From Clostridia bacterium (lineage in GTDB: Bacteria > Bacillota > Clostridia > TANB77 > CAG-508), in contig JAFXOY010000052.1 of assembly GCA_017528375.1 (NCBI GenBank), forward strand, positions 1-60,450: a DNA stretch of 60,450 nt, given 5' to 3'. Positions 1 through 60,450 of the stretch are shown here, piece by piece (position 1 is the first letter of the stretch; every line of letters begins with the position of its first letter). The position numbers and the translations under genes are program-made. The notes beneath the pieces were generated by a model that worked only from the letters and a program-made list of their open reading frames with translations, was not told where the DNA came from and made no database searches.

Positions 1-73
1 AAAAAATAAACAAATTATCATAAGTAAAAAATGTATAATTATGTTATAAATTATCACTTTTTATCATGTTTTG

Positions 74-79
74 TATAAT
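74..79 (+). promoter_or_regulatory. Possible -10 box for the zinc-ribbon/TM2 gene
   Basis: A perfect TATAAT lies about 37 nt before the start codon. The -35 at the matching distance (TTATCA, 51-56) is poor, so only the -10 is convincing in this AT-rich sequence. Confidence 0.35.
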
Positions 80-115
80 ATAATTTTTTTATAAATGATA
101 AAAGGAGGATTTTTT

Positions 116-508
116 ATGGAAGAGAATCAAGGAAATGCAACAGTTCAAAATGAAGTTAAAACAAAATTTTGCAAATATTGTGGAGCCAAAATACATGAAG
201 ACGCCATAATTTGTACAAGTTGTGGAAGGCAAGTTGAAGAGTTAAAAGGAGCACAAGCACAACCTCAAGTTGTTGTTAATAATACTAATGTCAACAAAAA
301 TGTAAATAGTGGTAGATATGGAAGCGAAAAAAACAAATGGGTGGCATTATTATTATGTATATTTTTAGGTTGGATAGGTGCTCATAAGTTTTATGAAGGT
401 AAAATTGGAATGGGTGTATTATATCTATTTACATGGGGATTGTTTGGAATTGGATGGTTTATAGATTTTATAGTTATTCTTTGTAGACCAACTACTTATT
501 ATGTATAG
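116..508 (+). CDS. Zinc-ribbon and TM2-domain membrane protein
   Basis: This 130-residue protein starts with a zinc-ribbon (two CxxC pairs, FCKYCG near residue 20 and CTSCG near 36), then a low-complexity Asn/Gln linker, then a TM2 domain with two hydrophobic helices separated by the typical GAHKFYEGKIGMG turn. TM2 proteins are small membrane proteins whose function in bacteria is mostly unknown. The ATG at 116 is preferred over an in-frame ATG at 95 because the AAAGGAGG ribosome site (101-108) lies between them. A second TM2 protein without the ribbon is encoded at 28524. The following gene also encodes a small membrane protein and is probably co-transcribed. Confidence 0.85.
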   Translation: MEENQGNATVQNEVKTKFCKYCGAKIHEDAIICTSCGRQVEELKGAQAQPQVVVNNTNVNKNVNSGRYGSEKNKWVALLLCIFLGWIGAHKFYEGKIGMGVLYLFTWGLFGIGWFIDFIVILCRPTTYYV

Positions 509-573
509 TACAAGTTAAAGCGTTTAAAAGCTTTGTTAAACGTATAAGTAATTATTATCAAGGAGGATAATAC

Positions 574-1128
574 ATGGGAAAGAAACAATCTAAAATAAAA
601 TATGTTTTAATTTTTCTATTAGTTATATTAATTGTTGCTGTAGTATTTTTTGGAGGATATTTTGTATGGAAATTGGAAACAAAAAATAATAATCAGGTAG
701 CAAATACGAGTAATATAAGTGATAATAATCAGGAAGTAATACAGCAAAAACAAAATGTAGAAGTAGAAAATACAGAAACAAAAGAAGAGTATATGAATTC
801 TTGTGCTGTATATGCATATAAAGATATAGCAAGAAATCCAAATACTTATAAAGGAAAAAGAGCAAAGTTAACAGGTGAGGTAATACAAGTTCAACAAGAA
901 GGAAATGAGATTGCTATAAGAGTGAATATAACTAAAAAAGATGGTTACTATGATGATACTATATTAACTGGTTATAAATATGCAGATGATTATGAAGATA
1001 GAGTATTAGAAGGAGATATTATTACTATATATGGTGAGTTAGCCGGAACGGTAACATATACATCTGTTTTGGGAGCAGATGTTACTGTTCCAGCAATTAA
1101 AACTAAATATTTAGTGATAAAAAAATAA
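574..1128 (+). CDS. Membrane-anchored OB-fold (tRNA_anti-like) protein
   Basis: The product has 184 residues: one N-terminal membrane helix (about residues 9-32), a Gln/Asn/Glu-rich linker, and a C-terminal domain from about residue 75. That domain begins with a short helix (YKDIARNPNTYKGKR) and continues as beta strands (LTGEVIQVQQEG, VLEGDIITIYGELAG). The pattern is that of the OB-fold, tRNA_anti-like family often found in Bacillota beside zinc-ribbon/TM2 proteins. It has no lipobox, so it is a single-pass membrane protein facing outward. The ribosome site AAGGAGG is at 561-567. It lies 65 nt after the zinc-ribbon gene and ends at a strong terminator. The exact role is unknown. Confidence 0.65.
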   Translation: MGKKQSKIKYVLIFLLVILIVAVVFFGGYFVWKLETKNNNQVANTSNISDNNQEVIQQKQNVEVENTETKEEYMNSCAVYAYKDIARNPNTYKGKRAKLTGEVIQVQQEGNEIAIRVNITKKDGYYDDTILTGYKYADDYEDRVLEGDIITIYGELAGTVTYTSVLGADVTVPAIKTKYLVIKK

Positions 1129-1143
1129 ATATTTATAAAAAAG

Positions 1144-1178
1144 AGATAATTACAATATTGTAATTATCTGTTTTTTTT
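1144..1178 (+). terminator. Intrinsic terminator, probably bidirectional
   Basis: A perfect 26-bp palindrome (1144-1169) is followed by eight T residues. It separates the plus-strand pair from the convergent acetyltransferase gene, whose stop codon overlaps its tail. Confidence 0.85.
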
Positions 1179-1638
1179 ATAAATGCATATAATACAACTT
1201 CTCACCATCACTCAACTCTTCCAAATAAACAAAACCAAACTTCTCATAATAATTCACCAAATCAGACTTCAAATAAATCTTCTTAAATCCTCTTTTCCTA
1301 GCCTCAGCTAAAATTGCATCATTCAAAATTCTTGAATAACCATTTCCTCTATACTCACTTTTCACATACATAGTAGCATACCAAGGCTTTAAATCAGGCT
1401 TTTCATCACAATCGTTTTCAAAAATAGAAATAAATCCAACTAATTTATCATCATCTAACAATACTAATTTGCAATAATAAGGATTATCTAAATTATCAGA
1501 AATCCTATTAATTGCACGTTTAACTTGCTCTTGAAATTCATCCTCAGTCAAGTTTTTTGGCCCCCATTCTTTTCGAGTAAGTATTGCAATTTCTTCAATA
1601 AATTCAGGTCTTTCAACTAAATTAAATATTTTTAACAT
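1177..1638 (-). CDS. GNAT-family N-acetyltransferase
   Basis: This 153-residue protein has the GNAT fold. Strand 4 and the acetyl-CoA pyrophosphate loop are visible as MYVKSEYRGNGYSRIL (about residues 90-105, Q/RxxGxG/A motif). It ends with the common NYYEKFGFVYL segment, in which a Tyr can act as general acid. Such enzymes move an acetyl group from acetyl-CoA to an amine; the substrate cannot be told from the sequence. It is the second gene of a two-gene minus-strand operon, 9 nt after a P-loop kinase gene. The combination suggests modification of a small molecule, perhaps resistance-like, but that is inference. Confidence 0.85.
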   Translation of the reverse strand: MLKIFNLVERPEFIEEIAILTRKEWGPKNLTEDEFQEQVKRAINRISDNLDNPYYCKLVLLDDDKLVGFISIFENDCDEKPDLKPWYATMYVKSEYRGNGYSRILNDAILAEARKRGFKKIYLKSDLVNYYEKFGFVYLEELSDGEKLYYMHL

Positions 1639-1647
1639 ATTATCACC

Positions 1648-2154
1648 TCATACTAAAAATCTTTCATCATTTTCTACAACATCCACAGTCTCCTCAACAC
1701 TCAACCCACTGCTATCCAAAACAAACCTCTCATCAAATCCTTTACTCCTAAAACTATTCAACAGCACAACACAACGCTCTTTCATCTGACAATCCTCATC
1801 TCTCAAAGCATCTCTAGAAAGCAAAGTATCTTCATCAACCATCAAAACAACAAACTTAATCTCAAAACCACTTAACTTTCTTTTAATATCCTCAAAATTA
1901 TCCAAACTCACAATATAATTAAAAACTACATCATATCCACTCTCAAGATAAGTTCTCATCATATCAATACATACTTTCCAAAACACATCCAAATGATTTC
2001 CATCTTTCCATGCAGCAACATATCCACCAACAACTTGATGATATATTTCATCTCCTTCAATAAGAACAGATTTAGAACTTTTTTTAGCTAATTTCTTTGA
2101 AACAGTACTTTTTCCAACTCCTGCAGGACCAGTTATAATATATAATTTTGCCAT
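1648..2154 (-). CDS. P-loop nucleoside/small-molecule kinase-like ATPase
   Basis: The 168-residue product begins with a Walker A loop, GPAGVGKST (residues 9-17), directly after the first strand. EGDEIYHQ follows near residue 33, where AAA_18/zeta-toxin/chloramphenicol-phosphotransferase-like kinases bind substrate. A lid-like Arg-rich region (SRDALRDEDCQMKERC) sits near residues 112-128. The likely reaction is ATP-dependent phosphorylation of a small molecule. It is the promoter-proximal gene of the operon with the GNAT enzyme. The start is supported by an AGGTG-type ribosome site just upstream (AGGTGTTTAAGCAATG). The substrate is not known. Confidence 0.75.
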   Translation of the reverse strand: MAKLYIITGPAGVGKSTVSKKLAKKSSKSVLIEGDEIYHQVVGGYVAAWKDGNHLDVFWKVCIDMMRTYLESGYDVVFNYIVSLDNFEDIKRKLSGFEIKFVVLMVDEDTLLSRDALRDEDCQMKERCVVLLNSFRSKGFDERFVLDSSGLSVEETVDVVENDERFLV

Positions 2155-2211
2155 TGCTTAAACACCTCGCAATTTACTTTAAATAATAAAATAGAAATTA
2201 ATATTGAATAA

Positions 2212-2240
2212 ATTATAACATTTAATTAAGGCAACGTAAA
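2212..2240 (-). promoter_or_regulatory. Promoter of the kinase-GNAT operon
   Basis: Read on the minus strand, TTTACG (2240-2235) and TATAAT (2217-2212) are 17 bp apart, with TGT before the -10 giving an extended -10. Confidence 0.65.
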
Positions 2241-2400
2241 GGTAAACAAAGTAGTTCTTTATAAATAATAATTATGATCTCCGTATGTAAAATGTTGAAA
2301 TCCTTGAAGTATAATCGTTATAACAATATTTTTTAGATTAAAATACAAAGAAAAACAAATTTTGGCACGTCTACACTATCATAGCTCAACGAAAATAAAT

Positions 2401-2443
2401 ATAAATAAAACAGGATATTGAAAACTTCAAATTTCAATATCCT
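2401..2443 (-). terminator. Terminator of the superoxide dismutase-like gene
   Basis: On the minus strand a 12-bp stem (AGGATATTGAAA with TTTCAATATCCT, 7-nt loop) is followed by GTTTTATTTA. Confidence 0.75.
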
Positions 2444-2476
2444 CTTCTATTATTTAACTCAACCAAAACCAAATCG

Positions 2477-2938
2477 CTACCTAATAACCCCACAACCAAT
2501 CTTTTTCCCCGAATTTCCACTAGGCTGAGTGGTAAAATCATCCGGCATATCATGAATAATAACTGTCCTACCAATAATATCACGTAACCTAAACTTTCCA
2601 ATCAAAACACTCATATAAGCACTACCATCACTCTCAATCAAAGGAGGCAAATCTCCAAAATGAAAAGGATGAGGGCACTTAGTAGGATTAAAATGACCAC
2701 CAACATCGGCAAATTCATCGTTTACATTTCCACTACACGAATTTCCTTCATGAATATGAAATCCGAAGAATCTACCTTTACACGAATTCTTGGACTGAGG
2801 AAGTCCTTCAATTTTAGCAGTAACCATCACATGGTTTGGAGTTTCTTTAAAATATACAACTCCTTTTATATGAGGGTATTCCTTACTACCTCTTATATCA
2901 GCCTTTGCATCATAAAATAATGGAACCATTTCATACAC
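2477..2938 (-). CDS. Cu/Zn superoxide dismutase family protein
   Basis: This 153-residue protein has the SodC fold and no signal peptide, so it should be cytoplasmic. The metal ligands are all visible: H61 and H63 (GFHIHEG), H82 (GGHFNP, bridging), H90 and H93, D96 (HFGDLPP) and H129 (VIIHD). The two cysteines of the structural disulfide are present (C68 and C149). The guiding active-site Arg, normally in the GNAGxR segment, appears to be Lys (GNSGKKIGCG). The family converts superoxide to oxygen and peroxide; a cytoplasmic copy in a probable anaerobe would serve oxygen tolerance, alongside the rubrerythrin at 36318. It is monocistronic. Confidence 0.85.
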   Translation of the reverse strand: MYEMVPLFYDAKADIRGSKEYPHIKGVVYFKETPNHVMVTAKIEGLPQSKNSCKGRFFGFHIHEGNSCSGNVNDEFADVGGHFNPTKCPHPFHFGDLPPLIESDGSAYMSVLIGKFRLRDIIGRTVIIHDMPDDFTTQPSGNSGKKIGCGVIR

Positions 2939-3051
2939 CTCTACTTAAAATAAAAATAACTATTAATATTATATTCAGATTGCTTAAATCTGTTATATTT
3001 TATTATTTAAATATTTCTATAAATACATCTTGAAAACATACAATCAATCAG

Positions 3052-3080
3052 TTGAAATCATTTTTCTTTTATAATATAAT
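3052..3080 (+). promoter_or_regulatory. Promoter of the HAM1-like gene pair
   Basis: TTGAAA (3052-3057) and TATAAT (3075-3080) are 17 bp apart. A second TATAAT overlaps at 3070-3075. Confidence 0.7.
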
Positions 3081-3127
3081 CATCCTAACAAAAACGGTCA
3101 GATATAAAATAAAAAGGAGTTGAAAAA

Positions 3128-3748
3128 ATGAAATATCTATTAGCAACCACAAACAAAGCAAAAATCAGACGCTATGCCACCAGACTAATCGAAAAAGGAA
3201 TCGAAATAATAACACTAAACGACCTAAACATAAATATCGATGTAGATGAAAATGGTAAGAATCCAATAGAAAATGCAATAATTAAAGCAACAGCATACAA
3301 TAAAGCAACTAACATAATTACAATAGCCATGGATGACGGACTATTCTTAAACAACGTTCCAGACGAACTACAACCGGGAACACATGTAAGACGTGTCAAC
3401 GGTAAAAGGCTAAATGACAAAGAAATGATAGATCATTATATTTCACTAGTAAATAAATATGGAACAAACGGCGAATTAACCGGTTATTTCAAAAAAGGAG
3501 TAGCTGTTGTTGATGGAGATAATACATACACATTCGAACATAAAGGCAATCGCAAATTCACAAACAAGCAAAGCAGCGTAATCGACGAAGGCTACCCGTT
3601 AGCATCAATTCAAATAATTGAATCTTTAGGAAAATTTAAATCTGAATTGACTAAGGAAGAAGAAGAGAAGGTTACCGAAAATGAGAGAAAAGAAATATGT
3701 GATTTTATAGAAAATACAATAAACAAACTAGAACAAAATAATAATTAA
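3128..3748 (+). CDS. HAM1/RdgB-like nucleoside triphosphate pyrophosphatase homologue 1
   Basis: The 206-residue product matches the first half of the inosine/xanthosine triphosphate pyrophosphatase family: LLATTNKAKIRRY at the N-terminus (the T/SxNxxK substrate motif), NPIENAIIKATAY (the ENAxxKA motif) and AMDDGLFL in place of the usual ADDSGL. The family removes non-canonical purine nucleotides such as XTP and dITP. The second half lacks the canonical GFGYDPIF motif, so activity or substrate may differ. An AAAAGGAG ribosome site precedes the ATG. It is followed 25 nt later by a diverged paralogue. The upstream region carries a good sigma-A promoter. Confidence 0.75.
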   Translation: MKYLLATTNKAKIRRYATRLIEKGIEIITLNDLNINIDVDENGKNPIENAIIKATAYNKATNIITIAMDDGLFLNNVPDELQPGTHVRRVNGKRLNDKEMIDHYISLVNKYGTNGELTGYFKKGVAVVDGDNTYTFEHKGNRKFTNKQSSVIDEGYPLASIQIIESLGKFKSELTKEEEEKVTENERKEICDFIENTINKLEQNNN

Positions 3749-3773
3749 CGAATCAAAACGGAGGAAAATCAAA

Positions 3774-4364
3774 ATGAAAACAATACTACTAGCAACATCA
3801 AACAAAGACAAATTCAAGGTTGTAAAATATCTACTACAAAAAGCAGGATTAGAGGAAACAGAATATCAAATCTTATCACTAAAAGATGTATATTATTCAG
3901 CGCCTGATGAAAAAGAGCAAGGATCAATAGATCAAAGGGCAAGAACAAAAGCAATATCAGTGGTAAATAACATACCGAACAGAGAAATTTATGATTTCAT
4001 AATCGGAATAGATGATGGAATTGAACTAAAAGGCACAATGCGAGAAAATGTTAAAGACCATATAAACAAAATTCTATTTGAAAATTATTTAGAAGAAAAC
4101 GAATCAATAATCTTCCCAAGAGCATATTGTGTTGTTGATAATATGGGGAAAACATTTGAGATAATTGCTAAAATTGAATATAAATACAAACCAAAAGCAA
4201 ATCTAAAAGTTGAACCAAATTCATACCCACTAAGTCAAGTTGCAGCCCCACTTAACTCAGACAAATCATTAACAGAAATGGATAAAAATGAAGCAAATGA
4301 ATATTGTTGGGAAAGCTGTAAAGACGAGCTAATACAATTAGCAAATTTTATAAAAGGAGAATAG
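3774..4364 (+). CDS. HAM1/RdgB-like nucleoside triphosphate pyrophosphatase homologue 2
   Basis: This 196-residue protein is a diverged tandem paralogue of the gene before it. It keeps LLATSNKDKFKVV at the N-terminus, a shortened DQRARTKA in place of the ENAxxKA motif, and GIDDGIEL in place of the acidic DDSGL motif. As in its neighbour, the canonical C-terminal GFGYDP motif is absent, replaced by EPNSYPLSQVAAPLNS. The ribosome site GGAGG is 9 nt before the ATG. It is probably co-transcribed with the first copy. Whether the pair acts as a heterodimer or on two different nucleotides is unknown. Confidence 0.7.
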   Translation: MKTILLATSNKDKFKVVKYLLQKAGLEETEYQILSLKDVYYSAPDEKEQGSIDQRARTKAISVVNNIPNREIYDFIIGIDDGIELKGTMRENVKDHINKILFENYLEENESIIFPRAYCVVDNMGKTFEIIAKIEYKYKPKANLKVEPNSYPLSQVAAPLNSDKSLTEMDKNEANEYCWESCKDELIQLANFIKGE

Positions 4365-4394
4365 ATATCATACAACTAAAATAACATTTCGCTA

Positions 4395-4423
4395 TTTACA
4401 CTACAAAAATTCCGTGATATAAT
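4395..4423 (+). promoter_or_regulatory. Promoter of the 146-residue unknown gene
   Basis: TTTACA (4395-4400) and TATAAT (4418-4423) are 17 bp apart. Transcription would be expected to begin near 4430. Confidence 0.7.
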
Positions 4424-4429
4424 CCCCTC

Positions 4430-4516
4430 ATGACTGGGAAAATCGCCCACGAAACATTCTACTCAAGGATGGAAACATTTATGCAAAGCTGGAATTCCAG
4501 CAGGAGGGCACTATGA
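4430..4516 (+). CDS. Possible 28-codon upstream ORF, ATGA-coupled
   Basis: A 28-residue frame (begins MTGKIAHETF, ends SSRRAL) starts 7 nt after the -10 box, about where transcription should begin, so it would be leaderless. Its TGA stop overlaps the ATG of the next gene in an ATGA junction. It may be chance: the downstream gene has its own good ribosome site (AGGAGGG). Confidence 0.25.
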   Translation: MTGKIAHETFYSRMETFMQSWNSSRRAL

Positions 4517-4953
4517 GTAAATTAGCAAATTTATTCAAGGGGAAAAGCAAAAATGGCCATAGTCCCTATCACGACATGGCAAAAGATTATCAAAAGAAAG
4601 CAGAGAATGCATTCAAAATCTTTAAAATTAATTTCCCTAACTACGTTGACTATACATGCTTTGCAATAACGATAAAAAAATTGAATTTCAAAGATGGAAA
4701 AGTTGAAATTAATTTCAAACCCGAAGAAGAAATTTATATGTCGAATTGCAAAAGCGAGGACGAACTCTATGAAAGTAATGAGTTTGAGCATCCAAGCAAT
4801 TTTAAAAATGATTGCTGGTTTGAAGGTCGCGAACTTGGCGAAGTGCAGCCATTTGCGGATGAGCTGAGACAATTAGGCTTCTATCCAATGTGGAAATACG
4901 ATGCAGAATGTAATAATTATTTTTTGTATCCTGTATTTTTCGCAACGTATTAG
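4513..4953 (+). CDS. Unknown soluble 146-residue protein
   Basis: I do not recognise this family. The protein has no signal peptide or membrane segment. It has a basic N-terminus (residues 1-35), an alternating strand region (ITIKKLNFKDGKVEINF) and an aromatic C-terminus (FYPMWKYDAECNNYFLYPVFFATY, given here only to note its aromatic content of about ten residues). Base and codon use are noticeably less AT-rich than the neighbours (CTG, GAG, GGC, GCG codons), which suggests recent transfer. It has its own promoter, an AGGAGGG ribosome site at 4501-4507 and its own terminator, so it is monocistronic. Confidence 0.7.
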   Translation: MSKLANLFKGKSKNGHSPYHDMAKDYQKKAENAFKIFKINFPNYVDYTCFAITIKKLNFKDGKVEINFKPEEEIYMSNCKSEDELYESNEFEHPSNFKNDCWFEGRELGEVQPFADELRQLGFYPMWKYDAECNNYFLYPVFFATY

Positions 4954-4983
4954 TAAGCTAGTTTCATACCCCTTCCTTACACG

Positions 4984-5018
4984 AGAAAGGTGCCTTTTAA
5001 TAAGGCGCTTTTCTTTTT
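4984..5018 (+). terminator. Intrinsic terminator
   Basis: An 11-bp stem with G-U pairs (AGAAAGGTGCC with GGCGCTTTTCT, 4984-5014) runs into T residues. Confidence 0.75.
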
Positions 5019-5113
5019 ATGTTTAGGAGTGCTTTTTGTGATTTTTTCAAAAATCATCCAAAATTAAACAAAAATAAATTTATGTAACCTATGGATTTTT
5101 TTCAAAAATATGG

Positions 5114-5119
5114 TATAAT
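5114..5119 (+). promoter_or_regulatory. Extended -10 promoter of the Stealth gene pair
   Basis: TGGTATAAT (TATAAT at 5114-5119) is an extended -10. No good -35 is seen. Transcription from here would include the hairpin element at 5144-5213 in the leader. Confidence 0.5.
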
Positions 5120-5143
5120 TAATTAAATGCGCAAAATTAAAAA

Positions 5144-5213
5144 TGACACATTTTGGGACGGACTCAATTTGTGTCAAAAATGTCCCAAATTGAGTCCGTC
5201 CCCAAATGTGTCA
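5144..5213 (+). repeat. GGGACGGACTCA-core hairpin element, copy 1
   Basis: The 70-bp element has outer arms TGACACA/TGTGTCA and long inner arms around GGGACGGACTCAATTTG and its complement. The left half alone can also pair (TGACACA with TGTGTCA at its own end). It lies in the leader of the Stealth genes and ends 5 nt before the AGGTGGGG ribosome site. Confidence 0.85.
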
Positions 5214-5232
5214 AAAAAAGGTGGGGTGAAAA

Positions 5233-6237
5233 GTGAAAGTTAATAATAATGAAAAAATTGATTTCGTAATTCTTTGGGTTGACGGAAATGATCCAGAGTG
5301 GATAAAAGAGAAAAATGAATTTTCAGGGATAATAGGAGATTCAAAGCAAAATAGATTTAGAGATTGCGATAATATGCAATATCTTTTTAGAGGAATTGAA
5401 AAGTATGCATCATGGGTTAATAAAATTTATTTTATAACATGGGGACATGTTCCAAGTTGGCTTGATACTAATAACGAAAAAATAGTTGTTGTAAAGCATG
5501 AAGAGTTTATTCCAAAAGAGTATTTACCAACTTTTAATTCAAATGTTATAGAACTAAATTTATTCAGAATTGAAAGTTTGTCAGAAAGATTTGTTTTATT
5601 AAATGATGATCTATTTTTCTTAAAACCAACCAAACCGGAAGATTTTTTCAAAAATGGATTACCAACAGATGTGTATGCTGAATATACTCAACTTGCAACT
5701 TCTTACAATGATGTTCATTATATGATGAAGGCTAATATTTTATCAATAATAAATAAACATTTTAGCAAACAAGATTGTGTAAAGAAAAATCTGGCTAAAT
5801 TTTTGAATGTAAAATATGGAGCATTAAATTATAAAACTCTTCATTCAATTAGATTTAAAAAGAAGTTTGTTGGATTTTGGAATTTTCACGCTCCACAGTC
5901 ATATCTTAAAGAGACTTTTAGAGAGATTTGGGATAAAGAGGGAGAAAATCTTGATAATGCATGCAGAAATAAGTTTAGAGCATCAAGCGATTTAGGACAT
6001 TATTTGTGCAGATATTGGCAAATGGTTTCTGGAAATTTTGAACCTAAAAAAGATGAGAGCAAATACATTGTTTTTCTTGATGATAACACAGAAAATATTA
6101 AACATTTAAAAAGTGGAAAATACAAATATGTGTGTATTAATGATGCTTACATGGATATTGATTTTGAAAAAGCTAAAAATGAAATCAATGCTTCACTTCA
6201 AGAATTATTACCAGAAAAATCAGAATTTGAATTATAA
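5233..6237 (+). CDS. Stealth-family sugar-phosphate transferase 1
   Basis: This 334-residue protein carries the four conserved regions of Stealth proteins: IDFVILWVDGNDPEW near residue 9 (CR1), NRFRDCDNMQYLFRGIEKY with WVNKIYFITWGHVPSWL near 40-80 (CR2), FNSNVIELNLFRIESLSERFV with LLNDDLFFL near 97-130 (CR3) and a later FRASSDLGHYLCRYWQ block. Stealth enzymes move a hexose-1-phosphate or similar group onto capsular or wall polysaccharide, forming phosphodiester links. It has no membrane segment, so it acts at the cytoplasmic face. The start is GTG at 5233, 6 nt after AGGTGGGG. A close paralogue follows. Both genes are bracketed by hairpin repeats. Confidence 0.9.
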   Translation: MKVNNNEKIDFVILWVDGNDPEWIKEKNEFSGIIGDSKQNRFRDCDNMQYLFRGIEKYASWVNKIYFITWGHVPSWLDTNNEKIVVVKHEEFIPKEYLPTFNSNVIELNLFRIESLSERFVLLNDDLFFLKPTKPEDFFKNGLPTDVYAEYTQLATSYNDVHYMMKANILSIINKHFSKQDCVKKNLAKFLNVKYGALNYKTLHSIRFKKKFVGFWNFHAPQSYLKETFREIWDKEGENLDNACRNKFRASSDLGHYLCRYWQMVSGNFEPKKDESKYIVFLDDNTENIKHLKSGKYKYVCINDAYMDIDFEKAKNEINASLQELLPEKSEFEL

Positions 6238-6267
6238 AAATCCAACCAAGTGAGTAGGGAATTAAAA

Positions 6268-7260
6268 ATGAATAATAATGAAAAAATAGATATAGTAATT
6301 TTATGGGTAAATGGAAATGATCCAAAATGGCTTGAAGAAAAGAATAAATATTTAAATGCTACCATGACCGGCGCTACAGTAAACAGGTTCAGGGATTGCG
6401 ATAACATGCAATATCTTTTCAGGGGAATAGAAAGATTTGCACCTTGGGTTAATAAAATTTTCTTCATTACTTGGGGACATCTTCCAAGTTGGCTAAATGC
6501 AAATAACCCAAAATTAGAAATTGTAAAACACGAAGAATTCATTCCAAAAGAATATTTACCAACATTTAATTCAAATGTAATTGAAATGAATTTGCATAGA
6601 ATAAGAAATCTTTCATCAAAATTTATATTGTTTAATGATGATTTATTTATTCTTAAAGATATAAAACCACAAGACTTTTTGGAAAATAATTTACCAAAAG
6701 ATATGTACATAGAATACAAAAAAGAGAATTGCAGCAGAAGACATTTAATTTTAAGGAAAAACTATTATGAAATAATTAACAAATATTTTTCGAAAAAGGA
6801 GTTTATAAAAAATAACTTTAATAAAGTATTTAATTTTAAATATGGAATACATAATTTGAAAACTTTGAAATGTATAAAAGACGCAAATTTCAACGATATT
6901 TATTCACAACACTTAACACAACCATTTATTAAAGAAACATTTAATGAGGTGTGGGAAAAAGAATATGAAAAATTAAATACAGCTTGTTATAATAAATTCA
7001 GAGCAGACACAGACATCGGTTATGCGTTATGCAGATACTGGCAGATGTTATCAGGCCGATTTGTTCCATGCAAAATAATTGGAAAATATTTTATTATGAA
7101 AAACAATAATGATGAATTAATTTCAGCAATTAAAAACAAAAAATATAAAATTATTTGCATCAATGATGCAGATGTAAGCATTGATTTTGAAAAAGCTAAA
7201 AAAGAGATTAATTCAGCTTTAAATGAAATACTAAAAACAAAATCTAGTTTCGAAAAATAA
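6268..7260 (+). CDS. Stealth-family sugar-phosphate transferase 2
   Basis: A 330-residue paralogue of the preceding gene with the same blocks: IDIVILWVNGNDPKWL, NRFRDCDNMQYLFRGIERF, FNSNVIEMNLHRIRNLS, FNDDLFIL and FRADTDIGYALCRYWQ. The central acceptor-facing region (about residues 150-220) is the most diverged, so the two may use different sugars. A GTG at 6250 is in frame, but the ATG at 6268 is preferred because the TAGGGA ribosome site lies between them and because the paralogue begins at the same point. The gap to the first copy is 30 nt, so they form one operon. No flippase or other capsule gene is nearby. Confidence 0.88.
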   Translation: MNNNEKIDIVILWVNGNDPKWLEEKNKYLNATMTGATVNRFRDCDNMQYLFRGIERFAPWVNKIFFITWGHLPSWLNANNPKLEIVKHEEFIPKEYLPTFNSNVIEMNLHRIRNLSSKFILFNDDLFILKDIKPQDFLENNLPKDMYIEYKKENCSRRHLILRKNYYEIINKYFSKKEFIKNNFNKVFNFKYGIHNLKTLKCIKDANFNDIYSQHLTQPFIKETFNEVWEKEYEKLNTACYNKFRADTDIGYALCRYWQMLSGRFVPCKIIGKYFIMKNNNDELISAIKNKKYKIICINDADVSIDFEKAKKEINSALNEILKTKSSFEK

Positions 7261-7262
7261 TT

Positions 7263-7366
7263 TAGGACAATTTGGGGACGCGTACCAAAATGTCCTTTTT
7301 TCATTGGACATTTTGATACGCGTCCCCAGATTGTCTCGTCCCCAATTGTCTCGTCCCCAATTGTTC
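7263..7366. repeat. GGGGACGCGT-core hairpin element array, copy 2
   Basis: Two hairpin units face each other (GGACAATTTGGGGACGCGTA, then its imperfect inverted copy ending near 7336), followed by two direct repeats of a 15-bp piece, TTGTCTCGTCCCCAA. It fills the gap between two convergent genes. On the minus strand its far end begins TAGAACAATTGGGGACG, whose TAG is the stop of the lipoprotein gene. Confidence 0.85.
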
Positions 7367-7704
7367 TATTTTTTCTCATAAACTACGTCGTTATCAAAAC
7401 TATCTTTAATGATAAGTTTTTTGCCATCAATTTTATATTCATAAGTTCCAGGAACTGTGTTTCCTTTATATAGAATTGTAACTGTACTACCGTCGTCTTC
7501 ATAAGTAAAATTCATTTCACTGCCAAAAGCTTTATAACTTCCTGTTTTGTCTTCATTAAATGTGTATACATATCCTGAATGTTCCCATGAACCAATTAAA
7601 GAATTTTTGTCCTCTTTAGTTGCGTCTTTTCCACATCCAGTTAATAGTAACACACTAACCATTAATATAAGTGCTAAAACTATTGATATAAGCACTTTTT
7701 TCAT
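7366..7704 (-). CDS. Small secreted lipoprotein
   Basis: The 112-residue product has a lipoprotein signal (MKKVLISIVLALILMVSV, then lipobox LLTGCG with Cys at residue 24). The mature part is a small beta-rich domain (LIGSWEHSGYVYTFNEDKTG followed by repeated strands) like the short lipocalin-like or DUF5640-type lipoproteins common in Clostridia. Its function is unknown. A minus-strand AAGGAGGTGG ribosome site precedes the ATG. The gene is flanked on both sides by hairpin elements, and its TAG stop is the first triplet of the downstream element. Confidence 0.8.
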   Translation of the reverse strand: MKKVLISIVLALILMVSVLLLTGCGKDATKEDKNSLIGSWEHSGYVYTFNEDKTGSYKAFGSEMNFTYEDDGSTVTILYKGNTVPGTYEYKIDGKKLIIKDSFDNDVVYEKK

Positions 7705-7744
7705 AATTGTCCACCTCCTTTTTGAAATGTTTTCCAGTAATCTA

Positions 7745-7773
7745 GTTATATCATTTTATGCAAAATTAATCAA
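7745..7773 (-). promoter_or_regulatory. Promoter of the small lipoprotein gene
   Basis: On the minus strand TTGATT (7773-7768) and TATAAC (7750-7745) are 17 bp apart. Confidence 0.6.
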
Positions 7774-7779
7774 ATATAT

Positions 7780-7816
7780 TTGGGACATTTTGGTGCGCGT
7801 CCCCAAAATGTCCCAA
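7780..7816. repeat. GCGCGTCCCC-core hairpin element, copy 3
   Basis: A single unit with arms TTGGGACATTTTGG and CCAAAATGTCCCAA around GTGCGCGTC-type core. It lies between the start of the lipoprotein gene and the end of the FliB-like gene and could terminate transcription of the latter. Confidence 0.85.
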
Positions 7817-7836
7817 AAATATCACAAATGTAATTT

Positions 7837-8922
7837 TTACTTAAATAATCCAATAATTTTCTCTACATTAAAAGCTTCTAATTCATAACTTGCTTTAAAA
7901 AATTTTAACAAATTATCCTCACAATATTCAATTTCTTCCGAATACTTTTTAACTATATCTACACAGTCTTCCAACTTAATAGAATTTTTATCTAACCACT
8001 TGCAAAATATCATAGCTCTAATAATCGATACGCTTACTGCCATTAATTTTATTTTAGAAAGCACGTCTTCATCAAAACATCCTTTCAAAAAATATCTCCA
8101 TATAAAATAAATAGCAATATTTTTCAAATAATCATTTACTTCAGGGTGTTTAGCTTCAAATTCGTCAAGTTTAGTATAATTAGAAGTATATACTTTTGAA
8201 CAATCTTTTAAATAATCTGACCAATTGTTATCATTTAATTCAAGTGTACATAGGAAATCAAATATATCTATTAAATTAGAACTTTCAGATAAAGTAACAT
8301 CAACAATTTCTTCATCATCCAACAAATTAAAATCAATATCTTGTTGAAGAACATTTCCATACCAAATAACATCGCGAATTCTATTATTAAAATCGATAGA
8401 ATTGTCTTCAAGATGTGCAATTATTTTATTTCTAGCTGTCTTTAAAAATGTATATAAATCCTCATCATAATTATCTGAATCAGTATCTAATTCATCATCT
8501 GATTCATCATCATTAACATCATAAGTAGTAAATTTTTTATCAAAAGATAAAATAATTCTCGCGGCTTCTTCACAACACAATCCGATTCCACCTTCTTTTA
8601 AATCAGTAAACCACTCATAATAACGAGGATGTTCAGAACAAATTTTACACAAGCTATGTTCACCAAGTTTAGTAAAAATCTCACATAAACCATCTTTTAA
8701 AAATGGACAATTATTATGCTCGTCTAAAATAAAGTGCCTATTTCCACAAGAATTATCAATACTTTTGTGAAGCTTTTCTCCAAACTCACCAGAAACACTA
8801 TCATACAATTTGGCTGTGTCATCATCTATATCAATTTCCCAGCCAGCAGAGCAACAGCTATCTTTACATTTGTCTGCTATGCATTTAAATTGTTTATAAT
8901 ATTCAGGCATTCGTAATTTCAT
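7837..8922 (-). CDS. FliB-like lysine-N-methylase family protein
   Basis: This 361-residue protein has the cysteine pattern of the FliB/flagellin lysine-N-methylase family: C14, C19, C23-C24 (KCKDSCCSAGW), C59, C72 and C80 (CPFLKDGLC), C92 and C95 (LCKICSEHPRYY) and C116-C117, probably binding metal or an iron-sulfur cluster. FliB methylates lysines on flagellin in enteric bacteria; homologues are common in Clostridia without a known target. A highly acidic stretch (about residues 137-153) interrupts the middle. No flagellar gene is in the window. The ribosome site AAGGAGG (minus, 8935-8929) overlaps the end of a hairpin element by two bases. Confidence 0.82.
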   Translation of the reverse strand: MKLRMPEYYKQFKCIADKCKDSCCSAGWEIDIDDDTAKLYDSVSGEFGEKLHKSIDNSCGNRHFILDEHNNCPFLKDGLCEIFTKLGEHSLCKICSEHPRYYEWFTDLKEGGIGLCCEEAARIILSFDKKFTTYDVNDDESDDELDTDSDNYDEDLYTFLKTARNKIIAHLEDNSIDFNNRIRDVIWYGNVLQQDIDFNLLDDEEIVDVTLSESSNLIDIFDFLCTLELNDNNWSDYLKDCSKVYTSNYTKLDEFEAKHPEVNDYLKNIAIYFIWRYFLKGCFDEDVLSKIKLMAVSVSIIRAMIFCKWLDKNSIKLEDCVDIVKKYSEEIEYCEDNLLKFFKASYELEAFNVEKIIGLFK

Positions 8923-8933
8923 ATATTTCCTCC

Positions 8934-8990
8934 TTGCACAATTGGGGACGCGTCCTTTGCTAGTGAATTTTGCACAGCCAGGGACACGTC
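8934..8990 (-). repeat. Decayed half copy of the cloverleaf hairpin element, copy 4
   Basis: The sequence from TTGCACAATTGGGGACGCGTCC through TTTTGCACAGCCAGGGACAC matches the left half of the copy at 33131-33248; the rest is lost. It lies in the 5' leader of the FliB-like gene, between promoter and ribosome site. Confidence 0.7.
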
Positions 8991-9019
8991 ATTATATTTA
9001 CGCGAAATAATATTTTCAA
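8991..9019 (-). promoter_or_regulatory. Promoter of the FliB-like gene
   Basis: On the minus strand TTGAAA (9019-9014) and TATAAT (8996-8991) are 17 bp apart, divergent from the 66-residue gene's promoter. Confidence 0.65.
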
Positions 9020-9067
9020 GAATTATATCATAAATTGTATTAAAAGTATATAAACAAACAACTATAG

Positions 9068-9096
9068 TTGAAAAACATCCCCAAAAGTGGTATAAT
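9068..9096 (+). promoter_or_regulatory. Promoter of the 66-residue gene
   Basis: TTGAAA (9068-9073) and TATAAT (9091-9096) are 17 bp apart, with TGG before the -10. Confidence 0.75.
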
Positions 9097-9130
9097 ATAT
9101 CTAATTTTATACAGAAAGGAATGATATTGC

Positions 9131-9331
9131 ATGGCTTTTAACAAAAGTCGCAAACAGTGTGTCGTAAATACAGGCAAGGGATGGGAAAAGGTTACCAACA
9201 ATCATGTTGGAAAAACAGTTTTCGATAAAAAGTCTCTTCAGCCAATTGGCACATTAGTGGAACCAAATGCAAATCATAATATGCTTCGGTTACGTTTAAC
9301 TGATGGCACAACAGTAACACTGAAACCATAA
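9131..9331 (+). CDS. Small unknown 66-residue protein
   Basis: I do not recognise this small soluble basic protein. It starts MAFNKSRKQCVVNTGKGWE, has a central SLQPIGTLVEP segment and ends in two short strands (MLRLRLTDGTTVTLKP), suggesting a small beta barrel. It has a strong promoter, an AGAAAGGA ribosome site and a terminator of its own, so it is monocistronic. Its codons (GTC, CGC, CGG, CTG) are less AT-biased than those around it, as in the other lone small genes at 4513, 31642, 32434 and 58880. Confidence 0.65.
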   Translation: MAFNKSRKQCVVNTGKGWEKVTNNHVGKTVFDKKSLQPIGTLVEPNANHNMLRLRLTDGTTVTLKP

Positions 9332-9377
9332 CAATGGATGAGGTGTGTGCATGTTTTTGTAAAATCAGCATCAAATG

Positions 9378-9414
9378 AAAAGAAAGACTTACTTTATTAG
9401 TAAGTCTTTCTTTT
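9378..9414. terminator. Bidirectional terminator
   Basis: A 15-bp perfect stem (9378-9392 with 9400-9414) has A residues on the left and T residues on the right. It serves the 66-residue gene and the convergent histidine kinase gene. Confidence 0.85.
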
Positions 9415-9426
9415 ATATTTAAATAA

Positions 9427-11418
9427 TTAAACTGGTAACACAATTTCAAAAGTAGTTCCTTTACCAACTTCAGATTCAAATCTCATATTTCCATTAAAGT
9501 GGGCTCTAATGTTAGAATAAGACATAAACAATCCAAGACCAGTACCGTTTTTTCCTTTAGTTGTAACCATTTCTTTAAATATCTTTTCTTGAATATCTTC
9601 AGGAATTCCTTTTCCATAATCAGTAACTGAAATAACTAAATTATTTCCTTCTTTATTAAAATCTAAATCAATGCTTTTGTTTTCAGCTCCATCATAAGCT
9701 TGAATAGCGTTTGAAATTAAGTTATTCAAAACTTGAACTAAATTATTTATATCGCCATTTAATGTCAAGTTTTCATCAACATTCATATTAATATTTAAAT
9801 TAATTAAAGAATGTTTTAATTCATGTTTCATAAGAATTTCAACACGTTTAACCAATTCATTAACCGTAAATGATACTATTTCTTGAGCAGATAATGTAAC
9901 TGCTTGTCCTTTAACTGCTGTTATAATGTCAGACATATATGCAGTGTAATTGTCGATTTTTTCAACCCAATTTTTCATGTCTTTTGCAATGTCATGATGA
10001 TCATTAACAGTAACTTCACTATCTTCAATAGATTTATCATATTCATTAATTAAATCTTTCAAACCTTCTGAAGCTCCTGAAATAGACATTATAGGAGTTT
10101 TTAAGTTATGAGCAATTCCTCCAACCATTTGTCCAAGTGTAGCTAAACGTTCTTTTTCCATAAGGACTTCTTGATTACTCTTAATTAAATCAAGTTGATT
10201 TTGACTGTACTTTTGAACCAGATTAAATGAGTTAATTAAATCTCCAATTTCATCATTTGTAGTAACTGGAAGAGTTTTTCCAAAATCATTTGTACATAAT
10301 CTATCAAAATTATCAGATATTTCTGAAATATCTTTTGATAAAGATTTGCTAAATATATATAAAATTACAGCTGAAATTATAAATAACACAAAGGCATATA
10401 TTATTAAAAATGTAAGCGATTCACTATAATCAATATTATAAGTTATTCCAATATAATAATAACCATCTGCTGTTTTTAATTTCATTGTTTTTCCTTGTGT
10501 GTCTACACCATAACTATCATAAGTTCTTCCATTATATTTTTGAGCAATTTGTTTTGTGTATTCTTGAACGAAATAACTTGGTTCATCTCCATTTAAAGTA
10601 ACAACTGAGTTATCAGGCTTTATAATAAACTTTGTATGAGAATTATCGAATATTTTTAAATTATTCAACTTACTATAAATTTCTGAATATGTGTAAGTTT
10701 CTTTTTCAGAGAAGTTTTCGCTTATCAATTCATTATAAACATTAAAATATACATCTTCTTTACTTCTAACGGTAAAAGAAAAAGCAATAAATGTAAGAAT
10801 CATAATGCAGAATATTAATAAAGGTAGCACTTGAAGTAATATTTTAAATTTTAAATTGATACGTAATCCAATGTTTAAATTTTCTTTATATGTTTTAGTT
10901 AAAACTTCATTATAAATTCCTTTTGAAAATATAAATGATAAAACTGCTAAAATAATAGAAAAAGCAAATACAGCAATTAAAATTTTTACAAGCATTACTG
11001 AAAGATGGCTTCCTGTTAGAACAAGTACCAACAATGCTGAAACAGCAGGGATCATTACTTCAAAAACGGGAATTTTATATGGTAAGCTAAAACATTTTTT
11101 TCTTACTTTTTTAATTAATTTAATGTCATTATATTTATTAGGATCGTTTGATAAATAGAATTTATCAACAACTTTAAATGAAAGACTTGTAGCTATAAAA
11201 GTTAAAAATACTAGTAATAATCCAACACACAAATATTGTTGCCAGTAAGCAATGTAAGACATTTGGATATCAAATGGTGTATTGATTGATTCTGGACCGT
11301 AATTTAAAAGCTTAGGCATAATAATTGCAAAAAGCAAAATTACAATACTTACAGTTGCACTATATCTGGTTGCAATTCTTATGCTGGGTCTTTTGTAAAA
11401 TAAATTTTTGATTTTCAT
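9427..11418 (-). CDS. Orphan membrane sensor histidine kinase
   Basis: The 663-residue protein has five N-terminal membrane helices (about residues 21-38, 62-82, 122-140, 143-165, 193-215), an extracellular segment (about 216-332), another helix (334-356), a HAMP domain (357-408) and a kinase core. The phosphoacceptor is H437 in GGIAHNLKTPI; the ATP-binding boxes are N566-N570 (NNLISNA), D600-G602 (DYGKG) and G625-G629 (GTGLG). It would autophosphorylate on a signal and pass phosphate to a response regulator, but none is encoded nearby. It starts 21 nt after the synthetase gene with an AAAGGAGA ribosome site, so the two are very probably co-transcribed. Confidence 0.9.
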   Translation of the reverse strand: MKIKNLFYKRPSIRIATRYSATVSIVILLFAIIMPKLLNYGPESINTPFDIQMSYIAYWQQYLCVGLLLVFLTFIATSLSFKVVDKFYLSNDPNKYNDIKLIKKVRKKCFSLPYKIPVFEVMIPAVSALLVLVLTGSHLSVMLVKILIAVFAFSIILAVLSFIFSKGIYNEVLTKTYKENLNIGLRINLKFKILLQVLPLLIFCIMILTFIAFSFTVRSKEDVYFNVYNELISENFSEKETYTYSEIYSKLNNLKIFDNSHTKFIIKPDNSVVTLNGDEPSYFVQEYTKQIAQKYNGRTYDSYGVDTQGKTMKLKTADGYYYIGITYNIDYSESLTFLIIYAFVLFIISAVILYIFSKSLSKDISEISDNFDRLCTNDFGKTLPVTTNDEIGDLINSFNLVQKYSQNQLDLIKSNQEVLMEKERLATLGQMVGGIAHNLKTPIMSISGASEGLKDLINEYDKSIEDSEVTVNDHHDIAKDMKNWVEKIDNYTAYMSDIITAVKGQAVTLSAQEIVSFTVNELVKRVEILMKHELKHSLINLNINMNVDENLTLNGDINNLVQVLNNLISNAIQAYDGAENKSIDLDFNKEGNNLVISVTDYGKGIPEDIQEKIFKEMVTTKGKNGTGLGLFMSYSNIRAHFNGNMRFESEVGKGTTFEIVLPV

Positions 11419-11439
11419 AAGTATCTCCTTTTCTATATT

Positions 11440-14400
11440 TTAAATAAAATTGACATCTTTCATATGTTTCAATATCTTCAAAAGATATTCTTCATCAATA
11501 ATAGGCCAATCGAAATTTAGTAAATGTAGATAATTTTTTGAATATTCAGATTGAACATTAACTGTAAAATTATAATTAATAGTAAGTAGATTATTTTCAT
11601 CATAAACTAAATCATTAATAATGCCTTTTAATGCATTTTTTTCAGTTTTAGATAAACGTAAAATATAATCATTAAAATCATTGCTTTTTAAAACATCTAC
11701 ATTAATTCCAATTTTTTTCATAGCTTCAAGAAGTTTGAAAATAGTGATAAGATTGTGGTTGTAAATATGATAGATTTTGTTATTTCCAATACTAGTTTTA
11801 GCCAGAGTAACAATGGCTTTAGCACATAAGTCTACAGGAGTAAATTCAATGTTTTGTAAAGTCATGGCGTCGCTAATTGCATGCATTTTTATTATTGATT
11901 TTATTCTACCATAAAAAGCATTTTCCTCAATACCTTTTTGGAAAAATCCATCAGAAAATCTTCCAGAAGCAATACCGATTCTTAAAATTTTTGCTGTTAG
12001 CCCTTTTTCCATATATTTAAGAATTAGTTTTTCGGCTTCCATTTTGCTATAAACATAGTTATTATCTTGATAATGCTGACCTATATATAAATCATTTTCT
12101 GAAAAATCTACATTCCTATTATTTTGTTTTACAAGGTAATTTCCTGAAACGCTTATTGAAGATAAATGCATAAGTTTAATATTATTTTCATATGCAAAAT
12201 CAACAATGTTTTTAGTTCCTTCAATATTATTTTTTTCGAAATCTTCAAATTGACCATAATGTTTTACAATGGCTGCTGCATTAATAATAGTAGAAATATT
12301 TTTCTTTAGAAAATCGTAATCGTCATATTCAAGTTTTAAATTGATGTATGAAATATCTCCGCCTACAATAAATACTCTGTTTTCTATATATGGAGTAATA
12401 TCTTCGTTAAAATAATATTTATAATTACTTTTTAATTTATTAAGCCTAAATTCATAATCATTACCACGTACCAAACAGTAAATTTTGTTTTCGGTAGTGT
12501 GGATTAATTCGAATAATATGTGCATTCCAATAAATCCTGTAGCACCTGTTAAAAGAACATTTCCTAGAACGTTTTCGTTAACATCAATTGTGGATATATT
12601 GTTTAAAACTTCGTCAGCATGGTGCTTGAATTGTTCTGGAATTTGGCTATTTTGTTCAGTGTAATTATTAGTTTTTGCATCAATTTTTTTAGCTAGTTTT
12701 TTTATAGTAGGATATTTATAAAAATAATGTGTTGTTATATTAATATTGTTTGATAATAGCTCTGTTTGAACTTGAATAATTCCAAGGGAATCTAATCCCA
12801 TTGAAATGAATGTTTCGTTTATATTTGTAACTTCTTTTTTAGTAATTTTAGAGATTATTCTTGCAAGTAATTTTTCTGTATTTGTATATGGTAATTCTTC
12901 TTGAACAGAATTTTTAATCTCTTTAGGCAATGATTTTCTATCTAATTTTCCATTAGGTGTTAAAGGCATTTCTTCTAATTTTATAAACTCAGATGGAACC
13001 ATGTAATCTGGCAATGATTCTAGCAAATATGTAACTAAAGAACTTTCTTTAATTTTGCTTGAATCTTGAGTAGTATAAAAACATAGTAATGTGGAAGAAT
13101 TGGCTATAACAGCTGTTTCTTTAATACCAGGGAAGGTTAAAATTTTATTTTCAATTTCTCCTAATTCAATTCTATATCCACGAAGTTTTACTTGGAAATC
13201 GTTTCTACCTAAATGATAAATATCTCCGGCTTCATCATAATAGGCTAAATCGCCGGTGTTATAAATAATATCATTAACTCCATTAGTTCCAAATGGTGAT
13301 TTGATAAATTTTTCTAAAGTTTTTTCAGGAGAATGATAATATCCTTTTGAAACTCCATCTCCACTAATATGAAGAATACCTGGAGTATAGGGTGGAAGTA
13401 TGTTTAAATTTTTATCTAAAATATAGCATTGAGTGTTTGCAATAGGTGTTCCAATTGAAATATCTTTAGAGGTTTTAATCTCCTTAATTGTTGACCAAAT
13501 TGTAGTTTCGGTTGGTCCATACATATTAAAAATTGTAGCTGTACATTTATCTTGTAATTCATCAACAATTTTTTCAGGCAAACTTTCTCCACCAAGCATT
13601 ATCACATTTAGATTATTTAAAAACTCTAAATGTACTTCATTATTTAAGAAAAACGACATTCTAGAAGGTGTAGTTTGCAACATTTGTACATTGTTTTCAA
13701 TACAAAGTTTATTTAAAAGTTCGCTATTATTTTGCTCATTTTCTGTGCTAATTACAACAGTTAAACCATTAGTTAAACCGCCCCATAATTCAAGTCCAAA
13801 AATATCAAAACAAATTGTAGTTAATGAAAGGATGGTTTTATTATTTTTAAAATCGATACTATTGTTCATTCCAATTAAGAAATTATGAACATTTTTATGT
13901 GTAACCATAACACCTTTAGGGTTTCCGGTTGATCCTGATGTATAAATAAGGTACATCAAAGAATCTGCAGATATTTCAGTATTCAAATTATTATAATTTT
14001 CTGTGTTATAATAATTATTATCAAGTGAAATATTGATTTTCAAATGCTCTTCAACCGTGTTATATGTAAAATTGTCAACTAAAATAGCCTTGCTATTGCT
14101 ATTTTCAATTAAGTAACTAATTCTTTCTTTAGGATAGTTAGGGTCAACAGGAATATAGCAACCTCCAAGTTTTAAAATTGCAAGCAATCCAACAACCATT
14201 TCAAGAGAACGAGTTGTCATTATACAAATTAAATCATCTTTACAAATGTTGTTTTTAGAAAGGTAGTTTGCAAGTTGATTTGCTTTTTTATTTAATTCTT
14301 CATATGTTAATTTTTCTCCGTTACAAACGACAGCAGTATTTTGAGGAGTTGAAGAAACTTGTTCTTCAAATAAATCAATAATTGTTTTTGAAGAATCATA

Positions 14401-15762
14401 ATCAATTTTTGTGTTATTAAAATTAGTTGTTATAAATCTTCTTTCTGAACGTGTAATAAATTTTATATCTGAAATTTTAATGTTACCTTTTTTCAGAATT
14501 TGTTCGATAATATATATAATTCGATTATGCAAGTTTTCAATATCTTGTTCATCATATTTTGAAGTTTTGTAATCATAGTAAATATCAACACTTCCATAAT
14601 CATTAATATCTAAAATATGTATTTGAATATCATCAGGACAATGTCCATTAAAAGACCATCTTGTTTCATAATCATATCCATCAGTATTTGTTTTTGTAAT
14701 TTGATAAGAAAGCAAAATGTTGTATAAATTAGGTAAATCAGGTTGCTTTTTTCTTAAATTTTCTAATAAATGTTGATATGGATATTTTGAATGTCTAAGT
14801 AAAGACATAGAATTTAATGCAACTTTTTTAGCATACTCAACGAAAGAATTTTCAAAATCAATATTAAATCTAAGTGGTAAAGTGCTTATAAATAAACCTA
14901 AAGCTTGTTTTTGAGCATAGTTAGATCTGTTTAGAATAGGAGTGCCAATTGTAAAATCTTTTGCACCACTAATTTTACCTAAATATATTGAATACACAGA
15001 CATGAAGAAATTGAAGGCTGAAATATTATTAGCTTTGCAAAAACTAGAAATTGTGTCCATGTTATCTTTTGAAATTGAAAACTTAGCTCTATTAGCTCTA
15101 CAATCAGTTTGGCTATTAGAAGCATTAAACTTTGAGAAAATAGTAGCAGTCTCGGGGATAGTGTTAAATGTAGAATTCCAAAATTCTTCATCCTTTTTAA
15201 ATTTATCACTATTTATATAAATGTTTTCGTCATTAATATAATCAACATAGGAAAAATTGCTCTGAGATTCAAGTTCTTCAAGTTGTTCATTAATTAAAAG
15301 ATTATAGTATTCTGCAACTTTATGAGCTACAAGTCCTAAAGTCCAAGAATCATTAAATAAATGATGTATTTGGACAACATAACCACCTTGATTATTTGGA
15401 AACCTAAAAATTTTAAAATCAAAAGCGTTTTCAGAAGAAAAAACATTATAAACCTTCTTTTGAAACTCTATTTCAATATTATCAACATCAGACATATCAT
15501 TTACATCAACAACATCAACATTATAAGAAACATAAGGTTCAACATATTGATACACTTCGCCATGTTTTAAGTCGAAATGTAATTTAAAACAGTCATTATT
15601 TTGAATGAGCATATTAATAGCTTGTTTAAGCAATTCAAAATTCAAAACAGAATGAAAAATACAGGTACCGCAAACATTATTTATTGGGGTGCCTTTATAA
15701 TAGTTTTCTATTAAATAAATATTCTTTTGTGGATTTGTTAGTCCGTATCTCTTTAGTTCCAT
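11440..15762 (-). CDS. Single-module NRPS: condensation-adenylation-carrier-reductase
   Basis: The 1440-residue enzyme has four domains. Condensation (about 1-435) has H133-H134 and D138 (HHLFNDS, with Ser where Gly is usual). Adenylation (about 460-950) has YTSGSTGNPKG at 607-617, YGPTETT near 748, YNTGD and K939 (NGKLDRK). The carrier domain (about 955-1030) has the phosphopantetheine Ser S992 in GLDSLG. The reductase (about 1065-1440) has GATGFIG at 1073-1079 and Y1235-K1239. By eye the substrate pocket reads D-I-L-Q-I-L-M-I-W-K, close to glycine-type codes. The reductase would release an aldehyde or alcohol using NAD(P)H. An N-terminal condensation domain without a loading module suggests an acyl or trans-supplied donor. 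No phosphopantetheinyl transferase is nearby. Confidence 0.92.
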   Translation of the reverse strand: MELKRYGLTNPQKNIYLIENYYKGTPINNVCGTCIFHSVLNFELLKQAINMLIQNNDCFKLHFDLKHGEVYQYVEPYVSYNVDVVDVNDMSDVDNIEIEFQKKVYNVFSSENAFDFKIFRFPNNQGGYVVQIHHLFNDSWTLGLVAHKVAEYYNLLINEQLEELESQSNFSYVDYINDENIYINSDKFKKDEEFWNSTFNTIPETATIFSKFNASNSQTDCRANRAKFSISKDNMDTISSFCKANNISAFNFFMSVYSIYLGKISGAKDFTIGTPILNRSNYAQKQALGLFISTLPLRFNIDFENSFVEYAKKVALNSMSLLRHSKYPYQHLLENLRKKQPDLPNLYNILLSYQITKTNTDGYDYETRWSFNGHCPDDIQIHILDINDYGSVDIYYDYKTSKYDEQDIENLHNRIIYIIEQILKKGNIKISDIKFITRSERRFITTNFNNTKIDYDSSKTIIDLFEEQVSSTPQNTAVVCNGEKLTYEELNKKANQLANYLSKNNICKDDLICIMTTRSLEMVVGLLAILKLGGCYIPVDPNYPKERISYLIENSNSKAILVDNFTYNTVEEHLKINISLDNNYYNTENYNNLNTEISADSLMYLIYTSGSTGNPKGVMVTHKNVHNFLIGMNNSIDFKNNKTILSLTTICFDIFGLELWGGLTNGLTVVISTENEQNNSELLNKLCIENNVQMLQTTPSRMSFFLNNEVHLEFLNNLNVIMLGGESLPEKIVDELQDKCTATIFNMYGPTETTIWSTIKEIKTSKDISIGTPIANTQCYILDKNLNILPPYTPGILHISGDGVSKGYYHSPEKTLEKFIKSPFGTNGVNDIIYNTGDLAYYDEAGDIYHLGRNDFQVKLRGYRIELGEIENKILTFPGIKETAVIANSSTLLCFYTTQDSSKIKESSLVTYLLESLPDYMVPSEFIKLEEMPLTPNGKLDRKSLPKEIKNSVQEELPYTNTEKLLARIISKITKKEVTNINETFISMGLDSLGIIQVQTELLSNNINITTHYFYKYPTIKKLAKKIDAKTNNYTEQNSQIPEQFKHHADEVLNNISTIDVNENVLGNVLLTGATGFIGMHILFELIHTTENKIYCLVRGNDYEFRLNKLKSNYKYYFNEDITPYIENRVFIVGGDISYINLKLEYDDYDFLKKNISTIINAAAIVKHYGQFEDFEKNNIEGTKNIVDFAYENNIKLMHLSSISVSGNYLVKQNNRNVDFSENDLYIGQHYQDNNYVYSKMEAEKLILKYMEKGLTAKILRIGIASGRFSDGFFQKGIEENAFYGRIKSIIKMHAISDAMTLQNIEFTPVDLCAKAIVTLAKTSIGNNKIYHIYNHNLITIFKLLEAMKKIGINVDVLKSNDFNDYILRLSKTEKNALKGIINDLVYDENNLLTINYNFTVNVQSEYSKNYLHLLNFDWPIIDEEYLLKILKHMKDVNFI

Positions 15763-15800
15763 ATTATCACCTTTTGTGTTAGTTCTTTTAAATCATATAT

Positions 15801-15828
15801 ATTATATAATAAAATAAATAAAAAGCAA
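15801..15828 (-). promoter_or_regulatory. Probable promoter of the NRPS-kinase operon
   Basis: On the minus strand TTGCTT (15828-15823) and TATAAT (15806-15801) are 16 bp apart. The region is very AT-rich, so other placements are possible. Confidence 0.5.
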
Positions 15829-15841
15829 CAAATTTTTTACA

Positions 15842-15940
15842 TTTGACACATTTGGGGACGGACTCAATTTGGGACAAAAATGTCCCAAATTGAGTCCGTC
15901 CCGGATTGGGTCAAAAGTGACACAAAGAGGGACGGTCTTG
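15842..15940. repeat. GGGACGGACTCA-core hairpin element, copy 5
   Basis: The main element (15842-15916) has a nearly perfect long stem: GGACGGACTCAATTTGGGACA pairs with its complement across an AAAA loop. A decayed extra unit follows (GTGACACAAAGAGGGACGGT, to about 15940). It lies between two divergent promoters. Confidence 0.85.
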
Positions 15941-15975
15941 AATAGTTAAAAAAATAAAAAAATAACAAAAAATCG

Positions 15976-16005
15976 TTGACAAGCCTTTTAAATTTATAGT
16001 ATAAT
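15976..16005 (+). promoter_or_regulatory. Promoter of rpoBC
   Basis: TTGACA (15976-15981) and TATAAT (16000-16005) are 18 bp apart. The leader to rpoB would be about 360 nt. Confidence 0.75.
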
Positions 16006-16112
16006 AATTAAGTATATTATAATTTTTACTCCTTGGTGGAAATTGTTTCAAAAAAGGGTGATAAAAATTAGTAAAAAATATGAGAAACTAGAGAAAAAAT
16101 AAATTTGATTCT

Positions 16113-16157
16113 AAAAGGATGTTGGCAAAATTTTATATTGTGCCAACATGCCTTTTT
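16113..16157 (+). terminator. Leader hairpin before rpoB, possible attenuator
   Basis: AAAAGG-ATGTTGGCA pairs with TGCCAACAT-g-CCTTTT (one bulged base), followed by a T run and another T7 at 16163-16169. It lies between the rpoB promoter and the gene, so it would act as an attenuator or reduce readthrough. Confidence 0.6.
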
Positions 16158-16219
16158 GTCGCTTTTTTTAGGTAAAAAAATTTAAATTAATTCGTTATTT
16201 TTAAATTTAAAAAAGAGGA

Positions 16220-16357
16220 ATTGATATAAAAATACTTGCTATTTTTAAAGGATTTATTGGGGCAGAGAAATCCCAAGAAGATGCAAGAATATTTTCATAT
16301 GCAAGAAGGACTTTTTTAAATTCAATTATAAATTTTATTCTGCTTAAATTTTTATAG
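16220..16357 (+). CDS. Possible 45-codon leader reading frame before rpoB
   Basis: A frame open from 16211 encodes [14 protein letters not shown] then [15 protein letters not shown] and ends in a hydrophobic tail ([10 protein letters not shown]). Its sequence looks protein-like. No ATG, GTG or in-frame TTG is present; the candidates are ATT at 16220 or ATA at 16226 after AAAGAGGA. The TAG stop (16355-16357) touches the GGGGTGA ribosome site of rpoB, so coupling is possible. It could be a leader peptide with a rare start or a gene remnant. Confidence 0.3.
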
Positions 16358-16370
16358 GGGTGATTTTAAG

Positions 16371-19300
16371 TTGGTAAAAGATATTAAGCACGAAAAAGTT
16401 GTGCGTAAGACCTTTTCAAAAATTGGTGACTCAGTTGAAATGCCAAACCTTATCCAAGTTCAAAAAGACTCATATAACTGGTTTATTGAAGAAGGATTAG
16501 GAGAAGTTTTAAGAGACATTTCACCAATTATTGACTATTCAGGCAATTTAGTTCTTGAATTTTTCGATTACTACATGGAAGACAAAACTAAATACACAGT
16601 AGAAGAAGCAAAAGAAAGAGATACTACATATTCAACAAGACTACACGTAAAAGTTAGATTGATTAACAGAGAAACTGGAGAAATTAAGGAACAAGAAATC
16701 TATTTAGGTGATTTCCCATTAATGACTGAAAGTGGAACATTTGTAATCAACGGAGCTGAAAGAGTTGTAGTCAGCCAATTAGTTCGTTCACCAGGATGCT
16801 ATTATGCAAGTGATTTTGACAAAACAGGTAAACGTATTTATACATCAACTGTTATGCCAATTCGTGGTGCATGGATTGAATATGAAACTGATTCAAACGA
16901 CATTATCAACGTAAGAGTTGATAGAACAAGAAAATTACCAGTTACATGTTTATTAAGAGCAATTGGTATCGCAACAGACCAAGAAATTATGGATCTATTT
17001 GGTGAAGATGAAAAAATCATGGCAACAATAGCTAAAGATCCAATCAAAACAGCTGATGAAGCTATCACTGAAATCTACAAAAAATTAAGACCAGGTGAAC
17101 TTCCAACAGTTGAGGCAGCAAGAAACTTATTTAATGGTTTATTCTTTGATGCAAGAAGATATGATTTAGCTAAAGTTGGTAGATTTAAATTCAACCAAAA
17201 ATTAAGTTTAGCAACAAGAATTACTGGAAAAGAGGCATTTAACGACATAGTTGATCCTTCAACAGGTGAAGTTTTAGTTGAAAAAGGTTCAATAATTTCA
17301 GAAGATGTTGCAAGAGAAATTCAAGATACTGGAATTAACATCGTAGATGTAAAAGTAGAAGACAAAAAAGTAAGAGTTATAGGGAATGGAACAGTAAATA
17401 TCCACAAAATATTACCAAATGTGGATTTAAGTAAGTTACATTTCAAAGAAGACGTTAATTATGAAGTGCTAAAATCAATCATCGATACAACAGATGAAAA
17501 AGATTTAGTAAAAGTTTTAAAAGAAAGATATGATGAATTAGTACCAAAACACATCACAAATGAAGATATTATCGCTTCAATCAGTTATTTAGTTAACTTA
17601 GATAATGGTTTAGGAGAAGTTGATGATATTGACCATTTGGGAAATAGACGTATTAGATGTGTTGGTGAATTATTACAAAACCAATTCAGAATTGGTTTAA
17701 CAAGACTTGAAAGAGCAGTTCGTGAAAGAATGACAACACAAGACTTAGATGTAGTAACACCACAAACATTAATTAATACAAAACCAATTACATCATCAAT
17801 TAGAGAATTCTTTGGAAGTTCACAATTATCACAATTCATGGATCAAACAAACCCACTTTCAGAGTTAACTCATAAAAGAAGAATTTCAGCATTAGGACCT
17901 GGAGGTCTTACTCGTGAAAGAGCCGGATTCGAAGTTAGAGATATTCACCATACACATTATGGTAGACTATGTCCAGTAGAATCTCCTGAAGGACCAAACA
18001 TCGGTCTTATCTCAGCACTTTCATGTTTTGCTATTATCAACGAATATGGATTTATTGAAACTCCATACAAAAAAGTTGATAAAGAAACAGGAAAAGTTAC
18101 TGACATAATTGAATATATGCCAGCTGATGTTGAAGATAAATATGTAATTGCTATGGCTTCAGAGCCAGTTGATGAAGAAGGAAGATTCATTCACAACAGA
18201 GTTAGGGTAAGATATGCAAACGATATCCTAGAAGTTGACAAAGAACAAGTTGACTATATCGATATCTCACCAAAACAATTAGTTTCTGTTGCTGCTGCAA
18301 TGATTCCTTTCTTAGAGCATGACGACGTTAAGCGTTCTCTAATGGGATCAAACATGCAACGTCAAGCTGTTCCACTATTAATGCCAGAAGCTCCAATTGT
18401 TGGAACAGGTATTGAGTACAGAGCTGCAAAAGACTCTGGAATCACAGTTACTGCTAAAAATGCAGGTATTGTTGAAAAAGTAACTGGTGATGAAATTCAA
18501 GTTAGAACAAAAAATGACACAATCGATACATATAAATTACGTAAGTTCAAGAGAACAAATGGTGGTACATGTATCAACCAAAGACCTGTAGTTACTAGAG
18601 GAGAAAAAGTTAAAGTAGGAGATATCCTAGCTGACGGACCTTCAACAGTAAACGGAGAAATGTCTTTAGGTAAAAACGTATTAATAGCTTTCACTACATG
18701 GGAAGGTTATAACTACGAAGACGCCGTATTAATCAGTGAAAGATTAGTAAAAGAAGATGTTTACACATCAATTCACATTGAAGAATATGATTGTGAATGT
18801 CGTGATACAAAATTAGGTCCAGAAGAAATCACTCGTGATATACCAAACGTTGGTGATGACAGCTTAAAAGACTTAGATGAAGACGGAATTATCAGAATCG
18901 GTGCTGAAGTAAGACCAGGAGATATCCTAGTTGGTAAAGTTACTCCAAAAGGAGAAACAGAATTAACAGCAGAAGAAAGATTATTACGTGCTATCTTTGG
19001 TGAAAAAGCTAGAGAAGTAAGAGATACATCACTTCGTGTACCACATGGTGAAGCTGGAACTATAGTAGATGTTAAAATTTTCACTAGAGAAAATTCTGAT
19101 GAATTAGGACCTGGTGTAAATCAAGTTATTAGATGTTATATTGCAACAAAGAGAAAAATCTCAGTTGGTGATAAAATGGCTGGACGTCATGGTAACAAAG
19201 GTGTTATTTCAAGAATATTACCAGAAGAAGATATGCCATTCATGCCAGATGGTACACCAGTTGATATCGTTCTAAACCCTCTAGGTGTTCCTTCTCGTAT

Positions 19301-20117
19301 GAACTTAGGTCAAGTTCTTGAAGTTCACTTAGGTATGGCTGCAAGAGCATTAGGATGGAAGGTTGAAACACCAGTATTTGATGGTGCTAAATCTTATGAA
19401 ATAGAAGAATTATTAGAAAAAGCTGGACTACGTAAAGATGGTAAAACAACACTTTATGATGGTAGAACAGGTGAAGCATTCCAAAACCCAGTTACAGTTG
19501 GTGTTATGTACATGTTAAAACTACACCACTTAGTAGATGATAAAATTCACGCTCGTTCAACTGGACCATACTCACTTGTTACTCAACAACCTCTTGGAGG
19601 TAAAGCTCAATTCGGTGGACAACGTTTCGGTGAAATGGAAGTTTGGGCATTGGAAGCTTATGGTGCTGCTTATACTTTACAAGAAATGTTAACAGTTAAA
19701 TCTGATGACGTTGTAGGTAGGGTAAAAACTTATGAAGCAATTGTTAAGGGTGAAAATGTACCAGAACCAGGAGTTCCAGAGAGCTTTAAAGTTCTTATAA
19801 AAGAACTTCAATCACTTGGATTAGATGTACGTCTATATTCAAATGACAACGTAGAATTAGAATTAAAAGAACACATCGAAGATGGAATAGACTTCAACCT
19901 AGATAAAAACAAAACTTTAGATGAAGAACAAGTTGTAGATGAATCTGAATTAGAAGACAGTTACATTGATGCTGATGAAGATTTAGATGATGATAACTTA
20001 TTTAATTCTTCATTAAGTGATGAATCAGATGATTTAATGATTTTTGATAATGACTTAGCTGAGGATAATATTTTAAACGAACAAGACATTATTGATGATG
20101 AAGGAGGTGAGTTCTAA
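16371..20117 (+). CDS. rpoB: DNA-directed RNA polymerase beta subunit
   Basis: This 1248-residue subunit forms, with beta-prime, the catalytic core of RNA polymerase. The rifampicin region (about residue 482 onward) reads [20 protein letters not shown] then [11 protein letters not shown], with the usual Asp, His and Ser positions unchanged. The C-terminal part has [12 protein letters not shown] and the [20 protein letters not shown] block. A long acidic tail (about residues 1165-1248) extends beyond the conserved end. The start is TTG at 16371, 7 nt after GGGGTGA. The stop TAA overlaps the rpoC ATG by one base. Confidence 0.98.
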
Positions 20118-23100
20118 TGGGAGATGAATTAGAATTATTTGACAAAATTAAAATTGGATTAGCATCAGATGAAAAAATAAGAGAATGGTCAAAAGGTGAA
20201 GTTAAAAAACCTGAAACAATCAACTATAGAACTCTAAAACCTGAAAAAGATGGATTGTTCTGTGAAAGAATATTCGGACCAACAAAAGACTGGGAATGTC
20301 ATTGTGGTAAATATAAAAGGGTAAGATATAAAGGAATAGTTTGTGACAGATGTGGTGTTGAAGTTACAAAGGCTAAAGTAAGAAGAGAAAGAATGGGACA
20401 TATTGAACTTGCAGCACCAGTTGCTCACATTTGGTATTTCAAAGGAATACCAAGCAGAATAGCATTAATATTAGATGTTTCACCACGTAACTTAGAAAAA
20501 GTAATTTATTTTGCTTCATACATAGTTACAGATAAAGGTGAAACAGGATTAATGAAATGCCAAGTTTTAAGTGAAAAAGAATATCACGAAGCTGTTGAAA
20601 AATACGGAAAAGGTTCTTTTAAAGCTGAAATGGGTGCAGAAGCTGTTCGTAAACTATTAGAAGAAGTTGATTTAGAAAAATTATCAACAAGCTTAAAGAA
20701 AGAACTTGCAAAAGCAAGTGAACAAAAAAAGGCTAAAATCATTAAAAGATTAGATACAATCGAAGCATTCAGACAATCTGAAAACAGACCTGAGTGGATG
20801 GTAATGAATGTTATTCCTGTAATTCCACCAGAATTAAGACCAATGGTTCAATTAGATGGTGGTAGATTTGCAACATCAGACTTAAACGATTTATATAGAA
20901 GAGTTATAAACAGAAATAACAGATTAAAAAGATTACTAGAATTAGGTGCTCCAGAAATAATTGTAAGAAACGAAAAACGTATGTTACAAGAATCTGTAGA
21001 TGCATTAATTGATAATGGTAGACGTGGAAGACCTGTTACAGGTGCTGGAAACAGAGCATTAAAATCATTATCAGACATGTTAAAAGGAAAACAAGGTAGA
21101 TTCCGTCAAAACTTACTAGGAAAACGTGTTGACTATTCTGGACGTTCAGTTATCGTTGTAGGTCCTGAACTTAAAATTTATCAATGCGGTCTTCCAAAGG
21201 AAATGGCTATTGAATTATTCAAACCATTTGTTATGAGAGAATTAGTAGGAAGAGGAATTGCACATAACATTAAAAATGCAAAAAGAATGGTAGAAAAATT
21301 AAAACCAGAAGTTTGGGATATGTTAGAATATGTAATTAAAGATCACCCAGTAATGTTAAACCGTGCTCCAACATTACATAGACTAGGTATTCAAGCATTC
21401 GAACCAGTTTTAGTTGAAGGTAGAGCAATTAAACTTCACCCATTAGTATGTACAGCATTCAATGCTGACTTTGACGGTGACCAAATGGCTATTCACGTTC
21501 CATTATCACCTGAAGCACAAGCAGAAGCTAGATACTTAATGCTTTCAGTTAACAACTTATTAAAACCACAAGATGGTAAACCAGTTACAGTACCAACACA
21601 AGATATGATTCTTGGTGCATATTATTTAACAATGGAAGTTGACGGAGAACAAGGTGAAGGAAATTACTTTGCATCACCAGAAGAAGCAATTATTGCTTAT
21701 GAAAACAAAGACTTAGGAATGCATGCCAAAATAAAAGTTAAAATTAAAAAGGAAATCAATGGCGAAGAAAAAATCGGAACTGTTGAAACAACAGTTGGTA
21801 GATTAATTTACAACCAAGGAATTCCTCAAGATTTAGGATTTGTAGACAGAAGCAAAAAAGCAAATATATTTGAACCAGAAATTAACTTCGTAGTTACAAA
21901 GAAGAATCTTGGAAAAATTATCGCTAAATCAATTAATGTTCATGGTTTAAGTGATACAGCTGTATTACTTGACTATATCAAAGCAACAGGTTACAAATAC
22001 TCAACAATTGGTGCTATTACTGTATCAGTTAGTGATGTTAAAGTACCAGAAGCTAAGAAAACAATTCTTGAAGAAGCAAATAAACAAGTTGATAACATTC
22101 GTAAACAATATAAACGTGGTTTAATAACAGACGAAGAAAGATATAACGCAGTTATTAAAGTTTGGAGTAAAGCTACAGACGATGTTAAAGACGCAATGAA
22201 AGATAACTTCGAAAAATTAAACCCAGTATTCATGATGTCTGAATCTGGAGCCAGAGGTAACTTAGACCAATTAAAACAAATCGCAGGTATGCGTGGACTT
22301 ATGGCTAGTACAACTGGTAAAGCTGTCGAAGTGCCTATTACATCATGCTTTAGGGAAGGATTAAGTGCTATTGAGTACTTTATCGCTGCCCATGGTGCTC
22401 GTAAAGGACTTTCAGATACAGCCTTAAGAACAGCCGATTCAGGATATTTAACAAGAAGATTGGTTGATGTTGCACAAGATATTATCGTAAGAGAAGAAGA
22501 TTGTGGAACACACGAAGGTATTGAAGTATCTGACATTAAAGATGGAAACCAAGTAGTTGAAAAATTAGAAGAAAGATTAGTTGGTAGATATCCATTAGAA
22601 GATATAGTTGATCCAAAAACAGAAAAATTAATAGTAGATAAAAACACAATGATTACAGATGCAATCGCTGAAAAGATTGTAAAAGCTGGATTTGAAAAAG
22701 TTAAAGTTCGTTCAGTAATTGGATGTAGAACAAAACATGGTGTATGTAGTCACTGTTATGGTATGGGTCTAGCTACTAGAGAAGAATCAAAGATTGGTGA
22801 ATCTATAGGTATTATAGCTGCTCAATCAATTGGTGAACCTGGTACACAGTTAACAATGAGAACTATCCACTCTGGTGGTGTTGCCGGTGTTGCTGATATT
22901 ACTCAAGGTCTTCCAAGGGTTGAAGAGTTATTTGAAGCTAGAAAACCAAAGGGATTAGCTATAGTTGCTGAAATAGCTGGTAAAGTTAAAGTAAAAGAAG
23001 ATAGCAAAAATAGAAAAGAAGTAGTAGTTAAGAGTGGTAAAGAAGCTAAATCTTATGTAATACCATTTGGATCTAAATTAAAAGTTAGAGATGGTGATGA

Positions 23101-23734
23101 GGTTGAAGCTGGAGATCCATTAACAGAAGGATCTATCAATCCTAACGAAATCTTATTAATCAACGGACCTGACGGAGTATTTAGATATCTAGTACAAGAA
23201 GTACAAAAAGTTTATAGAAACCAAGGTGTTGATATCAACGATAAACATATTGAAGTTATTGCAAGACAAATGCTTAAGAAAGTAAGAGTAGAGGATAATG
23301 GAGATACAAACATGTTTGCTGGTTCATTAGTAGACATGCATGACTTCGAAGATGAAAACAACAGAGTAATTGCTGAGGGAAAAACTCCTGCAAAAGGAAA
23401 ACGTGTTCTACTTGGAATTACAAAAGCATCACTTGCTACAGAAAGCTTCTTATCAGCTGCTTCATTCCAAGAAACAACAAGAGTTCTTACTGAAGCTGCT
23501 ATCAAAGGAAAAGTTGATGAATTAATAGGATTAAAAGAAAATGTTATCATCGGTAAATTAATCCCAGCAGGAACAGGTATGGCTCAATACCAAGCTACAC
23601 AAATAAAAACTGTAGCAGATGAAGAATCAGCTGAAACAGAATCAAATGGGGAAGACTCAGGAGATAATGGTGTAGAAGTTGGTTTAGACGAAAATGCTAA
23701 AAATGTTGACGATACAACAGATTACGAAGAATAA
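20117..23734 (+). CDS. rpoC: DNA-directed RNA polymerase beta-prime subunit
   Basis: The 1205-residue subunit carries the polymerase active site. The N-terminal zinc finger is [20 protein letters not shown] (about residue 60). The three magnesium-binding aspartates lie in [10 protein letters not shown] (about 449-455). The second zinc site ([13 protein letters not shown]) and the trigger-loop region ([20 protein letters not shown]) are present. It is translated from an ATG that overlaps the rpoB stop (TAATG), with the GGAGGTGAG ribosome site inside rpoB. A short acidic tail ends the protein. A hairpin element directly after the gene has a T tail and probably ends the transcript. Confidence 0.98.
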
Positions 23735-23740
23735 TAAAAA

Positions 23741-23778
23741 AGGACAATTTGGGGACGTGTACCAAATTGTCTTTTTTT
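23741..23778 (+). repeat. GGGGACGTGT-core hairpin element acting as rpoBC terminator, copy 6
   Basis: A solo unit: GACAATTTGG (23743-23752) pairs perfectly with CCAAATTGTC (23762-23771) around GGACGTGTA, followed by seven T residues. It has the form of an intrinsic terminator and sits 6 nt after the rpoC stop. Confidence 0.85.
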
Positions 23779-23804
23779 GGGGTTGCAAATTCCTAAATTT
23801 ACTA

Positions 23805-23833
23805 TTGCAAAATCTGTCGATTACTGATACAAT
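23805..23833 (+). promoter_or_regulatory. Promoter of the 810-residue surface protein
   Basis: TTGCAA (23805-23810) and TACAAT (23828-23833) are 17 bp apart. Confidence 0.65.
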
Positions 23834-23867
23834 TATAGTTAGGAAAGAATAAAGGGGAGGAATATAA

Positions 23868-26300
23868 ATGAAAAAGAAAATTACATTTATTATTGCAATT
23901 TGTTTTAGCTTTATAGCATTAATGGTTGCACTAAATATGAACCAAGTAAATGCTGCACCAGCTGATACAAATTCACACATTAACGTTCAAGGAATTGTAA
24001 CTGACAACAATGGTAATGCATTAGGAAACATGTCAGAATACAAAGTACCAGTTAGTATAAGCTATATTAATGATGGTGAAACAACGTTATTAAGAAAATT
24101 TGATTTTCAAGCTGGTGAAACAGTTGATTTATATCAATATGAAACTTCAGCTATAAAAAATAAAACTTGCTTAATATCTGTTCCTAATAATATCAAGTTT
24201 AAAAACTGGAAAATAGTAGCTAATGGTACAGATTTAGGACAAAACCCATATGAATTTACATGGGAAGATGGATTGAAACTAGATGTAAAAATATATGTTG
24301 AGAATAATGAAGATTCAGAAATGAAAATATCAAATATTTTGTTAGATAAAGATGTTTGTCCACAAAATTCAAATTGGATACAAGATTATATTAAAGAAGA
24401 ATATCAAAGTTATTTTAATTATTCTGTGAAAATCACAAAAAAATCATTGCGAAATGTGTATATAGGTGAAAAGTCATATACCATACCATATAATAGAAAT
24501 TTAGATTTATTAAAAGAAGATCCATCTTTTTATGAATTTAATTGTACTTATCAAATTGATATATATCCAATAAATCGATTATATGTTGAAAAAATAGAGT
24601 CTAACTTTAATGGAAATACTAAAATTTTAAACAAAAATTCGACCTATGATTTTATTGTTGTTTTAGGAGATGCAAAATATAATCTAGATCTTTATTTAAG
24701 TGCAATGTGCAATACTATAAGTTTTGATGCTCAGTATTATGATGAAGATGATCCAGAAATGACACATGCTCCAGAATATCACTCATTTGAAATTGATCTT
24801 TCTAATACAATTTCAGGAATAAACTATTTTAGGTTAATAAATGATGATGACGGAAATTTAACATATGCATATGTTGGAACATTACCTTTACCTGGAAATA
24901 ATAAGTTGCCTAATGCGCCAGAAGGATGGGAAAAGGTTGTTAAAGTAAATAATAATAAACATACGGATGTTATTGTTCCTATTGAAAGTGGTGCCCAATG
25001 GAAATATATTGGTAAAGAAGATTATCAACCGGGAGGTTTACATGGTTATGTAACATCTACTGGAACAATATACAGGAATTCAGGTGTTACGGTTAGTTTA
25101 CTATATACTAACAAATACGACGTAAAAACATTTAACAAAACAGACGTTAACGGAAATCCAGCAGATGCATCTTTTGAGGTTTATTTCCATGACAAAAACA
25201 AAAATAAAGATTCAAAATATGTGTATAAACACTATGATTCAAAGGTTATAAAAGGTGAAACTTACGAGAATGTTTATGAGGTTGTAGGAAGTGCCGATTT
25301 AGATGATGAATCAAGTAATAGTACAATAGAAACAAAAAATGGAACGTTTACACTTTATTATCCTTTGTATTATGCTTACTATGGAAGTTATAATTCTTAT
25401 GATTATAGAGACGGCTTTGGAAAAACAATGATTGTAGGTAGCAATACAGCAAATTTAACTGAAAAATTTAGAGTAAAAGAAGTTGGAGCAAGCGATGGAT
25501 TTGTAATAAATCCTGAAATAAAAGAAATTAAAACTTCAACAAAATCAGATACTAATTTGAATGCACCTTTAAAGTTTACTGCTATTCCTTGGAGAGAAAG
25601 TACTAGATGGGATATAGATGAAATTTATTCTGCAATAAATGTATATCCAGCAGAAAGTGAAGACAGCTATACATACGTAAACAAAAAGAAACCAACAGTA
25701 CAAGAAATATTAGATGAAGACGGAGATTATGACGGAGAATTTGAATTTGAAGTATATGATGTAGAAACAGGAGAACTTGTTGGTAAAGTAAGAGCACCAT
25801 CAAGAAAAATAGTAGCATTAGAACCAAAAGTAACTGATTCAGAAGGAAATACAACAGGATATCTAGAAGATGGAAAGAAATATAGAGTTGTAAAAAAAGA
25901 AATAGAAGACATAATTAATTATGATGTAAAAACAACAAAAGGAGAAACAGGAGAAGACAACTCAAAATATGTTGAATTCACATTTAACGGTGATTTAGAT
26001 GATATTTGTGATATCGTATTTTATGATAAACAAATAAAGAAAGAAGAGCCAGAGAAAGAGCCTGAAGAAGAACCAAAAGATGAGCCAAAAGAAGACCCAA
26101 CAACAGAGCCTGAAAAAGAAGAACCAGCTGAAGAAACAAAAACAGAAGAGCAAAAAGAAGAAACTACTGAAAAAGAAAAGACACCAGAAGAAAAAGCAGA
26201 ACAAGTACAAACAGGCGATGTAATAACAACTATATTTGCAACATTAGGAATTGCAATAATTGGTTTAATGGTTACTTTAAAAATAAAAAAGAATAAATAA
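23868..26300 (+). CDS. Surface protein with SpaA-like domains and atypical sorting signal
   Basis: The 810-residue product has a signal peptide (about residues 1-35, ending NQVNAAPA), extended beta-rich domains, and a late Cna-B/SpaA-like domain (about 600-725; FEFEVYDVETGELVGKV). A Pro/Glu/Lys-rich wall-spanning linker follows (about 728-780), then VQTGD, a hydrophobic helix and a KIKKNK tail. The C-terminus has the form of a sortase signal but lacks the Leu-Pro of LPxTG. The protein is probably a wall-anchored adhesin or structural protein. It has its own promoter, a GGGGAGG ribosome site and a hairpin element after it, so it is monocistronic. Ligand unknown. Confidence 0.82.
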   Translation: MKKKITFIIAICFSFIALMVALNMNQVNAAPADTNSHINVQGIVTDNNGNALGNMSEYKVPVSISYINDGETTLLRKFDFQAGETVDLYQYETSAIKNKTCLISVPNNIKFKNWKIVANGTDLGQNPYEFTWEDGLKLDVKIYVENNEDSEMKISNILLDKDVCPQNSNWIQDYIKEEYQSYFNYSVKITKKSLRNVYIGEKSYTIPYNRNLDLLKEDPSFYEFNCTYQIDIYPINRLYVEKIESNFNGNTKILNKNSTYDFIVVLGDAKYNLDLYLSAMCNTISFDAQYYDEDDPEMTHAPEYHSFEIDLSNTISGINYFRLINDDDGNLTYAYVGTLPLPGNNKLPNAPEGWEKVVKVNNNKHTDVIVPIESGAQWKYIGKEDYQPGGLHGYVTSTGTIYRNSGVTVSLLYTNKYDVKTFNKTDVNGNPADASFEVYFHDKNKNKDSKYVYKHYDSKVIKGETYENVYEVVGSADLDDESSNSTIETKNGTFTLYYPLYYAYYGSYNSYDYRDGFGKTMIVGSNTANLTEKFRVKEVGASDGFVINPEIKEIKTSTKSDTNLNAPLKFTAIPWRESTRWDIDEIYSAINVYPAESEDSYTYVNKKKPTVQEILDEDGDYDGEFEFEVYDVETGELVGKVRAPSRKIVALEPKVTDSEGNTTGYLEDGKKYRVVKKEIEDIINYDVKTTKGETGEDNSKYVEFTFNGDLDDICDIVFYDKQIKKEEPEKEPEEEPKDEPKEDPTTEPEKEEPAEETKTEEQKEETTEKEKTPEEKAEQVQTGDVITTIFATLGIAIIGLMVTLKIKKNK

Positions 26301-26316
26301 TAGAAAAAATAACTAA

Positions 26317-26360
26317 TGGGGACGCGGACAATTTAGTACGCGTCCCTAAATTGTTCCCGT
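26317..26360. repeat. GGGGACGCG-core hairpin element with interleaved stems, copy 7
   Basis: GGGACGCG (26319-26326) can pair with CGCGTCCC (26339-26346), and ACAATTTAG (26328-26336) can pair with CTAAATTGT (26346-26354). The two stems interleave, so they are mutually exclusive or form a pseudoknot. Confidence 0.8.
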
Positions 26361-26370
26361 ATTTAAAAAC

Positions 26371-26399
26371 TTGACAAACCCCATAAAAACAGTTAAAAT
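26371..26399 (+). promoter_or_regulatory. Promoter of gdpP
   Basis: TTGACA (26371-26376) and TAAAAT (26394-26399) are 17 bp apart. Confidence 0.75.
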
Positions 26400-26429
26400 T
26401 TAACTGAATTGAAAAAGAAGGAGATAAAA

Positions 26430-28439
26430 ATGTCAAATAACAATAATAATTTTTTTGATAAATTAGTATCAAAAACAAAAGTATATTTGGTCATAATTGC
26501 AATTTTATTAATAATAATCTGCATTATAAAGCCAATTCTTATTGTTCCAGCTATAATAGTGTATATTTTAATAATAATGTATACATACTGGACAAATCAA
26601 AAAAGAATGGCTGAAGTTTCGGAGCATATAAAAGATTTGACTCTTAATGTGGATAAAGTGTCAAAAAGGACTTTAATAAACTCACCATTTCCATTAATTA
26701 TTGTTGAAACAGATGGAAGTATTATTTGGAAGAGTACTAAGTTTGTAAGTGAATTTAGAGATATTGATATTAATCCTATTTTAGATGATGTAATTAGAGA
26801 TTTTAGATTAGAAATAGAGAATAATACAAAATTACGTAACAATCAAATTTCTCAAGAGATTGAAATTGGTAATAAAACATATAAAATAGTTGGTGAATAT
26901 GTTAAATCAAAATCAACAGATAAGAAAAAAGAGTATATGGCTACATTGTATTTTGTTGATGAAACTGAAATAATCAACTTAAAAGAAGAGTATAAAAATT
27001 CGCAATTATGCATAGGAATCACAATGATTGATAACTATGAAGAAATAATACAACGTATATCAGGAGAAGAACAAGTACAATTATTTGCTCAAATTGAAAA
27101 GCTAATTTACGATTGGGCAGCTAGTTTCAAAGGATTAGTCGTAAAATCTGATAGAGATACTTTTGTATGGATTTGCGAGAAAAAGTATTTAGATGAATTA
27201 GAAGAAAATAAATTTAGTATATTAGATACAGTGAAAGAAATTAATGTTTCAAATAAAATTCAATCAACATTAAGTATAGCAGTTTCTGCTGAGGGTGATT
27301 CTAACTACGAAAAATATAAATCTGCTAAAAACACCATAGACATAGCACTTGGAAGAGGTGGAGACCAAGCAATTGTTAGAAAAAATGGCAAATACAATTT
27401 CTTTGGTGGAAGAACTCAAGAGCTTGAAAAACGTACTAGGGTCAAGGCAAGAAGTGTGTCAAATGCATTAGAAGAGTTGATGTCAGAAGCAAATAATGTT
27501 GTCATAATGGGACATACAAACAGCGATATAGATGCGCTTGGATCTGCTCTTGGAATTTACAGAATTGCTAAAACTTTAGGAAAAGATGCATATATTGCAA
27601 GTAATACACCAGGTGTTGGATTAGATGTTTTTGTTGATTATGCAAAACGTAATGAAGAATATAAAAAAGTAATTATAAATAAAGAAGAAGCCTTAGAAAT
27701 GACAAATTCAGGAACATTGCTAGTAGTTGTAGATACACATAAAAAGAGCTATTCTGATGTGCCAGAGTTAATAGATATGGCAGGAAAAGTTGTAGTAATT
27801 GATCATCATAGAATGAGTACAGATTATATTGATAATGCAGTTCTAACTTTCCAAGAAGTATATGCTTCATCTGCAGCAGAACTTGTAACAGAATTGATAG
27901 TATATTCAGAGCAAAATATTAAACTAACAAATGTTGAAGCAGAAGGCTTATATGCTGGAATTATGATGGATACAAAGAACTTTACGTTTAAAACAGGTGT
28001 TAGAACATTTGAAGCAGCAGCGTATTTGCGTAAATGCGGTGTTGATATAATAAAGGTAAAAAAATGGTTCCAAAGTGATTTAGAAACATATAATACAATT
28101 TCGGAAATAGTTGCAAAATCTGAAGTTGTTGGAGAATCAATTGCAATATCTGTTTATGATAAAGTTGATAAAGATGCAAATATTATTTGTGCTAAAGCAG
28201 CTGATGAACTACTTACTATAAGCGACATTACAGCATCATTTGTAATAGGAAATTATGGAGAAAAAATATGTATTAGTGGTCGTTCATTAGGTGATATAAA
28301 TGTTCAAGTAATACTTGAAAAACTTGGCGGTGGAGGACATATAACTCTTGCCGGAGCTCAGGTTGAGGGTATGAACATTTATGATGTTAAAAAAGAATTA
28401 ATAGAAAAGATAAAAGAATATTTTGCTGAGCAAATATAA
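26430..28439 (+). CDS. gdpP: Cyclic-di-AMP phosphodiesterase GdpP
   Basis: The 669-residue protein matches GdpP/YybT: two N-terminal membrane helices (about residues 18-52), a PAS-like domain, a degenerate GGDEF domain (KSDRDTFVW near 237) and a DHH/DHHA1 phosphodiesterase. Catalytic motifs are MGHTNSDIDALGSALG (about 359), VVIDHHRMS (about 456), MDTKNF and the GGGGHITLAGAQ of DHHA1 (about 632). It hydrolyses the second messenger c-di-AMP, which controls potassium and wall homeostasis. The ATG at 26430 is preferred over an in-frame TTG at 26409 because AAGGAG lies between them. gdpP-rplI-dnaB order is conserved in Bacillota; here three small genes intervene. Confidence 0.95.
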   Translation: MSNNNNNFFDKLVSKTKVYLVIIAILLIIICIIKPILIVPAIIVYILIIMYTYWTNQKRMAEVSEHIKDLTLNVDKVSKRTLINSPFPLIIVETDGSIIWKSTKFVSEFRDIDINPILDDVIRDFRLEIENNTKLRNNQISQEIEIGNKTYKIVGEYVKSKSTDKKKEYMATLYFVDETEIINLKEEYKNSQLCIGITMIDNYEEIIQRISGEEQVQLFAQIEKLIYDWAASFKGLVVKSDRDTFVWICEKKYLDELEENKFSILDTVKEINVSNKIQSTLSIAVSAEGDSNYEKYKSAKNTIDIALGRGGDQAIVRKNGKYNFFGGRTQELEKRTRVKARSVSNALEELMSEANNVVIMGHTNSDIDALGSALGIYRIAKTLGKDAYIASNTPGVGLDVFVDYAKRNEEYKKVIINKEEALEMTNSGTLLVVVDTHKKSYSDVPELIDMAGKVVVIDHHRMSTDYIDNAVLTFQEVYASSAAELVTELIVYSEQNIKLTNVEAEGLYAGIMMDTKNFTFKTGVRTFEAAAYLRKCGVDIIKVKKWFQSDLETYNTISEIVAKSEVVGESIAISVYDKVDKDANIICAKAADELLTISDITASFVIGNYGEKICISGRSLGDINVQVILEKLGGGGHITLAGAQVEGMNIYDVKKELIEKIKEYFAEQI

Positions 28440-28460
28440 ATAATTATATTTCTAAAATAA

Positions 28461-28489
28461 TTGACAATATTTTAAATTAATAGTATGAT
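28461..28489 (+). promoter_or_regulatory. Promoter of the TM2/DUF2752 genes
   Basis: TTGACA (28461-28466) and TATGAT (28484-28489) are 17 bp apart. Confidence 0.7.
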
Positions 28490-28523
28490 ATTAGCATATA
28501 AATAGTAAAAAGGGGTGAATTAT

Positions 28524-28742
28524 ATGGAAAATAAAAGCGAGAAAGATTGGTTAGTAACATTATTATTATCTATCTTCGTAGGAAGCCTTGGTATTCATCG
28601 TTTCTATGTAGGTAAAATAGGAACTGGAATATTACAATTAATCACATTAGGTGGATGCGGAATCTGGTCATTAATAGATATCATAATGATTATAACAGGT
28701 AAATTTACAGATTCAGAAGGTAAAGTTATTGAAAATAAATAA
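28524..28742 (+). CDS. TM2-domain membrane protein
   Basis: This 72-residue protein is essentially one TM2 domain: helix one (LVTLLLSIFVGSLG), the HRFYVGKIGTGILQ turn and helix two (CGIWSLIDIIMIITG). It lacks the zinc-ribbon seen in the copy at 116. ATG 28524 is preferred over the in-frame GTG at 28515 because the latter is part of the AAGGGGTG ribosome site. It overlaps the next gene by 14 nt, so the two are translationally linked. Its function is unknown. Confidence 0.85.
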   Translation: MENKSEKDWLVTLLLSIFVGSLGIHRFYVGKIGTGILQLITLGGCGIWSLIDIIMIITGKFTDSEGKVIENK

Positions 28743-29046
28743 TCTAAAAAAAAGAGATAGAATATTTATATGTTTAAGTATAAATATTCTATTATTTATA
28801 TTACTGTATAATTTACCAATTAGAGATGATGGGCCAACTTTATGTTTGCATAAACTTATTACAGGAAAAGAGTGCTTTAATTGTGGAATGACAAGAGCAT
28901 GTTTATCAGTTTTGCATTTTAAATTTGAGCAAGCTTGGAACTATAATTGGAGGGTAGTAATAGTTCTACCATATGCACTTATAATATACTTATATTCATG
29001 GTATAAGTATGTATTTAAGTATAAATGTAAAAAGTTGACAAAATGA
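28729..29046 (+). CDS. DUF2752 membrane protein
   Basis: The 105-residue protein carries the DUF2752 signature: CLHKLITGKECFNCGMTRA, with the CxxCGxTR motif near residues 49-56, between two membrane helices (about 12-28 and 72-92). DUF2752 proteins are small membrane proteins of unknown role that often sit beside TM2 proteins. The proposed start is TTG 28729, 8 nt after AGAAGG inside the TM2 gene; no better start exists before the first helix. The overlap and shared promoter make a two-gene operon. Confidence 0.75.
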   Translation: MKINNLKKRDRIFICLSINILLFILLYNLPIRDDGPTLCLHKLITGKECFNCGMTRACLSVLHFKFEQAWNYNWRVVIVLPYALIIYLYSWYKYVFKYKCKKLTK

Positions 29047-29063
29047 TTATAAAATAGTAAAAT
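29035..29063 (+). promoter_or_regulatory. Promoter of the DUF4870 gene
   Basis: TTGACA (29035-29040, inside the end of the DUF2752 gene) and TAAAAT (29058-29063) are 17 bp apart. Confidence 0.65.
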
Positions 29064-29097
29064 AATGGTATATTAAATGAAAAATGAGGTGAATAAA

Positions 29098-29427
29098 ATG
29101 AATCAAAATGTAAGAGGTGTATTAGCTTATATTTTTGGACTTATTGGTGCCGCAATAGTATTAGCAGCTTATAAAGATAATGATAGCAGAACAAAATTCA
29201 ATTGTTACCAATCTATCACATTATCAATAATTAGTATAGTTGCTAGTATCGTATTAGGAATTTTAGCAAGTTTCTTACCATTCTTTAGCTTCGTAAGCTC
29301 AATAATTAGTATATTAATATTTGTATGTTGCATTATTGGAGCTGTTAAAGCTTACAAAGAAGAAGATGCAGAATTACCAGTAGTTAGTGATTTAACAAGA
29401 AACATATTCAAAAAACAATTAGACTAA
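29098..29427 (+). CDS. DUF4870/Tic20-like membrane protein
   Basis: This 109-residue protein has three to four hydrophobic helices and the DUF4870 layout: LAYIFGLIGAAIVL, a polar loop with RTKFNCYQS (the family's RFHAxQ-like motif), then two long helices and a GAVKAYKEED end. The family is widespread and uncharacterised. ATG 29098 is preferred over an in-frame ATG at 29077 because the GAGGTG ribosome site is between them. It has its own promoter and terminator and lies between the TM2/DUF2752 pair and rplI. Confidence 0.75.
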   Translation: MNQNVRGVLAYIFGLIGAAIVLAAYKDNDSRTKFNCYQSITLSIISIVASIVLGILASFLPFFSFVSSIISILIFVCCIIGAVKAYKEEDAELPVVSDLTRNIFKKQLD

Positions 29428-29431
29428 AATG

Positions 29432-29466
29432 AAAAAACTCTTTGATGAAAATCAGAGGGTTTTTTT
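29432..29466 (+). terminator. Intrinsic terminator after the DUF4870 gene
   Basis: AAAAAACTCTTTGAT pairs with ATCAGAGGGTTTTTT, with G-U pairs in the middle, ending in T residues. Confidence 0.75.
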
Positions 29467-29490
29467 GATGCAAATTTGATGTAAAATGTA

Positions 29491-29519
29491 TTGAAAAAAT
29501 AATAAAAATGATGTAAAAT
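29491..29519 (+). promoter_or_regulatory. Promoter of rplI-dnaB
   Basis: TTGAAA (29491-29496) and TAAAAT (29514-29519) are 17 bp apart. The box GATGTAAAATGT occurs twice here (about 29478 and 29510). Confidence 0.6.
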
Positions 29520-29573
29520 GTTTTCACAATATGTGATAAAGAATTTTACGTTTAGAAAGAGAAGAGGGATAAT

Positions 29574-30017
29574 ATGAAAGTAATTTTGTTAGATAATATC
29601 AAAGGCGTAGGAAAAAAAGATGAGGTAATTAATGCAAGTGATGGCTACGCAAGAAACTTTTTATTTCCAAAGAAATTAGCAGTTGAAGCAAATGCAGAAA
29701 ATATGAGTAAATTAAAAAATAAACAAGCATCAGTACAACACAAAAAAGATGTAGAAAAAGATAAAGCAGAAGAAATAGCAAAAAAATTAAAAGATATAAC
29801 TTTAACAATCAAAGTAAAAGCAGGAGAAAACGGAAGGATTTTTGGTGGAGTAACATCAAAAGAAATTTCAGAAAACCTAAAACAACAATACAAAATAGAA
29901 ATAGACAAAAAGAAAATAGTATTAAACGAAGCAATTAAAAATTTAGGAGTTTTCAATGTTTCAATAAAATTATTTGAAGGAGTAGTTGGAAATCTTAAAT
30001 TAAACGTTATAGATTAA
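29574..30017 (+). CDS. rplI: Ribosomal protein L9
   Basis: The 147-residue protein has the L9 N-terminal signature MKVILLDNIKGVGKKDEV then GYARNFLFPKKLA, a long Lys/Glu-rich connecting helix (about residues 42-78) and the C-terminal domain (GRIFGGVTSKEI). L9 binds 23S rRNA in the large subunit. It is followed by dnaB, with a 119-bp cloverleaf-type element filling the gap; the element begins at the base after the TAA stop. Length is normal for the family. Confidence 0.97.
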   Translation: MKVILLDNIKGVGKKDEVINASDGYARNFLFPKKLAVEANAENMSKLKNKQASVQHKKDVEKDKAEEIAKKLKDITLTIKVKAGENGRIFGGVTSKEISENLKQQYKIEIDKKKIVLNEAIKNLGVFNVSIKLFEGVVGNLKLNVID

Positions 30018-30136
30018 TTGCACAGCTGGGGACGCGTCCCGACTGTGCAAAATGCACAGTCAGGGACACATCAATATAGCTAACCTGTCCCTAGTTGTGC
30101 AAAATGCACAACGGGGACGCGTCCCCAGCTGTGCAA
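30018..30136. repeat. Three-unit cloverleaf hairpin element, copy 8
   Basis: The 119-bp element contains three successive units, each closed by TTGCACAG/CTGTGCAA-type arms. Unit 1 encloses GGGGACGCGTCCC, unit 2 encloses AGGGACA...TGTCCCT with a larger loop, and unit 3 encloses GGGGACGCGTCCCC. The outermost 20 or so bases at each end also pair, so an outer stem with three internal hairpins is possible. It is the inverted equivalent of the copy at 33131-33248. Confidence 0.88.
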
Positions 30137-30154
30137 GAAAGGAAGTAGAAGGCT

Positions 30155-31492
30155 ATGGATTTTAATAAAGTACCACCACATGATCTAGAAGCAGAGCAAG
30201 CAGTCTTAGGAAGTATGTTTATAGAAAAAGAAGCTGTTATAGCTGCTGTTGAAGCACTTACTGAACAAGACTTTTATAGAGAAGATAATAGAATAATATA
30301 TTCAGCAATGATAAATCTATATAGTAGAGGTGAATCTATAGATATTATTACTGTTAAATCTGAGCTTTCATCTATGGGAAAATTAGATGCTGTTGGTGGA
30401 CTTGAGTATTTATCTCAATTGCCTGACATGGTGCCTACTACCGCTAATGTTGATAAGTATATAAAAATAGTTGAAGAGAAATCTTCATTAAGAGCTTTAA
30501 TAAAAACTGCTAATGAATTAATTTCTTTAGGCTATGATCCAACACAAGAAGTTGAAGAATTGATGGATAATGCTGAAAGAAAAATATTTAATGTAATGCA
30601 GAACAGAACTCAAAAAAGTTATAGCTCAATGAAAGAAATTTTGGTTGATTCATTTATTGAATTGGAGCAATTATATAATAGAAAAGGACATATTACAGGT
30701 GTTCCAACGGGATTTATAGATTTAGATAATAAAACAGCAGGACTTCATGGTTCAGAACTAATATTGGTTGCAGCAAGACCTGCAATGGGAAAATCAGCTT
30801 TCGCTTTAAATATTGCTACAAATGCTGCTGTTAGAGCTAAAACTCCAGTGGTAATATTCAGTCTAGAGATGTCAAAAGAACAAATGGCAAACAGGATTCT
30901 TTGTAGTGAAGCTTTAGTTGATAGTAATAAAGTTAGAACAGGAAAAGTTGAAGACGATGACTGGAAGAAACTAGCCGAAGCTTCAGGAATTTTATCTGAA
31001 GCAGGAATTTTTATTGATGATACACCTGGTATTTCTGTAATGGAAATTCGTGCTAAATGTAGAAAGATGCAATTAGAACAAAATATCGGATTAGTAGTAA
31101 TTGACTACTTGCAGCTTGTTCAAGGAAGCAATAAAAGGGTTGGAAGCCGTGAGCAAGAAATTGCTGAAATTAGTAGATCATTAAAAATATTAGCAAAAGA
31201 GCTTAATGTACCAGTTATTGCGCTTTCACAATTATCTCGTGCTCCTGAACAAAGACCAGACCATAGACCTATGTTATCTGACCTTCGTGAATCTGGATCT
31301 ATAGAGCAAGATGCTGATATTGTAATGTTCTTATATAGAGATGATTATTATAATCCAGATACAGATGCTAAGAATGTTGCAGAAGTAATTTTGGCTAAGC
31401 ACAGAGCTGGTTCAACAGGAACAATAGAGCTGTTGTGGCTTGGAAATTATACAAAATTTGTTAATAAAACCAATTATGATCCTATGGGATAG
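30155..31492 (+). CDS. dnaB: Replicative DNA helicase (DnaB family)
   Basis: The 445-residue helicase unwinds DNA ahead of the replisome. The N-terminal domain (about residues 5-105; PPHDLEAEQAVLGSM) is followed by a RecA-like core with Walker A AARPAMGKSAFA (about 205-216), Walker B LVVIDYLQL and the LSDLRESGSIEQDADIVMF block. It is the homologue called dnaC in Bacillus subtilis. The ribosome site GGAAGTAGAAGG follows directly on a hairpin element. It is the last gene of the rplI transcript and ends with a terminator. Confidence 0.97.
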   Translation: MDFNKVPPHDLEAEQAVLGSMFIEKEAVIAAVEALTEQDFYREDNRIIYSAMINLYSRGESIDIITVKSELSSMGKLDAVGGLEYLSQLPDMVPTTANVDKYIKIVEEKSSLRALIKTANELISLGYDPTQEVEELMDNAERKIFNVMQNRTQKSYSSMKEILVDSFIELEQLYNRKGHITGVPTGFIDLDNKTAGLHGSELILVAARPAMGKSAFALNIATNAAVRAKTPVVIFSLEMSKEQMANRILCSEALVDSNKVRTGKVEDDDWKKLAEASGILSEAGIFIDDTPGISVMEIRAKCRKMQLEQNIGLVVIDYLQLVQGSNKRVGSREQEIAEISRSLKILAKELNVPVIALSQLSRAPEQRPDHRPMLSDLRESGSIEQDADIVMFLYRDDYYNPDTDAKNVAEVILAKHRAGSTGTIELLWLGNYTKFVNKTNYDPMG

Positions 31493-31504
31493 AGATAAAA
31501 AAAG

Positions 31505-31528
31505 AAACCGTTTTACCGCGGTTTTTTT
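31505..31528 (+). terminator. Terminator of dnaB
   Basis: AAACCG pairs with CGGTTT across an eight-base loop, followed by T residues. Confidence 0.7.
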
Positions 31529-31554
31529 GCATTTATTAATATTTTTTAAAAAAC

Positions 31555-31604
31555 TTGAAAATTATGTAAATTAGTGCTATAATAAGTTATCAGGAATATC
31601 CTGA
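31555..31604 (+). promoter_or_regulatory. Promoter with TCAGGA-N3-TCCTGA operator, first hydrolase
   Basis: TTGAAA (31555-31560) and TATAAT (31578-31583) are 17 bp apart. TCAGGA-ATA-TCCTGA (31590-31604) begins 6 nt after the -10 and covers the expected start point. The same layout precedes the next gene. Confidence 0.7.
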
Positions 31605-31641
31605 AATACATTTTTAATTTACACAGAAAAGAGGGAATTTT

Positions 31642-32229
31642 ATGAGTTCTGATGAAGAAAAAAGCAAATCTGGACGGATTATGGAAGAGTTAAAATCTTC
31701 CTGGTTGGGCTATCTCATTCTTTTAGCTATAATTATAGGATTTGTAGTTATAGCTTTGAGTGGCAAAATCGGTAGCGGTATAAAGAATAAAATTGGTAAC
31801 AATTTTACTAAGCCGCAGCTTCCCGGGAGTTCATCCACAGTTTCAGAAGTAGATCCTGACTTAGTATGTCTTGTCTATAGTGAAGCAAATGGATATAGCT
31901 CCGACGTGCAGCAGGGAGTTGCTTCTGTTGTATTCAACAGGGTTAAAGACGTGCGATTCCCAAGCACCATTCATGATGTAGTATTTCAGACCTCCCAGTT
32001 TGAATCTGTATATACAGGAACCTTAGTTCCATACGATTCAATTCCGGATACTGAAAAGCAGCTGGTTGAAAATGCTATAAAAAAAGCACAGTCAGTTGAT
32101 AACACAGGTGGAGCGCTGTTCTACTATAAGCCTGGTCAGGTTGAACCAAGTGAAGATCAGTGGATTCGCAACATGGATGGTGTAACAGTTGTTGATAATG
32201 TTGTTTTTATGACAACTTATCCGTATTAA
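31642..32229 (+). CDS. Membrane-anchored SleB-type cell wall hydrolase 1
   Basis: This 195-residue protein has a short cytoplasmic N-terminus, one membrane helix (about residues 21-42), a linker and a C-terminal hydrolase_2/SleB domain (about 68-195): VCLVYSEANGYSSDVQQGVA with the presumed catalytic Glu in SEAN, then VVFNRVKDVRFPSTIHDVVF and QFESV. The family cleaves peptidoglycan, in SleB as a lytic transglycosylase during spore germination. Codon use is less AT-rich than in its neighbours. It has its own promoter, operator and terminator, and a paralogue follows with the same control region. It lacks the SleB peptidoglycan-binding domain. Confidence 0.85.
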   Translation: MSSDEEKSKSGRIMEELKSSWLGYLILLAIIIGFVVIALSGKIGSGIKNKIGNNFTKPQLPGSSSTVSEVDPDLVCLVYSEANGYSSDVQQGVASVVFNRVKDVRFPSTIHDVVFQTSQFESVYTGTLVPYDSIPDTEKQLVENAIKKAQSVDNTGGALFYYKPGQVEPSEDQWIRNMDGVTVVDNVVFMTTYPY

Positions 32230-32263
32230 CTATCAGTAATTTTAATTTTATTTCATCTTTTCG

Positions 32264-32300
32264 TCTCCTAATCCAAATGGGTTAGGAGATTTTTCTTTTT
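32264..32300 (+). terminator. Terminator of the first SleB-type gene
   Basis: TCTCCTAA (32264-32271) pairs with TTAGGAGA (32282-32289), followed by TTTTTC and more T residues. Confidence 0.8.
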
Positions 32301-32359
32301 TTAATGTAATTGTTATTTGTGAGAAAATGAAGAGTGTTTCTATTGATAATATTCAAGAT

Positions 32360-32409
32360 TTGAATTATTTGTAAAAATATGCTATAATAAAGTATCAGGA
32401 TTTTCCTGA
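32360..32409 (+). promoter_or_regulatory. Promoter with TCAGGA-N3-TCCTGA operator, second hydrolase
   Basis: TTGAAT (32360-32365) and TATAAT (32383-32388) are 17 bp apart. TCAGGA-TTT-TCCTGA (32395-32409) begins 6 nt after the -10, exactly as upstream of the first copy. Confidence 0.7.
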
Positions 32410-32433
32410 AATACTAAAAAGAGGTACATTGAA

Positions 32434-33024
32434 ATGAATAATAGTAAATCAGAATCAGGTCCGAATTTCCTTATTGTGGTTATTATTTTAATTATAGGTA
32501 TCGTCGTAGGCGGTGGAAAAATTGAAAAAAATGGTGATGTTGAAATAAAATCAAAGTCAACATACAGTGAACCGAAAAATAAGGAAAGCACTATGCAAGT
32601 AAGTGATTCAGATTTTAATAATCTCACAATGCTTGTATTAGCAGAGGCTGGAGGTCAACCACATGATGGCAAAGTTGCTGTTGCGGCAACCGTACTTAAC
32701 AGATATAAAGAACGGGATTATGCATCAATATATGATGTAATATTCGCACCAGGACAGTTTAGTTGCTGCGTTAACGGATATTTCTGCCACGCAAACGGAA
32801 TTCCATTATCATTTGAAAATTATCCTCAGGATATGATCGATGATGCGATGAGTGCAGTGGAAGATGCCTTACAAGGAAAAGATCCTACTAAACAAGCATT
32901 AGGAGGAGGATGTCTATATTATTACAATCCTGACTATACCCCTGATGATGAATTAGCAGCCAGATCTAATCTTCAGACAACTTACCGAATAGGAGACCAC
33001 GTCTTCTATCGTGAATGGACTTAG
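32434..33024 (+). CDS. Membrane-anchored SleB-type cell wall hydrolase 2
   Basis: The 196-residue paralogue of the preceding gene has an N-terminal membrane helix (about residues 11-28), a charged linker and a SleB-type domain (about 60-196): LTMLVLAEAGGQPHDGKVAV with the presumed catalytic Glu in AEAG, TVLNRYKER, FAPGQFSC and a glycine-rich GGGCLYYYNP strand. It keeps the family motifs better than copy 1. It has several Cys (CC and FCH near residues 109-117) not seen in copy 1. Base composition is less AT-rich than the surroundings. It has its own promoter with the same operator and its own terminator. Confidence 0.87.
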   Translation: MNNSKSESGPNFLIVVIILIIGIVVGGGKIEKNGDVEIKSKSTYSEPKNKESTMQVSDSDFNNLTMLVLAEAGGQPHDGKVAVAATVLNRYKERDYASIYDVIFAPGQFSCCVNGYFCHANGIPLSFENYPQDMIDDAMSAVEDALQGKDPTKQALGGGCLYYYNPDYTPDDELAARSNLQTTYRIGDHVFYREWT

Positions 33025-33072
33025 CCATTCGATACGTAACCTCCTTTGTTTCATCTGATTTATCTCTTTTTT

Positions 33073-33103
33073 CCCCTAATTTATTAATTAGGGGATTTTT
33101 CTT
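33073..33103 (+). terminator. Terminator of the second SleB-type gene
   Basis: CCCCTAAT (33073-33080) pairs with ATTAGGGG (33087-33094), followed by ATTTTTCTT. Confidence 0.8.
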
Positions 33104-33130
33104 GCGCATTTATCAAAAGTATGCTAAAAT
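33102..33130 (+). promoter_or_regulatory. Possible promoter of tilS
   Basis: TTGCGC (33102-33107) and TAAAAT (33125-33130) are 17 bp apart. Transcription would begin inside the first bases of the following hairpin element. Confidence 0.5.
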
Positions 33131-33248
33131 ATGCACAATTGGGGACGCGTCCCTGCTGTGCATTTTGCACAGCGAGGGACAGGTCATGTTGCTAATGTGT
33201 CCCTGACTGTGCATTTTGCACAGTCGGGACGCGTCCCCAGCTGTGCAA
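33131..33248. repeat. Three-unit cloverleaf hairpin element, copy 9
   Basis: The 118-bp element has the same three-unit structure as the copy at 30018-30136 but in inverted orientation; about the last 70 bases match its reverse complement almost exactly. Arms are TGCACAA/..TGTGCA and GCACAGTC types around GGGGACGCGTCCC. Its last bases, TGCAA, overlap the AAGGAGG ribosome site of tilS. Confidence 0.88.
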
Positions 33249-33259
33249 GGAGGAAAAAA

Positions 33260-34243
33260 TTGATTAACAAAGTCTTAAAAACAATAAATAAATATAATTT
33301 AATAGATAAAAAAGACAGCATCGTCATTGGTGTTTCCGGCGGACCAGATTCAATGTGTTTATTAAGTATTTTGAATTCTCTGAAAGAGCAACTTAATATT
33401 TCAATTACAGTTGCGCACATTAATCATATGATTCGTAAAGAGGCAGATGAAGAAACAAAGTATGTTCAAGATTATTGTAACAAGCTTAATATTCCATGTT
33501 ACATAAAAAGAATTGATGTTATAGAAAAATCAAGTCAAGAAAAAATTGGTACAGAAGAGGCAGGAAGAAAGGCTAGATATGATTTTTTTGAAGAAGTTGC
33601 AAAACAAGTTAGTGCAAATAAAATTGCAACAGCTCATAATGCAAATGATAATGCTGAAACTGTATTAATGAACATATTTAGAGGTGCAGGAGCATCTGGA
33701 TTAAAGGGAATTGAACCAATTAGAAATGGGAAATTTATAAGACCATTAATTGAATGTCAAAGAGATGAAATAGAAAAATATTGTGAAGAACACAAATTAG
33801 AACCAAAAATTGATCAATCTAACTTTGAAAACATATATACACGAAATAAGATTAGAAACATTTTGATTCCAAATATCAAGCAAGAATTTAATCCAAACAT
33901 AATAGAATCATTAAACAAAATGTCAGCACTACTAAGAGAAGAAAATGATTTTATTGAACAATATGTTGAAGAAGTGTGGAAAACTTTATATATAAGCAAA
34001 GATGAAAATGAATTAGTACTGGACTTAAAGAAATTTAATAAATTAAATAGATTTATTAAAAGTAAAATAGTATTAGTTTCTATTAATAAAGTGATGGGAA
34101 GTACACAAGGAATTGAAAAGATTCATGTCGAGGATATAATTAAACTATGTGAGAAAAACATAGGGAATAAGTACTTAACGCCAAATAAAAACATTAAAAT
34201 ATATGTTAATGAGGGTAAGGTAAAGTTTATTTCATTAAAATGA
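33260..34243 (+). CDS. tilS: tRNA(Ile)-lysidine synthase
   Basis: The 327-residue enzyme attaches lysine to C34 of the CAU-anticodon isoleucine tRNA using ATP, so that it reads AUA, a codon heavily used in this AT-rich genome. The PP-loop motif GVSGGPDSMC is at about residues 23-32, followed by HINHMIR and TAHNANDNAETVLMN. At 327 residues it has the catalytic and middle domains but lacks most of the C-terminal domain of longer TilS proteins. The start is TTG 33260, 6 nt after AAGGAGG. A longer frame from 33131 reads through the hairpin element and should not be used. ftsH follows, as in many Bacillota, but without hpt. Confidence 0.93.
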   Translation: MINKVLKTINKYNLIDKKDSIVIGVSGGPDSMCLLSILNSLKEQLNISITVAHINHMIRKEADEETKYVQDYCNKLNIPCYIKRIDVIEKSSQEKIGTEEAGRKARYDFFEEVAKQVSANKIATAHNANDNAETVLMNIFRGAGASGLKGIEPIRNGKFIRPLIECQRDEIEKYCEEHKLEPKIDQSNFENIYTRNKIRNILIPNIKQEFNPNIIESLNKMSALLREENDFIEQYVEEVWKTLYISKDENELVLDLKKFNKLNRFIKSKIVLVSINKVMGSTQGIEKIHVEDIIKLCEKNIGNKYLTPNKNIKIYVNEGKVKFISLK

Positions 34244-34251
34244 TAAAAGCC

Positions 34252-34296
34252 ATAAAACTAGGGAATCAAGCATTTTCTAGTTTTATTACTTTTTTA
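34252..34296 (+). terminator. Terminator of tilS
   Basis: ATAAAACTAG pairs with CTAGTTTTAT (34277-34286), followed by TACTTTTTTAT. Confidence 0.7.
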
Positions 34297-34380
34297 TGAC
34301 ATTTTTGAATACAAACCCTGATTTCCGTAATACTCGAGGAAAATGTAGAATTTTGTAGGCTGAAAGTTTGCAAAAACGTA

Positions 34381-34409
34381 TTGAAATAGGGAAAAATATA
34401 TGTTATATT
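34381..34409 (+). promoter_or_regulatory. Promoter of ftsH
   Basis: TTGAAA (34381-34386) and TATATT (34404-34409) are 17 bp apart, with an extended TGT before the -10. Confidence 0.65.
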
Positions 34410-34453
34410 TTCAAATAGATTTATAAATATATTCTACATAAGGAGGGAATATT

Positions 34454-36250
34454 TTGAAAAACACAATAAAAACTTTAGCAATATGGGGAATAATCGGTAT
34501 AATATTTATTGTACTTATTTCTTCAATATTAGAAAATACTGATAGAAAGCTTTCATACTCAGACTTAGTAAAGAAGATAGAAGCAAATGAAATTGAAAGC
34601 GTGGAAATAAGCTCATCAGGAGATTCTGCAAATGTAAAAATAAAGGACGAATCATTCCAAAAAGAAGTTAATATACCAAACATGGAAAATTTTATGAACA
34701 CATTAGATGAACCAATTAAGAATGGTCAAGTAACAGTTACAAGAAAATCTGAATCATGGATTATGGTTTTACTTGGATTATTAACACCATTTGGACTTTT
34801 AATAATATTCTTTATATTCTGGTTTATATTAATGAACAGAAACCAAGGGGCTGGAAAATCAATGTCTTTTGGTAAAAGTAAAGCTAGAAATATTACAGAA
34901 ATAGATAAAAATAAAGTTACATTTAATGATGTAGCAGGTGTTGATGAAGAAAAAGAAGAATTACAAGAAATTGTAGAATTCTTAAAAAATCCTAAGAAAT
35001 TTACTGACATGGGTGCTAGAATTCCAAAGGGAGTTTTATTAGTTGGACATCCTGGTACAGGAAAAACATTACTTGCAAAAGCTGTTGCAGGTGAAGCTGG
35101 GGTTCCATTCTTTATAATAAGTGGATCAGACTTCGTTGAAATGTTCGTAGGTGTTGGTGCATCACGTGTTAGAGATTTATTTGAACAAGCTAAGAAAAAT
35201 GCTCCATGCATAATTTTTATAGATGAAATTGATGCAGTTGGACGTCAAAGAGGAGCAGGTGTTGGTGGAGGACATGATGAAAGAGAGCAAACATTAAACC
35301 AATTACTTGTTGAAATGGACGGATTTGCTACAAACGAAGGTGTAATAGTTCTTGCTGCAACAAACAGACCTGACATATTAGATAAAGCTTTATTACGTCC
35401 AGGAAGATTTGATAGACAAATTGTAGTATCAGCTCCTGATGTTAAAGCAAGGGAAGATATACTAGAAGTTCATGCAAGAAGAAAACGTATTGGTGATGAT
35501 GTTGATTTCAAAACTATAGCTAAAAATACTTCAGGATTTTCTGGAGCTGATTTAGAGAATGTTCTAAATGAAGCAGCATTATTAGCTGCAAGAAGAAATA
35601 AATCTGAAATCAATATGGCTGAAATTGAGGATGCTATGGTAAAAGTTACAATGGGTCCTGAAAAGAAAACAAGAGTTAGAAGCGAAAAAGAAAATAAATT
35701 AGTTGCATATCATGAAGCAGGTCATGCAGTAGTAAGTAGATTTTTACCTACACAAGATGCTGTACACCAAATTTCAATTGTACCTAGAGGAATGGCTGGA
35801 GGATATACAATGTATAGACCAACAGAAGACAAGTCATTTATGTCTAAATCAGAAATGTTAGAGCAAATTGTTTCATTACTTGGAGGAAGAGTAGCAGAAC
35901 AACTTATTCTAAATGATATTTCAACAGGTGCAAGCAATGATATTGAAAGAGCAACACAAATTGCAAGAGCAATGGTTACAAAATATGGTATGAGTGAAAG
36001 AATAGGAACAATAATGCTTGGAAGCAACCAAGAAGAAGTGTTCTTAGGAAGAGATTTTTCTCACGGAAAAGAATATTCAGAAGAAACAGCTGGAATTATT
36101 GACGAAGAAGTTAAAGCAATTGTTGATAATGCATATAAAACAGCTGAAAAAATCTTAAAAGAAAACATTGATAAACTTCATGCGGTTGCTGGAGTACTTC
36201 TTGAGAAAGAGAAGATTGATGGAGAAGAGTTTGATAGAATTTTTGCTTAA
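34454..36250 (+). CDS. ftsH: ATP-dependent membrane zinc metalloprotease FtsH
   Basis: The 598-residue protease has two membrane helices (about residues 7-25 and 103-127) around a small extracellular domain, an AAA+ module and an M41 peptidase. Walker A reads GHPGTGKT (198-205), with His199 in place of the usual Pro. Walker B is FIDEIDAVG, the second region of homology ends in RPGRFDR, and the zinc motif is HEAGH (about residue 417). It removes misassembled membrane proteins and regulators. The start is TTG 34454, 6 nt after AGGAGGG. Length is near the lower end for the family, with only a short C-terminal tail. Confidence 0.96.
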
Positions 36251-36260
36251 AATCATAGGG

Positions 36261-36288
36261 TTGATTTTGTGGAAGAATGTGTTATAAT
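36261..36288 (+). promoter_or_regulatory. Promoter of rubrerythrin
   Basis: TTGATT (36261-36266) and TATAAT (36283-36288) are 16 bp apart. Confidence 0.65.
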
Positions 36289-36317
36289 GAATGCAAATTA
36301 TTTTAGGAGGTTTAATT

Positions 36318-36860
36318 ATGCCAGATTTAAAAGGAACAAAAACAGAAAAAAATTTAATGGATGCTTTTACAGGAGAGTCAATGGCTAGAAATAAATATAC
36401 TTATTATGCTAGCAAAGCAAAAAAAGAAGGATATGAGCAGATAGCAGCAATATTCCAAGAAACAGCTGATAATGAAAAAGAACATGCTAAAATATGGTTT
36501 AAATTATTACATGAAGGAGATATTCCAACAACGACAGTAAACTTGACAGATGCAGCAAATGGTGAGAATTATGAATGGACAGACATGTATGATAGAATGG
36601 CTAAAGAAGCTAGAGAAGAAGGGTTTGACAGAATAGCTTATTTATTTGAAGCTGTTGGAAAAATTGAAAAAGAACATGAAGAAAGATATAAAAAACTATT
36701 AGAGAATATTGAAGGTGGATTAGTATTTAGCAAAGATGGAGATGCAATTTGGAAATGTAGAAATTGTGGACATATTGTTATTGGAAAACAAGCTCCAGAA
36801 GTTTGTCCAGTATGTAATCATCCAAAATCATTCTTTGAAGTAAAAGCTGAAAATTATTAA
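36318..36860 (+). CDS. rbr: Rubrerythrin
   Basis: The 180-residue protein reduces hydrogen peroxide in anaerobes, using electrons from a rubredoxin or NADH-linked reductase. The diiron four-helix bundle supplies Glu and His ligands ([11 protein letters not shown] near residue 17, [11 protein letters not shown] near 47, [10 protein letters not shown] near 95, EKEHEERY near 112). The C-terminal rubredoxin-like domain has two CxxC pairs (WKCRNCGH and VCPVCNH, about 145-170). ATG 36318 is chosen over an in-frame ATG at 36291 because TAGGAGG lies between them. It has its own promoter and terminator. Confidence 0.95.
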
Positions 36861-36877
36861 TAAATCACTAAAAAGTG

Positions 36878-36906
36878 CCAAAACAGTGAGTTTTGGTTCT
36901 TTTTTT
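36878..36906 (+). terminator. Terminator of rubrerythrin
   Basis: CCAAAAC pairs with GTTTTGG across a five-base loop, followed by a long T-rich run. Confidence 0.8.
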
Positions 36907-36938
36907 GCCTTTTTTTGCCTTTTTTATTGGAAAAAAGA

Positions 36939-36967
36939 TTGATTTATGTTAAATTTTGTGTTATAAT
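36939..36967 (+). promoter_or_regulatory. Promoter of the 1473-residue surface protein
   Basis: TTGATT (36939-36944) and TATAAT (36962-36967) are 17 bp apart. The leader would be about 135 nt. Confidence 0.6.
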
Positions 36968-37020
36968 TAAGAAGTACTTTATAAAAGTGCGGTATACATA
37001 AGATAAAGCATAAAAGAGGA

Positions 37021-37047
37021 ACATACAAATTTTCATGTATGTTTTTA
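37021..37047 (+). terminator. Leader hairpin before the surface protein gene
   Basis: ACATACA (37021-37027) pairs with TGTATGT (37036-37042) and runs into TTTTAATTTG. As it lies between promoter and gene it may be an attenuator; the stem is short. Confidence 0.35.
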
Positions 37048-37112
37048 ATTTGTTTATAATACAATGTTAAAGATATTACAAAAGTTTATTAAAAATAGGA
37101 GGATGTAAAATA

Positions 37113-40100
37113 ATGTTTAAATTTAAAATGTCTTTATTATTTCAAAACGTTAAGTTTAGAGTTGCAGTAGTAGTTTTAGTGATTGCATCTATTATTGCAG
37201 GTATAGTTTATATACCAAGAAATAAAGCTGGAGGAGTAAATAACAGTACTCAATTAACAAGTAATCAAATTATCTCTGAAGCAGCTAAATTAATCGGTAA
37301 AGGATATAGCTCAAATGGATACGGTGGAGGACACGGTGTTAATTTCAACGTGTGGGATGCTAATCAAAAATATGATGGTACTAAAAATAAATTGTTAAGT
37401 ATTGGTGAATTTTCACAACTTGATTGTACAGGTTTAGTTTATTATACTTTAACAAAATTAGGTGTAAGTACAAGTGGTTTCTTATTCCAAAACCCAGTGC
37501 CAGTTGATCCAAACCATTGGTATTATACAAGTCAATCAGCAAAAGTAACAAAAGGAACAAGTAGTTTAAAATTTTCATACAAAGGTGCTACAAAAAATGT
37601 TCAAGTATTAAAAGCTGGTGAAAAAGTAAGTCAAAGACCATATTATATGTGTGAAAATGGTACTGAAATACCATCAGGAACTGTTGTAATTTCTAATGGT
37701 GCTAGTTTAGGTGCAAATTACCACGATCATGGATGGATTTATATAGGTAACTTAGAAACAACAGATGTTAAAGAAGTTGCTAAAACATTAATCAAAGATT
37801 TTGGTGTTAGTGCTAATTTATTAATTAATGGTGACGTAAATGGAAATTTCACAATTAAGACATATAAAAATACAGCTGGTAAAACAGTTGATGTAATTCA
37901 AAAAACAGATGCTAATTCAACTCACTGGAGAATTGAATGTACAGCAGATAGCACAGGAAATGGTGTATACATTAACAATGGTGATCCACGTGTAGATTAC
38001 CAAAATGAAGGTGCAAACAAATTAGTTGGACCAATTTATGCATTCAAATTTGCTGAACAACCTGTTGTATCAGGAAATTATACTGTAGAATTAGTTAAAG
38101 TTAGAGAAGATGGAACAACAGTAATTACATCTGATGAAGCTACTTTCGACATTAATGGCGAAAGCAAAAATACTGCTAAAGGTGTTTTAAATATAGTTTC
38201 AGGTAAAAAAATAGCTAATGTAAATCAAAATGATACATATACAATTACAGAAACAAAAGCTCCAAATGGATTTGTTGCTTATAATGATACAATTAAATTA
38301 AATGTTGGATTCAAAAAGGTAGGTACAAAATATGTTATTGATAGCTCAAAAACAAGTTGTACAGCACCTGGTTTAACAGGAACAATTTATAAAGTTTCAG
38401 AGGATAATGCAAAAATTACAGTATATGTTCCAAATACTGAAAAACGTAGAAATCCAGAAGGACAATATTCTGTAGAATTAATAAAAGTTAAAGAAGATGG
38501 AAAAACAGTAATTACATCAGATGAAGCAACATTTAGTATTAATAATGAAAGTAAAACTACTTCTAAAGGTGTATTAAATGTAGTTTCTTCAAAGAATATT
38601 ACTGGTGTAGATAGCAAAGATTCTTATACAATTAAAGAAACAAAAGCTCCAAACGGATATCAACAATTTACTGGTTCATTAAATTTAGATGTTGCATTTA
38701 AATTAGATCCAGAAACAAATAGATATTTAATTGATAGTGAAAAGACAAAAGGTACAGGATTTAACGAAAACACAAGATTTGAAGTTTCACCAAATGGAAG
38801 TAAAATTACTGTATATGTTGTTAATACAGAAAATGGTAGCTATAATGTAGAATTATATAAGGTTGATGATAAAGGAAATGTTATCAATACACCTGCTAAA
38901 TTCGAGATAAATGGAAAAGAAGCTACAACTAAAAATGGTAAAATTGAAGTTGCTTCAAATGTTGTTGTAACTGATGATACAATAGTTGGACAATATACAA
39001 TTAAAGAAACACAAGCTCCTGAAAATTATAAATTATTTGATGGAACAATATCATTAGGTGTAAAAATGTCTAAAGTTAATAATAAACTTGTATTAACAAA
39101 TGACGGAATTACATTTAATGTAGATGGACAAAATAAAAATGCTAAATTTGTATTAGAAGGTTCTACAATTAAAATTTATGTACCAAATACACATAAAATA
39201 TTTGACTTAAGCTTACGTAATTATATTACTGAAATTGACGGAGTTAAAGTTGATCCAAGTAGAGAACCAATTATAAATGAAGAGTCTATAAAAATATTAC
39301 AAGAAACAGGAACAGCTGCTTATTTCCATATTAAAGATAGTATTGGTGTAACAGTTGGTTCAGAAGTTGAATTAACAATCAGAGTTTACAATGAAGGTGA
39401 AATATTAGGACACGCTAAGGAAATTACAGATTATTTACCAGAAGGTTTATCTTTCTTAAGAATATCTGATAAGAGTACAAGCGAATATTCAACAACTTCA
39501 GCTGTAGGAAGCAAAGTTGTAGTTCTAAACTATAATGGAAATAAAGATATTAAATCTTTAAGAGATTTCTTCGGAAAATCAGAAGTTAATGTAACTAACG
39601 ATTACTACCAAGAAGTTAAAATAATTTGTAAAGTTGAAAATACAGATGTTCATTATATTACAAGTAGAAGCGAAATTACAAACTACGGTTATACAGAAAA
39701 CGGTGTTTGGAAAGAAGCTAAAGAAGTAGGTAATGTTGATGTAGATTCAGCACAAAATACAATTAAAGATGCATTAGATTTAGATAACTGGTATGAAAAT
39801 GCTAAAGCTATTACAGTTGTTGATAAAAACGGTAAAACTTTAGTTTACTATCCAGGAACTCAAGATGATGATGATTTTGAAACAGTTGAAATTTTATCAG
39901 GAAAATATAACATCGTTATTAAGAAAGTAGATAGCGCAGATGGTAAAACAGTATTAGCTGGTGCATATTTCTCAGTAAACGGAAATGATGAAGTTGGACC
40001 AACAAATGCAAATGGTGAAGTTACTTTAGTTAAAGGTGTTCAAATTAAAAATGATAAACAAGTAGATAATTATACAATTAAAGAAACAAAAGCACCTGCT

Positions 40101-41534
40101 GACTATAACTTATATAATGGTGAAATTAAAGTGAAAGTAGCTACTAAATTCAGTGGTAAAACATTTGTAATTGATAGCGAAAAAACAACAGTTGATGGAA
40201 AAAATGTTACATTCTCAACAAACAAAGAAAACACAACATTAACAATTGTTGTTCCAAATACTAAGAAAGTATTTGACTTATCATTACGTAAATTTATTAC
40301 AGAAGTTAATGGAAAAGAATTAACAACAAGTAGAGAACCAAAAGTTGATGTTTCTAAATTAGCTAAAGGTGAATCTACAACAGCTACATATACTCATCCA
40401 AAGAACCCGGTTGATGTAAATACAACAGATGTTGTTACATATACAATTCGTGTTTACAACGAAGGTGAATTAGATGGTTATGCTGCTGAAATAATGGATG
40501 ATATTCCAGAAGGTTTAGTATTCTTACCAGAAAATGAAGTTAATAAAGAATATAAATGGGTAATGTATAAAGAAGTTGCTAAAAAATCTGATAAATCAGT
40601 AGTATTTGATGGTAAAAACTATGAAGTAACAAACAATGCTAAAGAAGCTAAAATAATTGTTACAAAATATTTAGCATTAGAAAACGGAAATGATAATTTA
40701 ATTAAATCATTTAATGGAAAAGAATTAAATTATAAAGATGTTAAAGCTGCATTTAAAGTTGTTGAACCTACAACATCTGATAGAGTATTAATTAACAATG
40801 CCCAAATTACTGATGATACAGATTCAACAGGTAAATCAGTTACAGATAGAGATTCTACAACGAATAAATGGATTGATGGTGAAGATGATCAAGATTATGA
40901 TGCAGTTAAAGTTAGATATTTTGACTTAGCATTACGTAAATGGGTAACAAAAGCTATTGTTTATGAAAACGGATTAGAAAAAGTTACAGAAACAAATCAC
41001 GGACCATGGGATGATCCAGAACCAGTTGTAAAAGTTGACTTGAAAAATACAAATATTGATAATGTAAAAGTTAAATTTGAATATTCAATTAGAATTTACA
41101 ATCAAGGTGAAATTGCAGGTTATGCTAAAGAAGTTTCAGATTATATTCCAGAAGGATTAAAATTTGAAGCTGTAGATAACCCACAATGGAAAGAAGTTGA
41201 CGGAAAAATAGTAACTAGAGCATTAGAAAATACTTTATTACAACCAGGTGAATATGCAGATGTAACAGTTATATTAACATGGATTAATGGAGCTAATAAT
41301 TTAGGATTAAAAACTAATATTGCAGAAATTAGTGAAGATTACAACGAATGGGGAACACCAGATATAGATTCTACACCAAACAATAAAGTTCCAGGTGAAG
41401 ATGATATTGATGATGCACCAGTAATACTTGCTATTAGAACTGGTGAGCCAATTGTTTACACAGGTGTAGCAGTTGCTGCTCTTGCAATAGTTTCATTAGG
41501 AGCTGTAGTAATTAGAAAAAGAATTCTTAAATAA
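37113..41534 (+). CDS. Giant surface protein: NlpC/P60-like enzyme plus SpaA repeats
   Basis: The 1473-residue protein has an N-terminal membrane/signal helix (about 14-35), an NlpC/P60-type domain (about 48-330) with C105 (LDCTGLVYYTL) and a later His (NYHDHGWIYIG, 204-206), then four SpaA/Cna-B domains marked by E-boxes (ITETKAPNGF, IKETKAPNGY, IKETQAPENY, IKETKAPADY). Three domains beginning FDLSLRNYIT, FDLSLRKFIT and FDLALRKWVT follow the third SpaA, the fourth SpaA and each other. SpaA domains usually lock with an internal Lys-Asn isopeptide bond. The C-terminus has IRTGEP, a helix and RKRILK. It probably combines wall remodelling with a long surface stalk. Confidence 0.85.
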   Translation: MFKFKMSLLFQNVKFRVAVVVLVIASIIAGIVYIPRNKAGGVNNSTQLTSNQIISEAAKLIGKGYSSNGYGGGHGVNFNVWDANQKYDGTKNKLLSIGEFSQLDCTGLVYYTLTKLGVSTSGFLFQNPVPVDPNHWYYTSQSAKVTKGTSSLKFSYKGATKNVQVLKAGEKVSQRPYYMCENGTEIPSGTVVISNGASLGANYHDHGWIYIGNLETTDVKEVAKTLIKDFGVSANLLINGDVNGNFTIKTYKNTAGKTVDVIQKTDANSTHWRIECTADSTGNGVYINNGDPRVDYQNEGANKLVGPIYAFKFAEQPVVSGNYTVELVKVREDGTTVITSDEATFDINGESKNTAKGVLNIVSGKKIANVNQNDTYTITETKAPNGFVAYNDTIKLNVGFKKVGTKYVIDSSKTSCTAPGLTGTIYKVSEDNAKITVYVPNTEKRRNPEGQYSVELIKVKEDGKTVITSDEATFSINNESKTTSKGVLNVVSSKNITGVDSKDSYTIKETKAPNGYQQFTGSLNLDVAFKLDPETNRYLIDSEKTKGTGFNENTRFEVSPNGSKITVYVVNTENGSYNVELYKVDDKGNVINTPAKFEINGKEATTKNGKIEVASNVVVTDDTIVGQYTIKETQAPENYKLFDGTISLGVKMSKVNNKLVLTNDGITFNVDGQNKNAKFVLEGSTIKIYVPNTHKIFDLSLRNYITEIDGVKVDPSREPIINEESIKILQETGTAAYFHIKDSIGVTVGSEVELTIRVYNEGEILGHAKEITDYLPEGLSFLRISDKSTSEYSTTSAVGSKVVVLNYNGNKDIKSLRDFFGKSEVNVTNDYYQEVKIICKVENTDVHYITSRSEITNYGYTENGVWKEAKEVGNVDVDSAQNTIKDALDLDNWYENAKAITVVDKNGKTLVYYPGTQDDDDFETVEILSGKYNIVIKKVDSADGKTVLAGAYFSVNGNDEVGPTNANGEVTLVKGVQIKNDKQVDNYTIKETKAPADYNLYNGEIKVKVATKFSGKTFVIDSEKTTVDGKNVTFSTNKENTTLTIVVPNTKKVFDLSLRKFITEVNGKELTTSREPKVDVSKLAKGESTTATYTHPKNPVDVNTTDVVTYTIRVYNEGELDGYAAEIMDDIPEGLVFLPENEVNKEYKWVMYKEVAKKSDKSVVFDGKNYEVTNNAKEAKIIVTKYLALENGNDNLIKSFNGKELNYKDVKAAFKVVEPTTSDRVLINNAQITDDTDSTGKSVTDRDSTTNKWIDGEDDQDYDAVKVRYFDLALRKWVTKAIVYENGLEKVTETNHGPWDDPEPVVKVDLKNTNIDNVKVKFEYSIRIYNQGEIAGYAKEVSDYIPEGLKFEAVDNPQWKEVDGKIVTRALENTLLQPGEYADVTVILTWINGANNLGLKTNIAEISEDYNEWGTPDIDSTPNNKVPGEDDIDDAPVILAIRTGEPIVYTGVAVAALAIVSLGAVVIRKRILK

Positions 41535-41582
41535 TTATAAGGTTCTATTAAGATATTTTAAATAAACATTTTGTATATAAAG

Positions 41583-41609
41583 CAAGAGGTGAAAACCTCT
41601 TGTTTTTTT
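41583..41609 (+). terminator. Terminator of the giant surface protein gene
   Basis: CAAGAGGT pairs with ACCTCTTG across GAAA, followed by seven T residues. Confidence 0.85.
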
Positions 41610-41673
41610 ATGTTTTTAATGATATGATGTGCGTGAAGTATTAAAAAATACTTTTAGTGTTAGGAGGAAGAAA

Positions 41674-43821
41674 ATGGAAAAAATTATTCAGATTATTGCG
41701 GGTGAGTTAGGAGTTAAGTATGGACAGGTTGAAAACACTGTAAAGTTAATTGACGAGGGAAATACTATTCCATTTATTGCGCGTTATAGAAAAGAAGTTA
41801 CAGGTGGTTTAAGTGATGAACAATTGCGTGATTTAGGGGAACGTTTAAGCTACTTGCGTAATTTGGAGACTAGAAAAGAAGAAGTTAGAAATTCTATTGA
41901 AGAACAAGGTAAACTTACAGATGAAATTATAAAGGCACTGGAAAATGCCAAAATTTTAGCTGAAGTTGAAGATATTTATAGACCATATAAACAAAAGAAA
42001 AGAACAAGAGCTACAATTGCTAAGGAGAAAGGTTTAGAACCTTTAGCTGAAATTATAGTTGCACAAGAGGAGAAAAAAGATATTAACGAAATAGCGAAAG
42101 ATTATATTGATAGTGAAAAGGGTGTTGAAACAGTTGAAGATGCTATAGCTGGAGCCATGGATATAATTGCAGAAAATATTTCAGATAATGCAAAATATAG
42201 AAAAGAGATTAAAAGGTTATGCTATAGAGATGGCTTAATTGTTACAAAAGGTGATGAAGATGTTAAGTCAAGCTATGAAATGTATTACGATTTTAATGAA
42301 AAGGTTTCAAGAATTCCTAGTCATAGAATTTTGGCTATAAATAGAGGAGAAAAAGAAGAATTTTTAAAAGTTAAAATTGAGAAGCCAGAAGAACAAATTA
42401 TAGCATATATGGAAAAAGATATTATCAGAAGCGAGACACAATTCTCACAAATACTAAGAGATACTATTTTGGATAGTTTTAAAAGATTAATTGAACCGTC
42501 AATTGAAAGAGAAATTCGTTCAGATTTAACAGAAAAAGCTGAGGAACAAGCAATAAAAGTATTTGGACAAAATGCTAAACAATTATTATTAGGTGCTCCA
42601 TTAAAGGGGTTAACTGTAATGGGATTTGACCCAGCATACAGAACTGGGTGTAAAATTGCTGTTATTGATGAAACAGGAAAATTGTTAGCAACAACAACTG
42701 TATATCCTACTGAACCGCAAAATGATGTAGAAGGTGCTAAAAAGGAACTTATTAAATTAATAAATAAATTTGATATTAATATGATTGCAATAGGAAATGG
42801 TACAGCTTCTAGAGAATCTGAAACTTTTGTATCAAACATGATTTCAGAGTTAGATAAAGAAATATATTATGCAATTGTAAGTGAAGCTGGTGCTTCTGTT
42901 TATTCAGCATCAAAACTTGCTACAGAAGAGTATCCAGATATAAATGTTTCTTTAAGAGGTGCAATTTCAATTGCAAGAAGACTTCAAGATCCTCTAGCAG
43001 AATTGGTTAAAATTGATCCAAAAGCAATCGGTGTTGGACAATACCAACATGATGTAAACCAAAAAAGACTATCAGAAAGTTTAACAGGTGTTGTTGAAGA
43101 TGCTGTTAATAAAGTTGGTGTTGATGTAAATACTGCAACTCCATCATTATTATCATATGTATCAGGAATTAATAAAACTATTGCTAATAATATAGTAAAA
43201 TATAGAGATGAAAATGGTAAATTAAAAGAGCGTAAAGAATTACTAAAAGTTCCAAAACTTGGAAAAGTAGCGTTCGAACAATGTGCAGGTTTTATTCGTG
43301 TATTTGATGGAAAGAATCCATTGGAAATTACTGCAGTTCACCCTGAAAGTTACGACGTAGCCGAAAAACTTCTAAAGAAAATTGGATATGATAAATCTGA
43401 TTTAGTAGATAAAGACAAATTAAAGGAAATTAAAATCAAGTTAAGTGGAGTAAATGTGGAAAACACTGCTAAAGAACTTGAAATTGGAGAATTAACATTA
43501 AAAGATATTATTGAGGAACTTTCAAAACCAGGTAGAGATCCTAGAGATGAAATGCCTAAACCAATTTTACGTAGTGATGTCCTAAAATTTGAAGATTTAA
43601 AAGAAGGAATGATCTTAACAGGAACAGTTAGAAATGTTATAGATTTCGGAGCATTTGTTGATATAGGTGTAAAACATGATGGATTAGTACACATATCTGA
43701 ATTGAGTGACAAATTTGTTAAAAATCCTTCAGATATTGTGTCAGTAGGTGATGTTGTAAAAGTTAAGGTAATCAAAATTGACCAAGAAAGACAAAAAGTC
43801 GGACTAAGCATGAAAATTTAA
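41674..43821 (+). CDS. tex: Tex-family RNA-binding transcription accessory protein
   Basis: The 715-residue protein is a full Tex/YdcI homologue. Visible parts are the N-terminal helical region, the YqgF-like RNase H fold (GFDPAYRTGCKIAVIDETG, about residue 316), helix-hairpin-helix motifs (LLSYVSGINKTIANNIVKYR and the later KVPKLGKVAFEQ) and a C-terminal S1 domain (about 645-715; GTVRNVIDFGAFVDIG). Tex binds nucleic acid and influences transcription and, in some species, toxin expression. ATG 41674 follows TAGGAGGA; an in-frame GTG at 41629 has no ribosome site. A hairpin element follows 2 nt after the stop. Confidence 0.95.
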   Translation: MEKIIQIIAGELGVKYGQVENTVKLIDEGNTIPFIARYRKEVTGGLSDEQLRDLGERLSYLRNLETRKEEVRNSIEEQGKLTDEIIKALENAKILAEVEDIYRPYKQKKRTRATIAKEKGLEPLAEIIVAQEEKKDINEIAKDYIDSEKGVETVEDAIAGAMDIIAENISDNAKYRKEIKRLCYRDGLIVTKGDEDVKSSYEMYYDFNEKVSRIPSHRILAINRGEKEEFLKVKIEKPEEQIIAYMEKDIIRSETQFSQILRDTILDSFKRLIEPSIEREIRSDLTEKAEEQAIKVFGQNAKQLLLGAPLKGLTVMGFDPAYRTGCKIAVIDETGKLLATTTVYPTEPQNDVEGAKKELIKLINKFDINMIAIGNGTASRESETFVSNMISELDKEIYYAIVSEAGASVYSASKLATEEYPDINVSLRGAISIARRLQDPLAELVKIDPKAIGVGQYQHDVNQKRLSESLTGVVEDAVNKVGVDVNTATPSLLSYVSGINKTIANNIVKYRDENGKLKERKELLKVPKLGKVAFEQCAGFIRVFDGKNPLEITAVHPESYDVAEKLLKKIGYDKSDLVDKDKLKEIKIKLSGVNVENTAKELEIGELTLKDIIEELSKPGRDPRDEMPKPILRSDVLKFEDLKEGMILTGTVRNVIDFGAFVDIGVKHDGLVHISELSDKFVKNPSDIVSVGDVVKVKVIKIDQERQKVGLSMKI

Positions 43822-43823
43822 AG

Positions 43824-43895
43824 TTTGACCCATTTGGGGACGGACTCATTTTGGGTCAAAAATGTCCCAAAATGAGTCCGTCCCCAAATGGGACA
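43824..43895. repeat. GGGGACGGACTCA-core hairpin element, copy 10
   Basis: Two facing units: TTTGACCCA...TGGGTCAAA on the left and TGTCCCA...TGGGACA on the right, each self-complementary but with different arms, around GGGGACGGACTCATTT and its complement. The whole can also fold as one long stem. It fills the gap between the tex stop and the AAAAAGGAGG ribosome site of the next gene. Confidence 0.88.
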
Positions 43896-43910
43896 AAAAG
43901 GAGGCAACAA

Positions 43911-44477
43911 ATGATGAAAAGCACATTTAAAGAAGAAAGCAAAGTTGAAAGAGCAAAAACTATATGTATTATTTTATTGTCAATTACCTTATTTGTCTTT
44001 TTAACAATTGGAATTAACAATATGATGCATGGCGGAAAAATGGGATTTTTCTCTCTTAGGTTTTATATTATGCCTGTAAATTCAACCGAGACTAACTCAA
44101 GTGTTGGAGATTTGGTTGTAAGCAGGAAAATCAAGACTGCCAAAATTAAAGAGAATGATGACATTATTTACAAGAAAAATAATACAATTGCAATGAAAAA
44201 AGTAATTAAAGTAGATAAAGATAATGAAGACATAAATATTCATATAGAAAATGATCATAATCTAGCAAATGAAAAGATAGAAAATGCTGAAATAATGGGA
44301 AAAGTTCTATTTACAGTAAAAGGAATTGGAAATGTTGCAATGTTTATTCAAAGTCCACTGGGAACGTTGAATTTATTACTTATAGCTTTATGTATTTTCA
44401 TAATTATTAAAAAAATAATTAATGGAAATAAAGAAGTTGAAATTGAAAATAATGAAAATGATGAAGGAAAAAAGTAA
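43911..44477 (+). CDS. Signal-peptidase-like protein without the catalytic serine motif
   Basis: This 188-residue protein has the layout of the signal peptidase encoded next: an N-terminal helix (about residues 17-38), a periplasm-facing beta domain and a C-terminal helix (about 148-168). The domain has FYIMPVNSTETNSSVGDLVV, aligning with the SGSMxPxxxxGD region, but the SGSM serine is replaced, and there is no clear HRI/KR motif. It is therefore probably an inactive paralogue or partner. The start is ATG 43911, 6 nt after AAAAAGGAGG; the longer frame from 43851 begins inside a repeat. It ends 1 nt before the proposed start of the active enzyme. Confidence 0.65.
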   Translation: MMKSTFKEESKVERAKTICIILLSITLFVFLTIGINNMMHGGKMGFFSLRFYIMPVNSTETNSSVGDLVVSRKIKTAKIKENDDIIYKKNNTIAMKKVIKVDKDNEDINIHIENDHNLANEKIENAEIMGKVLFTVKGIGNVAMFIQSPLGTLNLLLIALCIFIIIKKIINGNKEVEIENNENDEGKK

Positions 44478-44478
44478 T

Positions 44479-44994
44479 ATGAAAAACAAAAGCGAAAATA
44501 AAAAAATGTTTAAAAAAGTTAAAAATATAATTGAATATACAATTATTTTTCTTGTTATTTTTGTGAATGCGATATTAATTTTTCAATCAGTTCATAATCC
44601 AAGTAAAACACCATCTATTTTCGGCAAAAAGGCATTTGTTATAATTTCAGGAAGCATGATTCCAGAAATACAAATTGGAGATGTTGTTGTAGTAAACGAA
44701 ACGGATGATGTCCATGTTGGAGACGTTATAGCATTTAGAAGAGAATCAACAGTAATAGTTCATAGAATTGTTAAAGAGATGAATATTAATGGGGCTATAA
44801 TGTATCAAACTAAAGGGGATAATAACAATGTTGAAGATAAAGAATTGGTTGGTATGTCAGCAATTGAAGGAGTAATGATAGGAAAGATTCCGTTTATAGG
44901 AAAAATTCTTATGTGGTTATATAACAATTTATCTATTGTTATTGCAGTTGTAATAATTCTATTTATTATAAAATATTATTTTGATAAAAGATAA
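44479..44994 (+). CDS. Signal peptidase I (S26B/SipW-like)
   Basis: The 171-residue enzyme has an N-terminal helix (about residues 18-36), the catalytic serine S59 in ISGSMIPEIQIGD, H95 in TVIVHRIVKE and the TKGDNNNVEDKEL region, then a C-terminal helix (about 148-167). Ser-His rather than Ser-Lys marks the S26B type of archaea, the ER and SipW of Bacillus. It cleaves signal peptides outside the membrane. ATG 44479 directly follows the previous stop and is preceded by AAGGA; earlier in-frame ATGs lie inside the upstream gene. The pair with an apparently dead paralogue suggests a dedicated secretion or maturation role. Confidence 0.88.
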   Translation: MKNKSENKKMFKKVKNIIEYTIIFLVIFVNAILIFQSVHNPSKTPSIFGKKAFVIISGSMIPEIQIGDVVVVNETDDVHVGDVIAFRRESTVIVHRIVKEMNINGAIMYQTKGDNNNVEDKELVGMSAIEGVMIGKIPFIGKILMWLYNNLSIVIAVVIILFIIKYYFDKR

Positions 44995-45000
44995 TAAATT

Positions 45001-45050
45001 AACTCTTTTGAAATAAACTTATATAAAGTTTATTGAAAAGGAGTTTTTTT
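45001..45050 (+). terminator. Strong hairpin with T tail that contains the next gene's ribosome site
   Basis: AACTCTTTTgAAATAAACTT pairs with AAGTTTATTgAAAAGGAGTT around ATAT, giving about 20 pairs with small mismatches, followed by seven T residues. Its 3' arm holds AAAAGGAG, the ribosome site for the ATG at 45051. It can act as terminator of the signal peptidase operon and mask the site. Confidence 0.8.
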
Positions 45051-45791
45051 ATGGAACATTTAATAAAGACAACATTATTAGGATTGTTCTTTGGTACGTT
45101 TGGAACAACATTAGGAGGAATTATAGGAGTAATTTTCAAGAAAAATTCAAATAAGTTTTTAAGCTTTATTTTATCACTTGCATCTGGCCTAATGACTGCA
45201 ATTGTTTGCTTTGAATTAATACCAGAAGCTTTTGAAATATCAGGAGTTTTTACGGTTCTTTGTGGCATAGTCTTTGGAATCTTATTAATGATTTTTTGTG
45301 ATATTATTGTTGAAAAAAAGTTTAAAAACGTGAAAATAAATGATAAAAAAGAGAGTTTATTAAAAACGGGTATTATAGTTAGTATTGGTCTAGCAATTCA
45401 CAATTTTCCAGAAGGATTAGCTATTGGCTCTGGCTTTGAAGCTTCTGTTACTTTAGGATATTCACTTGCTATTGCAATTGCTATGCATGATATTCCAGAA
45501 GGAATCTCCATGGCGGTTCCAATGAAAAATGGTGGGATGAATCCCATAAAAGTTATATTTTATGTACTTTTATCAGGAGTTACAACAGGAGTTGGAGCTT
45601 TTTTTGGAGCATTAGTTGGAGGAATTTCTATAAGCATTATTGCTATTTGTTTATCATTTGCAGCTGGAGCAATGTTATACATAGTTTCTGGAGAACTAAT
45701 TCCAGAGTCAAACACTCTATATAAAGGGAAATTACCAGCTGTTGGTAACATTATTGGATTTGTTCTTGGAATGTTAAGTTTGCATTTGTAA
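45051..45791 (+). CDS. ZIP-family divalent metal transporter
   Basis: The 246-residue membrane protein has about eight helices and the two metal-binding signatures of ZIP proteins: LAIHNFPEGLAIG (about residues 115-127) in helix four and AMHDIPEGISMAV (about 149-161) in helix five. It resembles bacterial ZupT/GufA uptake systems for zinc, iron or manganese. A TTG at 45033 is in frame, but the ATG at 45051 sits 7 nt after AAAAGGAG. The ribosome site is inside a terminator-like hairpin, so expression may depend on unfolding or on upstream transcription. Metal preference cannot be read from the sequence. Confidence 0.92.
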   Translation: MEHLIKTTLLGLFFGTFGTTLGGIIGVIFKKNSNKFLSFILSLASGLMTAIVCFELIPEAFEISGVFTVLCGIVFGILLMIFCDIIVEKKFKNVKINDKKESLLKTGIIVSIGLAIHNFPEGLAIGSGFEASVTLGYSLAIAIAMHDIPEGISMAVPMKNGGMNPIKVIFYVLLSGVTTGVGAFFGALVGGISISIIAICLSFAAGAMLYIVSGELIPESNTLYKGKLPAVGNIIGFVLGMLSLHL

Positions 45792-45818
45792 AATCTTTAG
45801 GAAAAAAATGGAAACCTA

Positions 45819-45847
45819 TTGAAAAAATCAATGTTTCAAGATATAAT
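45819..45847 (+). promoter_or_regulatory. Promoter of the radC-mre operon
   Basis: TTGAAA (45819-45824) and TATAAT (45842-45847) are 17 bp apart. Confidence 0.7.
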
Positions 45848-45859
45848 ACAAAAAGAAAA

Positions 45860-45890
45860 ATGTCCAGACTGAAACGTTCCTTTTGGACAT
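45860..45890 (+). repeat. Possible degenerate hairpin unit in the radC-mre leader
   Basis: ATGTCCA (45860-45866) pairs with TGGACAT (45884-45890). The arms resemble those of the hairpin family but the core (GACTGAAACGTTCCTTT) does not, so membership is uncertain. Confidence 0.35.
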
Positions 45891-45914
45891 GGACAAACAA
45901 AGGAGGAAATTAAC

Positions 45915-46172
45915 ATGGCTACAAGAGAAAAAAACGTATGGATTTTAATAGTATTTATACTAGCAGGACTAGTAATAGGGGGACTTATAGGTCAATTAGC
46001 TTCAAAAGTTGATGCTTTATGGTGGCTATCATATGGAGAGAGTTTTGGTTTATCAGAACCATTAAAATTAGATTTAAGTATAGTAAAATTAACTTTTTCT
46101 TTAATGCTTAAAATAAATATATCAAGCATAATTGGAATGGCAATAGCAATTTTCATTTATAGAAAAGTGTAA
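45915..46172 (+). CDS. DUF4321 membrane protein
   Basis: The 85-residue protein has two hydrophobic helices (about residues 8-28 and 56-80) joined by a Trp-rich loop (ALWWLSYGESFGLSEP). It matches the DUF4321 proteins that often precede radC and mreB in Clostridia. It is the first gene of the cell-shape operon, with an AAGGAGG ribosome site. Its function is unknown; position suggests a link to elongation or envelope synthesis. Confidence 0.75.
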   Translation: MATREKNVWILIVFILAGLVIGGLIGQLASKVDALWWLSYGESFGLSEPLKLDLSIVKLTFSLMLKINISSIIGMAIAIFIYRKV

Positions 46173-46221
46173 TTTGAAATAAAAACAAAACTACGAATTT
46201 CTGGGGCAGGAAAGGATTTAA

Positions 46222-46929
46222 ATGACAATTAGAATTAAACAATTACCAGAAACAGAAAGACCATACGAAAAAATGGAATTATATGGTGAAAAAATGTTAT
46301 CAAATGCCGAGCTTTTGGCAATAATAATAAAAAGCGGAACTAAAGAGAATACGTCTGTAGAGCTTGCAAATAAGGTGCTATCTTTATTAGATGACAATAG
46401 CGAAAGTAATTTACTTCAATCACTTCAAGAAATATCTATGGAAGAATTTCAAAAAATTAAAGGTATTGGCAAAGTTAAAGCAATTCAGCTTAAAGCGGTT
46501 TGCGAATTAGCAAGGAGAATGGCTTTGCCAGTTAATAAGAGAACTATTAAAGTGAAATCTTCAGAAGATGTTGCTAATTTGCTTATGGAAGAATTAAGAT
46601 TTGAAAAGGTTGAGTATGTAAAGCTATTACTTTTAAATGCTAAAAATGTCATTGTAAGAATTGTTGATATATCAAAAGGTGGCATGAATTCTGCGGTTGT
46701 TGAACCAAAAGAAGTTTTGCAGGAGGCCATACGTGCAGGAATTCCTAAAATTATCTTGGTGCATAATCATCCAAGCGGAGATTCAACACCAAGCACAGCT
46801 GATATTGAAATGACTAAAAGAATGTACTCAGCTGCAGATATTTTAGGAATTCAGTTGTTAGATCACATTGTTATAGGGAACGGATGTTATACAAGTATTT
46901 TTTCAGCAGAAAGGATTGTGGAAAATTAA
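46222..46929 (+). CDS. radC: RadC/UPF0758 JAB-domain protein
   Basis: The 235-residue protein has a helix-hairpin-helix region (about residues 25-95; KIKGIGKVKAIQLKA) and a JAB/MPN metal domain with VHNHPSGDSTPSTADIEMT (about 179-197), in which the histidines and Asp bind zinc. Despite the name, a DNA-repair role is not established. It lies between the DUF4321 gene and mreB as in many Clostridia. The ribosome site GGAAAGGA precedes ATG 46222. The stop is 1 nt before the mreB ATG. Confidence 0.93.
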   Translation: MTIRIKQLPETERPYEKMELYGEKMLSNAELLAIIIKSGTKENTSVELANKVLSLLDDNSESNLLQSLQEISMEEFQKIKGIGKVKAIQLKAVCELARRMALPVNKRTIKVKSSEDVANLLMEELRFEKVEYVKLLLLNAKNVIVRIVDISKGGMNSAVVEPKEVLQEAIRAGIPKIILVHNHPSGDSTPSTADIEMTKRMYSAADILGIQLLDHIVIGNGCYTSIFSAERIVEN

Positions 46930-46930
46930 A

Positions 46931-47980
46931 ATGGCAAGATCAAGATTTAAAAAAATATTTTCATTATCATCAAAAGACATAGGTATTGATTTAGGTACTG
47001 CAAATATTTTAGTGACTTTAAAAGGAAAGGGAATTGTTCTTAATGAACCATCAGTAGTAGCTATTGATAAAAAAACAGGAAATATATTGGCAACAGGATA
47101 CGAAGCAAAAGAAATGCTTGGCAGAACTCCTCAAGAAATTAGAGCTGTAAGACCAATGAAAGATGGGGTTATTGCAGATTTTACAGGAACTCAGTTGATG
47201 CTTAAAAATATATTAGCAAAAGTTTGCCAAAGATATAGTATAGGTAAACCAAGAGTTATTGTAGGTGTTCCATCTGGAATAACGGAGGTTGAAGAAAGAG
47301 CAGTAGAAGAATCTGTTTTATATGCAGGAGCTAGAGAAGTTTATTTAATTGAAGAACCGATGGCAGCAGCAATTGGCGCTAATATGGATGTTGCAGAACC
47401 AAGTGGAAATATCATAGTTGATATCGGTGGTGGAACAACAGAAGTAGCTGTTATTTCTTTAGGTGGAATAGTAGTTAGCAATTCTATAAGAGTTGCTGGA
47501 GATGAATTAGATGAAGATATTGTAAATTATGTTAAAAGAGAAATGAATTTAGCAATAGGTGATACAACTGCTGAAGATATTAAAATGGAAATTGGTTGTG
47601 CTATGCCATTAATGACTGAATTATCAAAGGAAGTTAAGGGAAGAGATTTAGCAACAGGATTACCAAGAACCATTTATATTACTTCATCACAAGTTCAAGA
47701 AGCAATGCAAGAATCAATTGCTAAAATAGTTGATATAGTTAAAAATACATTAGAAAAAACACCTCCAGAATTAGCTTCAGACATAATGGAAAAAGGCATT
47801 ATTTTAGCTGGCGGTGGAGCGTTAATTAAAAATTTAGACAAGCTATTAAGTATAGCAACAGGAATGCCTGTTTTAGTTGCAGATAATCCTTTGGATTGTG
47901 TCGCAAGAGGCGCTGGAAAAACATTAGATGAGATTGAAAAATTAAAATCTGTTTTATTAAATTCTAGAAAAAGAAGATAG
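46931..47980 (+). CDS. mreB: Rod-shape protein MreB (actin-like)
   Basis: This 349-residue bacterial actin forms membrane-bound filaments that guide side-wall synthesis. The nucleotide-binding motifs are IGIDLGTANILV (about residues 17-28), VDIGGGTTEVAVI (phosphate 2) and GIILAGGGALIKNL (adenosine motif). The ATG at 46931 begins 1 nt after the radC stop; an AAGGA is 15 nt upstream, so initiation may depend on coupling. An in-frame TTG at 46916 directly abuts that AAGGA and is less likely. The TAG stop is the first triplet of a hairpin unit. Confidence 0.95.
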   Translation: MARSRFKKIFSLSSKDIGIDLGTANILVTLKGKGIVLNEPSVVAIDKKTGNILATGYEAKEMLGRTPQEIRAVRPMKDGVIADFTGTQLMLKNILAKVCQRYSIGKPRVIVGVPSGITEVEERAVEESVLYAGAREVYLIEEPMAAAIGANMDVAEPSGNIIVDIGGGTTEVAVISLGGIVVSNSIRVAGDELDEDIVNYVKREMNLAIGDTTAEDIKMEIGCAMPLMTELSKEVKGRDLATGLPRTIYITSSQVQEAMQESIAKIVDIVKNTLEKTPPELASDIMEKGIILAGGGALIKNLDKLLSIATGMPVLVADNPLDCVARGAGKTLDEIEKLKSVLLNSRKRR

Positions 47981-48010
47981 GACAATTTTGGGACGTGTAC
48001 CAGATTGCCC
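47978..48010. repeat. GGGACGTGT-core hairpin unit, copy 11
   Basis: TAGGACAATTTTGGGACGTG then TACCAGATTGCCC; GGACAATTT pairs imperfectly with AGATTGCCC. It begins in the mreB stop codon and ends 26 nt before the mreC ATG. Confidence 0.7.
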
Positions 48011-48036
48011 ACAAAAGAAGGGAATGACAGGTTAGA

Positions 48037-48852
48037 ATGAAAAAAAACAAAAAGAGTACTATAATTGGGATAATTATAACTATTTTAATTTTGATTTTTT
48101 TGGTTGCTGTATCTAATTTGAAAATTGATAAAATATCACAGATGGGTAATCCGTTTACTAACTTTGTTAATTCAATTCAAAATGGGATGGTATATTTAAA
48201 AAACAAAATTGCTGGAAATGATTCGTTTTTTATTAATGTTGAAAAAATGAAAAAAGAAAATGAAGAGTTGAAAAATAAAAATAGTGAATTAGAGCAGTCT
48301 TTAAGAGAATTAGAGATTATAAAAGCTGAGAATGCTACTTTAAAGGAATATGTAAATTTAACAGATAAATATTCAGAGTATAAAACTCATCCAGCTGATG
48401 TAATACAATATGATATTAGTAATTATAGTAAAACAATTATAATTAATGCAGGTAAAAAAGATGGAATTGATGTTAATATGCCTGTTATTTCAGATAAAGG
48501 ATTAGTAGGACATGTAATATCAGTTACAGATAATACAGCTAAAGTTCAAACCATTATAGATACATCAAGTACAGTTACTTGTACTATTAGCACAACAAGA
48601 GATAGTATAGTTTCAAGAGGTGTAATAGATTCAAACAATCAATTAAAAGCATCTTTTATTCCAACAGAAGCGAACGTATTAGAAGGTGATACAGTTGAAA
48701 CCTCTGGAATAGGAGGTATTTATCCTAAAGGAATTCATATTGGAACTATAAAAAAAGTAGTTAATACTAAGAACATAACAAATAGATATGCAATTATTGA
48801 AACAGCTGTTGATTTTTCTAAATTAGAAACAGTGTTAGTTATTACAAAATAA
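48037..48852 (+). CDS. mreC: Rod-shape protein MreC
   Basis: The 271-residue protein has one N-terminal membrane helix (about residues 7-25), a coiled-coil (about 65-107; KKENEELKNKNSELEQSLRE) and the C-terminal beta domains of MreC (VISDKGLVGHVISV, TSGIGGIYPKGIHIG). It links the elongation complex across the membrane and binds PBP2, encoded two genes later. The ribosome site is weak (AAGGGAATGACAGG). It is separated from mreB by one hairpin unit and from mreD by 5 nt. Confidence 0.92.
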   Translation: MKKNKKSTIIGIIITILILIFLVAVSNLKIDKISQMGNPFTNFVNSIQNGMVYLKNKIAGNDSFFINVEKMKKENEELKNKNSELEQSLRELEIIKAENATLKEYVNLTDKYSEYKTHPADVIQYDISNYSKTIIINAGKKDGIDVNMPVISDKGLVGHVISVTDNTAKVQTIIDTSSTVTCTISTTRDSIVSRGVIDSNNQLKASFIPTEANVLEGDTVETSGIGGIYPKGIHIGTIKKVVNTKNITNRYAIIETAVDFSKLETVLVITK

Positions 48853-48857
48853 AGAGG

Positions 48858-49400
48858 GTGAAATATCTGAAAAAAGCAATTTCAATTATAGGAATAATTT
48901 TAACATTTTATATATTATATTTTTTGCAAATAAACTTTTTTAACTGGTTTAATATAGCAGGAGTAAAGCCTAATTTATTTATTGTATTGGTTCTATGTTT
49001 AGGCCTTTTTATAGGAAGAAATGTTGCAATTCCTTTTGGCTTTTTTTGTGGTATTTATTTAGATGTGTTAACAGGAAGGCAAATTGGAATTTCAGCTATA
49101 ATATATGCAGCAATAGGACTTCTAGGAGTATATTTTGATAAAAATTTTTCTAAAGATAGTAAGATAACCATTTTGTTAATGGTTGCAGGAAGCACAGTGT
49201 TATTTGAAACAGTTAATTATATTTATACAATAGCAAGAAATGGAATACCACTGCAATTATTTGGTTTTTTAAAAATAACAATTTTAGAAGTGATTTTTAA
49301 TGTATTGTTAACAATTATTTTATATCCATTAATTAAATCAGTAGGATATTCATTAGAAAATATATTTAAGAAAAAGAAAATTTTGACTAGATATTTTTAA
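48858..49400 (+). CDS. mreD: Rod-shape protein MreD
   Basis: The product has about 180 residues and five to six membrane helices, with the MreD-type WFNIAGVKPNLFIVLVLCLG and GFFCGIYLDVLTGRQIG segments. It is part of the elongation complex. The start is uncertain: GTG 48858 abuts its own ribosome site (AAGAGG, no spacer), whereas CTG 48867, reading Leu-Lys-Lys-Ala, sits about 7 nt after AGAGGGTG. If CTG is used the protein is 177 residues. Position between mreC and mrdA confirms identity despite the low sequence conservation of the family. Confidence 0.85.
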   Translation: MKYLKKAISIIGIILTFYILYFLQINFFNWFNIAGVKPNLFIVLVLCLGLFIGRNVAIPFGFFCGIYLDVLTGRQIGISAIIYAAIGLLGVYFDKNFSKDSKITILLMVAGSTVLFETVNYIYTIARNGIPLQLFGFLKITILEVIFNVLLTIILYPLIKSVGYSLENIFKKKKILTRYF

Positions 49401-49419
49401 CAATGGGAAGGAGAAGAAT

Positions 49420-51510
49420 ATGGGCGATTCAGATGCAAAGAGTAGCAAAATTAAATATAACATGATATCTATGCTCGTTTATATTCTTGGAATTATACTT
49501 CTTATTCAATTGTTTAATCTTCAAATCGTTAAAGGACAAGAATACAGAAATCAGTCAAATACAAGACTTACAAGAGAGTCTGTTCTTAAAGCTGCAAGAG
49601 GAAACATTTTAGATAGAACAGGAAATCCAATTGTATCAAATAGTATGGGTTTTAGATTAGATTTATACAAAACAAAAGTTGATAATCAAACTTTAAATAA
49701 CACAATTTTAAATATTATCAACATTCTAGAAAAAAATGGGGATAAGTATAACGATAATTTGCCAATAACTGTTGAACCATTTGCTTTTACATCTGATGAT
49801 GAAGAATACTTAAAAAATTGGAAAAAGAAAAATAAAATCAATGAGAATGCTTCAGCTGAAGATTGTTTTTATGCATTGAAAGAAAAATATGAAATTCAAA
49901 GTAACAATATTCAGGAAACAAGAAAGATAATGGCAATTAGATATGAAATATCACAAAATGGATATAGTAGTACTAAAGCTGTTGAAATTTGCAAGAACTT
50001 AAGTAGAGCAAGTTCGATGGAATTAAGCGAAAAAAATGCGGACTTTGCTGGAATTGATATTGTGACAGAACCAATAATATCTTATACTTCTGGAAGTTTG
50101 GCTTCACATATTCTAGGAACTGTAGGAAAAATAGATCCTAAAGAATTAGAAGGTAAAGAAGATACTTATGATATGAATGATATGATTGGAAAAACAGGAA
50201 TTCAATTTGTGTTTGAAGAATTGCTTAAAGGTAAAAATGGAATTAGACAAATTGATATGGATATTGAAGGAACAATTACAGGTGAATATATTGCTGAAGA
50301 AGCGGTTGCAGGTTCAGATGTTGTTTTAACAATTGATTCAAATGTTCAAGCAGTAACAGAAAAAGCATTAAAAGACAACATTACAAAGATTTCTTCTGGC
50401 GGATTTTCTTCAAGAAGTGATGCTGATGCAGGTGCGGTTGTTGTAATGAATGTTAAAACAGGTGAAATATTAGCCATGGCAAGTTATCCTGATTATGAAC
50501 CACAACTATTTGTCGAAGGTATAAGTAGTGAAAAATATCAAGAGTATCAAAAAATTTCTGCTTTATATAATAGAGCAATAAGTGGGGCATATGCTCCAGG
50601 TTCTATATTCAAGATGGTAACAGCAATTGCAGGGTTAGAAGAAGGAGCTATAAATACTAATACTACTATAAATGATACAGGAGTATATCCACATGCACAT
50701 AAACCTGTTTGCTGGTATTATACGGAATATGGAACAGGACATGGTCCATTAAACGTTTCTCAAGCAATAAAACATTCGTGCAACTATTTCTTTTATGAAG
50801 TAGGAAATAGAATTGGTATAGATAAATTAGAAAAATATGCGAATTATTTTGGATTAGGAAAGAAAACTCAGGTAGAATTACCTAGTGAAGCTTCTGGAAA
50901 AGTAGCAAGTAGAACAATTGCAGATAGCGAAAATAGAAGCTGGTATTTAGGTGAAACTTTATCTGCTTCAATTGGACAAAGTTATAATAACTTTACTCCA
51001 ATACAAATGGCTAAGTATATAAGCATGTTAGCTAATGGTGGAAAAAATATAGATGTTACATTAATTAAAACGGTTATTGATAGTAACGGAAATCAAATGT
51101 CAAAACAACAAATTGATGAATATGTAAATAATAAATTAGGATTTGATTCAAATGATAACACAGAGGATTTGCATATATCTCAAGATAACTTAAAAGCTAT
51201 TTTAGAAGGAATGAAGGGAGTTACTAGCGAATCTGGTGGTACTGCATATTCAACTTTTGCGGGATTTAACGTTGAAGTTGCAGGTAAAACCGGTACTGCA
51301 CAGGTAGGTAATAAAACAAATGGATGGTTTGCAGGATTTGCACCATATGATAATCCCGAAATTGCAATAGTAGTAGTTGTAGAAAATGTAACTCATGGAG
51401 GTTATACAGCAGAAGTAGCAAGGGATATATTTGCTGAATATTTTGGAATGAATGCAACTAAGATTGTAGAATCACAGGAAGCTATTCCAAGTAGTCAAGT
51501 AGTAAGATAA
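49420..51510 (+). CDS. mrdA: Penicillin-binding protein 2 (elongasome transpeptidase)
   Basis: The 696-residue class B PBP has an N-terminal membrane helix (about residues 16-33), a dimerisation/pedestal region with RGNILDRTGNPI (about 60-71) and a transpeptidase domain. Active-site motifs are S395-xx-K398 in APGSIFKM, S453-C-N455 and K623-T-G in AGKTGTAQ. It cross-links peptidoglycan for side-wall growth together with MreBCD and RodA (not in the window). A GGAAGGAGAAG ribosome site precedes ATG 49420. It could equally be called pbp2 or pbpA. Confidence 0.93.
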   Translation: MGDSDAKSSKIKYNMISMLVYILGIILLIQLFNLQIVKGQEYRNQSNTRLTRESVLKAARGNILDRTGNPIVSNSMGFRLDLYKTKVDNQTLNNTILNIINILEKNGDKYNDNLPITVEPFAFTSDDEEYLKNWKKKNKINENASAEDCFYALKEKYEIQSNNIQETRKIMAIRYEISQNGYSSTKAVEICKNLSRASSMELSEKNADFAGIDIVTEPIISYTSGSLASHILGTVGKIDPKELEGKEDTYDMNDMIGKTGIQFVFEELLKGKNGIRQIDMDIEGTITGEYIAEEAVAGSDVVLTIDSNVQAVTEKALKDNITKISSGGFSSRSDADAGAVVVMNVKTGEILAMASYPDYEPQLFVEGISSEKYQEYQKISALYNRAISGAYAPGSIFKMVTAIAGLEEGAINTNTTINDTGVYPHAHKPVCWYYTEYGTGHGPLNVSQAIKHSCNYFFYEVGNRIGIDKLEKYANYFGLGKKTQVELPSEASGKVASRTIADSENRSWYLGETLSASIGQSYNNFTPIQMAKYISMLANGGKNIDVTLIKTVIDSNGNQMSKQQIDEYVNNKLGFDSNDNTEDLHISQDNLKAILEGMKGVTSESGGTAYSTFAGFNVEVAGKTGTAQVGNKTNGWFAGFAPYDNPEIAIVVVVENVTHGGYTAEVARDIFAEYFGMNATKIVESQEAIPSSQVVR

Positions 51511-51549
51511 ACAAAGGATGTAATAATAGATGCAGGAAGGATGAAAGAA

Positions 51550-52173
51550 ATGTCTAATAATGGTATTGCTTTTAATTGTAAAAGAAAACAAATTACTATT
51601 AAAGTTAGAGAATATGTAGAATTTAAAGAAGTTGTAAAAACATTAAAAAAGCAAATGAGGGAAATAAGAGTTCTATATAAAAACAGTGAACCAGCAATAA
51701 TCTCAATTGTTGGTAGAGATTTTAAAAGAAATGAAAAAAAATATATTAGAAAGATTATATCTAAATTTTTCATAGCACAAGTAGATTTTATAAGTGATGA
51801 AAATTTGGGTTTGTATGGAATTCAAAAAAGCTTTAAAAGAGAAATAGCAACATCTGAAACAACTTTTTACAGACATTCGCTAAGATCAGGACAGAAGCTT
51901 GAGTTTAATGGTAGTATAGTGGTTTTAGGAGATGTAAATAGCGGAGCAGAAGTAATTGCTGGAGAAAATATTGTTGTACTTGGAACTTTAAGAGGATTGG
52001 CACATGCAGGAGCAAAAGGCAACAAAGAAGCAATAATATGTGCTGGTTCAATTGAAGTAAGCCAAATTCGTATTGCAGATATTGTTAGAGAATGCGAAAA
52101 AAGCGAATTTGAAGGCTCTATGATAAAAACTAATGCATATATAAATGATGATGATAAAATTATTATTGAATAA
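51550..52173 (+). CDS. minC: Septum-site determining protein MinC
   Basis: The 207-residue protein inhibits FtsZ assembly away from midcell. The N-terminal domain (about 1-100; GIAFNCKRKQITIKVRE) is followed by the beta-helical C-terminal domain (GSIVVLGDVNSGAEVIAGEN, LGTLRGLAHAGAKGN) that binds MinD. ATG 51550 lies 9 nt after AGGAAGG; an in-frame ATG at 51541 abuts it and is less likely. In most Clostridia minD and minE follow; here the operon ends and the next genes are on the other strand, so minD must lie elsewhere. Confidence 0.93.
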   Translation: MSNNGIAFNCKRKQITIKVREYVEFKEVVKTLKKQMREIRVLYKNSEPAIISIVGRDFKRNEKKYIRKIISKFFIAQVDFISDENLGLYGIQKSFKREIATSETTFYRHSLRSGQKLEFNGSIVVLGDVNSGAEVIAGENIVVLGTLRGLAHAGAKGNKEAIICAGSIEVSQIRIADIVRECEKSEFEGSMIKTNAYINDDDKIIIE

Positions 52174-52175
52174 CT

Positions 52176-52215
52176 AAAAAGGAGAATTTAGATTATATAC
52201 TAAATTATCCTTTTT
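52176..52215. terminator. Bidirectional terminator after minC
   Basis: AAAAAGGAgAATTTAG pairs with CTAAATTaTCCTTTTT, giving A and T runs at both ends between convergent genes. Confidence 0.8.
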
Positions 52216-52570
52216 AACTTAATAAAAGCAATATAAGTGAAATAAATAAGTATTGGTCTTTGATACCTTCTTGGTACAAAAAGAGTAATATACATATTAT
52301 AAGTAAATCATCAAAATATATTTTTAATCCTAAAATTTCAAACAAAACTTCATCTGGGTTTATATGAAAAACATTACTTAAATTGAAAGATTCAAATCGA
52401 GTATCATCATTATGCGTGGATTCTTCAATTAAAGTAGCCTTTAAGTCAGGTTCATATTGATTTATTCTATAATTATATTTAGATTTTCTTTTTTTAAAAT
52501 TATTATTAATCCCATATTGATGTTCTTGAAAAGATGTAGGAGGATATGCAGGAACTCTGTATTTATACAT
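52214..52570 (-). CDS. Unknown protein with C-terminal membrane segment
   Basis: I do not recognise this 118-residue protein. It starts MYKYRVPAYPPTSFQ, has a basic Asn/Tyr-rich middle and ends in a hydrophobic stretch (about residues 82-118) that could form one or two membrane helices. ATG 52570 is preferred over GTG 52585 because an AGGTGG ribosome site lies between. Its start overlaps the end of the upstream gene by 8 nt, so the two are translationally coupled. Position next to spoIIE hints at a sporulation link, but nothing in the sequence shows it. Confidence 0.65.
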   Translation of the reverse strand: MYKYRVPAYPPTSFQEHQYGINNNFKKRKSKYNYRINQYEPDLKATLIEESTHNDDTRFESFNLSNVFHINPDEVLFEILGLKIYFDDLLIICILLFLYQEGIKDQYLFISLILLLLS

Positions 52571-52937
52571 GTTTGCTATCACCACCTAATGGATTCATAA
52601 TTTCAAAAATTTTTTCCATTTTCATTAGTTGAATATATTGATCCACCTTATTTTTACGACTTTCCTTTAAATAAGGTTTTAATGATAGTAATAAATTAGT
52701 TCTTGAATCATTTTGTTTATCGTTCATTGAACTCATTATTTGTTGCATTTTCATTATTGTATTAATATCGATATTTCCAAAAGGATTGTTTGTTGTTTTA
52801 GCATCGGTTTGATTGTTTTCATTCGAATTGTTATTAGTATTCATGTTATTCATAATGTTTTTTATATTGTCAGGAATTTCCTGATTATTCATCATTTTGC
52901 TGAAGTTTTTAAACATTTCAGACATATCTTCATTCAA
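52563..52937 (-). CDS. Unknown Asn/Met-rich soluble protein
   Basis: This 124-residue protein is not recognised. Its N-terminal two thirds are rich in Asn and Met (MMNNQEIPDNIKNIMNNMNT), likely helical or disordered, and the last 45 residues form a conserved-looking helical block (TNLLLSLKPYLKESRKNK then QYIQLMKMEKIFEIM). TTG 52937 lies about 5 nt after AGGTGA; GTG 52946 is an alternative. The downstream gene overlaps its end. Such pairs are common in clostridial genomes without a known role. Confidence 0.65.
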   Translation of the reverse strand: MNEDMSEMFKNFSKMMNNQEIPDNIKNIMNNMNTNNNSNENNQTDAKTTNNPFGNIDINTIMKMQQIMSSMNDKQNDSRTNLLLSLKPYLKESRKNKVDQYIQLMKMEKIFEIMNPLGGDSKHV

Positions 52938-53253
52938 ACAAATCACCTACACTTTATAAAAATATATTCAATAAATAAAACATTATTAATATAATATGCA
53001 TTTTGAAAAAAAGTGTTACAAGAAAATTAAATTAGATTTAAATAAAAAACATATGTCAATATATTGTAATTTCCGTAATTTTATTATAAAATGTGTTAAG
53101 TAAATTGTAATATAAAAAATAATAATAATAAAATTACAAAAAATATATCACAATATGTAAAAAACTTTTTAAGTTCCACATATTAAAACTGACAAAATTT
53201 TGCATGTATTTGGATTAAAATGTGTGAAGAAAAAAAGTATAGAGGTGGTAAGG
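52938..53253. other. 316-bp very AT-rich divergent region
   Basis: It separates the minus-strand pair from spoIIE and should hold both promoters. Apart from the possible spoIIE promoter listed separately I see no gene, hairpin or clear motif. Confidence 0.5.
53189..53221 (+). promoter_or_regulatory. Possible spoIIE promoter with long spacer
   Basis: CTGACA (53189-53194) and TAAAAT (53216-53221) are 21 bp apart. Spo0A-driven promoters such as spoIIE of Bacillus subtilis have similarly long spacers. No perfect 0A box (TGTCGAA) is seen, so this is tentative. Confidence 0.3.
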
Positions 53254-55752
53254 ATGTTTCAAAATATATCAAAAGACTTTGAAAAAAAAGAAAGTCAAAA
53301 AGAGGATGTTAAAATATTTAAAGTTGAGGAACTTAAAGAATTAATCAAGAAGTTCTTTGTTAAGCAAAATATATTATTATATATAGTTTCACTAATGGTT
53401 TCAATGGTAAGCTTTGGAGGAAATAGTTCATTAGGACTAGCACCTTTTGCATTGGCGATAGTGGCAGCGGTTTTAAGTAATTCAATACCAATAGGTTTGG
53501 TATATGTGCTTACATGTATTGGAACTTTTATTGGATTTGGACCAAGTGGATTGTTAAACTATATTATTACATCGGTAGTGTTTTTTGCTAGTTTATATAT
53601 ATTTAAAACAAAGGTGCAAGATGATTGCAATGAAAGAAGAAAAGTCGGTAAAAACTTGATTCTTGCAACGTTAATTGTTCAAATTGTTCCAATTGCATTT
53701 GGTACATTTTATTTATATGATTTATTGATAGGAATTATGCAAGCAATAGTTGTATTTATCTTTTATAAAATATTTGTTAATTCAATTACAGTAATAAGGG
53801 AATTTAACTATAAAAAAGTATTTTCTATAGAAGAACTAATGGGAGCAGCAATGCTGTTAGCTATTGCAATATCAGCATTAACTCCAATTCATATTTTTGG
53901 ATTTTCTATAAAAAATATTTTATGCATTTTAATTGTTTTAATTCTAGGCTGGAAAAATGGAATGCTAGTTGGAGCAACTGGTGGAATTACAATTGGAATG
54001 GTTTTAGGCATAATTGATAATGGTAATCCAATAATGATTGCAGCATTTGCAATATCTGGACTTTTAGCAGGTTTATTTAGTAGATTTGGAAGACCTGGAG
54101 TTATAATAGGTTTTGTTATAGGAAATACAGTACTTACTTATGTATCAAATGGAAATGTAGTTCCAATTATAGTATTTCAAGAGATATTAATTGCATCTTT
54201 AGGATTATTATTAATTCCAAAGAAAGTTGAATTCGTAATTGAAGATGTATTTAACAGTTCAAAATTATTACCAGAAACAACTGGCAGAGTATTAGAAGGT
54301 AGCAAAGAAACGATTAAAAAGCTAACAAACATTTCAGAAACAATTTCAGAATTAGCACAAAGTTATACGCAAACAGCTGCAACAGTGCTAGATGATGAAA
54401 TGACTAAAATTGAAAAAGAGAACGAAGAAATTTTTATAAAAGAATTGCACAATAATATAGAAGAACTTGAAGATAATGTTCTTTATGATGAACTATATTA
54501 TTCAGATGAAATAGTTTCAGATATTTTTAAAGCATTGCTTATAAATACTAGAATTACAAAAAAACAATTAGTTGAAATCTTCTCAAACCATAATAATTAT
54601 ATTTTAGGATATGATGAAGAAAATGATAACGAGAATATTGAAAAAGATATTTCTGAGATGATTAAAAAAATTAATTATTCTTATAAAACTAGTAAAATGA
54701 ATTTTGTGTACAAAAAGAAAATAGAAGAAAACAACAAAAATGTTTCAGCACAACTACAAGGAGTTTCAGATATAATTGCTGAAGTGGCAGATGAGCTAGA
54801 AGAATCACAAAATACTGAAGTTGATGAATTCAAAAAAGAAAAAGAACAGATTATTCAATTACTAAAACAAAAACAAATTACAATTGATGAAATCTATCTG
54901 AAAAAAGAGGAAACTGGAAGATATAAAGTAACAATTTATCAAAAGGTTTGTGAAACTATTGATGGTGAAAAATGCCCTTATAAAACCATAGGACAAGTTC
55001 TTTCAAGAGTTTTAAATGAAAAATTAAATTTGGTTGAGCAAGTTTGTGGATTAAGAAAAAAAGAAGATGTTTGTAAATTTACTTTTATGTCAAAAGATAA
55101 GTTTAATTTACAAATAGGTATTGCTAAATCTACTAAAGAAGGTTCTCCAATTTCAGGGGATACAAGCATTCAAACAAGACTTGAAGATGGTAAATATTTA
55201 ATAGCTTTAAGTGATGGAATGGGGTCAGGCCCAGAAGCTAGAAAAAGTAGCAAAATAGCAATAAAAATGTTGGAAAGATTGCTTACATCAGGATTTAAAA
55301 AAGATACATCAATTAAACTTATAAATTCAACATTAGCAACAAGTATGAAGGAAGAAGATATGTATGCAACTTTAGATATTGCAATTTTAGATTTATACGC
55401 TGAAAACATGGAATTCGTAAAAAATGGTGCATGTCCAACATATGTAAAAAGGAATAAAGAAGTTCAATTATTAAAATCAATTTCAATGCCAACTGGAATT
55501 TTAGATAATATAGAATTGATTGTATATGATAAAGATATTCAAAAAGGAGACATTATTGTAATGTGCTCAGATGGAATAATTGAATCAAATTCAGATTATC
55601 AAAATAAGGAATTATGGCTTAAATATTTGCTAGAAGAAATTAATAATGACGATGTACAAAAAATTGCTGACATTATTATTTCAGAAGCAATTGACAATGA
55701 TTTTGGAAAAGAAAAAGATGATATGACAGTAATAGTGGCTAAGGTTTGTTAG
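53254..55752 (+). CDS. spoIIE: Stage II sporulation protein E, SpoIIE phosphatase
   Basis: The 832-residue protein has about ten membrane helices (residues 40-330), a linker/oligomerisation region (330-590) and a C-terminal PP2C phosphatase (about 600-832). The metal-binding motifs are ALSDGMGSGPEARKSS (about 651), MCSDGIIESN and KDDMTVIVA at the end. SpoIIE dephosphorylates SpoIIAA to release sigma-F in the forespore and takes part in polar division. It marks the host as a spore former. ATG 53254 follows AGGTGG at 53243-53248; an earlier in-frame start at 53200 lacks a site. Confidence 0.95.
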   Translation: MFQNISKDFEKKESQKEDVKIFKVEELKELIKKFFVKQNILLYIVSLMVSMVSFGGNSSLGLAPFALAIVAAVLSNSIPIGLVYVLTCIGTFIGFGPSGLLNYIITSVVFFASLYIFKTKVQDDCNERRKVGKNLILATLIVQIVPIAFGTFYLYDLLIGIMQAIVVFIFYKIFVNSITVIREFNYKKVFSIEELMGAAMLLAIAISALTPIHIFGFSIKNILCILIVLILGWKNGMLVGATGGITIGMVLGIIDNGNPIMIAAFAISGLLAGLFSRFGRPGVIIGFVIGNTVLTYVSNGNVVPIIVFQEILIASLGLLLIPKKVEFVIEDVFNSSKLLPETTGRVLEGSKETIKKLTNISETISELAQSYTQTAATVLDDEMTKIEKENEEIFIKELHNNIEELEDNVLYDELYYSDEIVSDIFKALLINTRITKKQLVEIFSNHNNYILGYDEENDNENIEKDISEMIKKINYSYKTSKMNFVYKKKIEENNKNVSAQLQGVSDIIAEVADELEESQNTEVDEFKKEKEQIIQLLKQKQITIDEIYLKKEETGRYKVTIYQKVCETIDGEKCPYKTIGQVLSRVLNEKLNLVEQVCGLRKKEDVCKFTFMSKDKFNLQIGIAKSTKEGSPISGDTSIQTRLEDGKYLIALSDGMGSGPEARKSSKIAIKMLERLLTSGFKKDTSIKLINSTLATSMKEEDMYATLDIAILDLYAENMEFVKNGACPTYVKRNKEVQLLKSISMPTGILDNIELIVYDKDIQKGDIIVMCSDGIIESNSDYQNKELWLKYLLEEINNDDVQKIADIIISEAIDNDFGKEKDDMTVIVAKVC

Positions 55753-55769
55753 CCACTTTCCTTTTTTTA
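55734..55769 (+). terminator. Terminator overlapping the spoIIE stop
   Basis: AGTGGCTAA pairs with TTAGCCACT (six-base loop), followed by a long T run. The stem includes the last codons of spoIIE. Confidence 0.85.
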
Positions 55770-55803
55770 TAGAAAAATGTTTACAATAAAAAAGTAGTTG
55801 TGT

Positions 55804-55809
55804 TATAAT
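55804..55809 (+). promoter_or_regulatory. Extended -10 promoter of the Ig-like/GGDEF operon
   Basis: TGTTATAAT gives an extended -10 about 28 nt before the start codon; no good -35 at 17 bp. Confidence 0.45.
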
Positions 55810-55836
55810 TTTAAAAGAATTAAATGAGGTGATTAA

Positions 55837-56751
55837 ATGAATCAAATATTATTAACAAATGAAGAAACTGGTAAAAGTTCTAATGGAATGAAACCAGTTA
55901 TAAGATTTTTTGCAGTGGTAGCAATAGTATTTGCTATTGTTTTAATTGTTGAAGGTATTTTACATCTTTACAATAATTTAAACAAAAGAAATGATTATTC
56001 AAAACCACAGTTAAGCTACGAGAAAAATGGTAGTTCAATTAATTTAAAAGTAGATGGCGAAATTGGACTTAATAAAGTTACATATTCATGGAATGATGGA
56101 AATGAAACAGTTTTATCTGCTGATGGAAGAAAAAGTGTAAGCTACAATATCGAAATTCCACAAGGAGACAGTACATTAAAAGCAGTTGTAAAAGATGTGG
56201 AAGGACACGAAACAAAATTTGAAGATATTGAAATTTCATTTAACGAATCTGATGATACTGTAAAACCTGAAATAAAAATTGAAAATGTTAGTGGTAAATT
56301 AGAAGTTACTGCAACAGATGAAAAAGAAATTGATTATTTAACTTATCAATGGGAAGGGGCAGATGAGGTTAGAATTGAACAATCAGAAGAAGATAAAACA
56401 AAAATTGTACAAACTATAGAAGTTGAAAAAGGAACAAAAAAATTAACTTTAGTTGCTGTTGATAAAACTGGAAATAAACAAACTGTAACAAAGAAAATTA
56501 TTGGATCTAATGGACCAGCAATAAGTGCTTCACTAGATGGGGATAATTTCGTAATTAAAGTTACAGATGAATTCGGAATTACAAAGATTGAGTATACACA
56601 TAATGATGAACAAAAAACAGTAGAAGGAATTCCAGAAAATGCCAAAGAGTTTGAATTTAGAGTGCCACTAAAAGATGGAGTAAACTTACTAAAAATTAAT
56701 GCTTATGAAAACGGAATTATGACAGAATACAAATGCAAAAAGACAAAATAA
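55837..56751 (+). CDS. Single-pass membrane protein with Ig-like repeats
   Basis: The 304-residue protein has a cytoplasmic N-terminus, one helix (about residues 23-46) and an extracellular part of three similar beta-sandwich repeats (about 55-125, 130-220, 225-300), with matching segments such as KVTYSWNDGNETVL, YLTYQWEGADEVRI and KIEYTHNDEQKTVE. Each repeat looks like a bacterial Ig-like domain. The function is unknown; sensing or binding at the surface is plausible. It is the first gene of a probable operon with the receiver-GGDEF protein, 17 nt downstream. The ribosome site is GAGGTG. Confidence 0.75.
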   Translation: MNQILLTNEETGKSSNGMKPVIRFFAVVAIVFAIVLIVEGILHLYNNLNKRNDYSKPQLSYEKNGSSINLKVDGEIGLNKVTYSWNDGNETVLSADGRKSVSYNIEIPQGDSTLKAVVKDVEGHETKFEDIEISFNESDDTVKPEIKIENVSGKLEVTATDEKEIDYLTYQWEGADEVRIEQSEEDKTKIVQTIEVEKGTKKLTLVAVDKTGNKQTVTKKIIGSNGPAISASLDGDNFVIKVTDEFGITKIEYTHNDEQKTVEGIPENAKEFEFRVPLKDGVNLLKINAYENGIMTEYKCKKTK

Positions 56752-56768
56752 AAGTTAGGTGAGTGCAA

Positions 56769-57692
56769 ATGATTCAATATATATACATTATAGATGAAGA
56801 AGAGAGTTTATATAACAAATTAAATGAATTGTTTAGAGAAGAAAAGCTATTATGTTTTAGAAACGTTAATAAAAGTAATATTGATGTTGCTCTAAAAAAT
56901 ATACCAGAACTAATTATCATAAATGAAGATACTTTAAATGGAGATATATTAGATGTCTGCAGAAAAATTAGAGAAAATGATGACAACAAAATTACACCTA
57001 TAATTGTTATTTCATCTAATACAGATCATAATCACAGAGTTGAAATTTTAAAAGCATCTGTTGAACATTTTATAAAAAAACCAATAGATGAGGAATATTT
57101 ATATTATACAATTTTAAACATTATAAAACTTATAGATATTAACAGAACTGTAAGCCCATTGACAGGACTTCCTGGAAATGTACAAATTCAGGCTGAAATG
57201 AAGAAAAGATTAATGAATAAAGAAAAATTTGTAATGTTATATCTTGATTTAGATAATTTTAAAGCATACAATGATGTTTATGGATTTGTTAAAGGTGATG
57301 AAATTATTAAATTTACAGCTAGAACAATAGTAAAAAATGTTCATGAGATAGATAATGAAAATGGTTTTGTTGGGCATATAGGCGGAGATGATTTTGTTGC
57401 AATAATATCAAATGACAAATTTGAAACTTTATGCCAAAACATAATATTAGACTTTGATTACAATGTTCTTGATTATTTTACACAAGAACACATTGAAAAA
57501 GGATATATTGAAATTGAAAACAGAAAAGGAGTAATGGAAGAATTCCCACTAACATCAATTTCAATTGCCGTTGTTGAAGTAAATAATAATTTCCACAATA
57601 TTTTAGAAATAGGGGAAGTAGGAGCACAAATAAAACGCCTTTCTAAAAGTATAACAGGAAGTACATATGTAGTAAATAAAAGAAAAAATTAG
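56769..57692 (+). CDS. Degenerate receiver plus GGDEF-domain protein
   Basis: The 307-residue protein has an N-terminal receiver-like domain (about 1-120) and a GGDEF domain (about 128-307). In the receiver the phospho-acceptor position in PELIIINEDTLNGD is Asn rather than Asp, though the Lys of FIKKP remains. In the GGDEF domain the signature is GGDDF (205-209); the metal Asp pair in LYLDLDNF is kept, and no RxxD inhibitory site is seen. It may still make c-di-GMP or act as a binding or dead domain. ATG 56769 follows AGGTGAG. Its TAG stop begins a hairpin unit. Confidence 0.82.
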   Translation: MIQYIYIIDEEESLYNKLNELFREEKLLCFRNVNKSNIDVALKNIPELIIINEDTLNGDILDVCRKIRENDDNKITPIIVISSNTDHNHRVEILKASVEHFIKKPIDEEYLYYTILNIIKLIDINRTVSPLTGLPGNVQIQAEMKKRLMNKEKFVMLYLDLDNFKAYNDVYGFVKGDEIIKFTARTIVKNVHEIDNENGFVGHIGGDDFVAIISNDKFETLCQNIILDFDYNVLDYFTQEHIEKGYIEIENRKGVMEEFPLTSISIAVVEVNNNFHNILEIGEVGAQIKRLSKSITGSTYVVNKRKN

Positions 57693-57725
57693 GACAATTT
57701 GGGGACGCGTACCTAATTGTCCTAA
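57689..57725. repeat. GGGGACGCGT-core hairpin unit, copy 12
   Basis: TTAGGACAATT pairs with AATTGTCCTAA around TGGGGACGCGTACCT. The TAG (57690-57692) is the stop codon of the GGDEF gene. Confidence 0.85.
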
Positions 57726-57754
57726 AATATGTAATAAAAAACAAAGGAGGAAAA

Positions 57755-58780
57755 ATGGAAGAGCAAGGGTTAGTTGTAGTTAAAGATAATTTCTTATCTA
57801 GACTTACAAATGCATTAAAAAGATTTATCTTTAAAGGAAAAATGAAAGAGTCATTGCAAGAAGAAAATACATCTGATAACATATTTATTCAAGAAATAAT
57901 CGATAACAACGAATTTGTTCAAAAAGAAATTTTAGATGCTCGAAGAGCTTATAGAAAATATGTAATAAATAATACCAAAAATATTTCAACTGACATCTTA
58001 TCTTACATTGAAGGCAAAGTTAAAGAAAATCAATTAGAAATAAGACAATTAATTCGCATTAATAATGAGGACAGTTCCTTATATGAGGATATATTAAAAA
58101 TGATAGAAAATGAAATTAAAGATGTTAGCAAATTTAAATACAAGAATACAAAAACGGGTAGATATAATGTTCCGATGGGGGTTATAGGTATTGAATGTGA
58201 GAATTCTATAGATTCAATAAAAGCAATGTTTAAAGCAATATCAACGAGAAATTCTGTCATTATATTACACGATAAATACAATCAATATAGTACAGAAGCA
58301 TTAATATTATTGATTACAAAGGAATGTTTAAAGAACTTTTACATTGATGATAATATTATTCAAATGTTTTCAAAAGAAGAGATTGACTTGAGTAAATTAG
58401 ATAATTTTATACCAAAGTCATATGATGCAGTAAATAAAGAAAACAAGAAGATTGATACAATATATATCTATCAAGAAAACAATAAGTATGAGAAAGCGGT
58501 AAAAAATGAAATTGCAAGATTAGAAAGTATTGATGAGTTTAAAACTTATAAGATAAAACCAATAAAAGGAGATTTTGGAAATATTGTTAATTATTTAAAT
58601 ACTAATAATTCTTCAGCAGTTTGTATGTATACAGATAATTCACAAAAAGCATATAAGTTTATAAATTGGATAAATTCACCAAATGTTTTTGTAAATACTG
58701 GAATAAAAAGTTGTAAGGAAATAAATAATATTAGTGATTATTATAATTCAAAATATGTGTTACATGAAGACGTCTTTTAG
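57755..58780 (+). CDS. Aldehyde-dehydrogenase-like protein, ProA-related, degenerate
   Basis: The 341-residue protein seems to share the aldehyde dehydrogenase fold, closest in feel to ProA: a helical N-terminus with RRAYRKYVINNTKNI, then VPMGVIGIECENSIDSIKAM (about residues 145-165, where ProA has PLGVIGxIYE), NSVIILHD in place of the NAVILRG segment, and NWINSPNVFVNTG near the end (in place of VYVNASTR). The central catalytic Cys region is not recognisable, and the protein is about 70 residues shorter than ProA. It is probably not an active dehydrogenase. It follows the GGDEF gene by 62 nt with an AAAGGAGG ribosome site. Confidence 0.5.
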   Translation: MEEQGLVVVKDNFLSRLTNALKRFIFKGKMKESLQEENTSDNIFIQEIIDNNEFVQKEILDARRAYRKYVINNTKNISTDILSYIEGKVKENQLEIRQLIRINNEDSSLYEDILKMIENEIKDVSKFKYKNTKTGRYNVPMGVIGIECENSIDSIKAMFKAISTRNSVIILHDKYNQYSTEALILLITKECLKNFYIDDNIIQMFSKEEIDLSKLDNFIPKSYDAVNKENKKIDTIYIYQENNKYEKAVKNEIARLESIDEFKTYKIKPIKGDFGNIVNYLNTNNSSAVCMYTDNSQKAYKFINWINSPNVFVNTGIKSCKEINNISDYYNSKYVLHEDVF

Positions 58781-58790
58781 GAGGCGTTTT
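58769..58790 (+). terminator. Terminator overlapping the stop codon
   Basis: ACGTCT pairs with AGGCGT (one G-U pair) around TTTAGG, followed by TTTTT. The loop contains the TAG stop. Confidence 0.6.
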
Positions 58791-58816
58791 TATTATTTGT
58801 CAAATTTTAGTAATAT

Positions 58817-58844
58817 TTGCAAAACAGAAATAAAGTGGTATAAT
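58817..58844 (+). promoter_or_regulatory. Promoter of the sortase-like lipoprotein gene
   Basis: TTGCAA (58817-58822) and TATAAT (58839-58844) are 16 bp apart, with TGG giving an extended -10. Confidence 0.7.
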
Positions 58845-58879
58845 ATAGTTATATAATATTTTTAAGGAGGTAGCATTTT

Positions 58880-59557
58880 ATGCGTACACGGAAATTATAT
58901 TTAATTTTAGGTTTTTTGTTTTTTACAGCAATGTTATTAGTTGGATGTTCTAATGCTGCCGAATACGGTGGTGGTTATTTACAGCAGAATGTAGAGCAAA
59001 CAAATGTAATAGCAGCAGTAAAAACAAATAACGAGGTGAATCATTCGATTACTGCAACAACCACAACCCCTGAATCTATAATAACTACTGAACCTACAAC
59101 TAATGTTGAGATCAGTACAGAAGTTATTATTGAAACAGTAGAGGAATATATTCCTGATGACACTCTTGTTATCAGAGACAAGTATATTACTCTATCTTAT
59201 GGGGAAAACAGACAAGAGCTTTTAGATGCTAGTGATGTTCTTTATGATATTGATCCTATAACAACGGAACAAAATACGTTTTTAATAGGTCATAACTTTA
59301 AATCATTTAGCATTTTAGATTCTCTTACTGTTGGTGAGCAATTTGCTATGAACAATCATGGCATAATTACTCATTATGAAATTCAAAAGAGTGGAAGAGC
59401 TCGTCTCAACGATAGCCGAACAGATGCAACATATGTTGGCGAAGATGAAGAGTTTCTTTACAAAGATTTTGGATATCATGGATTTATTCTAATGACTTGT
59501 GACAAGCAAGATGAAGAGAATTATCGGTGGATAGTAGTTGCAAAGCAAATCGACTGA
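58880..59557 (+). CDS. Lipid-anchored sortase-family protein
   Basis: The 225-residue product has a lipoprotein signal (lipobox LLVGC, Cys23), a Thr-rich linker (about 45-85) and a sortase-like domain (about 92-225). The three catalytic residues are in place: H138 (FLIGHNF), C207 (ILMTCDK, in the position of the TLxTC motif) and R216 (NYRWIVV). Sortases join cleaved surface proteins to the wall or to each other. Anchoring by a lipid rather than a membrane helix is unusual. Codon use is less AT-rich than in the neighbours. It is monocistronic, with its own promoter, AAGGAGG ribosome site and terminator. Confidence 0.8.
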   Translation: MRTRKLYLILGFLFFTAMLLVGCSNAAEYGGGYLQQNVEQTNVIAAVKTNNEVNHSITATTTTPESIITTEPTTNVEISTEVIIETVEEYIPDDTLVIRDKYITLSYGENRQELLDASDVLYDIDPITTEQNTFLIGHNFKSFSILDSLTVGEQFAMNNHGIITHYEIQKSGRARLNDSRTDATYVGEDEEFLYKDFGYHGFILMTCDKQDEENYRWIVVAKQID

Positions 59558-59564
59558 ACTTCCT

Positions 59565-59598
59565 AAAAGGCAATACCAATTGGTATTGCCTTTTCTAT
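59565..59598 (+). terminator. Terminator of the sortase-like gene
   Basis: A perfect 30-bp palindrome (AAAAGGCAATACCAA and its complement, 59565-59594) with T residues after it. Confidence 0.85.
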
Positions 59599-59618
59599 TG
59601 GTGTTATCTTTAAATTGA

Positions 59619-59681
59619 TTACATTAATTCAAAATGTAACATAAATGTAATATTTGACCGAATAAGGTACTGCCGTAAGAT
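59619..59681 (+). promoter_or_regulatory. TGTAA repeat cluster and possible promoter
   Basis: ATTACA (59619), TGTAAC (59635-59640) and TGTAAT (59646-59651) form one inverted and two direct copies, the latter exactly 11 bp apart and directly before TTGACC (59654-59659). A weak TAAGAT (59676-59681) follows at 16 bp. The layout suits an activator that binds on one face of the helix. Confidence 0.35.
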
Positions 59682-59777
59682 TTTTAGAAATGCAATCAAA
59701 AAAAGCCTATTGCAAAATTTTTAAATATAATTAGAATTATAACGTACCAAAACAATTATAGAAAGGAGGAAAATATT

Positions 59778-60450
59778 ATGAAAAGTTTGTTAAAAAAGAC
59801 AAGTGTAATTTTTTTGAGTATGGTTTTGGTTGTATTACCAATAATTGGAGGTTTTGTCCCAGAAGTAAAAAATGAGGTGGAGGCTGCTACAGAATATTAT
59901 ACAATAGATAGCGAAGATGTGTATGCTAAATATGGACTTGATAGAAATAAATATGTAGCTACAGAGATAAGAAGAGATTACAAATATCGTGTAATTTATA
60001 AAGGATCTTTTTTTGCATACGGGATTCCTGCGACAGGTTATTATGGTCTTGCAGAGCAAGCAAGGTTTAACCAAGGTAAAACATTATCTTTAAGAAATAA
60101 TCTAGGGTATAGCAGTAATTTTACGATTACTAGTTCTACTAAAACAACGCATAGATATTCAGATGGGAAAAATTATGTCAATATAAGCGGAACAGTGCAA
60201 TATGATTATTATACATCATATGAAAGAACCAAACCAACAAATTTGCCAACTTATACTTTCCATTATAGTAATAATTGGTCAACATGCGATCGTACTTATA
60301 CAGCAGAAGTGTTAAGAAATGGACACCATAAAGTGTATTGGACAATTAAAGAAAAAACAACAAATGCTGGTTCAAATACAAACACAAATACAAACACAAA
60401 CACAAATACAAACACAAATACAAACACAAACACAAATACAAATACAAACA
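59778..60450 (+). CDS. Secreted protein with Asn-Thr repeats, cut by the window end
   Basis: The frame is open from ATG 59778 to the edge (224 codons shown). It has a signal peptide (MKSLLKKTSVIFLSMVLVV, cleavage near VEAA at about residue 37), a beta-rich region of about 160 residues with many Tyr, and then, from 60375, a strict Asn-Thr dipeptide repeat (12 or more pairs) encoded by alternating AAT/AAC and ACA. The repeat is probably a flexible linker to a domain beyond the window. The ribosome site AAAGGAGG is at 59762-59769. The protein has no recognised family. Repeat copy number may vary by slippage. Confidence 0.75.
   Translation, partial: MKSLLKKTSVIFLSMVLVVLPIIGGFVPEVKNEVEAATEYYTIDSEDVYAKYGLDRNKYVATEIRRDYKYRVIYKGSFFAYGIPATGYYGLAEQARFNQGKTLSLRNNLGYSSNFTITSSTKTTHRYSDGKNYVNISGTVQYDYYTSYERTKPTNLPTYTFHYSNNWSTCDRTYTAEVLRNGHHKVYWTIKEKTTNAGSNTNTNTNTNTNTNTNTNTNTNTNTN
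60375..60450 (+). repeat. Six-base tandem repeat encoding Asn-Thr
   Basis: At least 12 copies of AAYACA (Y is C or T) run to the window end without interruption, with T and C at the third position varying. Confidence 0.9.

What the first reader, a model, noticed from the sequence alone, without database searches (positions are those of the whole stretch)
5144..57725. A dispersed family of about twelve hairpin elements with a GGGGACGCGT/GGGGACGGACTCA core
Seen directly: at 5144, 7263, 7780, 8934, 15842, 23741, 26317, 30018, 33131, 43824, 47978 and 57689 there are intergenic palindromes built from units of the form arm-core-complementary arm. The core is GGGGACGCGT, GGGGACGTGT or GGGGACGGACTCA; arms vary (TTGCACAG, GACAATTTGG, TGACACA, TTTGACCCA, TTGGGACA) but are matched within a unit, which is covariation expected of a selected structure. 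Known: REP/BIME elements moved by Y1 (REP-associated) transposases look like this. Inference: this is a REP/MITE family with several arm subtypes and a transposase elsewhere in the genome, or a structural RNA family. Twelve copies in 60 kb is a high density.
Basis: partly seen in the sequence, partly recalled or inferred. Interest (0 to 1): 0.8.

Follow-up and report, generated by a model that had tools for sequence, protein, structure and literature searches.

The report
Hairpin DNA parasites with matching transposases
The dozen hairpins are copies of three families of tiny, gene-less mobile DNA elements in an uncultured gut Clostridia genome; two of the families each match the ends of a transposase gene elsewhere in the same genome, and they look like a differently tagged version of the REP hairpin systems known from other bacteria.

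Summary
In detail: all 12 positions carry dispersed palindromes (cores 73 + 90 times genome-wide, reversed-motif control 0). They form three families, not one. A (GGGGACGGACTCA) and B (GGGGACGCGTCC) match, at 77-98% in the pieces printed, the inverted ends of two different Y1 (REP-associated, RAYT) transposase genes in the same genome; full-length B copies are the two ends of its RAYT element without the gene (116-118 bp). C (GGGGACGYGTACC) has no transposase found. At seven window sites compared with genus relatives (five on both flanks, two on one), none shows the same family; some hold another GGGGAC-type element. B abounds only in the two genus genomes with the B-type RAYT. The 'matched arms' claim fails inside family A (27 of 91 units) but holds across RAYT loci of other Clostridia (108 of 230 sites, 12.5 expected). 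Closest known: RAYT/REPIN systems and Di Nocera's TIRYT/TIRtrons; here the tag is GGGGAC, not GTAG, lies in the hairpin loop, and some ends carry a second tag so that two mutually exclusive hairpins can form. New variant of a known kind; mobility is inferred from comparison, not observed.

The parts
5144..5213 (.). Family A inverted dimer (units 5144-5176 + and 5181-5213 -)
   Evidence: model R2 matches; 88.6% identical over 70 bases to the right end of the A-type RAYT element
7264..7337 (.). Family C inverted dimer (units 7264-7294 + and 7307-7337 -)
   Evidence: model R3 matches; in G009 no GGGAC in the 260 bases after the aligned left flank
7338..7367 (-). two extra tandem half-units TCTCGTCCCCAATTG beside the family C dimer
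   Evidence: sequence
7784..7814 (-). Family C single unit
   Evidence: model R3
8935..8991 (+). Family B half element (one end)
   Evidence: model R1; 85% identical over 54 bases to the left end of the B-type RAYT element
15844..15936 (+). Family A dimer plus inner-tag tail GGGACGGTCTT, same layout as the right end of the A-type RAYT element
   Evidence: model R2; 77% identical over 96 bases to that end; a different GGGGACG hairpin lies in the orthologous G009 intergene
23741..23771 (+). Family C single unit, 6 bases after a stop codon
   Evidence: model R3
26319..26357 (-). Family C unit (26327-26357 -) with a partial partner
   Evidence: model R3
30019..30135 (.). Family B full element, 117 bp: both RAYT-element ends joined by 9 bases; 1 base after a stop codon, 19 bases before the next ORF
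   Evidence: model R1; z = -16.3 as ssDNA; no B element at the orthologous site in 15 of 15 other genomes of the genus
33132..33247 (.). Family B full element, 116 bp
   Evidence: model R1; 96% identical over 52 bases to the left RAYT-element end; absent in G009
43826..43895 (.). Family A inverted dimer (43826-43858 + and 43863-43895 -), 4 bases after a stop codon
   Evidence: model R2; z = -14.0; absent in G009
47979..48009 (+). Family C degenerate unit overlapping a stop codon
   Evidence: model R3, E 5e-4; absent in G009
57691..57721 (+). Family C single unit overlapping the stop codon of the preceding ORF
   Evidence: model R3

Best explanation
The elements are non-autonomous REP/REPIN-like mobile DNA. 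Families A and B are derived from, and most likely moved by, two resident RAYT transposases (HUH-Y1 single-strand nucleases related to IS200/IS605 TnpA, with an extra C-terminal part). Each RAYT gene sits between inverted ends; the dispersed copies are one end alone, inverted dimers, or both ends without the gene. The end carries arm - GGGGACG tag - core - arm', and in some ends a second arm and a second tag (GGGAC). Inferred mechanism: when the strand is single (for instance the lagging-strand template), the end folds into a hairpin, the RAYT reads the GGGGAC tag and the arm pairing as E. coli TnpA-REP reads GTAG plus its hairpin, cuts with its tyrosine, and joins the piece into single-stranded intergenic DNA. 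Where arm' can pair with the arm on either side, two mutually exclusive hairpins are possible (tag inside the loop, or tag at the foot), which could set strand or order of cutting. Shown here: the family structure, the matching RAYT ends, absence of the same family at compared sites, covariation of arms across loci. Inferred: cutting, joining, the switch, and that the RAYTs are active today. Family C is best read as an orphaned population whose RAYT was lost or is not in the assembly.
Against: No movement was observed. Family C has no cognate RAYT (two Y1 genes found in a 92% complete genome). G011 has 70 A-model matches but no RAYT detected (76% complete), and G014, G015 and G001 have a few B units without a B-type RAYT found, so abundance and RAYT presence are not perfectly linked. 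Each of G000 and G009 also holds copies of the other's REP type (D copies in G000; an A-like copy in G009), so the switch of type is not clean. GTAG-contacting residues of E. coli TnpA-REP are not conserved, so transfer of its mechanism is uncertain. About half of the double-tag ends do not form each hairpin at 6 pairs, and the A-type ends of this very genome are among them (2-3 pairs). Published manual searches found no REP-like sequences beside TnpAY1 subclass 2.1 (PMC6006769, sections 12 and 20 read). Five of 12 window sites could not be compared, and two were compared on one flank only.
Confidence: 0.87

Rival explanations
1. They are cis-acting RNA structures: transcription terminators, attenuators or mRNA 3'-end stabilisers kept by host selection.
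For: Of 70 clusters between co-directional genes, 42 lie within 30 bases after the upstream stop codon, 23.9 expected for uniform placement, and the folded elements are very stable (folded as DNA).
Against: Compared positions are not conserved. None of 19 terminator-like sites in window 22001-42000 falls on the four elements there. No Rfam match in the window. Inverted ends around RAYT genes are not explained. A side effect on mRNA is not excluded.
Confidence: 0.06
2. The elements are fossils: REP copies now inert, with RAYTs domesticated for some host task and no longer moving them.
For: RAYT orthologs keep their place in two species, as described for domesticated RAYTs (PMC8049555, PMC2817692, passages seen); family C and the A-model set of G011 lack a detected RAYT.
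Against: A units are much alike (94% mean column identity over 73 units, 28 distinct), though they were chosen by an exact 13-base core; no compared site is shared with relatives whose flanks at 30018 keep about 75-84% identity, so spread is recent on the genus scale.
Confidence: 0.2
3. They are products of another mobile system, for instance MITEs of a DDE transposase.
For: Inverted ends and small size also suit DDE MITEs.
Against: The ends match those of Y1 genes. Flank composition outside A and B ends shows no strong consensus. Target-site duplications were not tested, and other transposase families of the genome were not searched.
Confidence: 0.03

Closest known systems
RAYT / REP / REPIN systems (Nunvar 2010 PMC2817692; Bertels and Rainey 2011 PMC3116915; passages seen)
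   Same: Y1 transposase gene flanked by copies of an abundant extragenic palindrome; inverted doublets; each RAYT with its own family; RAYT orthologs stay in place while REP sequence changes
   Different: tag is GGG(G)AC(G/A) instead of GTAG/GTGG and sits in the loop between the arms (or at the foot of an inner hairpin); residues that contact GTAG in E. coli TnpA-REP are not conserved; host is an AT-rich Clostridia genus
TIRYT genes and TIRtrons, probably TnpAY1 subclass 2.1 / RAYT group 1 (Di Nocera 2013 PMC3733652, opening parts and section 16 read; PMC6006769, sections 12 and 20 and passages read)
   Same: Y1 protein, C-terminal HTH in the A-type; terminal inverted repeats with a GGGG motif (GGGGWSAS); moderately abundant dispersed TIR families in some genomes
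   Different: most tags here read GGGGACG, one base off GGGGWSAS; many ends form hairpins with covarying arms, whereas PMC6006769 reports no REP-like sequence beside subclass 2.1; several coexisting families with tens of copies each
CGTC-tagged REPs (PMC3733652)
   Same: reverse complement of the tag contains CGTC; head-to-head dimers
   Different: CGTC-REPs have an unpaired terminal tag, short loops and no associated transposase; here the tag is in a loop and RAYT ends match
IS200/IS605 elements (IS608, ISDra2)
   Same: HUH-Y1 catalytic fold; hairpins at the ends
   Different: inverted rather than asymmetric ends (asymmetry recalled); one gene copy of each type; extra C-terminal part

Membership tests
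REP/REPIN with RAYT | abundant short extragenic palindromes | tested here: met
   A 104, B 80, C 27 unit matches in G000; window elements intergenic, 9 of 12 by count and 3 by judgement
REP/REPIN with RAYT | cognate Y1 transposase gene flanked by copies of the same repeat | tested here: met
   A and B yes; for C none found
REP/REPIN with RAYT | GTAG/GTGG tetranucleotide at the 5' foot of the hairpin | tested here: not met
   the constant tag is GGGGAC
REP/REPIN with RAYT | inverted doublets as replicative unit | tested here: inconclusive
   26 of 57 pure A clusters are head-to-head dimers and 11 of 39 pure B clusters full elements, the rest single or half elements (127 clusters in all, 7 mixed set aside)
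REP/REPIN with RAYT | RAYT kept at the same locus in relatives | tested here: met
   A and B loci shared by G000 and G009; at the A locus six other genomes gave no RAYT by tblastn
REP/REPIN with RAYT | RAYT cuts and joins single-stranded repeat DNA | not testable with these tools
   needs protein and oligonucleotides
TIRYT / TnpAY1 subclass 2.1 | Y1 protein with HUH and Y---NP | tested here: met
   H63, H65, Y123, N127, P128 invariant in 15; Pfam Y1_Tnp over cut-off in 4 of 4
TIRYT / TnpAY1 subclass 2.1 | C-terminal HTH (HTH_23, HTH_28 or Bac_DnaA_C) | tested here: inconclusive
TIRYT / TnpAY1 subclass 2.1 | terminal inverted repeats with GGGGWSAS | tested here: inconclusive
   inverted repeats of 12 or more with GGGAC in 45 of 69 loci, but the common tag GGGGACG departs from the consensus at its seventh base; GGGGACAC of G003 fits
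TIRYT / TnpAY1 subclass 2.1 | placement in subclass 2.1 by phylogeny | not tested
   reference sequences were not held
CGTC-REP | CGTC tag unpaired at one end, no transposase | tested here: not met
   tag within loop, RAYT ends match
Known structural RNA | match to an Rfam family | tested here: not met
   0 matches at gathering threshold in the window

The most novel reading that the evidence does not exclude
GGGGAC-tagged RAYTs are a large, so far undescribed branch of REP systems in Clostridia whose ends are built as arm-tag-arm'-arm-tag, a single-stranded DNA switch with two mutually exclusive hairpins; RAYT and arms coevolve in place (type D and type A at the same locus in two species), and several such families live side by side in one genome, each turning over at its own intergenic sites.
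Probability: 0.25. Interest if true: 0.75.

Novelty: new variant of a known kind. Interest (0 to 1): 0.55.

Why it matters
In the papers seen here REP/REPIN biology rests on GTAG-tagged systems, mostly of Proteobacteria; the TIRYT-like subclass 2.1 was reported to lack REP-like sequences (PMC6006769). Here RAYTs of that general kind in Clostridia come with abundant, fast-changing hairpin families, in many genomes and with natural tag and arm variants, which makes the question of how a domesticated transposase chooses its hairpin directly testable. The elements also sit between operon genes right after stop codons and may shape transcripts of gut bacteria.

Tried and rejected
Within-unit arm covariation as proof of structure: rejected for family A (27 of 91 exact) and for B's outer helix. 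Rfam and tRNA scans of the window: nothing. Terminator reading: no overlap on 20 kb. Target-site motif: no strong consensus in 12 bases outside A or B ends. Relic of the A-type RAYT in G011: no tblastn match; the interval holds other sequence and one degenerate end TTGAAACATCTGGGGACG. Cognate RAYT for family C: none in the own genome; C matches at E up to 1e-4 in 2 of 145 family genomes, 25 in G000 and 1 in G003, and at 1e-3 also 1 in G013 and 2 in G001. A DnaA link (DnaA-like C-terminal domain reading DnaA-box-like arms) was considered and not kept: the fold match is in the A-type, the box consensus in B ends (47 of 49; A units 0 of 73), and the B-type list shows no DnaA match, which is no proof of absence. 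A short-motif count (GGGGACGK) in 20 genomes with related RAYTs is at least threefold over the reversed motif in 7 of 20 (G026-G029, G031-G033), not in the other 13 (ratios); the motif is too short for GC-richer genomes. Literature: in the listings seen (20 of 454 shown; 8 of 59 shown) I found no paper on GGGGAC-tagged REPs or REPINs of Clostridia; Bertels 2017 is not held, so its group 1 is known to me only through PMC6006769.

Dropped before counts: locus L023 (tags inside its frame); 11 of 80 loci with short flanks from the tallies, 12 of 80; of 69 core matches 19 out of register and one more (L077) from alignment A1. Searches count both sides of a locus and probably two loci twice (L014/L176 and L021/L166 share contig lengths), so sites are not independent.
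Full report
What was checked. The window is 60.45 kb, 29.5% G+C, one contig (C124) of a 187-contig, 1.99 Mb draft genome G000 (92% complete, 8% contaminated). The genus has 16 genomes here. Contigs of two of them have the same lengths as records titled Lachnospiraceae bacterium Phil5 and Clostridia bacterium RGIG9027 (L014 and L021 against L176 and L166), so the host is an uncultured Clostridia member; this is an inference from contig length.

The repeats are real. The three cores occur in the window as described. Genome-wide GGGGACGGACTCA has 73 and GGGGACGYGT 90 occurrences, the reversed patterns none, on 23 of 187 contigs. I fetched 80 stretches round those hits and found 127 clusters of GGGACG in them and the window. 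Sorted by core with simple patterns: 57 pure A, 39 pure B, 20 pure C, 3 D, 1 E and 7 mixed.

Three families in the window. A: TGACACA-type arms, core GGGGACGGACTCA, inner tail GGGACGGTCTT. B: arms TGCACA(G/A), GGGGACGCGTCCC, inner hairpin GCTGTGCATTTTGCACAGC, inner tag AGGGAC. C: GGACAATTTGGGGACGYGTACCAAATTGTCC. Models R1 (B), R2 (A), R3 (C) were built from own-genome units, which therefore match by construction. Own-genome matches at E up to 0.001: B 80, A 104, C 27. All 12 reader positions are matched. Copies of two more types occur in the genome: D (TGAAACA arms, GGGGACGGTCTT) and E (GGGACGGAGAAAATTT).

Covariation, for and against. In family A exact arm complement holds in 27 of 91 units; over 28 distinct units the covariation score is reached by 1 of 500 shuffles, but the sequences are related. 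In B the outer arm helix shows nothing (460 of 500), whereas the inner hairpin does (0 of 500; 9 cells changed on both sides), though one slid control (+3) scores as high on the covariation score. C is weak (15 of 500).

Genus-wide pattern. Ten of 16 genomes have Y1_Tnp genes, 16 in all. B units: G000 80, G009 105, G015 14, G014 8, G001 6, the other 11 none; a B-type RAYT was seen in G000 and G009 only, at the same locus, and these two pair with support 1.0 in a tree. A-model units: G000 104, G011 70, G009 24, G003 8, G005 6, G001 3, the other 10 none. The one G011 copy that I read is of type D. The G009 RAYT at the A locus is flanked by type D ends: same locus, 67% identical proteins, different REP type in two species. 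The types are not cleanly sorted: G000 holds D copies, and the best A-model match of G009 is an A-like copy with GGGGACAGACTCA, while D cores are in 4 of the 17 G009 loci held (two of them the RAYT locus) and exact A cores in none. At the A locus the interval in G001, G003, G014 and G015 is 83 to 209 bases with no RAYT; G011 (about 1.0 kb) and G013 (about 1.6 kb) also give no RAYT by tblastn. C: 27 in G000, and 1, 1 and 2 weak matches in G003, G013 and G001; at E 1e-4 in 145 family genomes, 25 in G000 and 1 in G003.

Site turnover. The 30018 site is alignable on both flanks in 15 of 15 other genomes; none has B, and G006 has a GGGGACG element there with the arm type that flanks its own RAYT. 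G013 has two GGACGCGTT stretches at that place; no GGGAC is in them, and a decayed relative cannot be excluded. In G009 the elements at 33131, 43826 and 47979 are absent, both flanks aligned. At 7263 G009 shows none in the 260 bases after the aligned left flank. At 15844 G009, both flanks aligned, has a different GGGGACGGTCC hairpin; on one flank only, G015 shows a B-like degenerate copy, G011 and G001 other GGGGAC-type or similar stretches, and G014, G003 and G013 none. At 8935, left flank only, G003 has a GGGACACTGACAAAAAGTTTC element, the type that flanks the G003 RAYT; G001, G011, G013 and G015 show none, and G009 a doubtful GGGACC stretch. So 0 of 7 comparable sites shows the same family in a relative, with five sites compared on both flanks and two on one; the other 5 (5144, 7784, 23741, 26317, 57691) could not be judged.

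Beyond the genus. A scan of genome contigs with the RAYT alignment kept 80 of 513 relatives (a capped list), mostly Clostridia MAGs, with Syntrophomonas wolfei, Thermoanaerobacter wiegelii, an Atribacteria and an Endomicrobia record among them. Of 69 with both flanks, 47 have GGGGAC upstream, 36 GTCCCC downstream, 31 both; wrong orientation 7, 8 and 6; distant windows 2, 2 and 0 of 52. Over 95 loci (80 plus 15 of the genus) 108 of 230 GGG(G)AC sites are enclosed by complementary arms of 6 or more, re-paired mean 12.5, maximum 24 of 300, with 75 distinct arms listed. So the arms vary and stay complementary while the tag stays: this is the covariation that supports a selected hairpin. In 83 loci 46 of 166 ends have two same-strand tags 25-60 bases apart; of 40 ends with spacing 29-39, hairpin 1 (tag in loop) has 6 or more pairs in 20, hairpin 2 (arm'-loop-arm before the second tag) in 19, both in 14, against about 2 for each after re-pairing. 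The A-type ends of G000 score low in both.

Gene context. Of 127 clusters 25 overlap a mechanical frame by more than 25 bases and 9 lack a called neighbour; of the other 93, 70 lie between co-directional genes. Of these 70, 42 lie within 30 bases after the upstream stop, 23.9 expected under uniform placement, maximum 36 in 5000 draws.

Interpretation. Known (passages or sections seen): E. coli and other TnpA-REP recognise single-stranded REP hairpins and a GTAG tag and cut at a nearby dinucleotide, in one case chosen with the help of the tag (PMC8266576); RAYTs are single-copy and vertically inherited, REPINs are their non-autonomous doublets (PMC8049555, PMC3116915); RAYT orthologs keep place while REPs change and keep pairing (PMC2817692); TIRYTs have TIRs, some with GGGGWSAS (PMC3733652). 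Shown here: the present elements have the same relations with a GGGGAC tag. Inferred: movement by the cognate RAYT through a single-stranded step. Not shown: activity today, cutting position, role of the second tag.

Verdict. A new variant of a known kind: REP/REPIN-like elements of GGGGAC-tagged, TIRYT-like RAYTs in Clostridia, three families in this window, two with their likely transposase identified.

Noticed in passing
L044, L066, L091, L096 (own genome): Four longer family A elements share a conserved inner stretch around CTCTAAATACTAAGA, perhaps a separate MITE subfamily.
   Followed up: no
window 8968, 30044, 30096, 33163, 33214 and alignment A1: 47 of 49 family B ends contain the DnaA-box consensus TTWTNCACA (consensus quoted in PMC6006769); 0 of 73 A units do. 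It may only reflect the palindrome.
   Followed up: partly
L031:106, L059:3178, L089:2000 and 3413; L070:327, L038: Copies of two further families (D and E) whose types flank RAYTs of G009 (L022, L024), not of G000.
   Followed up: partly
G009:C13:10233-10297 (L135): G009 has a B palindrome in the stretch that matches window about 28.4-29.0 kb, where one search lists no GGGGAC in G000.
   Followed up: no
L023 (G007:C98): A RAYT frame that overlaps four GGGGAC tags about 16 bases apart near its start and two more near its end.
   Followed up: no
G011, L154, L247: 70 A-model matches, type D where read, in a genome with no RAYT detected (76% complete) and a degenerate end at the A locus: a possible orphan population.
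   Followed up: partly
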